Shown here piece after piece: positions 1 through 64,000 of a stretch of 64,000 nucleotides of DNA. The position numbers were made by a program, and so were the translations under genes. The stretch comes from Blepharisma japonicum (lineage: Eukaryota > Ciliophora > Heterotrichea > Heterotrichida > Blepharismidae), in the NCBI GenBank assembly GCA_949751835.1, contig CATKHK010000021.1, positions 434,001 to 498,000 of the forward strand. Direction: 5' to 3'. The notes under the pieces were generated by a model. It was not told the origin of the DNA and made no database searches. It worked only from the letters and a program-made list of their open reading frames with translations. Positions within the stretch are counted from its first letter, which is position 1. Every line of letters begins with the position of its first letter.

Positions 1-174
1 AATATTAGTTTTGGAATTGCTTCATCTCTGTTAAACTCAATCTAAATCTAATAAAATTAAAATTCGAGCATATTAAATAAAATGGTATTTTATAATTTGA
101 TCTACACTTAAATTGAAAATAAAGATGAAGACTGAATAACAATTAAAATATTTTATAGATTTTTTCTTATTATA

Positions 175-771
175 TTAAACGTCTTTAGATAATATAAGAT
201 CAGTATACGTTTTCCTTATTAGTTTCTTGAGGTCAGTGATTGCTTCATTATTTTCAGATGTCAGAACTAAATAGGCTTTTGTAATCGGAGAATACTCTTC
301 AGGACCTTTTTTTAAATCACTTTCAATTGTGAGCCTTATTCTTTTCATTGCTTTTCTTCTTTGTATACTCGCTTCATCTTCTCTTTTGGATCGAGTTACA
401 AAGAAATTATAATTTTCTTGCTTATTTGCCTCTTTGTTTTTAAACTCTAATTCATGTTTCGCTGCTTCTTCTTCCTATATAACAGTTACATCTAAGTAGT
501 AAGAAAGTGTGCTATCAATTAAGAATATTTTAGGGTACCAACCTAAGACATAATTCACAATGCCAGACGCTGGCTTTGCAAATTTTTCTCCCTTGGCAGT
601 CAAGAGCACATCTCTTTTCAGATTTACGAAGTCAACAAGAGATTTGAAAGTAGCAGGCCCATTAGCTTTTATGAAATTAACGAGACATCCCACAGCTGAA
701 AGTTTATATTTTTCATCTAGAACCCTTGCTTTATCAGTAATGTCTACTGAACTTTGAGGAATTTTGTCCAT
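175..771 (-). CDS. Small conserved cassette protein, copy 1 (193 aa, one 15-nt intron)
   Basis: Two exons, 771-490 and 474-175, are joined by a 15-nt intron at 475-489 (GTAACTGTTATATAG). The start is chosen because residues from MDKIPQSS onward align with the other two copies; the upstream in-frame extension is not conserved. The first ~95 residues look like a compact helical domain (DEKYKLSAVGCLVNFIK, LLTAKGEKF, IVNYVL). The second exon is highly charged and helical, with the conserved motif EYSPITKAYLVLTS near the C-terminus. There is no signal peptide or membrane segment, so it is probably cytosolic or nuclear. It is the first of three paralogs in the array, and all have the same exon lengths (94 and 100 codons). 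I do not recognise the family; a winged-helix-like fold for exon 1 is only a guess. Confidence 0.72.
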
Positions 772-2219
772 ATTAAATATAATCAACAGCATTAAATAAC
801 CAGCTAAAATGGACATATCTGAAGGCTCAGGTATAGATGCTCATAAAATTATTTTAGATGCAAATAAAATTTGAAGCTCAAAAATATCAAAAACCTATTA
901 TTTTAAAATTATCATGTGAATATTTCAAAGATAATATATATGAATAAATTTTTCTCCACCACATAATGATAATGCATACTTAAAATAAATTGATGTATGT
1001 ATAGATAAAAATAAAGTGATTTATAATCGATTTATATTATATCGTTGAGTGTGCAAAATAAAAGAAATAAATTATTTAATAATTTTAAGAAAGACTCAGC
1101 TTAATTTGATGCTAAAATTTGCCTATTTCTATTTAAATTGTTTTCTAATTTACAGCTTGAATTTAATTTCATTTTTTTAGTTTATTTTAGCTCTCACCAC
1201 TACCTATCTATAATTATAGTAAAATTGAAGTAAAATGGAAAATCGAATTTTTATCATTTCAAATTTTAGGATAGGAGGGAAAATGGAAAGAAAAGCAAAA
1301 AATATCTAATTTGTAAGCTCAAAAAATAGATAATAAATAGCATAAAAATAAAGATTTAAATTTAAGTATTTTTTTAGTTTAATGAACATAAAAATTCATT
1401 ATTAAGCTTCTATTGACTTTATTTCTGTTGATTATTGGCAATTGCTCCAATTCAGAAACTTAATCTGGCATTAACCTTGTCTTTCATCAATTTTCTAAAA
1501 TGAAATTTTTGACATGTGTCAAAATATTATTTAGTCTAAGATTTGAGTGAATTGATAAACTACTTACCCGTCCATATATGGAGATGCCTAATTTCTAAAT
1601 TTTTTCAAATCTGATTATGTGTTAAATTATTCAAATAATCCAAGAAGTGACAAATTAAGATTTCGAAGAGGCTTTATGCTAGAAATAAATAATTTAATTT
1701 TATTTCTGTCAAGGTCTAACCCTAAAGCTGCAGTCATCCTTAAATCAATTCTTCTTCTTCTTCTTCTTCTTCTTTATCTTTAGAAGCTTAAAACTCAATT
1801 GGAGATATCCCAATTCCAGTTCGCTTTATACAAACCATTCTCCATAGATTTTCTTTGATAATAAAAATGGAATTGCTCTTGAGTTAATCGACGCCTACAA
1901 GTTATTTAGAAAATTATTTATTGCTGCTGTTCAAGTATTAGTTATTTAGAAATTGCTGATATTCTGTTCAGCTTTCCTAGGTCAAAATATAATCAATCTT
2001 TGTCTTTTATTTATTACTTTTAAAATACTTATTTAATAAACGAAGTCTAGATATATCAGAGAAAAAGATTATAGGTAGATAGGCAGCAGCATTAGCCAAT
2101 ATCTAATAGATTGATATATATAACTAAACAATAATGGCTTTGACTTAAATTTATTCAGAATTAAAAAAATATTTTAACTTTAAAGTACAGGCAATGAATA
2201 ATTAAGTCAATATAATTTA
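772..2219. other. AT-rich intergenic stretch of unit 1
   Basis: No coding signal is seen. In units 2 and 3 the matching interval carries the 3' part of the pepsin-fold gene; here no trace of that part is recognisable. The only clear structure is a CTT microsatellite near 1751-1775. Confidence 0.5.
1751..1775. repeat. CTT microsatellite (8 units)
   Basis: Perfect CTT repeat in otherwise AT-rich non-coding sequence. Confidence 0.9.
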
Positions 2220-2540
2220 TCTCCTATAGACTGCAAAGCATTTGATAGTCCTAATGTGCTTAATGTCAAACTTAAGGCTGATGCAAATTTTTTTATTTTC
2301 CGCCCTATTTTATGCAACTGATATTATCAACCCAAGCCCTATAAGAAATTTAACGGAATTAAAGGTTAAACGTTTGCGAGGGTGTTATAGCTCGCAGTTT
2401 CAGCATAAATATTGATTCTAGATAGTAATAAGGCTACTAGGATTTTTTGTTTGGTGAAAAAAAATTATTTTGAGAGATAGAAGACTATCAAATTGTGCTT
2501 AGAGGTATTCTCTTCTCTAAAGATAAATTGAAAAGGGAGT
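2220..2540 (-). pseudogene. Decayed 5' relic of the pepsin-fold pseudo-protease gene (unit 1)
   Basis: This stretch aligns base by base with the 5' part of the pepsin-fold genes of units 2 and 3. Shared blocks on the plus strand include a CTCCTA..GACT segment, a block like TCCTAATGT.TTAATGT, and the sequence around the first intron (ATATTGATTCTA). It sits where the gene should be, divergent from the giant gene that starts at 2799. Many substitutions and indels destroy the frame, and the rest of the gene cannot be found. Unit 1 has therefore lost this component. The right boundary is approximate. Confidence 0.7.
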
Positions 2541-2798
2541 GGAACAAATGAAAGAAAATTTTGCAAATATATAAGTTTTATAGCTAAAAAAATATAGAAT
2601 GAATAGAATTTAATTAATAATGGAAGTGAAGATTATCAATTTATAATTCATCTCTCTTCCAAGGCTAGCCTTCTAAAGCTTCTCTAGATATAAGTTAAGA
2701 TAAATAAATCTAATTAAACTTGATAGAGTAAAGAAAATCTTATTCCTGCATTTTCTTAAGGATTTCTTTACCATAATTTGGTGTGTTTATAAAAAATA

Positions 2799-5700
2799 AT
2801 GAAAGCTTTAGTAATTTTTCTACTGGCGATTGGCTTAACGATTTGTAAAGATTTTGCTACAAAGAGCGGTTCTTTAGATCCTGGAAGAATTACTTGGCCG
2901 AAGGAAGAATGATATAACAACCCAATCGACCTATCCCAAACTAATGCAGGGACACCTGTCACCTTAACATTCAATTTTAGACCAACGACTCTAATAGAAA
3001 ATGGCATTGTTCAAATAATTTTCCCGTCAACCTTTCCTAGTATTATAAGCCCAGTCAATGCTAATCTAGGTACTTCAAAAATTTCAGCTGGTGTTGATAT
3101 GTCAGTCACTACAACTGCAACTTTACCGTCTAACCCAGGCTTTGTAGGGCCATTCGGGATAATAACAAGGTCGAGCCAAACAGGTCAAATTATTGATGCC
3201 AATTATGTATTTGGTTGCATAGCAATATCAGACTCAGATATCCCAAGTAGCCTCTTGTCAATCTATTCAGTATCAAAATCTACCAAAATTGGGAGCTCAG
3301 ACAGCTTTGTTTTTAATTTTCCAATCAGCAAAAGTTTTTGGAAAAACGACATCATTGAAGTTATCCCTCCTAAAGACTGGTCTCCATCTAGCAACCCTTT
3401 GTGCTCATCCAAAAATGGTATTTTAATAGGCCCCAAGTTATCAACTTCTCTTCCTTGTGCAGTTGCAGCAAAAAGTACGAGCTATACCGGAGCTACAACA
3501 ACTCCATCTTCAGATAATTTCAAAAATAGTGTATACATCTATGGAGTGTCTCAAGATATTTATACATCTACAAAAACTGATATATCGTTTGCAATTTCTG
3601 AGTTCAATCTGCCCCCATATGTAGTATCTGGAACTTCAAGTCTAAATTCATGGGAAGTAAAAGTATGAAGATTTGGTACTAATAATATTATATGACACTT
3701 TACTGGCTCAGCCATTTTTACTATGACTCCTGGAACTCCCCAATTTATCTCCTGGCTTCCTCGAAGCAAAATTACAAGCTCAGATGTCAGAAAAGGCATG
3801 ACAATCTTCACAGACCTGACTATAGCTACAGAAAATACAATTCCGCCATCTGGGACTTTATCAGTCACATTTTCTGGTCTTCAGGTTTATGAGCCTACTT
3901 GGTGAAAAGAACTTGATGGCTCAAATGCTGTTAATGGGCTCTGCTATTTATCCCCTTACATAAATGGAACATCATGCTCTGTTGACACAACCCAAAAAGT
4001 GACTATAAAATTTGATAACTACCAGACCACAAAGACATTTACTATAACAGTTCTTACAAATTTTAACTCAGACAGTCCTTCAATCTCAAAAATTGAGTCG
4101 AAAACAGAATCATTGGCTCTTATTGACTCTCTTATACCTACTAATAAGTGGGTATTGAATACTACCAATATATTACTTAATGACTGCTTTTTCCATGGGT
4201 ATAATGATTGGAATTATCCTGGGACAACTAAGCTTAAAGCTAACCAAATCCAAGGTGGGGTTGTAGGGAAAAAACTTTATTTTAGGGCCAGACCTGGAGA
4301 CACTGCATGGGGAGGAAGCGTCAGTGTAACTCTTATATTTAATATAAATTACAGTGATAAAATTTCATTCACAAAGGTATATATCGACCCCAAAGCTACA
4401 GTATCTGAAAAAATTGACGCATTGACATCAACCACCACATCTTTATCTGAAGGGGCTAATATTTATACTCCTTCTTTTGGAACTCAATCCCCTGGAATTT
4501 ATGTGACTATTCCTGCAAACTCTGCAAAACAAGTAGCCACTACTAATTATTATATATTTGCTTATAGTTCAGCGTCTTCAACGAGTCTTCCATTTGTAGC
4601 TTCAAATGTAGCCACATTCTATGAGATGTGGGCAAAGGTCGAATATGCGAATAAGTCCAAGTTTGAAATTAGTAGCACTGTATTTTCAGTTATGCCACAG
4701 ACGACTACTTCAAAGCTTTATTCAGTTCCTTTATGCACTGATGCAGTATTTGGGATTCCTATAGTAAATTATTTCGAGCCTATTTCTATGAGTTTTGACT
4801 TTGGCGACCCAAGCTACAATTTCGCTATTGATATTGACATAGAGAATGGATATGATTTAACTAATGGTTTTTTGAATACTAATATTACTACAGGAGAGCT
4901 AAAGCCCAGGAATTTCGCAACAAATGCTCAAGGGAGTGCAAGAGCGTTTATCAGCAGTTATAAATTGGTAGACAGTAATGGGACGACTAAAATTCATGCA
5001 GTTGTAACTTTGATTTCCCTTGGAAAAACAACATATAGCTCGACTGGGAGCACTAAAATCACAACATTTATTCCACAGAATATTGCTAAAAGCAGTAGCT
5101 TTAACGTAAAAACGATTTTCTATTATACAGTATCAGAAGATCCTAAGACTAAAATGGAGCTCTATGAGAGTTCAACCACTTGGACCATGACTAATCCATC
5201 CAACACGATTACAGCTGCCTCTTCAAGTGGAATTTTTAATATTGGGGAGCCTGGAACCCTAACTAACACTTTAACAATTTCAAGCGGCTCTATAACTAGC
5301 AGCGACATAATTGGAGTAGGGATGACCAAAGGAGGCTCACAGCAGTTACCAGTCATGAGCCTCATTATTAATGGAAAAACCTATTCATCATCAAGTCCAT
5401 ATACTGCAGACTCATATAATGATAATGCATTAGGAGGTTTTGTGATGACTTATGATTTTACCGGATATACTGGGACCACTATTAGTACTTCTACATCTTT
5501 CAGCGTGAAAATAACCAACGCATATCCTCCAAACCAAGTAGACAAAACGTCAGGAAACGTAGATACCAGCTATAGTATTTGGATAGCAGATGGGTCTCAG
5601 GACTGAGGAAAGAGCTGTAAAGCTTCAAAAGTTATTAAAAGCTCAGATGGGTCTTCGACTGTTGTTATAAATGCAGGGAAAATTACTTCTCCAACTTGCA

Positions 5701-8700
5701 GTATGACAGTTTCGTCTGGCTCAGGGTTGGCTGATGCAGCATTAGAAATAAGTTTTACAATATCCCATGACATTCCTGCAAAAGGTCTCATTGAAGTTAC
5801 TTTAGGTACCAACTTTGGATGGGCTGATACTGATGGAATTTCTACATGCTTGTCTACAACTTTGGTACCTTCTGATGAAAATGCAATATCCTGTAAGGTT
5901 TCTTCGTCAGGATCCTTGATTTTGACAGGCTTTAACCCTGTGTCTGCTGGGACTGCTATAAATATTTCAGTAAAGCATGTGCTCCCTACTTCTTCTTCTT
6001 CTTCATCTACATCTATAGCCTGCTTTACTTTAGTGACAACACAAGCATCAGCAGGAAAATATATTGACTCATGGTCAGGAAGCATTCCTGTTATTATTGA
6101 TGGGGGAAGCTCAATAGGAAAGCCAACTTATATAGCATTTGAGGTATATCCTAATAATCCAGGGGTACAAGCTGATCTGTATTTGTCTTTTAGTGTATCC
6201 AAAGCAATTCCACAAAAAGGAAAAATCATAATATCTCAAACCTTTGCCTCCTGGAAATATTCAATAGGCACTATTCAAGACTTCTGTTGGACTAATATTG
6301 ACTATTTAGCCTGCAAAATTGAAAATTTCAATATAGTCATCACATTAGCACATGATTTGGCTGCTGAAAAAATTGTTGAAGTATATATAGACAGCGCCTT
6401 TGTGCTTCCAAAAATCACTGGAAAAACTTCAACTGGTATTAAAATACAAGGAACTTGGGCAGGGACAACTCTAGTAAGTGATTCCTCTACAGGGGTATTG
6501 CTTGAGGTTGGCCCAAAAATAGACGCTCTAGTCAAAATTAACAGCATTTCTATTGCAGATATAACAAATGTCGGGGAAAATGCGAATTATAAATTTTCAT
6601 TTACAAGTGCTGAGGTTAAAAATGGTGATTATTTTGTAATACAATTTCCTCGAATAGATGCTGGCTATGGATTTGATCCTTATATAGGGGATGCCACCAA
6701 TCCGTTTTCAGTCCTTATGCCAAATTCATTTGAGCTCCCATGCAGCTCATCTTCTCTGGGAAGTATTTCTTGCCACCCTAGCCATTGGTATCTAACTGTC
6801 AAGGATATCAGTTCTTTTATAACTGCAGGGACACAAATTGACATAAGCATATTAAATGTCAGAAACCCTTACATGAGTTCAGATTGGAAATTTAATATAT
6901 TTCATTATGACAGCACTAATCTTTTAAAAGCATTCGGATTCTCAAGCCAATATACAAAAACCATAGATCCAAGCACAACTAAAGTATCTTTTAAATCAAT
7001 ATCTTCGAGTAAAGATGCACAATCAGCACTAGCAACCTATATTTTTGAATTTTATCCAACTAGCTCTTCAGACAGTTTTACATCAGATACTGTATTTTAT
7101 ATCAATTTCCCCAATCAATTTGACTTTAATTTGTGAAAATCAAATTCAATAGCTTGCAGCTCATTTATTTGCAATAGCGTATTTAATGCAACTAACTGTG
7201 ATAAGACATGGAATACTAATCAATTATGCTCTATTAGCGGATCGAAAGTATTTCTAAATATCCAGTCTCAAAACGCTGTGAGGATGACTGATGTGTCAAG
7301 AGTAGTTATAAGTATTCCAAATATTAAAAATCCAAGCACTGGACTGCAGAGAAAACAGAGCTCTGGATGGGATACAGCTGATACCAGTACTTTTGGGAGT
7401 TATAATTTTTGGAGTAGTCATTTTGAGGCTGGAGCTTGAAATAAAAATAAATTGACTGTAAGTAGAAGCTATGGATTATTAAATAGCTGCTATGAAGGAT
7501 ATACTCAAGGCTCATCCTCTATAGGGGTTGAATATTCAGAATCAGTAAACAGAATTGCCTTAATCCCAGGTCAGCAAAGTAAGGATATCTCAATAAAAAC
7601 TTCTAATGGCTGGCCATCAGTTGATAAGTCTATAAAATTTATTCCAACAATAAGTGGCACTGGGTCAAGCTACTTGAAAATTTCTTCTCCATTCCATAAA
7701 TTGGTGCTAAAGCAGATGCATTCAGAAGCTATATTCAGAGTGGCTGCACTGCAAGGGATTCCTAATGGAATTTATTATCTAGACTGGACTTTAAGTGAAA
7801 GCACTCAGATCCCTGATGTAACTATGTATAATGCCCCTTCAAGCACATTAATCGAAGTCCACACAAAGCCAGATAAATTGCTGCCCATAAATGTTGCTAA
7901 AATTCCTAAGCTATATGTAGGATATAGTAGCGTCCCAATCTGCCTCGCATTAGACTATTCCCCAGCATCTAGCTTAATAATTACTCCAACTTTTGATTCA
8001 GGCTCCTCAGGAATAGCTTCTCATCCTACTTCACTTAAGTTTGCCCCTAATATAAATTCCATATGTTTTACAATCGATATTTCATCAAATTACTACTCAT
8101 CTGGAGGCTCAACATCTCTTTCCTTCGAACTTTCAGGAGCTGATTCAAATATTTTTAAAAAACCAGATAGCATTACACTCACAATAAGCCAGCTTTCTGC
8201 ATCTATTACTCAGCCAAATTTACAATTATCAAGCACAGTAAAAGATGGAAGCACTGCATCAATATCAGTGGTTTCAGATTATGATGCAATAATTTACTGG
8301 TCTGTTTCTTGCAAAGGGGCAGATATTCTAAGCTTTAAAGATATAGTTTATCATGCTCCAGTCCTCACAGATGCAAACTCAACAACATTAAAAGATATGC
8401 TTGCTGATGAATATGAAAATAAAGAAACTGATACTAACTCATAATTAACATTAACTCTAGTAAAGGGGATACTGATATTTTTTCATTTTTTAATAGGCAG
8501 CACGCTGAGCATTGTATAAGTGACTATATTTCTTCACAAGTAGTGTATGCTGGATCTCCAAGCACTATAACTCTTGACTTTCTTATGGGCGGAACTGATT
8601 ATACTTTTACAATATATGCTGATCATAAGCTTATAAAAGATACTTCCAATTATCAGCCAAAACTACTTAATTTTACGACATCAGCCCTTCAGCCTATAAT

Positions 8701-9448
8701 GTCGATATCCCTGACCTGTTCTTCAAGTAGTGACTTAAGCTATTTATCCTCCAAAATTCAAAGTATAATAGCAAAATATATGGGAATTAACCCCTCTTGG
8801 CTTGATTATATCGACCCGAACTCAGCTCCTCATAGAAGACTTTTAGTATCTACGGTATTCAGCTATAATGTATTATATGACAGAAATTTCCCAAATTATT
8901 CTTCTTCAAAAATTCTTGAAAATTTCAATAAAAATCAAGCAGCTGCTATGGTAGAGATCAAGCAGGCTTTATACTTACAGCTGTCTCCTACATATACAGT
9001 AAATGCTGTGACTGGAAATACAGGCCCTGCATGAGATTCTCTTCCTCATAAATTTTCTTTGTCAGAAGATGGAATTGCAGAGTTCAATGCTACTGCTGTA
9101 ATAAATGGAAGAATATATATGTCGTGTGTAAAGCCTTACACTAACGAACATCCTTATGCTTGGCAAGTAAGAGATGGGCTAGATGCTAGAAATAATATGG
9201 GGGAGGTCAGCTCTGTTGCTGTTAAAGCACATGTGTCTGGAGCATTAAGTATGTCAGGACTAAAAAAGAAAGAAAAATATCGCTGCTATTTTACTGTATG
9301 CAATAACTACACAATGTTGCCAACCTGCTTGGAGTATAGCGGAGATTCACAATTGAACTCAATGTTTAAGGCTGATATTGATATGAGTGAGGCTGATGAA
9401 AGCAATTGGATCCTGGTTGGATTTTCTATAGCTCTAATATTCAATTAA
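2799..9448 (+). CDS. Giant GPI-anchored-type surface protein, copy 1 (frame broken once by a 17-bp insertion)
   Basis: The frame begins MKALVIFLLAIGLTICKDF, a signal peptide aligned with the starts of copies 2 and 3. It runs with TGA as Trp to 8441, where a 17-bp insertion between TAACTC repeats brings in TAA and shifts the frame. It then continues to 9448. Without the 17 bp the product is 2,210 aa. It is Ser/Thr/Asn-rich with few cysteines. At least seven beta-rich modules share a pattern like IP-x2-G-x-I-x-I-x-FP (for example IPAKGLIEVTLGTNFGW). A C-terminal helical segment is followed by HRRLL near residue 2005, and the protein ends in a short hydrophobic tail (WILVGFSIALIFN) like a GPI-attachment signal. 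It is probably secreted and cell-surface bound. Family not recognised. The break may be a real mutation or a germline-type insertion. Confidence 0.8.
8441..8457. other. 17-bp insertion flanked by TAACTC direct repeats
   Basis: TAACTC at 8435-8440 recurs at 8452-8457. Deleting one repeat plus the spacer restores the frame and gives KETDTNSSKGDTDIFSFF, the same length as the equivalent segment in copies 2 and 3. It lacks GT...AG ends, so it is not an intron. Confidence 0.85.
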
Positions 9449-10295
9449 ATATATTTTATTTTTAATCTCAAATTTCTCAATGTTTATATATTAAAAATAT
9501 ATATGATATAGATTTAATACTAAAAAATTTAATAATTATCTAAATTGAAAAATATAAATGCCTTCTTTATATTTAAATTGGAAAATATAAATGCTTCTTT
9601 ATAGTTTAAAATTAATAAATTTACTATGAAAAGGCTTCTACTTTTTGTGTGATATTTAAAATATCCCTAATTTTTTAGATTCATGCAATTTAATGATATA
9701 GATGAAAGGTTAATTTCATAAGGTTTTAATTTATAACATGCACGACTTGTATTAAGTTAAAATAATTATAAATTTTGATATTTATTATGATTTTTACTAT
9801 CTCTTAAACTAGAAAAAATACTAAGAAATCTCCAATTTAAGTTTTATCCAAATTTCTATTTTGGATATAACCTTTGATGATTGTTCTATTCAGTGGGTCA
9901 ACTTCCAACTGATATTTCAAATAAATATTCTTCCACTTTTCAAATACTGCAGCTAAAATTGTGCCTAATCATATCAAAAATTATAAAAATTAAACTAAAT
10001 AAAATTAGAATATAACTATTAATTTTACCTTTTTTGTTTTTAATCAATTAAATTTATATTTAATTTTAATTTATTTGAAAATCGAAATTCTTTATTTTTG
10101 CTTATTTTTACTTTAAATAAAAATTAAATACTTATATCAATGAAAAATAAATTCTAGAAAGTTTTATTAGTAAATCTTTAAAGAATTACTTAAAATGGAC
10201 TATCTTATTTAAATCTACATATAAAAACGAAATATAAAGAGGTCAAATTTTTATAAAAATGTCGAGAATTTCGGTGATATTATTCCTATAATGTT
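9449..10295. other. Duplicated non-coding spacer between units 1 and 2
   Basis: No gene is seen. From about 9720 the sequence is recognisably homologous to 23875-24454 ahead of unit 3 (for example TTTATAAC.TGC, TTTTGATATTTATTAT, and the TTAAAATGGACTAT block at 10192 and 24350). The array was therefore duplicated together with its spacers. Confidence 0.65.
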
Positions 10296-10892
10296 TTAAA
10301 GATTTTTAGACTCTATTAGTTCTAAATAATTATTTCTGACTAACTGCTTGAGTTCAGCAACCGCTTCATTATTGCCAGATGTCAGAACTAAATAGGCTTT
10401 CGTTATTGGTGAATATTCTTGAGGGGTTTTCCGCAAGTCACTTTCAATTGTAAGCCTTATTCTTTGCATAGCTTTTTTCTTTAGTTTTCTTGCTTCTGTT
10501 TTTCTTTTGGTGCGAGTCTTGAATAAATTTTCATTTTCTTGCCTATTTTCCTCTTTATTTTTATATTCTAATTCATGCTTTGCTGCTTCTTCTTCCTATA
10601 TGAAAGTTACGTTTAAGTAATAGGAAAAACAACTGTCAATTAAAAATATTTTTGGATGCGAACTCAATACATAATTGACAATGCTAGCCGCTGGCTTTGT
10701 GAATTTTTCTCCTTTGGCTGTCAATAGCACGTCTCTTTTGGAATTTACATATTCTACAAGAGATTCTAGAGTAGCATGATCATTAACTTTTAGAAAGTTA
10801 ATGAGGCACCCAACAGCTGTGAGCTTGTATTTTTCATCTATAGCTCTTTCTCTATCAGTAGCATCAACTGCTTGTTGTAGAATGCTGTCCAT
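10296..10892 (-). CDS. Small conserved cassette protein, copy 2 (193 aa, one 15-nt intron)
   Basis: Exons 10892-10611 and 10595-10296 flank a 15-nt intron (GTAACTTTCATATAG) at 10596-10610. The start is the ATG giving MDSILQQAVDATDRERAIDEKYKL. Domain layout is as in copy 1: a compact N-terminal domain of about 95 residues, then a Lys/Glu-rich helical second half with QEYSPITKAYLVLTSGNN. No signal peptide or membrane segment is seen. It is closer to copy 3 than to copy 1 in the N-terminal domain (both have LTAVGCLINFLKVNDH). It lies downstream of, and on the same strand as, the pepsin-fold gene of its unit. Function unknown; conservation of sequence, length and intron in three copies is the evidence that it is real. 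Confidence 0.78.
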
Positions 10893-12410
10893 ATTAAGTA
10901 TAGATGGTATTAAAAAATAAGATTAAATGGATACTTTATTACAAAATACTCATGTAAGCACAAAAATAATTATTTGAGTATAATTAAAAAATAATAGCTT
11001 TCTGATTAGTCAAAATATGTTAATATTACTCAAATAAATCTAGCAATTATTAATCTCTAATTAAATATGGTTTTAAATTTATCAATTATGCCAACATGCT
11101 TATGTGTTGATGATCATGGGGAAAATAAAATAAGTTTATTAGCCTATTATACAAACCAGTGGATTTTCAAATATAAGTATTAAATAAATTGAATTTCTTT
11201 GAATAATGAAATCACATTCATTATAAAAACTTTAATCGATATATCTAAAATAGCTTTTTAATTACTAAAAATTTCTCAAAAAACTCTATTCATATTAGCT
11301 AAATTTTTATGATAAGATTGGATTAATTTTTAAGATGGCTTAAGTTCAAATAATATATCTATAATTTTTATAAAATTAAATAGAAAATGGAATATTAAAT
11401 TTAGTAATTTATTCCTAAGTAAGAGAAAATGGAAAATTGATATTAAATTATCTAAAGAATAAAGCGCAATTAACAGATCATACTGGATCAGCCATCAATG
11501 GTTAAATATATAATAGAATCGTTTTCTCAAACTCAAAGAGATCAAAGATAGCAGATTTGCCATAAATTTTTATTGAGCATGCTCTAATCTTATTAGTCTT
11601 TCATAACAAAAAATGTTATGAATTTACTCTCACTAGGTCTTAATAATTATCTAAACTAATTAAGAATTTAATGAAAATGAAATATTTATTTGGAAAAATA
11701 TTGAATAAGCACAAATCCATGCTCCAGCTTATTGTTTTGCTACAATATCTACTTTCACAATTAATTTTGCTATCACAATATTATCAGAAATGCAATGACT
11801 TAATAAAGAATATCCTTTATTTTATGGATAGAAAATTTATTGAGTATTAGAAAATTCTAAATAATTACAAAAAGCCTTTTTGTTTTTTATTTAAATCGCT
11901 CTGATAATCAAATTCTTCTGGCAAATTTTGGCTCAAATCTTCTTATTCTGAGCAAAGAATTATATCATAGTGCTAAATCCTTAATACTTTTTTGGTATTC
12001 TTGATATTGTTACTACTGGAATTTTAATCTGGCTTTAGGTGGAAAACCAATAAAAATATTCAATGACATTGTAAAATTTGCAAGAAAATTTAGCAAAATG
12101 CTCACGTCACATTAAATCAAATTCAAAGATAATTTAGAAATAGAGCAAATATATTAATCCAATTTCCTTTAGACAAAAGTGAAAAATAATTATTGTATGG
12201 GTTGAAGCATTGCTCTTTACAATTGCTAGATAAAGCAATAAAAAGCCTTTAATAATCAATCATTTCAATGAAAGAAGCATGAAAATAAGTAATTAGGTTT
12301 ATTTAAAATTGCATCTAAATATTGACAAGAAGTAATTTTGGAACTCCCAAGTTTTTCTTAAAAAATTGATAACTAAATTCTTTTTAAATAAAATAATTGC
12401 AGTGCCTTAA
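10893..12410. other. AT-rich intergenic stretch of unit 2
   Basis: No gene is seen. About 11240-11400 is homologous to about 25115-25260 of unit 3 (CTCTATTCATATTAGCTAA, then an AGATGGCTT block), so this spacer was duplicated with the unit. Unit 2 carries about 1.4 kb more here than unit 3, including the relic that follows. Confidence 0.55.
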
Positions 12411-12414
12411 AGGT

Positions 12415-13000
12415 ATATCAGAATAAATCAAAGGATTAATGCGCCTGCAGTTCCTCATTTATTTTCAAAACAATTTAGAGATGAAATATTTATCTCAAGT
12501 GGGTGATTTATTTCTATAGATAGAACATATATGGTGGTTTAATTGCTAGCACTCTTGGAAGAAAGCAAACGAAATCTATGCTATTCATGGAAAGAATCAA
12601 GAAAATAGAAAGGGAGTCAAGGGATTAAGCATATTAGATTAGTAGTGTATATTTAAACTCCCTATTTCTGGTTGCGGCCATTTCCATAGCAATCTAGCAA
12701 TTGACCGCCATGGGATGATCACACAACATTTTATTATAAGAGATTCGGCTAGATTGGCTCACGTGGAGCCTTTTAGAGGAGATACTAGCATTATTGAGAA
12801 ATCTTGTCGAGCCTTTCTTCCTATTATTTTCTAGATTATATCAATTGGAAATACTCAACCACTTATTCCAGTCGATGAGTGCTATAAAGAAACTTTTCCA
12901 TTATTTTATGTATATAAAGTAAAAGAAGGACAATTATTATCAAGGATTAATTTCTTGCAACACATATTTCAAACAAAAAATATGATTATGAAGCGATAAG
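12415..13000 (+). pseudogene. Unidentified decayed coding relic
   Basis: Plus-strand translation gives long meaningful-looking stretches, such as AVPHLFSKQFRDEIFISS, then from about 12672 CGHFHSNLAIDRHGM and SARLAHVEPFRGDTSIIEKS, then ISIGNTQPLIPVDECYKETF. They are broken by several stops and at least one frame change. Base composition is less AT-rich than the surroundings. It is present only in unit 2, as an insert relative to unit 3. I do not recognise the family; it could be a host pseudogene or a degraded mobile-element gene. Confidence 0.4.
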
Positions 13001-13220
13001 TTAGTAATTCTCATTCTGCAAGCAAGAAACTCATCTATTGATAATTGACCGATCAAATAACCAAGCAATAAAGAATTTATAATAAAAATCAATCATAACC
13101 TAAAATCTATATTCTTTCTTAAAATCCCTAAAATGGAGGAACTCTTTGCTAATCTATAAAAAGTTTTGATAATTAATTTTATAAACACTTTATCTATAGA
13201 AAAAGATTTTCAAATTAGTT

Positions 13221-14795
13221 TTATATTTCCTTTATTGAAGGATAAATACTAGCATTTTTTTCATTGTCTTTATTCAATTGGCATTGAGGGGTGGATTCTC
13301 TTGTAAGAACATCGCTAATAGGTGTTTCTTCTAAATTAGCCTCGTGGCTGAGATCTTCCAGAATAATTGGAGAAAAAGCTGGATCATTTGGTATTATTTT
13401 CTTATTTATCTCCTTAGTGAATTGCTTTTTTGTTTCTATATTTTTAGTTTTACAATAAATATAAATTGCGCTTGGTATTGAAATAAAAGCAAATATTAAA
13501 GGAATAGTAATAATAATAAACAAGTTTGCTGAGGAGGAATTGCTATGGCTGAGCAAGGGATTTGAAATTGTATGATTAGCAGTCGTATTTGGCTGAGTAG
13601 TTGGCGGTGTTGGAGGAGGATTTGGAGGAGGATTAGGCGGAGGGTTTGGATTTGTCTGACTAATTTCGAGCTCAATAAACCCAATTTTCTTGTTATCCAT
13701 GTCAAAACTTGTATAAAATTTTCTAAGAAATGTATCCCCTAAAATTCAAGTGTCTTCTTTTGTAGAATGGCCAAATGAAGGATAGCAAGAATTGTTGAAT
13801 ACCCAAAAATATTCATTCTGCTTAATTTTAAAGTTATGCCCATCTAGCTGAAATGTTATTTCTGGGTATTCCTTATTGCAATCGCATTTAAAGTAGCCAT
13901 CATTGTCGATATCGCAGCTATAATCATGAAGGAAACTGCCCATCAGAATCCCGATGTCCTGGCTTGGACCTAGAATTTTACTCGTTCCTAAGCTTATTTC
14001 AGCTTTAGAGCTCTGGGTCATTTTTTTATTCCCAAAAGTGACATAATTACATTTTACTTCTCATTTTTGCCCTGAATTAACTAAATTTATGTATGTGAAC
14101 CCTGAGGAAACGACTGAATTTAGACGAGAATCATATCCGTCTATAGTAATGCTAGATTTTCCATAGTCTTTCACATTTGACGAAGCCTCATAATAGTTCA
14201 AATAAACCGCAAATTGTCTATTAACGATTTTTCCTGTAGCTTTTAAGCTTGAAATAAACGATTTACTATTATCCTCGTCAAAGCCTAGACCAAAAACTCC
14301 GTCAGTCATCAAGGAATCACTGTTTATCTCTTCATCTGCCAAAACAAATGACTGCTCTAAAGCTTCAATTTGGGATGGTCCAATCGCTATTTTTTCTGTG
14401 CACACTTTCCCTGATATTTCTCCTACCGACTCCAAATCTTTTGTAAGCCCTGATGTATTGAATGTTGAGCTTAGGCTAGAGCTAAACTTTTTAACACTTT
14501 GCCGGCATTTAGAACAATTTATATTGTCAACTCATATTCATGGAGAAACTGATGAAATTAAGAGAGTAAACAATTGTCCAGGCGTTCCTATGGAAGCTTG
14601 GATGTAATATTGATTCTAAATAGTTCTTACATCTCCAAGATTTGTTATGTTTGTTTGTGATAAAATTCTTTTTGAATAAAAAATATCATCGGGCGAGTAC
14701 TTAAGGAATTTCCTTTCTATTTTACCAAAGTACTCAAAATGTATAGGAAATGTTGCAAAAGACAGAAAAATTGGCAAAAAGATGTACCTTGGCAT
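13221..14795 (-). CDS. Membrane-anchored pepsin-fold pseudo-protease, copy 1 of 2 (519 aa, one 15-nt intron)
   Basis: Exons 14795-14631 and 14615-13221 are joined by a 15-nt intron (GTAAGAACTATTTAG). The start is set by the signal peptide MPRYIFLPIFLSFATFPI, which aligns with the unit 3 copy. The body is a family A1 aspartic peptidase fold: YYIQASIGTPGQLFTLL, the paired-Cys loop NCSKC, GVFGLGFDE, AEISLGTSKILGP and WILGDTFLRKFY. Both catalytic motifs are dead: the first DTGS is SSVS and the second DTGTS is SLGTS, so each Asp is Ser. A Pro/Asn stalk (NPPPNPPP repeats) leads to one transmembrane helix (IIITIPLIFAFISIPSAIYIY) and a cytosolic tail of about 75 residues. It is a type I membrane protein, probably a binding or receptor protein. 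It is divergent from the giant gene that starts at 15020. Confidence 0.88.
14616..14630 (-). other. 15-nt intron
   Basis: GTAAGAACTATTTAG, phase 0. Its position is conserved in the unit 3 copy at 27325-27339. Retention would add an in-frame TAG. Confidence 0.85.
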
Positions 14796-15019
14796 TAATA
14801 AAAAATATAGAAGAATTCCCTTTTGAATCAAGGTCGATGATATCCTATTGTTTCTATATTTTTTTTTGAAAGCTGTAGAGCTAACAAAGACTTAATTGAA
14901 TATCTATAGTAAAGTTAAACTGAAAATAAGCTTATAAACTAAATTATATGTCAAAATTCTTAAAATTTTACTATCATTTTAATGATTTCTTTATCAAAAA
15001 TATTGATGCTAATAATATA
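14796..15019. promoter_or_regulatory. Divergent promoter region, unit 2
   Basis: 224 bp separate the start codons of the pepsin-fold gene (minus) and the giant gene (plus). The unit 3 equivalent is 229 bp. Both contain AAAGCTGTA and a TTATAAA element. The conserved close spacing suggests co-expression from a shared promoter; that is inference, not seen directly. Confidence 0.45.
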
Positions 15020-18000
15020 ATGAAAACCTTGAAAGTTCTTCTTTTGCTTGTAAGCTTTGCTGCTTGCAAAGATTTTTCTATGAAGAACGGTCCTTTAGAT
15101 CCTGGAAGAATCACTTGGCCGAAGGAAGTATGGTATAACAACCCAATAGACCTCTCTCAAACTAATGCTGGGATAACTGTGACCATAACATTCTACTTTA
15201 GACCAACAACCACAATAGAAGATGGGATTGTTCAACTAATTTTCCCATCAACCTTTCCCAGCATAATAAACCCAGTCAATGCAAATCTTGGGTCTTCAAA
15301 AATTTTAGCTGGAACTGACATGTCAGTCTCCACAACTGCATCTTTACCTTCTAACCCAGGTTTTGTAGGGCCATTCGGGATAATAACAAGGTCGACCCAA
15401 ACAGGTCAAATTGTTGATGCCAACTACGTATTTGGCTGCATTGCCATATCAGACCCAGATATCCCAGACGGCCACTTGACTGTAAGATCGGTATCACAAA
15501 GTAAAAAAATTGGAAGCTCAGACAGTTTTACCTTCCACTTCACAACAAACAAAAGCATTTGGAAAAACGACATCATTGAGATCATCCCTCCTAAAGACTG
15601 GTCTCCATCCAGTAACCCTACATGCTATTCTAATTCTGATATTTTGATTGGTCCCAAAGGATCGTCATCTCTGCCTTGTGCAATTGCTGCCAAAAGTAAC
15701 ACCTACACTGGAGTTACAACAACGGTTTCTTCTGACCCCACCAAAAATTCAGTATACATCTATGGGATATCTTATGACGCTTATATAGCCACCACAACTG
15801 ATATTTCTTTCCAAATAGCAGAATTCAACTTACCGTCATATGTCGTATCCATTAACTCAAGCAAGAACTCATGGGAACTAAAACTTTGGAGGTTCGGCAC
15901 TAACAATCTTATATGGCACTCAACCGGCTCGGCAACTTTTTCTATGACTCCTGGGACTCCACGAATTATTTCATGGATACCAAAAAGTTCGATCCCAATC
16001 GGAGATGTTATAGTGGGCATGACTATCTTTACAGACTTGACGATTGTAACAGAAAATACTATTCCAGCATCTGGGACTTTGGCAATTACAATTTCTGGTG
16101 CAAAAATCTATGAGCCTAATTGGTGGAGCGAGCTGAATGGCGCTAATTCTGCGAATGGACTTTGCTATTTATCACCTTATATTAATGGAACATCTTGCTC
16201 TGTTGATACAACTCAAACAGTGAATATAAAATTTGATAACTATCAGACACCCAAAACATTTACTATAACAATCCTAACAAACTTCAACACAGACAGCCCT
16301 AAAGTAACAAAAATTGAATCAAAAACTGAAGATTTGTACTCTATTGATTCGTACTCAGACTCTGCTCTTTTTGAACTAGAATATAATAATAATATATTAC
16401 TTGGGGACTGCTTTTTCCATGGGTATAATAGCATAACGGCTTATGAAGGGGTAAATAGCCTGACAACTGGACAAATCCAAGGTGGAGTATTAGGGAAGAA
16501 ACTTTTCTTCAGAGTCAAGCCAGGAGGAGAAGTTACTTGGGGAGACACCGCAGGCGTCACTATAGTTTTTAATATAAACTACAGTACCAGTATTTCCTTC
16601 TTAAAAGTATATATCGACTCTAAAGCAACATTTACAGAAACAATTGGTACATTCTCATCATCTACACCTTTAACCGAAGGTCACGCTATTTATACCCCCA
16701 CATTTGGAACTCAGTCCAGTGGTATTTATGTTAGCATTCCTGCAAGCTCTTCCAATAAAGTGGATCCTACCAAATATTACTTGCTCGCTTACAGCTCAAC
16801 AGCTTCTACAAGTCTTCCTTTCGTAGCTTCAAACAAGGCTACATTCTATGAGATGTGGGCCAAGGTGGAATATACAAGTGGAACTTCACGCGAAATAGGT
16901 AGCTCTGTATTTTCAGTTATGACACAGACAACAACTTCAAATTTGTATTCAGTGCCTCTATGTACTAGTGCAGTTTTTGGTATCCCTATAGTAGTCTACT
17001 ACAAGCCCATTTCTATGAGTTTTGACTTCAGCGATATCACCTACAATTATTTTATTGAAATAGACATAGAGAATGGCTATGATCCAAGCGATGGCCTTTT
17101 GCATACAGGTATTATGGAAGGAGAGCTGGACTCAAGCAAGTTTGCATCGACTGCTTTAGGCGCAAGAGCAATTATTTCTTACTACAAAGTTGTAGATAGC
17201 AGCGGGACGACTAAGAATCATGCAGTTATTTCTTTATTTTCACTTGGAAAGGCAACTTATAATTCAAATGGTGGTAGCACAGAAATTAAAACATATTTAC
17301 CACAACATTATACAGCTACTGGTTCCTATAATGTAAAAACGACTTTTATTTATACAGTTTCTGAAGACCCAAAGACTAAAATGAAGCTCTATGAGAGCTC
17401 AGCCACTTGGTCTATAACTAGCTCTGGAACTTCATTTTCTTCTGTATCTGCTAGTGGTACTTTTAATATTGGAGATCCTGGAACTTTGACTATCAGTCCA
17501 ACTATTTCAAGCAGCACTTCTATACTTAGTACTGATGTGATGGGAGTTGGAATGACTAAAGGCGCATATCAACAGAATCCAGTAATGAGCCTTATAATAG
17601 GTGGAAGTACTTTTTCGTCGACAAATACATTAACTGCAGACTCAGCTAATGCGAACGCATATGGAGGTGTGGTCATGACTTATGGCTTTAGTGGCTACAC
17701 TGGGACAACTACCAGCGGTTCGACGTCCTTTAGTCTTAAAATAACAAATAGCTATCCTCCTAACCAAGTGGACAAAACTTCAGGAAATGTAGAGACCAAT
17801 TACAGTGTTTGGATAGCAGATGGAGTTACTCCTGGGGGTGACTGTAAATATGTCGGCACATATAAAAGCTCTGACGGGTCTATCACTATAAACACCGGGA
17901 AAATCACTTCACCATCATGCAAAATGTCGAGATCTGGAGCTGAACTTGTTGATGTGACATTAGAGCTAAGCTTCACTATATCTCACGATATTCCTGTCGG

Positions 18001-21000
18001 CGGTTTAATTGAAGCCTCCTTAGGCTCTACCTTTGGGTGGGCTGACACTGATGGAATTTCATCGTGCTCATCTGCATCTTTAACCCCTTCAGATGGAAAA
18101 GCAATTTCTTGTAAAATTTCTGCATCAGGAAACATGCTCATTTCAAACTTCAACCCAGTTTCTGCTGGAACTGTTATTATCGTGCAGGTAAGCCACGCTC
18201 TACCGTCCTCTTCCTCGAATTTAATTTGCCTCACTTTAGTGACAACGCAAGCATCTGCAGGAAAATATATAGATTCATATTCAGGAAGTGTCCCTGTTGT
18301 GGTGGACGGAGGCGAAAACTCAATTGGAGAGCCAACATATTTAGTTACTGAGGTATATCCCAATAATGCAGGAATGCTAGCCGATCTCTATTTATCCTTC
18401 ACGCTGCCCAAACCAATCCCTGCACAAGGAAAAATCATAATATCTCAGAGTATTGCGTCCTCATGAAATTATCCCATAGGAACTATTCAAGACTACTGCT
18501 GGAGCAATATTGACTACTTGGCCTGCAAAATTGAAAATTTCAACGTAGTCGTCACATTAGCAAATAATTTGGCCTCGGACACTCCTGTTGAAATATATAT
18601 AGACAGTGCTTTTGTACTCCCAAAAGTTCCAGGAATAACTTCAAATGGAATCAAAATTCAAGCAAAATGGGCTGGAATAACTCTAGTTAATGACTCAACT
18701 AAAGGATCACCACTAAATATTGGCCTAAAAATAGACTCACAAATTCAAATAAGAGGTATCACTATTGAGGACATAGTTAATGTTGGAGAAAGTGCAGCTT
18801 ACAAATTTTCCTTTTCAAGCACTGATATTGAAACTGATGATTATTTCGTAATTCAGTTCCCGAGGTCAGATACTGGATCAGGATTTGATCCTTATTTAGG
18901 TGATGCAACCAATCGATTTAGTGTACTAATGCCAGAATTATATGAACTCAAATGTAGTTCATCTTCTCTGGGAAAAGTTTCTTGCAAACCTAACCATTGG
19001 TATTTGACTGTCAGTTATATAGGCTCTACAGTGTCTTCTGGAACAGATATTGACCTGACTGTCTACGATATAAGGAACCCATATATGGTCACTGATGGGA
19101 AGTTTAACATGTGGCACTATGATTTCAGTGGAAATGCCAAAGCATTTGGAAGCTCAACGCAATATACCCAGACTACAAACCCAAGCAAAACCAAGGTGAT
19201 ACTTAAGTCAGTGGATACAGATAACGATGCTCAATCATCACTTGCTGACTATACCTTTGAGTTTTACCCTACAAACTCATCGGAATTATTTACATCAGAC
19301 ACGGTATTTTATGTTAGATTTCCAGAACAATTTAACATTGATTTGTGGAAATCCAATTCAATAGCATGCAGCTCAGTCCTTTGCTCGAGTATAACGAACT
19401 CCACAAACTGTGATAAGACCTGGAATTCTAATCAGTTGTGCACTGTAAGTGGGTATAAAGTAATTTTGGGTATTCAATCTCAGAATTCTGTAAGTATGAC
19501 TCAAGTGTCAAGAGTAGTACTGACAATGCCTAACATTAATAATCCAAGTAATGGGCTGTCAAGGCAAAGGGGATCTGGATTTGACACATATGACACTAAA
19601 ACTTTTGGGGAGTTTAATTTCTGGTCCAGCAAATTTGAAATTGGTGTCTTAAACACAGTCAAGAAAACTCTAAGCAGAAGTTATGGATTATTAAATAGTG
19701 GCTATCATGGCTATACTCAAGAATCATCCTCTATAGGAGTTGATTATTCAGGATCCTCAAACAGAATAGCATTAATCCCAGGGCAGCAAAGTAACGATAT
19801 TTCTATCAAAATATCAAACAGTTGGCCATCAGTCGACAAGTCCATTAAATTTATTCCATCAATAGATGGTACTGGATCAAGCTATATCAAGGTTTCTTCA
19901 AAATTCCATGGTTGGGTGCTAAAGCAAATGCATTCAGAAATTAAGTTTAGAATAGCTGCTCTGCAAGGAGCACCTAATGGAATTTATTACATCAGCTGGA
20001 CATTGAGCGAAAACTCTCAAGACCCAAATGTTAGCATGTATGATGCACCAGCAAGCATATTGGTAGAAGTGCATACAAAGCCAGGCAAGCTGTTTAAAAT
20101 AAATGTCGCTAAAATTCCTGCTCTTTATGCAGGTTATAGTAGTGTTCCAGTCTGCGTGACTCTTGAAAACTCTCCAGCTTCTAGTTTGATAATAACTCCA
20201 ACTTTTGATTCTCCCGGAATATTTGCTAACAAAGCATCGCTGCAGTTTGCACCTGACGTCAACTCCTTATGCTTTTCAATTGATGTTCAATCAAGCTTTT
20301 CCGCGTCTAAAGCAGTTCTGTCGTTTGAACTTTCTGGAACTGATTCCAATATTTTCAAAAAGCCAGATAGTATTAATCTTTTTATAGACCAGCTTTCTAC
20401 ATCTCCTATGCCAGCCAGCATAAAACTGCAAAGCAGTGTAAAAGATGGATCTAGCGTCTCTATATCAGTGACCTCAGACTATGATGCTATTTTGTACTGG
20501 AGTATTACTTGCAAAGGAGCAGATATTATGTCCTTTTCAACTATGGTAGCTTACGCACCAGTACTTACAGATTCAAACTCAACAACTTTAGCTGACCAAC
20601 TTGCTGAGGAATATGCTAACAAGGAGACTGATATCAACCCGAATGAAGGCGATAATGACATTTATGCATTTTTCTCTAGGCAACATGCTGAGCATTGCTT
20701 AACAGATTACATCTCTTCTCAAGTGATCTACTCTAAAACCTCAAGCAACATAAACATTGGGTTCCTTTATGGAGGGACTGACTATACATTCACAGCCTAT
20801 GCTGACCATAAGTTATTAAGTGACACATCTCTTTACCAACCTGCAGTTATTAATTTTACCACAACTGCTCTCCAGCCTATCATGACTCTTTCTATATCTT
20901 GCTCTTCATATGGTGATGTAAGTGTATACTCCTACAAAATCCAAAATACAATTGCAAAATACTGTGGAGTTAACCCATCCTGGATTTATTACATCGGCCC

Positions 21001-21637
21001 TACATCATCTGCTAATAGAAGGCTTCAAGCATCTACAGCTTTCAACTACTATGTCTTATATGATCCTAGTTTTCCACAATATCCATCTTCCACAATTATT
21101 GAGAACTTTAGTAAAAGCCAAGCTAGTGCCATGTCAGAGCTCAAACAAACCCTGTCATTGGCTTCATCTCCTTCATATACAGTTACTACTGTGACTTCAA
21201 ATGCCAATCCAACTTGGGACTCGCCTCCATATAAAAAGAAGAGTTCAAAAGATGGAGAAGCAAAGTGAAATTTAACTGCTTCAATAGATGGAAAAGTCTA
21301 TGTATCATGCGTCCAAAATAATACAGATGAAAACCCACGTGCTTGGCAAGTGGTGGATGGGCTAGACGCAAGAAATAATAAAGGAAAAGTCAATTCAACT
21401 GTTGTAGCAGCACATGCAACTACAATACTGCTTATATCAGGGCTTGATAAAAATATTAAGTATAAATGCTATTTAACTGCGTGCAATAACTATGCATTTT
21501 CGCCTACCTGCATGGAGTATATTGAAGGAGAATCTGCATTATTATCAATGTATAGAGAGATAATTGAGTCGAATGAAAGTGATGGAAGTGAATGGATTTT
21601 GCTTGGAGTTACTGCCCTAATAGCACTATTTAACTAA
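15020..21637 (+). CDS. Giant GPI-anchored-type surface protein, copy 2 (2,205 aa, intact)
   Basis: One uninterrupted frame with TGA as Trp. The start at 15020 (MKTLKVLLLLVSFAACKDF) is preferred over an in-frame ATG at 14948 because the signal peptide and the upstream sequence align with the other copies. Repeated beta-rich modules carry related strands: DGIVQLIFPSTFPS, IIEIIPPKDWSPSS, IPASGTLAITISG, IPVGGLIEASLGSTFGWAD, IPAQGKIIISQ and TVFYVRFPEQF. FFSRQHAEHC is followed by a membrane-distal domain with NRRLQAST near residue 2000, a pattern seen in other protist surface proteins. The hydrophobic end WILLGVTALIALFN fits a GPI signal. It is the only undamaged copy here, so it is the reference for the family. 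Function unknown; probably a cell-coat or recognition protein. Confidence 0.88.
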
Positions 21638-21689
21638 AATTGGAATAGTTTAATCAAAATTTATTTATATTAAGATATGTAGCTCTGCT

Positions 21690-22080
21690 TCTTTTATATA
21701 TATTAAATGTTTGGCTGCCTAATTTTCTTATTCTTTTTCTTCTAGTTGTAGTTTAAGTATCTAATTTCATGATAGCTCCAATTTAGTATGTTTTATTATA
21801 ATTTCTACATATAGTGCTTTATTTACTTAAAAATATCAGCATCATATATATGAAAATATACTATAACTGCTATTAATTGAGGGAAAAGATAATTATATAT
21901 GATTATGAAGCAATGAACTTGAAATAGGTAATAAACACGAAAATATAGTTTTGAGTATTCAATGCACTTTTTTAAACTACGACTTTTAATATCGCTCTAA
22001 GCAATAAAAACCCCTCTTTTATTAAGAATGTTTGCTATTAAAGCATGACAACTTAACCTATTAATTTATCTTGTAAGACT
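21690..22080 (-). pseudogene. Relic of the 156-aa conserved gene found intact at 35383-35853
   Basis: After giant gene 2 the plus-strand sequence GAGTATTCAATGCA, ACTTTTAATATCG, GCAATAAAA and the block up to TTAAAGCATGA match 35595-35700 within the intact gene, in the same tail-to-tail position. The left part (TTCTTCTAG, TTTAAGTAT) aligns weakly with the 3' end of that gene. It is heavily decayed, with an insertion between the two parts. Boundaries are approximate. Confidence 0.6.
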
Positions 22081-24454
22081 ATTCAGTCTAAACTTTTTCG
22101 AGTAATTTCTGTTTAAATTTGATTTTGATAATTTATAATCAAATTTTCCTGATCTAAATTTTTTCCTGATCGAAATAAAAACTAATTTTCATATAACAAT
22201 TTTCTGAAGAATCTGATTTGCACTAGCCTGTCTCCTTTATTAATGCCCGTTCCCATTTTCTTTCTAATTCTTCTTTGCTTCATCAGTATATTGCTGATAG
22301 ACATAATTTCAGCTTGAATCCTGTGATTTGATCTGAAGCTTTCAAGGATATTTTTTTAATTTTCTGTTTCTGCATATCAGCTTGATACAAAATGCGTATT
22401 CTTGAAAATAATTAAAATTTGGTAAAATTAAGATTATGTGTCGTCCATAAGCTTAGTTAACCACTAGTTATCGCCTTGTCTATGCTATCATTTTGGATTT
22501 CAGACATGAAAAATCTGTATGAAGATCAGCTTGCTGAGTTTGGAAAGTTCCCGAATATTCTTGATAAGAAAGTTTGTGCTACATTGAAACCTGCATAGAG
22601 GAAGGAAAGAAAATTTAGGGAGAAGTAGAGTTTCTCTCTGCAGCAAAACCCCCAAACTCAAAATTCTTACTGTAAGCGATATAAACAAAGTATGTATTAT
22701 AGTAAGATACCTTCTTCCTATTAATAGGGGTAAGCAGAAAATACTTTAAGGAGATTTTTGTTTATTTTTTCTATGAAAAATGACTGAAACAACTTCAGAT
22801 AGGGTAAAAAAATCCCATCGACAAAGTATTAACATTCGTTTTTTTTGTTACTGTTTTTATTTAGTAAACTATCCCAATTATATATCATCTATATTTTATT
22901 AAAAATTGCAACTGAGATAACTTAAAATTAGACTCTGATACTGAATTAACTTTAAAATTAGATTATTATGGGAGGAAATGCTCTAGAAAGGAGCCAAGGG
23001 TTTTGGTCTTGCTCAGATTGCTATCAGAGAGCCCACCTCATGCAAAGCTGTTATGCACGGTGCACAGAAAGTAGGGGGACAATAAATGCATATCCTTAGT
23101 TTAATCTATAGCTTAATATCAATAAATTTATTAGAAAAAGACTTTTAATGCTTTTATTTTTAATGCTCACTGATTTATAGTGCTTCTGTTTAATTATTCT
23201 ATGTGATAGTATATGTATAAAATGGTGAAGACGCATAAACTGTTCTCTTAATGACGGTTACCCATGCATATATTGGTGTGGTTTTTAAGGTATAAAGCCA
23301 GCAATACAGGTAGTCCTAAAGTTTAGGATTAAAACAAAAATCTGCTGTTTTTTGACCTGATCATCAGGATAGCTACTTGTGATTTTTTTGCTATTATCTT
23401 TCATAGTCAGTGGCAAAATGAAGCAGGCAGCTACTTATTTAGCTGCTTAATAAATGCCTTGAAAGGAAAGCAGTGTCATATTTTTCTATGGGTATCCTGA
23501 AAATGGAAGACAGCCTAGAAAATATTTATGAGCTGTCCCTTGAGCAAAAGGCTTTCTGGCGATCTGACCAGTTGCAATAGGAGGGATAGATTGTCAGACA
23601 GGAAAAGGACTAGGCTATATATGGCGGTTTCAGGCAATAATTAGCAAACAAAAAGAAAAAGCTCTAGAGAACCCAGGGACTTTGGCCTGGGCACAGAATT
23701 CCTAGGGATGAAGCTGCCTCAATTATTTTTTTTCGACCAGATATAATGTCACCTATATCTAGAGTAGAAACTTAAAATGTCGAATTTTAATTGTATTATT
23801 GTTGTATATATACCCCTATTCTTTAAGGTTATTGAAATATATAGAATTTGCCTAAATAGATAATATTTTAATTTTCTTAATTTATAACGTGCTTGATTTG
23901 TGTTATGATAAAAATAATTGCAAGTTTTGATATTTATTATAATTCTTATTATCTCCTCAAACTAGAATAAATATTAAGAAATAGATAATTGATATTCGCG
24001 GCAAAAATTCTTTAAATTAATCAATATTTCAGTTTACAAATTGATATTATCAAATAAAATATTATACCAATGCATTATTAGAAACTTTATAATTCTATTC
24101 TTCCATTTTCCAAATATTAAAGTTAAAATTGCGGCTAATAATAAAAAATGAACAAAATAAAATTAGCATGGCAATTAATTTTATATCGCTAAATAAATTA
24201 ACTAAATTTATTTTTACTTCTAAATCCTTTTTGAAATCAAAATCCCTATAATCTTCTTAATTTTTGCTCATTTTTAAATAAAAATTAAATACTTATAGAA
24301 TGAGAAATAAATTTTAGACAGCTTTACTAGAAAATCCTTAAAGAATTAGTTAAAATGGACTATAGTATTTCTATCTACATAAAAATGAAATATAAAAATG
24401 TATAATTTTATAAAAATGAAGAAGGACTTCAATTATATTATTTTTTATAATGCT
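22081..24454. other. Long intergenic region between units 2 and 3
   Basis: No intact gene is seen. About 22979-23018 and 23660-23699 are imperfect direct copies of a less AT-rich block (GCTCTAGA...AGGG..TTTGG.CT). Two short palindromes lie at 23313-23327 and 23359-23371. From about 23875 the sequence is the duplicated spacer also present before unit 2. A minus-strand stretch near 22230-22380 reads partly like a charged helical protein (YTDEAKKELERKWERA) but is broken. Confidence 0.45.
23313..23371. repeat. Two short perfect palindromes
   Basis: TCCTAAAGTTTAGGA and CCTGATCATCAGG lie about 45 bp apart in non-coding DNA. Each could form a 6-7 bp stem. No function is evident. Confidence 0.5.
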
Positions 24455-25051
24455 TTAAAAATTTTTAGACTCCATCAACTCAGTGTACGTTTTTCTGACT
24501 AACTGTCTGAGATCAGTAGCTGCTTCATTATTGCCAGATGTCAGAACTAAATAGGCTTTCGTTATTGGTGAATATTCTTGAGGGGTTTTCTTCAAGTCAC
24601 TTTCAATAGTAAGCTTTATTCTTTTCATTGCAATTCTCTTTTGTTTGCTTGCCTCTGCTTCTCTTTTGATACGAGTCTTGAATAAATTTTCATTTTCTCG
24701 CCTATTTTCCTCTTTATTTTTATATTCTAATTCATACCTTGCTGCTTCTTCTTCCTATATGAAAGTTACATTTAAGTAATAGAAGAAGCAATCGTCAATT
24801 AAAAATATTTTTGGATGCCAGCTCAATACATAATTGACAATGCCGGCTGCTGACTTGGTGAATTTTTCTCCTTTAGCTGTCAATAGAGCGTCTCTTTTGA
24901 AATTTACATATTCTACAAGAGATTCTAGAGTAACATGATCATTAACTTTTAGAAAGTTAATGAGGCACCCAACAGCTGTGAGTTTGTATTTTTCATCTAT
25001 AGCTCTTGCTCTATCATTAGCATCAGCTGCTTGTTGTGGAACGTTTTCCAT
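24455..25051 (-). CDS. Small conserved cassette protein, copy 3 (193 aa, one 15-nt intron)
   Basis: Exons 25051-24770 and 24754-24455 flank the intron at 24755-24769 (GTAACTTTCATATAG, identical to that of copy 2). It starts MENVPQQAADANDRARAIDEKYKL. The N-terminal domain is nearly that of copy 2 (LESLVEYVN, LLTAKGEKFTKSAAG). The charged second half includes EEEAARYELEYKNKEENRR and QEYSPITKAYLVLTSGNNE. No secretion or membrane signal is seen. It sits downstream of the unit 3 pepsin-fold gene on the same strand, as in unit 2. Function unknown. The conserved linkage suggests it works with, or is co-regulated with, the two surface genes, but that is inference. Confidence 0.78.
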
Positions 25052-25941
25052 ATTAAGTATAGACTACATAAAAAATATCATAATTCGTTATAAAATCTAT
25101 TAAATTATATATTAAAGTATTTTTTAAAAGCTAAAATTTCTCAAATAACTCTATTCATATTAGCTAATAAGACTTGAATTAATTTTCAGATGGCTTGAAC
25201 TTAAAACAATATGTCTATAATTATCCCAAAAATAAATGGAAAATTAAACTTTAATTATTTTGCAATTGCTAGTTAAGACAATAAAACAAATTTTACTCTT
25301 CTGTGTAGATTACCAAAAATTTTTTAGTTTGAAAGAATTTGTAAATTTTTTTATTAAAAATTATCTTTTTATCAAAAAGCTTAGTTTTAAGCATTTTAAA
25401 GTAAAAAGATTATGTTTTAAAATCTGCTTTTTAAATTCAATCGATAATTAATCAAAATTTATTATATGTCATTATATTTTATATATCAATACTTATTCAA
25501 AAATAATTTATATTATAATAATTTTTGCACACTTAGATTTAAAAAAATAAGCACACCACCAAAATAGATCTAAAAAAATCCCATTGAAGAGTATTTCCAA
25601 ATAACTAAAATTAATTTTGAAATCTGATGACAGACGAAAGTTTCTCATCAAAGAAATTTATATAAGAGACTTTAATCCATAATGAAATTAATATTGAAAA
25701 TTTTTCCCCTGTCAAATATTTCGCCCTTATTATATCAATTTCTCAAATAAGAATATTGTGTTAAAGATTTATTACCATCCAGAGCCAGAAGAGAAAATAG
25801 CCTGAATATTAGATTCTATATAAAAGCAAGATGTCATATACATATTTTGTCATAAAAATTTAGAATATTTAAATGATGATAATTTTTTATTTATAAGCTT
25901 AATATCCTATAAAGAATTAATTAATAATTTTTAAATTATTT
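25052..25941. other. AT-rich intergenic stretch of unit 3
   Basis: No credible gene is seen. The part near 25115-25260 is homologous to the unit 2 spacer at 11240-11400. Confidence 0.5.
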
Positions 25942-27507
25942 TTAAATATCCTTTTTTGAAGGATAAAAGTCGGCTTTTTTTTCATTATCTTCATTCAATT
26001 GAGATGTGGGCTCTCTTGTAAGAGTATCGCTACCAATTTTTTTTTCTAAATTAGCATTTTCATTGAATTCCTCTAAAAAAACTGGCAAAAAACCTGGATT
26101 ATTTGGTTCTATTTGCTTTTGTATCTCCATAGCTAATTGCTTTTTTGCTTCTATTTTTTTGGTCTTGCAATAAATGTAAATTGCACTTGGTATTGCTATA
26201 AAAGCAAATATTAAAGGAATAGTAATAATAATAGACAAGTTTATAGAAGAAGAATTGGTATGGTTGAGTAAGGGATTTGATAATATTTGATTATCAGTTG
26301 AATTTGGCTGGGGAGTTGTGGGCGTTGAGGGATTTGGAGGGGTTGTAGGAGAATTAGGACTGGCTTGATTAATTTCGAGCTTAGCAAGCCCAATTTTCTT
26401 GTTATCAATATCAAAATTTGTATAAAATATCCTAAGAAAGGTATCCCCTAAAATTCAAGTGTCGCCTTTTGGAGAATAGCCAAATGAAGGATAGCAAGAA
26501 TTGTTGAATGTTTGGAAATATTCACTCTGCTTTACCGTAAAATTAGATCCATCTAGCTGAAAAATTATTTCTGGGTATTCCTTATCGCAATTACATTTAA
26601 AGAAGCCGCTATTGTCACTACCGCAGTGATAATCAAGAAAGAAACTGCTCATTATTGTTGAGATATCATTGATTGGGCCTAGAATCCAACTAGCTCCTAA
26701 GCTTATTGTAGCTTTAGAGCTCTGGGTTAATATTTTATTCCCAAAAGATACATAATTACATTTTACTTCCCATTTTTTCTCTGAAGTGTCTACATTTATA
26801 TATGAAAAGCCTTGGGAAACCACTGAGCTAAGACAAGAATCATATCCGTCTATAACAATGCTGGATTTCCCATAGTTTATCATATCTGAAGAAGTTTCAT
26901 AATAGTTTAAATAAACCGCGAATTGCCTGTTTGCAATTTTTCCTGCATCTTTTAAGTTCGAAATGAACGATTTACTATTATCTTCATCAAAGCCTAGTCC
27001 AAAGACTCCATCCGCCATCAAGGAATCACTGTTTTCTTCTTCGTCTGCCAAAACAAATGACTGCTCCAAAACTTCAATTTGGGATGATCCAATCCCTATT
27101 TTTTCAGTACAAACTTTTCCTGATATTTCTCCTACCGACTCCAAATCTTTTGAAGATCCTAATGTCTTAAATGTTGAGCTTAAGTTTGAGTTAAACTTAT
27201 TTATGCTTTGCCGGCATTTCGAGCAGTTTATATTGTCTACTCATATCCATGAAGAAACTGACGAAATTAAGAGAGTAAATACCTGTCAAGGAGTTCCTAT
27301 AGCAGCTTCAATAAAATATTGATTCTAAATACTGCTTACATCTCCAAGATTTGTTATGTTTGCCAATGATAACATTCTTTTTGAATAAAAAAGCTTATCA
27401 AACTGATGTCTAAGGATTTTCTTTTCATTCGAGTTGAATTGCTCAAAATGAATATGAATAGAAGCAAAAGCAAAAGCAAGAAAAACTGGTAAAAAAATGA
27501 TCTTCAT
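25942..27507 (-). CDS. Membrane-anchored pepsin-fold pseudo-protease, copy 2 of 2 (516 aa, one 15-nt intron)
   Basis: Exons 27507-27340 and 27324-25942 are joined by a 15-nt intron at 27325-27339 (GTAAGCAGTATTTAG). The signal peptide is MKIIFLPVFLAFAFASIHI. Pepsin-family landmarks are kept: YFIEAAIGTPWQVFTLL (Trp from TGA), NCSKC, GVFGLGFDEDNSKSF and WILGDTFLRIFYTNFD. As in the unit 2 copy, the two catalytic motifs are SSVSS instead of DTGSS and ISLGAS instead of VDTGTS, so both aspartates are absent. A Pro/Thr/Asn stalk precedes one transmembrane helix (IIITIPLIFAFIAIPSAIYIY) and a charged cytosolic tail ending FYPSKKDI. The same two losses in two diverged but otherwise intact copies mean the inactive state is old and maintained. 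Likely a surface receptor or binding protein. Confidence 0.88.
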
Positions 27508-27736
27508 TGCTTAAAAAATTGCAGAAAGTATTGCTCGAAAAGTTTAACTTTAAAAATGGAAAACCTTCTACAAAATTTTTTGAGGCCATTTGAGCTATTT
27601 GAGGCTTTTGCAAAGCTGTAACTTATTTTTTCTATGAGGATATGATACGATTCTCAAATATTTGCATAAATCCTAAGTTTCTAGTAATGCTTTTAAAGAT
27701 TTATTTATAAAAAATTTTTCAGCTTATAAATAAAAA
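27508..27736. promoter_or_regulatory. Divergent promoter region, unit 3
   Basis: 229 bp separate the pepsin-fold start from the giant-gene start, nearly the same spacing as in unit 2. It contains AAAGCTGTA and CTTATAAATAAAAA immediately before the ATG. The promoter role is inferred from position. Confidence 0.45.
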
Positions 27737-30700
27737 ATGATAGCCTTAGCTATTTTACTTTGGACTATAGGCCTTGCAGCTTGCAAAGACTTTACGATTA
27801 AGAATGGCTACCTAGACCCTGGAAGAATTACATGGCCGAAGGAAGAATGATACAATAACCCGATCGACCTGTCTCAAACAAACTCAGGGACACCTGTAAC
27901 CCTTACATTTAACTTCAGGCCAGCGACTAGCCTACCTGGTGGAGTTGTTCAGATAATTTTTCCATCGACCTTTCCCAGCATTATAAGCCCTGTCAATGCA
28001 AATTTGGGTTCTTTAGCTATTTTAGCTGGGATTGACATGTCAGTCACTACCACTGCAACTTTACCATCAAACCCAGGATTTGTTGGGCCTTTTGGGATAA
28101 TTACGAGATCAAGCCAAACAGGCCAAATTGTTGATGCAAATTATGTTTTTGGCTGCATTGCTATATCAGACCCAGAAATCCCAGACAATCGTTTGTCTAT
28201 ATACTCAATGTTAGATAATAGAAAAATTGGAAGTTCAGGTAGTTTCATCTTTCACTTTCCAATCACCAAAAGTATTTGGAAAAATGACATCATTGAAATC
28301 ATCCCTCCTAAAGACTGGTCTCCATCAATAGCCATATATCCTACCTCCATCCTCTCAGTTTGCACTGATACCTTTATAGATCAATATAAGGAGCAATTCC
28401 AACACACTTTATGTTATCCTATCTAATTTAAATTTATTATGTTTTATCATAAATTATCTTTAAAATTAAAAATATTTCTATGGAAAAGTTGAAAGTCGCA
28501 TATTGTGCTTGGATGATTCAATTGATATTTACGAAACAAGATAATTCTGATTAAAATTATAAATGATATATCTATGCATACGAATAAAGATTGAGATAAT
28601 GATAAATAAGAGTTTAGGATCTGTGCTTGACCTTCCATCAACTAACCCTGCATGCTCGTCTACCGGCAGCGTTCTTACTGGTCCCAACGGATCATCATCT
28701 CTTCCTTGTGGAGTTGCTGCTAAAAGTAACAGTTACTCTGGAGTTGTAACAGAGTCGTCCTCTGACTCCTCCAAAAATTCTGTCTATATCTATGGGATAG
28801 CTAAAGATGTTTATATAAGCATCCAAACTGATATTTCCTTCACCATTTCTGAGTTTAACTTACCGTCATATGTTCTATCCACTACCTCGAGCAAGAACTT
28901 ATGGGAAGTTAAGCTTTGGAGGTTCGGCAGTAATAACCTTATATGACACTCAACAGGTTCTGCAGTTCTTTCTATGGTATCAGGGACTCCACGAATTCTT
29001 TCATGGCAGCCAAAAAGCTCAATCCCAAGCTCAGATGTTATGAGGGGTATGACGATCTTTACAGAATTGACAGTTGTGACAGAAACTACTATTCCAGCAT
29101 CTGGGACTTTGGCCATTTCATTTTCTGGTGTCCAAATTTATGAGCCTCGCTGGTGGAGCGAACTGGACGGCTCAAATTCTGCGAATGGACTTTGCTATTT
29201 ATTCCCTTACATTAATGGGACATCATGCTCGGTTGACACAACTCAAACAGTGACAATAAAATTTGATAACTACCAGACACCCAAGACATTTACTATAACA
29301 GTCCTTACATACTTCCTCACAGACAGTCCCCTTGCCACAAAAGTTGAGTCAAAAACTGAGGAATTGTACGTTATTGACTCCGCTTCATTCAGTATGTCCT
29401 TTGAATTAACAATTAACGATATACTACTCGGGGACTGCTTTTTTCATGGATATGATAGCTTTACCTATGAAGGTGCAAATAGCCTTTCCCCTGGACATAT
29501 CCAAGGCGGAGCTTTAGGGAAAAAACTTTATTTCAGGATCAAGCCTGGAGGAGAAACTACTTGGGGAGATACCGAAGGCGTCACTATAGTTTTCAATATA
29601 AATTTCACTACTACAAGCACATCGTTCACAAAGGTATATATCGACTCTAAAGCAACCACTTCAGAAAAAATTGATGCTTTAACCTCTCTCAATACAGTAT
29701 TAACTGAAGGTTATTCTATTTACTCACCATATTTTGGAACTCAGTCCAGTGGTATTTATGTTAGCATTCCTGCACACTCCTCCAAACAAGTGACTCCTAC
29801 CAGCTATTACTTACTCGCTTACAGCTCAACAGCTTCTACAAGTCTTCCTTTCGTAGCTTCAAACAAGGCTACATTCTACGAGATGTGGGCCAAGGTGGAA
29901 TATAAAAGTGGAACTTCCCGCGAGATCAGCAGCTCTGTATTTTCAGTAATGCCACAGACGACTACTAAAAATTTGTATTCAGTGCCTCTATGCACTGATG
30001 CAATTTTTGGTATCCCTATAGTAGTTTTTTACAAACCAGTTTCTATGAGTTTTGACTTCAGTGATACCTCCTACAATTTTGTCATTGATATAGACATCGA
30101 GAATGGTTATGAATCAAATGATGGCTTTTTGCATACTGGTATTATGGAAGGTGAATTGGACTCAAGCAAATTTGCATCGACTGCTTTAGGCGCAAGAGCC
30201 ATCATTTCTACTTACAAAATTGTAGGAAGCTCTGGAACGACAAAGATCCATGCAGTTATTTCTTTATTTTCGCTTGGAAAAGCAACTTATAATTCAAACG
30301 GTGAGAGTACAGAAATCACAACATATTTACCACAGCATTTTACAGAAGCCAGTACCTATAACGTAAAAACGGTTTTTTATTATACAGTTTCTCAAGACCC
30401 AAAGACTAAAATGGAGCTCTATGAGAGCTCAGCTACTTGGTCTATTACTGATCCAAGCAGCTCATTTACTGCTGCATCCATTAGTGCGGTTTTTAATATC
30501 GGGGATCCTTCAACTTTGACCAGCTCCTTAACTATTGCAAGCGGCGCTATAGCTAGCACTGATGTGCTAGGGGTAGGAATGACTAAAGGCAGTTCTCAGC
30601 AATCACCAATAATGAGCCTTATAATTGATGGTGCTACCTATTCATCATCAAATCCGTATTCTGCAAATTCAGTTAATGATAATGCAGATGGAGGTTTTGT

Positions 30701-33700
30701 CATGACTTATGGCTTTAGCGGCTACACTGGAACAACTATCAGCGATTCGACATCTTTTAGCCTAAAAATAACAAATGTGTATCCTCCTAATCAAGTGGAC
30801 AAAACTTCAGGAAATGTAGTAACCAATTATAGTATATGGATTGCAGATGGTACTAAACCTGGACAAAGCTGTAAAACTACACAAGCGATTAAAAGCTCAG
30901 ATGGATCTGTTATTATAAACACTGGAAAAATCACTTCTACAACCTGCAGCATGTCAGCGTCATCTGGATCAGGGCTTGTTGATGCGACATTAAATTTAAG
31001 CTTTATGATATCCCACGATATTCCTGCAGGTGGCTTAATTGAAGTCACCTTAGGCTCCAGCTTTGGATGGACTGACACTGATGGAATTTCTGCATGCTCA
31101 TCCGCAACTTTAACTCCTTCTGACGGAACTGCAATTTCTTGCAAGGTGTCTGCATCAGGAAGTATGCTTTTAACAAGCTTCAGCCCAGTTACTGCTGGAA
31201 CTACTATTAGTATCACAGTAAAGCACGTCCTTCCATCTTCCGATTCAAATTTAATTTGCTTTACACTTGTGACGACACAAGCATCTGCAGGAAAATATAT
31301 TGATTCGTGGTCAGGAAGTGTCCCTGTTGTGGCGGATGGTGGCGGGACCACAGTTGGAATCCCAACTTATTTAGCTGTGGAGATGTATCCCAATAATGCG
31401 GGAATGCTTGCTGATCTCTATTTGTCCTTCAGCTTGCCAAAAGCAATTCCTGCAAAAGGAAGAATCGTAATATCTCAGGCTATTGCATCGTCATGGAATT
31501 ATCCCTTAGGGACTATTCAAGACTACTGCTGGAGCAATATTGACTACTTAGCCTGCAAAATTGAAAATTTCAATGTAGCTATCACATTAGCGTATGATTT
31601 GGCTGCTAATTATATTGTTGAAATATATATAGATAGTGCTTTTGTACTGCCAAAAATTTCTGGTAAAACATCGACTGGCATTAAAATCCAAGGAAATTGG
31701 GCTGGAACAACCCTTATCAATGATTCTACTAAAGGAGCTTTACTAGACATCGGCCCAAAAATCACCTCACAAATCCAAATAAGCAGCATTACTATTAAAG
31801 ATATAACAAATGTGGGAGAAAGTGCAACTTATCAGTTTTTATTTTCTAGTGCCGATGTAGAAACTGATGATTACTTAGTAATCCAATTCCCTAGATCAAC
31901 TATAGGATCAGGGTTTGACCCTTATATAGGTGATGCCATCAATTCATTTTCAATTCTCATGCCAGAATTATTCGAACTCAAATGCACATCGGCTTCTCTA
32001 GGGGGCATTTCTTGCAACCCTAACCACTGATATTTGATTGTTAATAATATCATCTCTTCAGTAACAGCTGGGACAGCCATTGACGTGAACGTCTATAATG
32101 TCAGAAACCCATATATGGTCACTGATGGGAAATTTTCAATATGGCACTATAATTCCACTGGATATGCCAAAGCATTTGGAAGCTCAACACAATACACCCA
32201 AACTACGAACCCAAGCAAAACCAATGTCATATTTAAGTCAATAGATGTAGATGATCACACTCAATCAGCGCAGACTGATTACACCCTGGAATTTTACCCA
32301 ACAGACTCTTCAGAAGTATTTACTTCAGATACTGCATTCCATTTACTTATAATTTGCCTATAAATAAAGTTTATTGATAGCTTAGAGGATTATTTTGCAA
32401 TATTAGAATATTTTATATTAACTTCCCAGAGCAATTTAATTTCGACTATTGGAAATCAAATTCAATAGCGTGTACCTCGGCTCTTTGTAATAATCTTGCA
32501 AATTCTACGGACTGTGATAAGACATGGAATACTAACCAGCTATGTTCTGTTAGCGGATCTAAAGTATTTTTGGGCATTCCATCTCAAAATTCTGTACGAA
32601 TGACTGAAGCAACAAGAATAGTATTAACAATACCAAATATTTACAACCCAAGCAGCGGATTGACAAGATTAAAGCAATCTGGATGGGATACAATGGATAC
32701 CAAGGCTTTTGGAAGCTTTAGTTTTTGGTCTAGCAAATTCGAGGTCGGGATCTGAAATACAGCCAAATTTACACTAAACTTCCCTTTTAAGGTTCTGATA
32801 TTTTGTGCATTTTGAGGTTATGGGGTGCTGTAAATTGATGAACACCAGTAAAATCGTCCATAGTTCCGATAAGCTTGTTATTTTGCTGTTGATAGCAGAC
32901 GGTTTTGACGCTGGAATAGGTATTGGAAAAGATATAAGAGAAATGAGATGGAATTAGTGCAACGAAATATCACTCAAAGATCAGCTGAATGAAAGAAAAA
33001 GTGAAGATGCAGAGTTTCAATCAAGAAGAAGGAAAAAAAGCCTAAATATAAAGCGAAAAAGGATAAGAGGAGGAAAAAGATTTAGGGACCGAAGACAAAG
33101 CTAAAAGCAAATTGAAGATCAGACTTTAGACTAAGCTAATGATCTGGATGGAAATAAAATGAAAAGAATATGGAGAGAAGACGCTGTGAAGAACTACCAA
33201 CAGTAATTTGTAAGAGGAGGAAAAACTTTTAGAGAATGATCAGATGGTTGCATGGTCCAGAGGGACCGTTTTCTGGATATAGCCGCTAGATCAGATAATA
33301 TAAGATATTATTAGGTTACTAAACTCCTATAAATCATTATAACTTATATGTATCTAATCAGGAGTAAGCAAAAGCTATGGATTATTAAATAGCTGCTATA
33401 AAGGTTATACTCTAGAGTCATCTACTACAAGTATAGAATATCCAGAATCAGCAAACAGGATTGCCTTATCGCCAGGTGGACAAAGTCAGGACATTTCTAT
33501 CAAAATTTCAAACAGCTGGCCATCAGTTGACAAGTCCATTAAATTTGTTCCATCGATAAGTGGTACTGGATCAAGCTACCTCAAGCTGTCTTCATCATTT
33601 CATAACTGGGTGCTAAAGCAAATGCATTCAGAAATTACGTTTAGAATAGCTGTCCAACAAGGGATCCCTAATGGAATTTATTATATCGACTGGGCATTAA

Positions 33701-35346
33701 ATGAAACCCCTCAAGATTCTGATATTAATATGTATGATGCGCCATCAAGCACATTGATAGAAGTACATACAAATCCAGATAAGCTTCTACCAATAACTGT
33801 CGCTAAAATTCCTAAACTATATGTAGGATATAGCAGTGTCCCAATCTGTATAACGCTAGATTATTCTCCAGCCTCTAATTTGATAATAACTCCAACTTTT
33901 GATATAGATTCCTCAGGAATAACTGCTAATCCAGCATCACTGCAGTTTATTCCTGACGTAAATTCCTTGTGCTTTGAAATTATAATTAAATCAAGCTACT
34001 CCTCGTCTAACAGCACAACAGTTCTTTCATTTGAACTCTCTGGAACTGATTCCAATGTGTTCAAAAAGCCAAGTAGCATTAAACTTTCTATAGGCCAGCT
34101 TTCTAATACTCCTAACCAAGCCAGTTTACAAACTCAGAACACCATAAAAGATGGAAGTAGCGCGGCCATATCAGTGGTATCAGATTACGATGCTATTCTT
34201 TACTGGTCTATTTCTTGTAAAGGGTCAGATATTTTAGATTTTGAAACCCTAAAAGCAAATGCACAAGTGCTCATAGACCCAAGTTCTGAAACGCTATTTG
34301 ATCAGCTTTCTAAGGAATATGGCAGAAAGGAGACTGATGTTAGTGCTGGTGAAGGCGACAAGGACATTTATGATTTCTTCAATAGGCAGCATGCTGAGCA
34401 TTGCACAACATACTATTTCTCTTCCCAAGTAGTCTATGCCAAAACAGCAGCAAGCATAATGGTTGACTTCCTTATGGGTGGAACTGATTATATATTTACA
34501 GCTTACGCTGATCATAAGCTATTAGATTCATATTCGTCTTACCAGCCTAAGGTCATGAATTTTACCACATCAGCTCTTCAACCAATCATGTCACTTTCTT
34601 TAAACATACTTTCAAGTGGCGATTTAAGTGCATCATCCTCAAAAATACAGAGCACAATAGCAAAATATAGTGGGGTTAATCCATCCTGGCTTTATCTCAT
34701 TAACTCTAGCTCATCTCTTCAAAGAAGGCTTCAAGCAAATGCCACAACCTGGACTTTAAATTACTATGTGATTTACGATCGAAGTGTTCCGTTATACTCA
34801 TCTTCGAAAATCCTTGAATATTTCAATAAAAATCAAGCCAAAGCCATGTCAGAGCTCAAAGAGACTTTATTATTGAGCTCAACTCCTTCATATACAGTCA
34901 GTTCTTTGACTACAAGCACCAACCCCGGCTGGGATTCGTTACCTGAGTTACTTCCGCACTCAACTGGTGATAATTTAAGTTTCAATTTTACCTCTTCAAT
35001 AGATGGAAAAGTTTATTTAGCATGTGTGAAAAATTATACTAATGAAACGCCATATGCTTGGCAAGTAAGGGATGGACTAGATGCGAACAACAATTTAGGT
35101 CAAGCCAATTCTGTTAGTGTGACAGCACATGTGGGTCAAGAAATGAGTATATCAGGACTTATAAATGGAAATATGTTTTATTGTTATTTTACTGTATGCA
35201 ATAATTACCCAATGTGGCCGACATGTGTGGAGTATAATGGAGACTCTCAATTTTCATCGATGTATAGGATGAATATCGAAATAGAAGATGAAGAAAGGGG
35301 ACAGTGGATTTTGCTTGGGCTATCTATTCTCATCATATTTAATTAA
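27737..35346 (+). CDS. Giant GPI-anchored-type surface protein, copy 3 (interrupted by three insertions)
   Basis: It starts MIALAILLWTIGLAACKDF. The coding segments are 27737-28328, 28642-32338, 32413-32777 and 33368-35346. Each is open with TGA as Trp, and apart from the three insertions (313, 74 and 590 bp) no stop or frame change is seen. Total coding length without the insertions is 6,633 nt, giving 2,210 aa, exactly that of copy 1 without its 17 bp. Module strands match the other copies (IPASGTLAISFSG, IPAGGLIEVTLGSSFGW, IPAKGRIVISQ), with LQRRLQAN near the end and the hydrophobic tail WILLGLSILIIFN. As written the gene cannot make a full protein. It is either a very recent pseudogene or a gene whose insertions are removed at DNA level. 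Confidence 0.75.
28329..28641. mobile_element. 313-bp insertion flanked by TCCATCAA direct repeats
   Basis: TCCATCAA at 28321-28328 recurs at 28634-28641, giving an 8-bp perfect direct repeat. Removing the interval restores DWSPSTNPAC, which aligns with DWSPSSNPTC of copy 2. The insert is AT-rich and non-coding. I see no convincing terminal inverted repeats. An 8-bp target duplication is typical of hAT-type transposons, so a small non-autonomous element is one reading; an internal eliminated sequence is another. Confidence 0.75.
32339..32412. other. 74-bp insertion with ATT direct repeats
   Basis: The frame before 32339 and after 32412 joins to TSDTAFYINFPEQF, matching TSDTVFYVRFPEQF of copy 2. 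The junction repeat is only ATT. The insert is very AT-rich with no ORF. The length is in the range of short ciliate internal eliminated sequences. Confidence 0.7.
32778..33367. mobile_element. 590-bp insertion with TAA direct repeats and a decayed coding-like stretch
   Basis: TAA at 32775-32777 recurs at 33365-33367, and removal restores AKFTLSKSYGLLN. About 32810-33210 has lower AT content and reads on the plus strand as a broken protein-like sequence (KIVHSSDKLVILLLIADGFD, then a basic Lys/Arg-rich part) with several breaks. I do not recognise it, and no terminal inverted repeats are clear. It could be a degraded mobile element or a TA-bounded germline insertion. Confidence 0.65.
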
Positions 35347-35382
35347 AAATTAGGTGAATTAAAATTACTTATTATATTAACA

Positions 35383-35853
35383 TTAAATATTTATTCCCAT
35401 CCTCATTGCCAAATCTTCTAAGTTTTTTACCTCCGCTTCAAGCTTTTTTGTTTCTTCTTTCATTCTAGAAGTTTTGGGCTTTAATTTAGTAATTTTTCTG
35501 TCATAATTTTTTGCATATTGTGTTGAAATGTATCCAAAAGGCAGTCCAATATCCCCTACAGGCAAAATATAAGAAAATGCAACTTTATGGTTTGGGTATT
35601 CAATACATTCGCCTCAAGCTATGACTTTTAATATCGTTCTTGGGGCAACAAAATTCCCTCCTTCTTTATAAGGAATATTTGATGTTAAAGCTTGATATGG
35701 AGTTTTATAAACATAGTATCCAGCTTGATGATTTGGGGCTGCTTCTTGATGAAGGGTTTTTCCGATTTGATACTCAGTTTTTCTATCATAAATAGAGAAA
35801 AAACGCCCTTGGATAACTGCTACTTGTTTATAGTAAAATTGAGATGCTTCCAT
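35383..35853 (-). CDS. Conserved hypothetical protein (156 aa)
   Basis: Single exon with one TGA Trp (VIAWGECIEY). The start MEASQFYYKQV is preferred over an in-frame ATG six codons upstream, which would place MIIFIA before the hydrophilic start. The body is a small globular domain with GRFFSIYDRKTEYQIG, NHQAGYYVYKTPYQAL, APRTILKVIAWGE and FSYILPVGDIGLPFGY, followed by a Lys/Glu-rich helical C-terminus. It is tail-to-tail with giant gene 3. A decayed copy lies at the same place after giant gene 2, so it was part of at least one duplicated unit. I do not recognise the function; no membrane segment or signal peptide is seen. Confidence 0.75.
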
Positions 35854-35997
35854 AGCTATAAATATAATCAATTTATTTAAATTTACAAATATTTTATGCT
35901 ATTTGTAAGAGTTTTCTCTTATTTTTAAGATAATTTATGTTATCTATAAGAAAATTATACGTTTTAATGCTATCTTATATATCAAAATTTCTTAAAT

Positions 35998-38493
35998 ATG
36001 CAGTCTTATGCCTTATTAGAAGCACTACGACAAAAACTTAAAGCTCGAGTCCGTTATTTTTGCCAGATTTTGCATATAGGAATTAACGAGCAGCCTTTTA
36101 AAGACCCAGTTATCTTGTGCCTTGGTGAGCACTCTATGTTTGTTTTAAACGATCAAATGACAATCCTTTTAGGCGAAATTTTTTATGCTCATATCACAAG
36201 GCTTATAGAGCAGCGAGATAAGCATGGCCCTCAAGATGTACTGAGACTTGAAATTAGCGACGAGCGACCTAGAGGAATTCCAGCGAAAATGACTATAATT
36301 TCTTCAGAAAAAGATGTACTTGTCAGGCATATAAAATGCTATTGGGAAACTGACTATATGTGAAGGCTTGGAAAAATCGGAAATATGTGAATTGATAAAG
36401 AAAAAATTGATTTAAAGCGATATAAAGCCAAAGCTAAAGAATCAGCTAGCAAGGAACGTTACTTATACCCTTCGACATCTTCAAGACAATCGACACTTAA
36501 AGGGTTTGGATATTTTGTCCCTAATTATTTAAATGTGAACAATAGAGTTATGGGAGAATACGAAGGACAAGACGATAAAGCAAATAATTATATTTTGACT
36601 GTAAATGTAGAAGATGCAATTCAATTAGAATTTATTAAAGATGATATAAGATCCAAAGCAGAAGAAATAGCTGAAGGCTTGCTAACTCCTGGTGAAGATT
36701 TTTGGTATTTAAAAAATAATCCTTATATGAAAAGAATGAATTTGGTCATGGATTTAGCAAGTTGGAGAGGCTGGGAAATTGTATTAGCAACTTCGAAGAG
36801 GTATATTGCAGTTATTTTAATGAGAAGAAAATTTATACCACCACTTATGGACTCAGGGCAGGATATTATATTTATTTGCAAAGGTGGACCAAATGCTAGA
36901 CAAATTGCATTGGAGCCTGCAGATTCTATATACTCTACATCAATTTGTAATGAATTTTATTATAACATTATAAAGCCTCGCTGTGATGCTTTAATTTTTG
37001 ACGAAGAAGCTTCAAATTTTTACCAAATTCATTTAAATATAAAACCAGAAAGGATTTATTATGCCTACCAGTTCATGTACAGCATAATGAGGCTTATTGA
37101 AAAGGATTCAAATGACCCTCATATCAAAAATTTAATTAAAGAAGTTGAAGCCATGCATGAAGCAAAAATTACACAAAGATCGCTTGACCAATTAAACTCT
37201 CCAGAAAGAATCATCATTGAGTTTCAAAATTCAACTGCATCAGAAAGAGATACAATTGGGTATAAAAAATGATGTGAAAAAGTCTGCAGATATTTAGCTT
37301 ATTGCGTAGATGGAGGGCTACTTCAGAGTAGATTTACATTAGAAGATATAATTGAGCCCATCATGAAAGGCACCTTAAAAGACACAAAAAGTTTAAACAA
37401 GCTGAAAATCGCTATCAAAGAAATGCTTGCAATAAAAAAGCGATCCAGTGAAAAAGATGAAGACGAAGATAAAGGTGACGATATTTATCCACTAGTAAAC
37501 AAAATGCTAGAAGACGCAGGAAAAGTGAAAGGTGGGTCTTATGCTCCTAATAACTATTGGATGTTCAATGAAAAAGTTATGATTGGTCTTATAGAATGTG
37601 GATACCTGCAAAGAGAGCTTGAAATTAGTGGTGATTTATCAGCCTATCCTAAGCTCCTGATTTATTTATTAGAAAGACCAGGATCTTCGATAGATCTAAA
37701 AAGTGCTATATGTAGAGTTACAGTAGGAGTTACCGAAGCTCAAGACTTGCAGATGTTGAAAATTCTTATACCACATTTACTTGAAGTTTATGCTGGGAGA
37801 AATTATACATTAGCTACACAAGCTGCAATTTCTCTAGTAAATCTCTCATATAATAACAGAGAAAATAAGCAGACTTTATATCAGGCACGTGCTACAATAG
37901 TAAAACGGCTGTCTACTAAAGACCAAAAATTATTGGCATACTCAATATTAATGATATTAAATTTAGCTACTGAGTCTTCAAGAAGGAGAAATATTTCCAA
38001 AGAAATTTTAGGAATATTAAAAGGGATTTTAATGGGAAATGGAGCATTAGGAATCAAATATAACGCAGAAGTGCTGTCTAGATGCCTTCAGGCAATTACA
38101 GTATTAAGCAAAGACCATTCTACAAATGAACAGCTATGCGCTGATGAAAAATTAATTACTGCATTAGGAGGATTTGTAGGCTATGGCGATGAAAGTGAAG
38201 AAAAAATGCTTATTTTGATCGAAAATATGGCTGAAAAAAATCCATTTAGCAAGACTTTCATTGGGAAATTGCTTATTGAAAGGCTTATTAAAAGAATCAT
38301 AGAAAGTCCTAACGCAGAAATTATTAAAGCAATTATAATGACAATTAATATTTTGGTTGCAAATCATGAGGATAACTTTGCATTGTTTAAACAACATGGA
38401 GGACCTGATGCGCTTGAAGGGTGTTTGCAAAATCCTGGAGTTACTGTTGATCCAATTGTATCGAGATATATTCAGTATTTGAGGGATACTTAA
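35998..38493 (+). CDS. Armadillo/HEAT-like repeat protein (831 aa)
   Basis: Single exon, in-frame TGA as Trp (for example ETDYMWRLGKIGNMW). The N-terminal ~150 residues (FKDPVILCLGEHSMFVLNDQ, with basic and beta-rich segments) resemble a membrane- or protein-binding beta domain, but I cannot assign it. The middle is mixed helical. From about residue 480, alpha-helical repeats of armadillo type appear: YTLATQAAISLVNLSYNNRENKQ, AYSILMILNLATES and LIENMAEKNPFSK, ending FKQHGGPDALEGCLQNPGV. There is no signal peptide or transmembrane helix. Likely a cytosolic scaffold. No closer function can be read from the sequence. Confidence 0.8.
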
Positions 38494-39704
38494 ATAGATT
38501 AGGCTAAATAGATATAAATGATTATTGTTAGACATTGTTGGGTTGAAATATATTGATTCTTTATCTAAAATAACTCAGAAAATTCTATCCATTTAAGGTT
38601 TTTTTATTTTATTCTCTCATTCCACAATATGCTAAAGCCCTTTCATCATATATTATCTAGCACCAATTTTTCTCAATTCCAATAAAATGGCTTTTTCACA
38701 ATCAGAAATCAATTTTCTTAATTAATCCTGAGAAAAAGCGATAAAAGGCCTTATACCAGATTTAAATTCTATAACCAGCATGTTTATTCTTGAAAAGTGC
38801 ATTTTCCTAAGCTAGCCAAATTGTTTTTAAAATTTAGAATTTCTCTTCAAACTTGTTAACATATCAAGGTATTTTACTCTTTTAGAAGCAATATAGTAAT
38901 TTATAAAATATCTAAATGTTTTTCTCATTACTTTTTTAATGTGATAAAACTTATCAAATAGGGTCCTTGGCTTCATATTAAATGGAAGTAAAAATCAAAA
39001 AGGCGGAGTAAAAAATCTCATTAGACAAAGATTCAAAAATTGTGCAGTAACAGCGCAGTCATCTTTTTTCAAATTTTATGCTTGATTTTTCATATGGGAA
39101 GAGATTTTTCAATGAGCGTTATAGGAATTACTGTATTAGTGGATTTATATTATTTATCTTCATTTGGACTGTGCATTAACATATTATGGTTACGTGAAGG
39201 AGGCTGGTTTAGTTGTATTCAAGTACACCAAAGAATTAAGGGATTTCTGACAATACAGAATTAGTTAATGACGATGGCCATCTTTTGACAGATCTTTTTT
39301 GGAAGATATAAATGAAATTTATTATCATATCTTTCTTTATATTGCGCAACCGCTCCGAAAATCATAAGATTTCTACTTATTTGACTGAGCTTATAATGAT
39401 ATCTAATTAATAAAAATCCATATTTTGTATAGGTGACAATTTTATATTAAGGTCATCCCATTATTTTTAAATGATTATTTTATTTTTATTAAATTTCTTC
39501 GCCATAACTTTAGAATTAAATTAAATTGCTTTTGGCCGCTTATATCTGATCATTATTTAAAGCAATAGAAATCTAGCATTGTCCTTTATAAGGGCAAATA
39601 ATAATGTATATTTATATTATCATATCATTATATAAGTATCTTAAAGCTTCTCAGCAATGATACTCAAATTAATTAAATCATGAAATTTGATTTTCACTAT
39701 AAAG
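38494..39704. other. Intergenic region before the zinc transporter
   Basis: 1.2 kb with no supported gene. A hydrophobic plus-strand frame at 39040-39264 lacks an ATG start and a joining intron to the transporter. It could be an unrecognised 5' exon of the transporter or chance. Confidence 0.4.
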
Positions 39705-41432
39705 ATGGGAAAGAATAACCTTGGACAATTTCTGATTGGGATGGGTGAAGGTCTTGGGCTTGTTCTCCTAAGTAGCATTGGATCATATGGAGCGCTTCAA
39801 GTTTTAATTTTTAGCACCCTCTATTTCATGATAAAAGAAAAAGCTTGGGAAATTCCAAGTGAAGCATTTACCACATCATCAGTATTTCCTACTCAGATTT
39901 TCAAGATTTTTATTGGTGCCTTTTTCAAGCTTTCCTCTATTATCCTCCTTATACAAATTGCTTCAGAGTCTCCAGTTCTGTAACATTTATTCAGTGCATT
40001 AGCATCACAGCCTGCTTATATTTCATTCAATGGCATTTTAGCTGTAGTCCAGCACATCAGACCTTTGACAGAAATTACAGCGACTGCATTTCTGCTATTT
40101 TTTATTAGTGCCATAGGAATTTGTTTTCAGTTTTCAGTTCTACCAGGCCTAATGGCAATTTCCTGGTCACTTATTCGAAATTTCCAACACAACTTAGCCT
40201 CATCAATGCAGAAAAACCAAATAAAATACAACTCCTACTCCAACATAATCGCTACTTTTGCCGCAGCAGGGTATTATGCTATTAAATTCGTGATACCTTC
40301 TGAAGCAGATGTTGCTGAACATTGCACTGGATGCATGATGCAAACTTTTATTTTTAGTGCAGTCGCAGCATATTTTGTGGTATTTTTGCCTAGTTCTTTA
40401 TTACACAGACAGCCAACTGAGCATATTTTACAATTAGGCTACTTAGCAATCTTTATAGGCGCTTTTTCAGTTTTTGTGCTTAACGGGTTTTATATTGTGT
40501 ATCTCATTATAAATCAAATTATTTTATTCCTCCACCGTTATCAGACCCAAGAAAATCTTCCTTTAATGAATGATTCTCAGTCAGGCTTAATCATGCACAT
40601 TTGTTCACAGCGTGATTCTAGACGATTGTCTTTATTTTTAATGTAAAATTTATACAGGATCAATTTATTATTTATGTTTGTAGAAGCAGCATATGGATAC
40701 TGGTGCAATTCATTAGGCTTGATATCTGATTCAATTCACATGTGCTTTGATTGTACAGCTTTAGCTATAGGTTTGTATGCTTCTTATGTATCAAAACTTC
40801 CTCCAGACTCAGAAAATCCTTATGGTTATGTGCGTTATGAAGTGTTATCAGGCTATATTAACGCAATATTTTTAATATTTGTAGGTATGAATATTTTTAT
40901 CGAAAGCATTGAGAGAATTATGGAGCCTCCAGAAATCCAAACAGAAATGCTAATTCTTGTTTCTGTGCTTGGACTGCTCGTTAATATGATAGGACTTTTC
41001 TTTTTCCATGACCATGAAGGTGATAACAGTAACCTAGAAGGAGTTTTCTTACATATTTTGGCTGACACCCTGGGAAGTGTTGGAGTGATTGTTTCATCTA
41101 TTTTTGTGCATAATTGGCAATGGTACATAGCCGATCCTATTTGCTCTCTTATTATTTCTAGTCTAATATTTTTAAGTGTAGGAGGATTGATAAAACGATC
41201 AATCCAAATGTTGCTAGAGCAAGACATTGATGGAAAATCAAAGAAAATTAGATCAAAAATAGCAGCAATTGAAGGAGTAGAGGCTGTTGAAAAGGTCGCT
41301 TATACAAATTTGACAGGAGATCAACATATAGCGATGGTTTGGATTAAAGCAAAAATTGGCGCAAATTCGATTGAAATAACACAAGCGTGTAAAGAGTTTT
41401 TACCAAGCTGGAATTCTGTTCAAGTAACATAA
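39705..41432 (+). CDS. ZnT5/7-like cation diffusion facilitator (zinc transporter, 565 aa)
   Basis: Three exons, 39705-39979, 39995-40642 and 40658-41432, are separated by two 15-nt introns (GTAACATTTATTCAG, GTAAAATTTATACAG). The N-terminal half is polytopic, as in ZnT5/Msc2. The C-terminal CDF core has LFMFVEAAYGYWCNSLGLIS, SDSIHMCFDC with the metal-binding His and Asp of TM2, then FLHILADTLGSVGVI with the second His/Asp pair, and a cytosolic C-terminal domain. It predicts zinc export from cytosol into the secretory pathway. The His-rich loop of animal ZnT5/7 is reduced to HDHEGDNSN. The start at 39705 is the first ATG compatible with the frame; an upstream exon is possible because family members are often longer at the N-terminus. 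Confidence 0.85.
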
Positions 41433-41832
41433 GGAAATAATTTCGTATAGATATTTATAATTATAAGTAAAAGTAACAAGAAAAGCATTAAATAAAAAAC
41501 ATTTGGGAAAATGGCGTTCAGTATACATTTTTGAACGATTTTTTAAACAATAAAAAATAATAATAAATTCTTCATTTTTATCAGATAATAAAAAACGTAA
41601 CTTTTATTTCTAGAATCTCGGTCTTTAAGACCTGAATTTCTATTCAAAATTTTGCTCATATTTAATTAATATCAAAATCCCTTCACATTATTTTTAAAAA
41701 TGCTTTTTTATTGCATCCACCATTTTCCAATAAAATAGCTAGATTCTCTCCAATAAAACTCCGCTTAAAAACCCACATAATTATAGTTAAATTGAAAATT
41801 TTAATTAAGTATAAACATATTTTGCTCTATGT
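41433..41832. other. Intergenic, AT-rich
   Basis: Convergent intergenic region of 400 bp; nothing recognisable. Confidence 0.5.
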
Positions 41833-42162
41833 CTAAGAACAGTTTAATTCTTGGAATAAAGCGTCGTTGATTATTGGATTACTTGTATGACGTGACATTG
41901 GCCGTTGTGCTCTGCAAAATGCAGGAGATTTCACTGTTGTAGGCCATTTAAGCTTTGGTGCTTCAGGCTGTGTAAGAATAAACTGCAATTCATTCAAAAT
42001 TGAATCCTCTTCGTTTTGGCATTGATTTTCTAATAGGGAAATAAATGGGTTGCTGATAGTGGACTGGGAAGGAATAATTGACAATCTTTTTGGCTTTGGA
42101 GAAATTATTGAAGGGTCTTTTTCAGCTCTTGAGAGAAGATTTACTTGAATAAGCTCTGACAT
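41833..42162 (-). CDS. Small hypothetical protein (109 aa)
   Basis: Open frame without TGA codons. I chose the ATG at 42162 (MSELIQVNLLSRAEKDPS) because it follows a TATATAAAA stretch. A longer in-frame start at 42276 would add a hydrophobic then basic leader (MKFPSAILLFLVTSAVKF), which would make it secreted or membrane-bound. The sequence is basic and Ser/Pro-rich (ISPKPKRLSIIPSQ, PKLKWPTTVKSPAF) and looks disordered. No family recognised. Codon use and the lack of overlap with other genes favour a real gene, but support is modest. Confidence 0.45.
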   Translation of the reverse strand: MSELIQVNLLSRAEKDPSIISPKPKRLSIIPSQSTISNPFISLLENQCQNEEDSILNELQFILTQPEAPKLKWPTTVKSPAFCRAQRPMSRHTSNPIINDALFQELNCS

Positions 42163-43036
42163 TTTAATTTTATATAGGCCATGATTAATTTTTTGTTTTC
42201 TTAGGCAACGAAACCCACTTATGAACTTTACGGCTGAGGTTACTAAAAATAATAAAATAGCGGAAGGAAATTTCAAGCTTACTAAGAAAGCTAAGTTAAG
42301 TTTGAAAACTTTTTTTTGTTGAAAATTTTTAATCTTAATAACTTTAAATACTGTTTATTTGACAGCAAAACCAGTGATTAAGCTATATTTTAGTTACTTA
42401 TAAATATACACATAAAAATCTACCTATTACACTTCGTTATTTTTATAAAAATAAAAAGCTTTTACTCAACAGTATAAACTTGATAAAATTATAAATATGA
42501 CACCATAATAATCATAATATAATTAACTTGTAATATCAGAGAGACTCAGCTATACAACTTATTTATATTCGAAATTTTTCAAATTTTAATATATAATTAA
42601 GATTATTATGGCGGTTTCATGGAAGGATTTTCAGATACTGAAAAATTATTTTGCATTCAATTTAATGATTATTTTGACAGTTCTTTTGATTTGATGTTAA
42701 TTTTTATAAATTTAAAGCCTTAAATCCTGATTTTTAGATTTTATGTGGTTACAACACTCAGCAAAAAATTATAATTTTTCATATTTTCTTATGGCTAACT
42801 CTTTGAAAAGCACGACATGACTAGTGGTTCAATATTCAATAGACAATTTTTAAATAAAAATTGCATTTTTTTTCCTTTTAAAAACAAAAATTTATCCTAA
42901 ATTTGTTGCCAAGATAATTTTATTATATACGTTGGTATTTAAAAATTATTACAGCTTAATTAATACACTTTTCCTTTTCTTTACTCTTTCATATTTAATT
43001 TTCTTTGTCATAAAACTAAGTACCCAGTTGACAAAA
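42163..43036. other. Intergenic, AT-rich
   Basis: Divergent upstream region of the small hypothetical gene and the myotubularin gene. No feature is seen beyond poly-A/T runs. Confidence 0.45.
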
Positions 43037-44947
43037 ATGAGATCTGGGCTATTGAATATAGAATCTGCTGACGCTGATCCTTTGAGAGCTGTTGTTTCTG
43101 TCTCTTCAGATTCTTCAGAATCTATCAATATCGCTCAGTTCTCAATTTCAGAGAGTTTTTTAGAAAATCAAGCATCTTCGCAGCAATCAAACCTAAAATT
43201 ATTATCCGGCGAACGATTCGTTGTAGTACATAACAAAAAGGCTATTGAAGCTATCCCAAGCTTTATTTATTTAACCCCTCAGTCAGGGATTTCAGCACAG
43301 TTCTGCGCGACGAATTACAGAGTACTTTTTATTTAGATTTCGTTAGAGCCAGATAATATTCACTTTTGCTATGAAAATAAAATCAGACCAGAATTTTTTG
43401 ATATCCCACTCATGATGATTGAAAAATTCGACATGTCTTTTGATAAAGTTTACAGTCGCTTTGAAATTTTTACCAAAGATGGACGTTCATTGAGGGTTGA
43501 TATAAATAAAAATGCTCAATTTGAGTACAATGTGTATGAGACATTATCATCTTATATCTTTTCCAATGGAGTTACCAATAGATTTGCATTCTTTCATAGG
43601 TTTTTCGGGCAAATTGATGGGTGAAAATTATATAATCCTAATTCAGATTATGGAAGACTTGGCGTCGCTGATATTCCAGGCTCAAAATGGACATTTCTTG
43701 ACAACTCAAACTGAGAATTTTGTAAAAGTTACCCTGAGATTCTTGTTGTGCCAAAAGAATTATTAATCACCGATATAAAAGCTTCTGCAAAATTTCGAAG
43801 TAAAGGCAGATTCCCAGTATTAGTCTGGCTAAATAAAAGGAGAAAAGCGACTTTATGAAGATCAAGCCAGCCTAAAACGGGCATTAGGACTTCAAGGTGT
43901 ATAGAGGATGAAGTTTATCTAAATTACATTGCAAAAACTTCTCATAGAGAGCCAAAGCTACATATTTTTGACGCTAGACCTTTTATTAACGCCCACGCTC
44001 AAAGAGCTATAGGTGGTGGTGTTGAGAATACAGCTTACTATGAAAATTCTGAACTTCATTTCTTAAATATTGAAAATATCCATGCAGTCAGGGAAAGCTG
44101 GTTCAATATGTTTAACTACACTTATAACTCTCCACCTAGCAAATATTTTAGCTCTATAGAGAAATCTGAATGGCTTGATCATTTGTCATCGATTTTACAA
44201 GGGGCTGTTTCTATTACAGAAAGCTTGAATGCAGGGATTTCTGTTCTGGTTCATTGTAGTGATGGATGAGACAGAACATCCCAGCTTTGTTCGCTTTCAC
44301 AACTTATATTAGAAGCTCATTATAGAAGCCTCAGAGGATTTGCACAGCTAATAGAAAAAGATTGAGTAAGCTTTGGCCATCAGTTTGAAATAAGACTAGG
44401 TCATGCTTCAGAAAATCAAAATGACGATAAAAGATCACCTATTTTTATTCAATTTTTAGATTGTGTTTATCAATTAACTGTGCAGTTTCCTACACATTTT
44501 GAATTTAACTCATTATTGCTGCATGATCTTGCATATTTTTCATATTCTGGAAGATTTGGGACTTTTATGTGTAACAATATGAAGGAGAGAAAAGAATTTG
44601 GAGTCATTAACAATTCGTCCTCAGTATGGACTTATGTATTTGAAAATTTAGATAAATATACAAATTCATTTTATGTCCAGGGACAAGAAGATATTTTAGC
44701 CCCAGTAGCTTCACAAAGGAGATTTCAAATTTGACATGATATTTTTTCGAAGTGGCATGCAGATTTTTATTATCCTGTCGTTAAACTTCTTGGGCCACAA
44801 GATCATAAAGAAGTATTGATGAGATCTGCATGTGAAGGAATGCAGCTATATAAAGCACTTATAGACAAAAAAGAAAAAGAAATCCAGGAGCTTAGAAAAC
44901 AGATGGCAGAAATGCAGGGATATGAAATAGCGGATGTTAATAATTAA
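43037..44947 (+). CDS. Myotubularin-family phosphoinositide 3-phosphatase (631 aa)
   Basis: Two exons, 43037-43321 and 43337-44947, are joined by a 15-nt intron (GTACTTTTTATTTAG). The N-terminus is Ser-rich. Residues ~50-150 form a PH-GRAM-like domain (LLSGERFVVVHNKKAIEAIP, FDKVYSRFEIFTKDGRSLRV). The phosphatase domain includes FPVLVWLNKRRKATLWRSSQ and the active site VHCSDGWDRTSQ near residue 400, with all CX5R residues present, so it should be active on PI3P or PI(3,5)P2 in endosomal traffic. The Trp of CSDGWDR is TGA, direct evidence for the code. The C-terminus is a short coiled coil (KKEKEIQELRKQMAEM). The start is the first ATG in frame. Confidence 0.93.
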
Positions 44948-45060
44948 TTCTATGGTTGATTTATTATAATATGCGAAGATTTGTCTAAGCAAAAAATAGC
45001 TATAAAATAACTCACAAAATTTAAATAAATTCATCATTACTATAAAGATCAATCATCAAC

Positions 45061-45909
45061 ATGTCTGAAAATCCTACAGAAGAGTCATATCTTACACAGT
45101 CTTCATACAGAGACTATCTTGAATACAAGCAGCTTAAGCTAGAACGAGATGCTCTCCTCCGTAAAAACCACTTTTATATTGACAAATTAAGCGAAATGGA
45201 AGTAAAAATTACCGAGCTTGAAAATGATAAAGAACTATTACAAGAGAAATACAAAGAAATGAAAAAGATTTTAATAAAATACGAATCTAAAGCACTTGAA
45301 GAAAATGAAGAAATAGAAGACCTCAAAGAAGAATACAAAATCCTCAAAAAAGAAAATTTGCATTTAAGAAGAGAAATCATTCCTAAGCTAGAAACCCAAT
45401 TAGAAGACGAGCAGCATATGAGGCTACAAATTGAGCCTCAAATTGAACAAGTCGTAGCAGAAAACGAAGAATTAAGCAAAAAAGTGAATTATTGCGAAAA
45501 TTTGATTGAAAATATTTACAAAACGAATAATGTCAATATAATACAAAAAGTGATTGCAAATGCCGTAAAAGAGCTGAATTTAAATTTTGTTGTGGAAGAA
45601 CAACTGTTGAGCAGCTCAAGGCTTGATACGTCAAGATCAAATTCTGCTAGAGATGGAAGAGGTTATCAAAGAACACCTAAAAAAAGAAAATCAACCTCAA
45701 ATACCCCCAGATCTAGATCTGGAGGGAGATCAACAAGACCAAATACTCCTTCAAGCAAAAGCACTCACTCATCAAGATGTGTAGAGTATATCCCTAGCTT
45801 TATGAGAGTAAGGAAAAAATCGAAAAGAAGGGCTAGTGAAAAATTTATAAGTGATCAGGCTATGGCATTGAGGCCAGATAATTTTATTTCGCCAGATACT
45901 GAGCCATAA
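45061..45909 (+). CDS. Coiled-coil protein (282 aa)
   Basis: Single exon. Residues ~20-170 are a long, highly charged coiled coil (LEYKQLKLERDALLRKNHFY, LEENEEIEDLKEEYKIL, ENLHLRREIIPKLETQLED). The C-terminal third is basic and Ser/Arg/Thr-rich with several T/S-P sites (RTPKKRKSTSNTPRSRSGGR). There is no signal peptide or membrane segment. A cytoskeletal or basal-body role would fit, but I cannot name a family. It lies on the same strand 113 bp after the myotubularin gene; spacing leaves room for a separate promoter. Confidence 0.75.
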   Translation: MSENPTEESYLTQSSYRDYLEYKQLKLERDALLRKNHFYIDKLSEMEVKITELENDKELLQEKYKEMKKILIKYESKALEENEEIEDLKEEYKILKKENLHLRREIIPKLETQLEDEQHMRLQIEPQIEQVVAENEELSKKVNYCENLIENIYKTNNVNIIQKVIANAVKELNLNFVVEEQLLSSSRLDTSRSNSARDGRGYQRTPKKRKSTSNTPRSRSGGRSTRPNTPSSKSTHSSRCVEYIPSFMRVRKKSKRRASEKFISDQAMALRPDNFISPDTEP

Positions 45910-46328
45910 AAAAGAAAAAAGCCTTTTACTTTAATTTATGTAAGAGTCTAACCTAAATCAATTTTGGATAAGCATAAAACTTAACCTACTAATTAGACTT
46001 ATGAGCATCTATAGATTTTTTATTTGTAGAGTTATAATTATTCGATCTCCTTGGTTGTGAGCTGGCTACTATTAATAATTTGATATTCAATAAAAACTGA
46101 TGATTGATAGCAGAGATATATTCTGAGGCAACATAAATATTTTTCAGTTTTTTAAACTATATTTATCAAAGATTTTATTAATGTTTATCTATTCAGATCT
46201 TCGTAATAAAGTAGAAAAATATAATGTTATAATTAGATAATTTTCTAACAGATGTGGCATGTATAGCAAATAAAAATTTAAATTTTTAGCAAAGATTTTA
46301 TTTATATTGCCCCTCAAATAAATAAAAT
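45910..46328. other. Intergenic, convergent, AT-rich
   Basis: 419 bp between two gene 3' ends; nothing recognisable. Confidence 0.5.
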
Positions 46329-46784
46329 TTATTTTTTAAGATAATCAGGATGCTGAACAAGCTCAAGCAAAATACCTCCGGTCGCTTTAGGATGTGCAAA
46401 GGCTACACCTAACCCTCACGCATTTTTTCTGATTCCTCCTGGTGTCATTTGTGAGCCTTGGCCTTCCAAATATTGATAACACTCTTCCAAATTGTCAACT
46501 CATAACGCGAAATGATTAAAAGCATTATTCTGGATATTAGGAAAGTTTCTAGGGTCAACTGGTTGCATTAGGTCAAGCTCTACAGCGCTTTCCCCTTCTC
46601 CAATCCTCAAAATATCTTGATTAACATTATCAACTTTACTATAGTAGCTCCCTACTCTAGGAATTCCAAGTATGTCGCGCCAAAATTTCAGTAAAACAGA
46701 CTTATCTAAGTGACCAAGAGCAATTTGTTGAATTCCAAGGACTTTAAAAGGATGAGTGCTAAAGGTTCTTGAAATAAGCCTCAT
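46329..46784 (-). CDS. VOC-superfamily enzyme (glyoxalase I / methylmalonyl-CoA epimerase-like, 151 aa)
   Basis: Single exon, with TGA as Trp in NHFALWVDNLEE and RKNAWGLGVAF. The N-terminal ~13 residues (MRLISRTFSTHPF) look like a mitochondrial presequence. Two beta-alpha-beta-beta-beta units follow: VLGIQQIALGHLDKSVLLKF and NHFALWVDNLEECYQYLEG. Candidate metal ligands are Gln in IQQIAL, Glu in AVELDL, His in NHFAL and Glu in ILLELVQ. The first ligand is Gln, as in eukaryotic glyoxalase I, where methylmalonyl-CoA epimerase has His. The short single-domain length fits either. Exact substrate is undecided. Confidence 0.8.
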
Positions 46785-46969
46785 AAAATTTTATTTGTGT
46801 AATAAAAATAGTCTTTATATGGTATTTTATATTAAAAATCATAAAAAATACAAGCTAAATCTAGGATTGTTGGAAATTAGCAATAAAATTGCTTTATATG
46901 GGATTATTATTAAAATTAATTATTTTTGAGGACCTTTGAAAAATAATTCATCAGCTTTTTAATCTAAAA
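46785..46969. promoter_or_regulatory. Short divergent promoter region
   Basis: 185 bp between divergent start codons of the VOC enzyme and the IQ-motif protein. It must hold both promoters; no specific motif is identified. Confidence 0.35.
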
Positions 46970-49900
46970 ATGTCAACTCCACTACGAAGCTACGCAAGCT
47001 ACCTCTCAAAGCTTCAAGACACAAGGAAACAAATCCGCCCCATTTTGCAATCTCGTCGAAGAGCTGAGTTTCGTCAAAAAGCAGGCAATGGATCAACCAC
47101 CCCATCATCTAAAGATATCATATTAGAACAATATGTAAAATTCCACTCAACTTTTACTGGAATCAACAAAAGTAACTCCAACTCTGATTTAGGTTTGCAA
47201 CGACTTACTCATAGAACAAAGTCCCAAACCCTCACTGAGAAGCAAAATCCAGATTCAAATTACCCTTTAACAGAAATTGAAAATGAAGAATCAAAAAGCG
47301 TGTTTGAAGTAAGAATCGCTAATAGTTTAGAAAAAATCGAAGCAGACTTAGCTGCATTCAAAAAAGAAGCTTCAGTCCTTACAGAAAAAGATCCTAATAG
47401 AATCCAAATAGAAATTTTATCATGAACTCAGTATGAAATTTTTGAAAAAATCCTGGTGCAGCCGTATTTTTGTAATAAAAGTGTTAAAACTTTTTATGCT
47501 GAAGAAAAATTGAGATTTCGGACTGAAGAGCATTATGCTAAAGCTGAAAGTAAAATAATGGTGCAAAAAGTCATGAATTTTGTGGAAGAAGACTGAGATA
47601 TAAGTAAAGAGAAAGAAATAAGATATATGACGACACCACTTATGAGGATTGATGAAAGTTTTTTTCAAGAAGAAGATTTGGAGTATCCGAAAGAGCTGGA
47701 TAACTCGCAAATAGGCATGAATAATTCACAGATAGAGGGGTATAATTCGCAGCTAGAGATGGATAATTCGCAGATGGAGAATTCACAGTTAGATATGGAA
47801 AATTCACTGCTGGGGATGAACCATTCGCATGCAGAACTGTGAATTGATGAATATGTAGAATTTGGACTGTTTTATAAGCCAATTGTGAATATTTTGGAAT
47901 CAAGAATAAGACCTTCAATAGGGATGAGAAATAAAGAAATAAAGGTAGAAACCAAAGAATACTGGATTTTTGATGAAAAACCTATCATTCAGCCTGTACT
48001 AGACATAAAACCTATGAGCTGCCCACCCATTCCTAAATCAGATAAAAAGCAAATTTTCACTCGTGAAATCAGTACTGAAATTTCAGAAAACAATATCAAA
48101 GTTTGAACTAACCAAGCTTTACAAACAGAGCTAAATTCTATACACCCAGACCATCAACACTTGTTATCCACAATAGAAGTTCAATCTGACCTTTCCCAAT
48201 TTTTCAGTGCAGTAACTCCAGTTCCAGGCCTTTTACCTTCACAAAACCGATATTCTCCATTTCTTGACTCTTCTTATTCTATTGATTTTCATGACGAGCC
48301 ACCAATTCAAGAAAAATCGCAAAACTCAGAAGCCCCGCTGACACCTCGAAGCGAGTTTTCTAACAACTCTTCACAAGTATCGTTTACTGACCCAATTTTT
48401 GATAAGGACGAAGAGGAAATCAAAATTAAAATTACACCAAAAACGCCTGTTTTAAGGCCAAAAGGGAAGGATTTTTCGGCAATTAAAATCCAAGCTTTGG
48501 TAAGAGGATGGCTTACAAGGAGGAGAATTGCTGCTTCTTTTAGATACTTATTGGAATATCAAAGGGAAATGAGGCTAAGAAATGCGCTACTGGCGATAAG
48601 GTTTTCATGAAATGGCCATAAAATATTAAGAGCTTTAAAACAATGAAATGAAAAGATAAAAGCTGAAAAAGGAAAATTAAGACAATCATTTGTAACTTAT
48701 TCAGCAATTTTTATTCAAAGAAATTGAAAAGGGTACAAAATTAGAGCAAAATTTGGAGAGATTCTTAAAAAAAGAAAATTAGCTATAAATAAAATAAAAA
48801 GCCTCGTTTTAGGCTGGAAAACCAGGGAAATTCTCAAATTAAAAATGATGAAAAATCATAAAACAGGGATTCATGATGCGCTAGCTTTGCAAAGAGATTT
48901 ATTGAGTTCTAAAGAAAACAGTTTATTATTAGGCCAAATTTCTAATCAATTGCCGACGCTGAGACATAGATTCATGCAGGATTTTAGGTCATTATTTTGG
49001 AGTGGAGAATGGGTTGGAATGAAAAGGACTCAATTAAGCTCGACTTTGACTTCGCCCAAAAGCTTCCATGACTCTATAGTAAATTTGACACCAAAAAGAG
49101 AATCGTTTAGAAATTCTCCATTTATAAGCCCTAGTGACAAAAATTATGATGAAATTCCAATCAAAGCAAGAAATTATGATGAAATGCCACTGAAAGTGAA
49201 GAACTTTGAGGATTTGCCGATAAAGCCTATGCAAAATACTTTTATGGAAACTCTGGAGGAGATACCAGTGCAGCAGACTGAAGCTCCTCGGAAGAAATTT
49301 TCTAATTTTTTAAAGAGAGGGACTAGAAATTCTTATGCTCCTAAAGTAAATAAACCATCTGAAATGAATCCTGAAGAACAAGCAACAATTAATGAAGATA
49401 AAGCTGCAGAAGAAGAAAAAACAGCAAGAAATGAAGAAAAAATAACTAAAATTGAAGCAAAAGCACCCAAAAATGAAGAAAAAACAGCCAGAAATGAAGA
49501 AAAAACATCCAGAACTGAAGAAAAGGCATCTAGGAATGAAGAAAAAACTCCAAAAATCTCAGACAAAACCCCCAAAAAAATAGCCATAAGTCGATCTGAA
49601 GATAAAACTCCAAGATTTGAGCTAAAACTTGACATAAAGAAATCCGAAGAAAATGAGCAGCAAAAAGAAATTTGTGAACCAAAGCAGCATCCTCTCAACG
49701 AACCTTCTCAGCAAGAAGAAAAGCGCCAAGAAGAAGCTAGAGCTAAAACTTTCCTCAAGCGAAAATCTCAAAGTATTAAACCTCAAAAACTCGAATGAAA
49801 AGTTGAGCGAAGAATTGACTGCTGGGTATCCAAAGATGTACTAATCAAGAAAAAGACCCCCCAAAGCAGAAATTTAGGCAGAAAATCAATTGAGGATAGG

Positions 49901-50134
49901 AAATTATTAACGCTAGAAGAGCTGGAAGATATTTTTAATGACATGATTCAAACGTCAACTGATACTTTGGCATTTTTGAAAAAACCTGAAAGATGCTTGG
50001 TAAAGACGAGGATTCCACAGGTTAGGTATTACTCGATGTTTGTGACTCATTATAAAGAAGATAATTACCAAGAGCTTCTTGATGCTTTGCAGCAGCATTA
50101 TTCATACCTGTGTAACGACCAATTTGAGGTTTAA
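46970..50134 (+). CDS. Large IQ-motif protein with low-complexity repeats (1,054 aa)
   Basis: One exon across several TGA Trp codons. The N-terminal third is partly helical and basic. Near residues 240-285 there is a tandem NSQ repeat (DNSQIGMNNSQIEGYNSQ and on, about seven units). The central part has IQ-type calmodulin-binding motifs: AIKIQALVRGWLTRRRI and AIFIQRNWKGYKIRAKF, with a weaker third around KIKSLVLGWKTREI. Further on, a KTARNEEK-like repeat runs about eight units (residues ~815-865), with Lys/Glu-rich disorder after it. The C-terminal ~110 residues are a short conserved-looking domain (LLTLEELEDIFNDMIQTS). Probably a calmodulin/centrin-binding cytoskeletal or ciliary scaffold. 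No catalytic domain. Confidence 0.82.
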
Positions 50135-50217
50135 TGTATATTAAAGGTTATTTTAATTTTAAATATTTTAAAGAACAGTCTTTAAGTTATTCCTGCATAA
50201 ATATTAAATTAAATTAT

Positions 50218-52176
50218 CTAAGAATCAGCTAAAATTGTATAGAAATTCCACCCTCCTTCTCCATCGAATTTCAATACATGATTATGATACTTCAATAAGC
50301 TTTCTCTATGTGAAACAGTGATTAAAGTAATCCCATTATCTTTATAATGTTGGTAAATGTTCCCTTCTACATCCATACTGACAGCGCTTGTACATTCGTC
50401 AAGAATCGCAAACTTAGGCTTATGATATAGTAGCCTGCACATCGCGATTTTTTGCTTTTGGCCTCCGCTCAAAGTGTCATTCCAGTCTTCTATTTGGTCA
50501 AATCCTCCTCTTTTTTCAATTATATCTTCAAGCCTAACGATTCTCATCAAATTTTCTAAATGAGCATCAGAAACCCCTGACTTTTCCATTTGTTCTTTAG
50601 AATGTGGATAAATTATTTGCTCTCGTAGGCTACCATGAGGTAAATACGGCCTTTGAGGAATATAAAAAAGCTGTTCCATAGGAGGTTTATGCACAGTCCC
50701 AGCAAATAGTGGCCAAAGCTCACCTAAGATTCTAAATAGTGATGATTTTCCACAGCCATTTGGGCCTTGGATAAAAGTATGCATTCCAGGCTTGATCGTA
50801 AAGGAAAGTTTATCTATAAGAAGATCACCATTTGGTGATACAACAGGGACATTTTCGAATTTTATATAATCAGCAATAATAAAATTTCCTCGTGATTTTT
50901 GGTTATATGAGGATCCTTCTATCATAGTCCTTTGATATTTTCCTTTTGCTAAGTCTTCTAAGACGACTTTGGCTTCATGAATAAGGGTTGTGTAGCCAGC
51001 TAATGCTTGCAAGTCTTTATAAGATACCACAAGTCTGCCTATAGCTTTAGCTAAGTTTATAAGTAAGCTGGAATTTCTTATATAATCTCTTGTAATAGAG
51101 CTTGGATCATTTCCTACCCTTGCGAAATATTTTTCTCTATTCGGTCCAAAAACTGGTAGCCCAAGGACTCCATAAGCAGTCATAGTCGCTCCATATTTCA
51201 CCAGCATGCTGTCAAATGTCCCCATAAAGAATCTTTTTGCCAAAATATTGTTGATATGTTTTACAATAGTCCCAAGGGTCCCATTAATTCTTCGTTTTTC
51301 CCAGTCATTTCCACGATAAAATGCAATTTCTTCAGCATGATTTACGATATCACTTTGGCAAGCTCTATACAAGCCTTCATTTTGCTGCTCTTGGGCTGTT
51401 AGAAGTCCGAAAGGAGGAGTAATGAATTTTATGATAATTCCTGAAAGGAAATACCAGCCTATAATGATTATAGGGCCTTGAGCGCCTACAAGATCTGATA
51501 GTTTTCTGCTGAATAAAAATATATCTAAACATGGTTTAGTAATATTTGAGTAAAGATTGCTGAGACAAGATGCCCATTTGTCGATATCTTGTGTAAATCT
51601 TTGATCAGGATTTGCAATTCTGTTATCTAAGTTGCTCATTTGATAGTAAATTAGACCTGATAAATATTTTTGGTTGAAATAGTAAGCCATTCTTGCTCTA
51701 AATTGAATTGCAAGCTTGTGACTTAAATAATCAAGCCCACTGTTTACCATTGAAGCTGGGATAGCAAACATAGCTAATTGAATGATCTATATAAAAAATA
51801 CCCTCTTCATAAACAAATTCAGGTCTCTTGTGACGATTGATTTGACAATTCTCCCATTAACACTTGATATAGAAATGCTGAGAAGTGTTCTTGCAACTAA
51901 TAAGCCACTTAGTAATACAAGGTTCAGCATTTCAAAGGATTTTCAGCTTGGGACAACAATTTTGAGAAGTTCTATAGTTCTTTTGAAAAAGTCCAGGTCG
52001 ACGCTACCTTTATTTGATTTTCTACTCCTCTGAAGAGAAATTTTTGCTGAAGTCCTTTGCTGGCTTCAATGCAAAAGATAAAGGATACCGATTATGATGC
52101 CAGTTGTGGCAGCCTTTCTTTCACGTGAAGACACAAGAGCTCTTAGGAAAGAAAGAATCTTGCCATCTAATGACAT
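50218..52176 (-). CDS. ABCD-type (peroxisomal) ABC half transporter (647 aa)
   Basis: Exons 52176-51802 and 51786-50218 are joined by a 15-nt intron (GTATTTTTTATATAG). It starts MSLDGKILSFLRALV. An N-terminal membrane domain carries an EAA-like motif (EEIAFYRGNDWEKRRING) typical of ABCD proteins. The nucleotide-binding domain has Walker A GPNGCGKSS, signature LSGGQKQK, Walker B FAILDECTSA and the switch His in TVSHRESLLKYH. The characteristic segment after Walker A, LFRILGELWPLFAGTVHKP, also fits ABCD. Length is normal for a half transporter. Expected to dimerise in the peroxisomal membrane and import fatty acyl-CoA. All catalytic motifs are intact. It ends 83 bp from the convergent IQ-protein gene. 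Confidence 0.93.
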
Positions 52177-52545
52177 TTCTTATATTATAGTGACGTAACA
52201 ATTTTTCATGATTTTGATGGTTTTAGTATGAGAGTTTTAAATATAAATCATACTAATTTGTCATAATTTGAATATGAAGCAGAGAACGGTTTGTGAAAAA
52301 TATTATGTTAAAAATTCTCCACAGTGTGTTGAATTTATTGAATAAAAATTAAAATTTTAATTCTTAATTTTCATATACATTTCATATAAACTAAAAAATA
52401 ATTGATTCTTCTCAACAAGCACTTTTCTCTCTAACAATTTATTTCTTATCCCTTATAATAGTAAATTAATGAAAAAATGGCTTGCTTTATGATTAATTAC
52501 TCATATAATTCTAACTAAAAGAATAATCATCTTATTATTTAAAAC
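52177..52545. other. Intergenic, AT-rich
   Basis: 369 bp between the SET gene 3' end and the ABCD start; nothing specific seen. Confidence 0.45.
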
Positions 52546-55287
52546 TTAAGGAAGATCATAATAAGGTGGAATATCACAGCTATCAGCAGGTAAATCTAAA
52601 TATTTCAAGCACCTCGTTATAGCTTCTTCATCATTATGAAACGTATCAAACATCGGAGACCCCATTACCCTTGCAGAATTCACAAAAGTCCCCCACGGAT
52701 ACCTCTCACTATGTTTTGCAGGCCACGGTGACGCTGGCTTCTCTTGCAGATGCTTTATTAATTTATCCCTAAGTTCTGCTGTATATTCCATATCAGGCAA
52801 ACTTTCTAGTGAAGACAGTGTAATTGCTCCTCGTTTGTCGGCAGAAAGGGATGCATGTGGTTTCTCTACAGATTGCTTGAACCAGCCTGCCATAATCCCT
52901 TGGATATGCAGTGGGGAATATTTTTTGGTCAATTTTTCTGAGTCAAATTTGGAATTTCGAGAAATTTCACCTGGGCGGATGTGGATTTCTTGGGACTCAA
53001 AAGAAGAGTAAGGGATATCTCTGAAGAAAAGCTGAGTGTAAGCAGTAAGATGCAGGATATCAGCAATCCCTGCACCGATTCAGCGGTCTGGGACTTGTGC
53101 TCTGAGAAAATCACGGATTTTTAGCAATTGTTTTCTAGCTTGATTTAATGAGTTTGCTTTTCCTAAAAAACTGCTGAGCCCTGGAAACTTGTGGGTAAGC
53201 TTTGCCAAGCTTTGTTTTACAGAATATTCTTCGTTTCCTCATATATAATCTAATGCATCTTTTTTGTTCAGCAATTGCATAGGAGGATGATCGCTTGAAT
53301 TGTTCATACAATATTTTATTTTATCAATGGTAATTGCTAAATTCTGTATCCTGGAATCCAGGACAATTTTTTTCTCAATTTCATTTGGCTTTGAATTCAG
53401 CTCTTCTTGGACCACTTCTAGTACCAAAGCAACTCATACAACTAGCCAATCAGGGCAGCCATCAAGTAATGCAGATTTAATTGAAAATTTATGGCAAATT
53501 TCTATATGTTTGTCTGACAATGGAGTATAACAGGAACGTAAAATAAGCCCAATTCGATGGACAAAGTTGTGGGAGGGGTGGAAATTTGTAGAGTTTTTAG
53601 ATAGAGAAAGATAATAACGGCGACAATAAGAACTCCCACATAGGCAGATACTGCTGAAATGCTCATCTCTGCTTTCTGTAAACGAATTATAATCAAAAGT
53701 AAGCTCCTCTAAATAAGAAATCGGCTTAAGCGCATACATCCCTATTGTATATCTTCCATTAGCCACTGTAGTTACAGTCCCACAGTTCGGCGCACAGGAA
53801 TGGCTTAGCCTGCTTCCATATTTTCCTTTCAAAATAGGGTCAACTACCATTACATCATACCCAGCCGGGTCATCCATATGTCTTTCAATCATAATATTAT
53901 AAAAGTCTGGTAAACATTCCCCAGAATCATTTGCCCTTCTTTTCATTGTATTATTAGCATTTTTTAAAGCGTCTTGTTTTTCAAACCACAATGCAGGTGT
54001 ATATAGTTCCCCTGAGTATTCTACTACTAAAGAATTGGCTGGGATCCCTAATCTGTTAGTACACACTACCCCAGTCCCTTTTGGATGAATTTTAAATTCA
54101 TTAAGCACTGCATCAACCCCATAAACCCCAATTAGAGAGTTTATTGCATTTAAAAGCCCACGTGCATATTTCATGTCTAGTAAAGTAAAAGTTCCATCTG
54201 TGTCCTTTAATATATCTTTTAAAGCTTCGCGTATGTCCCATGAGTTCCATTTTACAGAATTTATAGCTTTTGGGAGTGTTTTGTCAATGAAACAATAAGA
54301 ATAAGGGTCAAATGGCACCCGCAGATAGATGAAAATGTTGCGATAGGTATAGGTGTCAAAGCCCCAAGTTGGGGTTTCTACGACGTCGAGCCAGAGCTGC
54401 TTTTCTTGGTGGTCAGAAATTTGGCGGTTCATACAGGTGCCATTTTTTACACATGGGCAGGTCTCAGAGCATTCAGTGCGGGCGAGTCGGTCTTTGTTTA
54501 AAGTTTTCCAGGTGCCTGTGGCTAAGTCAAAGGGGCCTAAAGCTTCTAATGAGGAGCAATGCTTCCCGTTACAGCAGCCCTTTTTGTCAGTTTTCAACCT
54601 ATCAGTGGAGGAGCATCCAGATACAGGCTCATAGTCAGAAATTTCTTTATATTCACGAGTTTTATAAGGAGCCCGATGCCAGTTTCCTAATACTTTGGGG
54701 TTAGGGTTATCATTAATTAAGCTTTTCCATTCATCTTTTAGAAGTTGTCTTAAATCTTTTTCATACCTTTTAAACCTTATACTTGCTTCATTTCAGAATT
54801 CATTAATGTACCTTTTCTCACCTAAATTCCTAGCTGATTTTAATTTTTTGAGCATTAGTTTCACGAAGTCATTTTTCAACTGAGAAATGGAAAAATAACA
54901 ATTTGTGATAACATTGAAATAAAGGTCATCTAGACTTTGTAAATGGCTTTCCTCATACTCATAATAATTAGACACATAAATTGGGTCATCTTCTAGCTTA
55001 AAAGACTTAATGCTAAGAAAATCGTCGACATCATAACTTAATTTTAGCTTTTTGTAAGGTTTGTCTGACGTTTTGCTTGAAATGACGATAGAAATAGAAG
55101 GGCTATTATTGGCGCAATCTAAGTAGCAACGTGAGTTTATATTTGCGGTAAAAGAATCAGGGATAAGGATTGGCTTTCGGCCATATGGGATTCTGAAATA
55201 GTTAAAATAGTCAAGTTTTGACAACTCTACTATGACTTGTTCGAGTATCTTATAAGGCTTTGGTCTTCTTAATTCAGGTTCGTCCAT
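52546..55287 (-). CDS. SET-domain lysine methyltransferase, ATXR3/SDG2-like (913 aa)
   Basis: One exon with many TGA Trp codons. The N-terminal ~250 residues are not recognised. A Cys-rich segment (CCNGKHC, CSETCPCVKNGTC) leads into the SET region at about residues 395-570: HPKGTGVVCTNRLGIPANS, VVEYSGELYTPALWF, FYNIMIERHMDDPAGYDV, RLSHSCAPNCGTVTTV, LEELTFDYNSFTES and the post-SET-like CLCGSSYCRRYYLSL. The spaced inserts FYNI..ER and GYD...VD are those of plant ATXR3/SDG2, an H3K4 trimethyltransferase. The cofactor-binding NH (as LSHSCAPNC) and catalytic-Tyr regions are present. The C-terminal ~330 residues are a conserved-looking helical extension. Likely a chromatin enzyme; H3K4 specificity is inferred from family. 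Confidence 0.88.
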
Positions 55288-55925
55288 TGATCTTTATTGT
55301 AATAAATCCCCTTAATAAAATAACTATTTCACCAAAGTTAATAATTTTAATACTTTATGAGGAAAACTTAGAAGAAGTTTTCACAAAGATTTGCTAAAAT
55401 AGAAAGGATTTATATATTTAGTAATTAGCTAATTAAAAGGGATTAAGGTCAGGATAATTAAAGAAGAATAATTATTTTTGCAATGCAAATATTTTGCGCT
55501 TTAGTCAATCACTAAATTGAGTTTTATGAGAGATTAATTGGCTTAACCATTTGATCATTAAATACGTGCAATTGTTTTGCCATTTATAGGAAATAATTTT
55601 CAATATTCCTTTATTATTATTTCTGAGCAGCAATAATAAATGTATGAATTGCTGATGACATAGCGTATATTAAGTTTTCACAGCTAAGTAAATTAAATAA
55701 AAAGCTATTAATATTTTAAATGCTTCAATGATTTTTTAATTACTGTATTACACCTCAATATAATCAATTTTTTACCAAAATTATCTTTCAATCATATAGG
55801 TTTATTTAAAAGAATTTATTTAATTTCAGTTAATTTTTATGCTTTTAATATTCCTAATTTAACTTAATTTAAATAAGCCCAATGCCCTAAACAAAAGATC
55901 TCAAAATTCTTAAGAAAAATTTAAA
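55288..55925. other. Intergenic, AT-rich
   Basis: 638 bp upstream of the SET gene and downstream of the RING gene; no feature recognised. Confidence 0.45.
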
Positions 55926-56663
55926 TTATTCTTCTATAGCATTTTCAAAGCACATAGGGCATTTCTTTTTCTTTATCAGTCACTTAGAAATACACTCAAT
56001 ATGATATTGATGCCCACACCTCAATTCTTTCACATCTTCTCTAATAAAATCGTTTTGGCAAATCGAGCAGCACCCACTGGCATTTTCTACAACTTTAATT
56101 CCCTCAATTTCTTCATCATTCAACCCTACATTGACAGTTCCTATCTGTTCTCCTAATTCTAACAACTGCTCATAAGTCATATTATCAGGATCTGTTGGGT
56201 CTTGATAGCTTCACATAGCCTGCTGAATTCCAAGCTCAAATAAATTTTCTCCACTCATAAGGGCAGATTGAGCAACCTCAGGATCAATTCCTTCCATGGC
56301 TGAAAGCCTCATAGCCATTTGTAGCTCAAGCTCTTCTCTTCGTGAGGATTCTAATTTTCTTCGATATTTATCATTTTCTTTTGTAAGTTTGGTCAGCTGC
56401 TCATTTTGTCTTGCAACCATATGCTTGAGTTCGTTAATGATTTTTAAGTATTTTAATTCTTTTTCTTTGTGCTCTTGAAGCTCAGTTGCAAGCTTTTTTA
56501 ATTTGTCAGAATCGTTAAAAGATTTAAGGACTCCTATGTGCATTTGGTTTGCGTGCTGCTCACAGTGTTTTTTTGTTTCTTCTGTTTGCGGTGGTTTTGG
56601 GATAAATTTTGGCTTCCGATCGGAAGAAATGTTACGATGCTGTGGGTTAAGGTATCTTTCCAT
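55926..56663 (-). CDS. RING-H2 finger protein (245 aa)
   Basis: Single exon, TGA as Trp (GIQQAMWSYQ, SKWLIKKKK). It starts MERYLNPQHRNISS. A basic N-terminus precedes a coiled coil at ~55-125 (LKKLATELQEHKEKELKYL, QNEQLTKLTKENDKYRRKLE). The RING-H2 finger lies at ~195-240: CSICQNDF, ELRCGHQYHIECISKW and CPMC, with a complete C3H2C3 ligand set. Predicted soluble E3 ubiquitin ligase that oligomerises through the coiled coil. Partner and substrate cannot be read from sequence. Confidence 0.88.
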
Positions 56664-57260
56664 TTATTATATTCTATTAAGTTAAAAGCGTTTAACGTTA
56701 TTATGGAGCAGAGGCTCTCGCTATTTTTTCACGTAGTGGGCTAATGACCGCTGGATCAAATTGTTTCGTTGGGTAAACTACCAAGAAACTCTTAAGGTGG
56801 TGTTGCTGATCTCTACGAATCTTTCCATTTAAAATTATTTTAACGAAATGGCGGATTTGCTTGCAATAAAAAAATAGCATAAATAATTTAGAAATTTAGA
56901 GAAATATTAAAGCAATTTGTCTGGAAATCATAAATTGTGATTAATTGGTAATATTTTCGAACAATTTATAAGTTTTAATATTATTAATTACAAAAATTTG
57001 GTTTTAAATGAAGAATAATAACAGTGAGTTGATTTATTATCCTTATTCATAAATTAAATAGTCTAAAATGAATATTCATAATGAGAATTTGATTTATTAT
57101 TTAAAATAAAAAATCCTTCAACTACACTACAATACTTACATCTTATTCTTCACTAATTTAAATAGCTAGAAAAGCGTTAATTTCCCAATAACAATACAGT
57201 ATATGAAACTCCTCAATAATAATCGCAAAATCCCATATTAATAAATAAAAAATTCACCTT
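56664..57260. other. Divergent intergenic region
   Basis: 597 bp between the RING gene and the PG-rich gene. The first 160 bp are less AT-rich than the rest but show no ORF or RNA fold I can support. Confidence 0.4.
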
Positions 57261-58079
57261 ATGAAATCCAATACTTCCAAAAAAGATCGCAGCTCATCAC
57301 AGATACTTCTGGATGACGACTTTCCACTAGATACTGAAGCTGGCCCTGGCAGCTATGAAATTCCTAATTTATTCGGAAAAGAGTCCGTCCGTTACCATAA
57401 TTCTCCACAAATAACTTTTTCCAAGGCGAAATCTACTGATAAATTGTACTATGGCAGGCAACTGACAAAACAATTAAAAGGCAGCCAATCTCCTGGATCA
57501 AGTGCTTATTTTCCTGACATAAAGTCAGTCGCTAAATCAGAAGGATCAACTAAGTTTCCGAAATCTAAAAGAAAATTTGACTTTTTAAACATCTTAATGG
57601 ATAGGTCTCCTGGGCCTATTTACAATTATCCTCATAGTTTGTCTACAAGTATAGCGTTTCCCAAGGCAACAAGAGATAAACCAAATAATAATGAAGCTCC
57701 TCCACCAGGCTCATATAACCCACAATATTTCCCGAACTCTACAGGAATTGCTTTTAAAAAGCCAGAAAAGGTGCTAAAAGGAAGATTTGAGTCTTTTATG
57801 CAGTTAACTGATACGCCAGGCCCAGCTGAGTATAAAGTCAGTGCAAAACCTAAACAAAGGGGAGGGATTTTTTCAAAGGTTGGAAGAGATGCATATGAAA
57901 GTAATTTTAAGGTAGAATATAACTTGTCGCCTGGTCCAGGAAGCTATGATTCTGACTTCAAAGATTATAAAAGAAAAACTTTGGTAGAATCGTTTGGTAA
58001 AGAAAGAAGAAATATCGATATTAGAAATTGTAATTTTTATTTAGACGCAAAATCATATGAAATTTATAAAAGTGCATAA
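57261..58079 (+). CDS. SHIPPO/STPGR (sperm-tail PG-rich repeat) axonemal protein (272 aa)
   Basis: Single exon, no TGA codons needed. At least six PG-rich repeats are spread along the protein: AGPGSYEIPNLF, SPGSSAYFPDI, SPGPIYNYPHSL, PPGSYNPQYF, TPGPAEYKVS and SPGPGSYDSDF. These are the STPGR pattern of ODF3/SHIPPO1-like proteins, which bind cilia and microtubule structures. The protein is basic with no membrane segment. In a ciliate a ciliary or cortical microtubule role is likely. The start is the first ATG after an AT-rich leader. Confidence 0.88.
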   Translation: MKSNTSKKDRSSSQILLDDDFPLDTEAGPGSYEIPNLFGKESVRYHNSPQITFSKAKSTDKLYYGRQLTKQLKGSQSPGSSAYFPDIKSVAKSEGSTKFPKSKRKFDFLNILMDRSPGPIYNYPHSLSTSIAFPKATRDKPNNNEAPPPGSYNPQYFPNSTGIAFKKPEKVLKGRFESFMQLTDTPGPAEYKVSAKPKQRGGIFSKVGRDAYESNFKVEYNLSPGPGSYDSDFKDYKRKTLVESFGKERRNIDIRNCNFYLDAKSYEIYKSA

Positions 58080-58472
58080 ATTCTTATAAAATAATCATAA
58101 AAGTTTATTTCAATAGTGAAGGCTCGTATTAGTTTTTCAAGAATCATATTGTAAATATTAAGAGTTTTTAAAAAAATTTTGATATAATAAAAACTGAAAA
58201 TTATGATGCCCTCCTACGCTTTTTTGATTGGTTTTTATGCAATTTTATCTTTATAAAATACTTATTTTCTCCATAATAACCCTAATAAATAACTTTATTT
58301 TATATTTTTCACATATATAAAATAGATAATGCTGTTTTTCAAAGTTTCATAATAAATTCTTCTGAATATTCCAATAAAATTCCTTTCCAAACTTCTTGTA
58401 TTCAAAAAAAAAACTTTTATATAAAATCTATAACATAATAAATTCCCTGATAAAACATAAAATTGAAAATAG
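58080..58472. other. Intergenic, AT-rich
   Basis: 393 bp upstream of the P4-ATPase/cyclase gene. T- and A-runs, nothing else recognised. Confidence 0.45.
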
Positions 58473-61400
58473 ATGGCAGATGCAGCATTTATTGACAGTT
58501 CCTCTGCAGAATTCCGACAAATAAAAATCGAAAGCGGTACAGCTTGTGAGCCTACAGCATTCCCCAACAATTTTATTTCATCAGGAAAATACACAATTTT
58601 GTCATGGGTCCCAAAAAACTTATTCGAACAGTTCAACAGAGTTGCGAACATTTGATTTTTAATTGTTTCAATTTGCCAGCTTTTACCCTTTAACTTATCT
58701 CCTACAGCAAATTGGGCAACAATTGCGCCTCTTTCTTTTATCTTATCCATTTCGTTATTCAAAGATGGGTATTTGGATTATCGAAGACATGCAATGGATA
58801 GGAAAATCAATAATAGAATTACGAAGAAATGAGAGCACACAACTGGGAAATTTGAAGACGTTAAATGAATGGATTTGAGGGTAGGGAATATTGTGCTTTT
58901 GGAAGGAGAAGTGCATGTTCCTGCTGATATAATGTTATTAGCATCAGGGCATAGAGAAAAAGTGTGTTATGTAGAAACGACAAGTCTGGATGGAGAAGAA
59001 AGCTTGAAACTTAAAAAATGCTTGAATGAAATTTCGAGTGTAATGGAAGGAACCACACCAATTGAAGCCATGAAAAATATGCATATAATTGAAGATGGGG
59101 TTTTAAAAACTGAGCAGCCAAATAATAGGCTGCATTCTTTTGAAGGCTGGCTAAAGCTAAAAGGCTACCCAAGAGCAACCCCTGTTTCTTTAGGAAATAT
59201 GATTTTACAAAGCAGCACACTAAAAAACACTCCATGAATAATTGGCCTGGTTGTCTTTACTGGAAATGATACCAAATTAATGAAGAATTCCAAGCATCCT
59301 CCTCATAAAGTCAGCAACCTTGAGAAAAAAATCAACAGCTATCTTACAATAATTTTCACATTTCTCTTTGCAATAGCATTTCTTGACACTGCAATTTATA
59401 TGACCCAATCATATTCTAATTCAGACCAATTCAGTTACTTTTCAGGGTCTTCATATGAGTTATCGCCTATATCATTTATCACTTTTTTGATTCTTTATAA
59501 TAGCTTGATTCCTATTTCTTTATATATTACTCTTGATATTGTAAAAGCCGTCCAATCAAAGCTTATCCAGTGAGACAATTCAATGTATTATGATGAAACA
59601 AATATGCCTGCTTCAGTAAAAACTGGAGATTTAAATGAAGATTTAGGACAGATTGAGTACATTTTTGCTGATAAAACTGGAACTTTGACAGAAAATGTCA
59701 TGGAATTCAAAATGTGCTCTATTAAAGGAAAATCTTATGGATTCAACCAAGATAATGAAAGATTTCAAAAATGTCAAGTAAATCCTCACAAAAAATTTGA
59801 ATTTTGAGATCCAGATCTGCTAGAAGATATGCAGACCAAAGGGAAAAGAGAAATTGGAGACTTTTTTGAACTTTTAGCACTTTGTAATACAGTTAACCCT
59901 GATTTTGACTTTGATGGAGAGCCAATATACCAGGCTTCTTCTCCTGACGAAGAAGCATTAGTAATAGCTGCTCACTGCTTTGGCTATTCTTTAATTGGCT
60001 ACAAAGACAGCTCAATTTCTTTAAGAATCAATGGAGAAACCTTAGAATATCGAATTTTAGGGATAAATGAATTTAGCTCAGAACGAAAAAGAATGTCAAT
60101 TGTAGTAGAGCCCATGAGTGAAAGAAATAGAAATGTCATTCTCTTTTGTAAAGGTGCTGATAGTGTCATGCTTGAGCGTTGTTTAGGGTCTTCTCAAGAC
60201 ATTATTACTATTAATAAGCATCTTGATGAATTTTCTTTATCAGGTCTTAGGACTTTTGTATTAGGACGCCGTGAACTGACGATGGAGCAAGCCAATGACT
60301 ATCAAATTCGCTATAATACAGCTAAAAATGCCCTATCTGATAAAGCTGCAAGACTTTATGAGCTTGCAGAAGAATTTGAAAAAGATATGGAATTGATAGG
60401 TGCAGCGGCTGTTGAGGATAAAATTCAAGAAGGTGTCCCAGAAGCAATAGAAACGCTGATGGAGGGAGGAATAAAAATATGGGTGCTGACAGGTGATAGA
60501 ACAGAAACAGCCATAAATATAGGCTATTCATCTAAATTATTGCAGCCTGATATGGATATTATTAAAATTGTTGCAAATACCTTAGAGGAATCAAGAGGGC
60601 TCATTAAGGCACATTTAGCAAGATATGTAAGAGGTGAAAAAAATCGCCACAACAGTGTGCTAAATAAAATCAGGGCTGTTCCTGATAATACTTCTGGAGT
60701 TACCATTAATCATCATAACAAAAGGAAACCCACAAGGTATCAAGTAATTTCTGATGATGGGGAAATGTTTGAAGGAGACTTAAGGGTAAAAAATTTAGAA
60801 AGCTTAAATATAGGCTTAGTAGTTGACGGCCGAGCCTTGGGGCTTATAATTAACGACCCCATTACTGTAAAATATTTTATGATGCTTGCTAGCTTATGCC
60901 ATGCAGTCATTTTGTGCCGAGTTACTCCATTACAGAAATCAGAGCTAGTCAAAATAGTCAAAAAAAGACTAGCATTTAAACCTATGACTCTTGCAATAGG
61001 AGATGGTGCTAACGATGTTTCTATGATTCAAGAAGCTCATATAGGTGTTGGTATCTGCGGTAAAGAAGGGATGCAAGCCGCAAATGCTAGCGAGTATGTA
61101 ATTGCTAGATTTGCTTATTTAGTCCCATTGCTGCTTATTCACGGCAGATGGAACTATAACAGAGTTTCCAAAGTCATCTTATACTCATTTTACAAGAATT
61201 TCATGCTAGTTCTCCCCAGCTTTTACTTCAGCTTTATAAATCTCTTCAGCGGTACCTCCTTCTATGACTCATTCCTCATGACTCTTTATAACGTCATTTT
61301 TACTTCTGTTCCTATTGTAATTGTAGGCAGCCTTGAGAGAGACCTTGACAAAGAAATAATAATAAACCGTCCCATCCTCTACACAGATGGCATTTATAAG

Positions 61401-64000
61401 CGAAAATTTAATTTACGCATATTCATAAGGTGATCTATGTTCGCTGTTGTGCATAGTTTAATACTATTTTGATTTATGTATGGAGCTAATGTAAGCGCGA
61501 TAACTGTGGATGGGTTTCCACAGTCTTTAGATATTACAGGAGTTGTAGCTTTTGCAATAGCTGTAAAAACGGTCAATTATATAATTGCATTTGAAACTTA
61601 TGATTGAACTTGAATGTTCATTTTGACCGTTGGAATTAGCATCTTTTTATTTTATCCCCTTATATTTTGGTATGATTATAGTGGTTATGGAGGCTATATT
61701 ATGTGGGGAATTTCTACGAAAATTTTTTATTTTCCGTATTATATTGTGAGTATGATGATGGTACCAATTATTAATTTAATTCATCATATGGCTGTTAAGT
61801 ACATGGTAATGCTATGGTTTCCCACCAAGACTGATTCTTTGATAGTCAAAAATTCCAAAGTTGCCCCAAGTAAAAGATACCAAATGAGGTCGAAAAACAG
61901 AACTAAGCTAGTTCTCATGAGGGTTAAAGAATATGCAGATTGCCTCAACAAAGTTTTCATTCCAAAAAACGTCGCTATGAGTGCAAATGAAGATGAAGAC
62001 CACGATTACTACGCCTTTCACAATATTTTGCTCCAATTCAAACACCCTTACGTTGAAAAAACCTATTTAGCTCACATAACTCAAAAAATCACAACATTCA
62101 TGACAACGCTTGCGAGGCTAATTACCTTATTTGGAATTGCTTTTGAAATGTATATAATTATATCGAATGCAGAAAATATTGGAGTTGTCGTGTCTTACAG
62201 TGTTTTATTATGCTTATGCTTTTTTATTTTATGGTTTTCTACTAGAAAATCATTTACAAGGCAATTTGATGTATGAATCCTTGCATTTGTAGCATCTTAT
62301 CTGCTGTTTAAGTTTGTACATGAAGTTATATATCATTATGATTCTTCATTAAGCACAGCTCTAGTCCTGACTTTAAACTTTTTTATATTTAACGTGGGGA
62401 ACTATAAAATCTGCATCATAAACTTTATTTTCCTATTTGCGTATTTGGTGTATATGGCTATTATGTATTCCTTAGATGAAGACGTCAGAGATGCTTTAAT
62501 TATTTTATTTAATTATGCAGTACTTTCTATTGGGATATTTTTGGTCAGCACATATGTCGGGTATTTACTAGAAAAATTTGCCCGTGAGGAATTTGTGTTT
62601 CAGCGAAAGCTGGAATTCCAGTTCCAAAAAGGCCAAGATATATTAAGCAATTTATTACCAAATTTTGTAAAAGATAGAGTAAAAGAAGGTGTGAGATATA
62701 TTGCTGAAAAACAAAGCAGTGTGACTGTATTATTCTGTGATATTTATGATTTTGATAAAATCTGTTCATCATTATCACCTAATGAGCTATTAGAACTTCT
62801 CGACAAATTTTTTGTTATGCTGGATGCGCTATGTGAAAAACTAGGTGTTACCAAAATAGAAACTGTTAATAAAACTTATATGATCTGTGGAGGCTTAGCT
62901 GATAGCGAAGCTAATCTCTCTGCAAAACAGCTTAAGCTTAACCATGCTGAAAGGTGCTTAGAAGCTGCTATCAAAATTTTGCAAAAACTTGAGCCTGTCT
63001 CACTGAAAAATGGGCACAAGCTGCAAGTAAAAATTGGAATAAACACTGGCTCAGTTATTGCAGGAGTCGTAGGGGAGCATAAGCCTCAGTTTTCTTTAGT
63101 TGGAGATACTGTAAATACTGCTTCAAGAATGTGTTCAACCTTAAAATCCCCAGATTCCATACAAATTTCATCAGATACTTATAATTTTATCAGAGATCAC
63201 TCGAAATATAATTTTATCCCTAATAAAGTTGAAGCCAAAGGAAAAGGACTTTTAAACACTTTTATAGTGGACAACCAAAAAGCTAGACGGAAATCAAGAA
63301 GGATTCCAAATTTTGGAGGAAGCAGCAGTAAATGGAATGGTGAAGACTCCATAGAAGCCATAGACAAAAGTATAGAGCCATTAATTGCTGAGGACAAAAG
63401 AATGCAAACTAAACAACTCACTATAGAGGACGAGACCACAAAAGCAGCCCCGAAATTCGAGCTTGCTGATTTAACAACGCAAGAGGACACTGATTTAGAG
63501 CTTGTAGGGCCTGTAGAATGACTAGTTTGCAGCTTTAAAGAAACTGCTATCCAAAAAGACTTCAGACTGACAGGTATTGAAAGAGACTTAAAAGGGCTAA
63601 TTTATGGGCTATGGCTAACTATTACGACATATACTATTCGGACCATTATTTTTATTGTAGCTTTTATTCTTGATCGTAATCAAGGGTCTATCCCAGAAAT
63701 TATTTTAAGGTTTGCATGCTTGGCGACTATGTTTTATTTGGTTTTGGTATTTAAAAAAGTTTATAAGTCTTCATTATTTCCATGGGCTGTTATGCTGCTT
63801 TATATAATTGAGAGCTTGCTGAGTGCAGTTTCCATTGCGACTATGCCGTCTTATTTTATAAATGTGGTGGCGTTGGAGATTATGTATACAAATTTGGTGA
63901 TTAACCATATTAGTGGGCTTCCATTTGGGTATATTTTGTTTGCGACAGTTATTAATGGAGGGCATTGAATTTGTATTGTGTCTATGAGTAATGTGGATAG
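58473..64000 (+). CDS. P4-ATPase / guanylate cyclase fusion, 5' part (at least 1,842 codons; runs off the window)
   Basis: One open frame with TGA as Trp. The N-terminal ~1,100 residues are a type IV P-type ATPase (flippase): [26 protein letters not shown], actuator DGEES (usually DGET), TM4 PISLYITL, phosphorylation site DKTGTLT at ~400, [26 protein letters not shown] and [18 protein letters not shown]. More membrane helices lead to a class III cyclase domain from ~1415: [11 protein letters not shown] with the first metal Asp, [10 protein letters not shown] with Lys instead of the second, and [11 protein letters not shown] with the transition-state Asn and Arg. The Glu (KIE) and Ser (FSLVG) at substrate positions indicate GTP. 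A second membrane block begins after 63530; a second cyclase domain is expected beyond the edge. This domain order matches Paramecium and Tetrahymena guanylyl cyclases. Confidence 0.94.

Follow-up and report, generated by a model that had tools for sequence, protein, structure and literature searches.

Three collinear copies of a gene cassette, all in the same orientation, were observed by self-BLAST in the window (G000:C21:434001-498000, the whole stretch of 64,000 nucleotides analysed), with 71-80% identity and E values down to 0. The genome comprises 45.2 Mb on 224 contigs. From left to right, a complete unit consists of a small gene and a pepsin-fold gene, both on the minus strand, and a giant gene on the plus strand; left of the window, the array continues with three further giants on the opposite strand. 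TGA has to be read as tryptophan for the long frames to open, the introns read in the window genes are 15 nt long, and the telomere repeat CCCTAACA, three in a row, gives 168 overlapping matches genome-wide, of which the listed ones are situated at contig ends or close to them. Excerpts on the published Blepharisma stoltei genome (PMC9942806) give an identical code, intron size and telomere. The features of the three units are as follows.

175..771, minus strand: unit 1 small gene, 193 aa, intron 475-489, profile score 262 bits
2214..2424, minus strand: unit 1 pepsin-fold relic with stops and frameshifts (comparison with units 2 and 3 by blastn, tblastx and tblastn)
2799..8444, plus strand: unit 1 giant, cut short by a premature stop after 1,881 aa, without GPI-type tail (ORF reading)
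8459..9448, plus strand: remainder of the unit 1 giant in another frame, after a 17-bp insertion
10296..10892, minus strand: unit 2 small gene, 193 aa, intron 10596-10610, predicted winged helix and long helix (AF2)
13221..14795, minus strand: unit 2 pseudo-pepsin, 519 aa, lacking both catalytic Asp, intron 14616-14630
14796..15019, no strand: divergent spacer of unit 2 between pseudo-pepsin and giant, 224 bp, without boxes A and B
15020..21637, plus strand: unit 2 giant, 2,205 aa, a single open frame (TGA read as Trp), the sole intact copy in the window
24455..25051, minus strand: unit 3 small gene, 193 aa, intron 24755-24769
25942..27507, minus strand: unit 3 pseudo-pepsin, 516 aa, intron 27325-27339
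27508..27736, no strand: divergent spacer of unit 3 between pseudo-pepsin and giant, 229 bp, without boxes A and B
27737..35346, plus strand: unit 3 giant, four open pieces interrupted by three extra stretches (self-BLAST, Ka/Ks)
28343..28634 (ends approximate), no strand: extra stretch within the giant of unit 3, roughly 0.3 kb (self-BLAST and boundary comparison)
32338..32409 (ends approximate), no strand: extra stretch within the giant of unit 3, roughly 0.07 kb (self-BLAST and boundary comparison)
32772..33364 (ends approximate), no strand: extra stretch within the giant of unit 3, roughly 0.59 kb, with a TA-containing repeat at its bounds, single copy in the genome

Copies, spacers and insertions in the window

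The layout agrees with the original prediction of a three-fold tandem cassette: the 193-aa gene of each unit is interrupted by a single in-frame GT-AG intron of 15 nt, the pepsin-fold membrane gene is complete in units 2 and 3 and decayed to a relic of about 200 bp in unit 1, and the start-to-start gaps of 224 and 229 bp match the divergent arrangement over about 225 bp proposed for the pepsin-fold and giant genes. The secreted gene of about 2,200 aa expected in every unit is present in all three, but intact in unit 2 only. In case of unit 1, the 17-bp insertion shifts the frame and the protein ends before the GPI-type tail; since the remainder is still readable with a Ka/Ks of 0.25 versus unit 2, this fits a recent break. 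Judged from the Ka/Ks values of the window's small genes (0.15-0.44), pseudo-pepsins (0.31) and giants (0.22 and 0.29, the latter for all pieces of unit 3), the copies appear to be under constraint.

That the spacers were duplicated along with the genes is true in part. A BLAST match of 77% identity runs across the divergent spacer, other matches cover the DNA around the small genes, and the spacer from the giant's end to the next small gene is clearly above shuffled DNA between units 1 and 2 (68.7% vs 59.7%). The remaining five of six spacer comparisons, however, lie at or near the shuffled range; in global alignment, the divergent spacer alone reaches 60.5% between units 2 and 3, with a shuffled mean of 57.1% and a shuffled maximum of 60.9%.

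The extra stretches of the unit 3 giant could be IESs or decay. Under the former reading, germline segments were left in the assembly and the giant is intact in most somatic copies, which we regard as a real possibility that falls somewhat short of an even chance. Between the stretches, the coding sequence remains open and shows constraint, and the TA-containing repeat bounds the 0.59-kb stretch, which occurs once in the genome. Compared with Blepharisma IESs on the assembly sequence, however, a clear TA-type boundary was observed for one of the three stretches: the 0.3-kb stretch has no TA bounds at its best boundary, the 0.07-kb stretch is TA-bounded imperfectly, and ordinary decay, as in unit 1, is also compatible. 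A repeat nature of the 0.59-kb stretch was rejected because of its single genomic copy.

The giant family, its small-gene neighbours and its upstream boxes

The giants belong to a dispersed family. A full-length giant query yielded at least 21 scored matches among 91 candidates on the genome contigs, and an N-terminal query yielded 47 rows, which were merged by hand to 38 loci and five fragments, so that the family comprises at least 38 loci, part of which are shown to be intact. All ten giants read have a signal-type start, preceded by a longer lead in one case, and a C-terminus of GPI type, both called on hydrophobicity alone; in these sequence features they agree with the predicted secreted, GPI-type extracellular protein. 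Weak Pfam matches to the Ig-like domain Big_8 were observed in seven and to fn3 in six of the ten, and none in the window's own member; a search of the full-length giant against Pfam likewise gave nothing convincing (one match, E 0.11). The AF2 model of the giant's C-terminal half consists mostly of beta strands at moderate confidence (pLDDT 64.8), and its Foldseek matches, beta-sandwich arrays with low TM-scores, are used for that general description only. Searches of PDB sequences with a giant profile returned nothing convincing, and no relatives of a giant fragment profile were found in IMG/VR. In a tree of 12 giants, with unit 3 represented by a 1,241-aa piece, the window trio forms its own clade far from the other nine. 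The giant is probably an exported cell-surface protein with a row of Ig/Fn3-like domains and a GPI-type anchor, and would serve as a variable coat or adhesion protein. We found no earlier description of the family in the literature consulted, including excerpts of PMC9942856, PMC9942806, PMC10946202, PMC10143506, PMC10892320, and PMC9788069.

A search of the genome for the small gene resulted in 17 strong loci after merging of pieces and ten weak rows. Fourteen of the 17, three of them the window's own, have a giant or giant fragment at a distance of up to 10 kb (11 of 14 if the window is left aside), although only 1.5% of the genome lies that close to a giant; as small-gene and giant matches cluster, P values computed from them overstate independence. 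The linked genes are spread over seven contigs, and linkage was observed on seven of the nine contigs that carry strong loci. Except for C162:10918, which lies 8.2 kb off on the 3' side, all linked small genes are situated at the giant's 5' side, 11 of them at a distance of 0.9-2.7 kb. Of the three unlinked loci, one is found on C213, a short contig that ends at a box A copy near its small gene, and two on C8. On C8, a pepsin-fold gene is located about 1.2 kb from the nearer of these two. The tie between small gene and giants proposed earlier is supported by the strong matches, and since full-length small proteins elsewhere share just 34-56% identity with those of the window, the linkage has outlived much divergence. 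Viewed from the giants, a strong small gene lies no more than 5 kb from the 5' end in 12 of the 38 and is missing from that range in 26.

The small protein was suggested as a possible cytosolic partner, and inspection by eye indeed shows no hydrophobic start in its 193-aa form; with the ATG at 816, the unit 1 protein would have 208 aa and a hydrophobic start. The AF2 model (pLDDT 86.5, pTM 0.60) shows a winged helix, a long helix (97-153) and a helical end; it was built from 11 sequences and includes five residues of the unspliced intron (95-99), so that the first three residues of the long helix are intronic. The best structural match is the cullin WHB domain, which is not known as a DNA-binding module, and the net charge is just +4. 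No PDB structure matches at E<=0.001, with only weak matches (best E 0.054), and the small-gene profile found nothing convincing among PDB sequences and no relatives in the bacterial/archaeal genome set; Pfam gave no family above cut-off (one member shown in full). Most likely, an intracellular protein of this predicted build would act on the expression or assembly of the giant.

Short blocks of alignment were observed in the DNA immediately upstream of giants at six loci, while the first 80-120 residues of these giants differ by 38-57%, except for the C37/C186/C144 group with 7-25%. Upstream regions were read for 15 giants, 12 outside the window, three of which were in hand owing to their small gene, and three inside. 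Eight of the 12 and none of the three window giants contain a block at about -150, box A, and among these eight a second block at about -100, box B, is clear in five and degenerate in C99, C77, and C162.

Box A (CATCTTTATWATTATARNNNT) has 18 exact matches in 45 Mb and its backwards control none; 14 are located upstream of a giant on the giant's strand, one at the end of C213 near the small gene, and three elsewhere. At one mismatch the search becomes noisy (92 matches vs 35 for the control) and adds one giant, giving 15 of 38. The distance from box A to the aligned protein start is 152-157 bp in ten of the 15 and 168, 179, 215, 216, and 216 bp in the others; in case of the last two, C186 and C144, the frame begins about 60 bp earlier, which results in the same box A spacing. 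Box B (AAAGGTCCCATANNCGCANAAA), allowing up to two mismatches, has ten matches and its control one; nine lie upstream of box A giants, i.e., nine of the 15, and the tenth precedes a giant fragment on C37. A general promoter was rejected as an identity of box A, given the 18 occurrences in 45 Mb and the empty control. Box A, often together with box B, is instead taken for a putative family promoter.

Over the 38 giants, nine have both box A and a small gene, six the box only, three the small gene only and 20 neither (Fisher P=0.0036). The small-only giants are the window's own; outside the window, box A is found about 155 bp before the start of each of the nine small-linked giants, often accompanied by box B at about 100 bp. 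Due to the six box-only giants, box and small gene are not strictly coupled; for one of these, C37:26653, no small-like gene was found in the 2.65 kb read upstream, and a weak match lies 3.7 kb off. The window's branch, lacking the boxes, would have to use other DNA. In the DNA upstream of the small genes, similarity is confined to close or tandem copies and to short weak matches, and no common element was detected.

Small gene and giant are best seen as an older unit in part of the giant family, the small gene being an old 5' neighbour of a subset of giants. A competing account, to which we give a minor but appreciable weight, is that of physical clustering alone, in which expanded families share recombining regions, with the small gene along as a passenger whose role is unrelated. 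Duplications do take neighbours along, a close small gene is missing at 26 of the 38 giants, and the congruence between small-gene and giant divergence, high over ten pairs (Mantel r=0.76, 1 of 5000 permutations as high), is weak for the seven non-tandem pairs (r=0.36, 334 of 5040 permutations as high). Clustering alone is disfavoured, however, by the narrow 5' position of 11 of the 14 linked genes, by the spread of the 14 over seven contigs, by the low identity of the small proteins elsewhere, and by box A at nine of nine small-linked giants outside the window. The older unit remains our preferred reading. The 26 giants without a close small gene, together with the occurrence of box B in only part of the box A set, are the reason why we favour the overall explanation given below with restraint and leave the passenger its share.

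The pepsin-fold family

The pseudo-protease character anticipated for the pepsin-fold gene was confirmed. The unit 2 protein matches nearly the whole PF00026 profile (positions 1-312 of 315, E 4.1e-41), and the two catalytic D-T/S-G motifs of an active protease are replaced in the window pair, where LISSVS and ISLGTS/ISLGAS are found; by eye, a signal peptide and a membrane span with a cytosolic tail were recognized. Among 30 family loci examined, two of them the window's, ten keep both motifs, so that members without them are common. Extra cytosolic domains were observed in four of eight relatives scanned with Pfam, namely IBR in C99, RING and IBR in C78:22616, RING in C78:15356, and kelch in C78:29089, which suggests that these relatives are receptors.

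Linkage to the giants is a different matter. Only three of 81 pepsin matches occur within 10 kb of a giant (genome expectation 1.5%, P=0.12); two of these are in the window and the third is a C99 pseudo-pepsin 5.7 kb from a giant. The pairing is thus local, and within this genome the pepsin and giant families are unlinked, contrary to what the proposed partnership implied. Rather than a standard partner, the pseudo-pepsin is probably a local addition; it would represent a separate receptor-like family that came between small gene and giant in the window's branch.

A co-expressed ligand/receptor or coat/anchor pair of giant and pseudo-pepsin with one bidirectional promoter, as put forward originally, is improbable: units 2 and 3 do keep the divergent pair, the pseudo-pepsin looks constrained, its relatives resemble receptors and the C99 locus offers a further case, but at 35 of 38 giants the 10 kb around the 5' end contain no pepsin, 78 of the 81 pepsins are located elsewhere, the divergent spacer is at the edge of shuffled DNA and unit 1 retains only a relic.

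Known systems and proposed reading

In outline, the giant system resembles the surface antigens (SAg, immobilization antigens) of Paramecium, with which it shares very large ciliate proteins, a signal peptide and a GPI-type C-terminus (on the side of the giants by hydrophobicity only), and a multigene family. Excerpts of the literature characterize the Paramecium type by cysteine periodicity along the whole protein (PMC9788069) and by a multigene family with mutually exclusive expression (PMC10143506). In contrast, ten giants examined contain 1.1-1.4 Cys per 100 aa, with at most six per 75-aa window and without periodicity, and they are therefore not filed as members; weak Ig/Fn3-like domains, the winged-helix gene beside some giants and the family-specific upstream element set them apart as well. 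The window's pepsin-fold pair shares with family A1 (PF00026) and its catalytically dead relatives the full-length Pfam match and the pepsin fold, and differs by the replacement of both catalytic Asp motifs and by the membrane span and cytosolic tail; in four of the eight relatives scanned, IBR, RING or kelch domains are added. The small protein has, in its predicted model, the topology of winged-helix domains such as cullin WHB and MarR-type, but it lacks a significant PDB match and continues with a long helix and a helical C-terminus.

The best explanation, which taken as a whole we consider slightly more likely than not, is that the three units represent a local triplication within a large, dispersed family of giant cell-surface proteins of a Blepharisma-like ciliate, probably a variable surface coat with a linked winged-helix gene. 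Within this family, the window trio is most readily taken as a single derived branch. Coat or adhesion for the giant, a promoter for the boxes, and regulation or assembly for the small protein are what we infer from the sequences. New here is that box A marks 15 of the 38 giants and almost nothing else in 45 Mb.

It is tempting to speculate, as a long shot, on a surface-variation system in which giants are switched via a dedicated upstream element nearly absent from the rest of the genome, the adjacent winged-helix genes of many switchable giants act on this element, and parallel dead-pepsin receptors, some with ubiquitin-ligase-like tails, read the surface.

The question of how a ciliate chooses its giant surface protein has a long history, mostly in Paramecium. 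A compact, family-specific element together with a putative regulator linked to it in a heterotrich family would give this question testable sites and genes. Box A splits the giant family in two and may mark the expressed set, and dead pepsin ectodomains on RING/IBR tails would constitute an unusual receptor design.

Flanks of the array and the unit 3 giant

Left of the window, three further genes of the giant family are located at C21:402531-428865, on the strand opposite to that of the window's three, so that both groups are arranged head to head. The upstream elements box A and box B are present at C21:402531 and C21:422056, and both are absent at C21:413888, a close relative of these two. 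Right of the array (window 40674-61430), the gene content is ordinary: 8 of the 10 ORFs scanned gave Pfam matches, namely to cation efflux, myotubularin-like, IQ-motif, ABC transporter, SET-domain, RING, SHIPPO-repeat, and P-type ATPase proteins.

In the unit 3 giant, a 0.59-kb stretch (window 32772-33364) occurs as a single copy in the genome. By eye, it contains a lysine/arginine-rich run that stays open with TAA and TAG read as sense.

Box A without giants

Only three exact box A matches lack a nearby giant or small, predicted winged-helix gene (C16:185166, C16:187642, and C129:46561). The C16 pair, on the same strand and spaced by 2.5 kb, may mark another family.

Pepsin-fold proteins with cytosolic domains

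Four pepsin-fold proteins lack the catalytic motifs and carry cytosolic IBR, RING, or kelch domains:

L020, 355-2601, contig C99
L030, 1-2478, contig C78
L031, 25-2574, contig C78
L028, 202-2493, contig C78

This architecture joins a dead-protease ectodomain to a ubiquitin-ligase-like tail.
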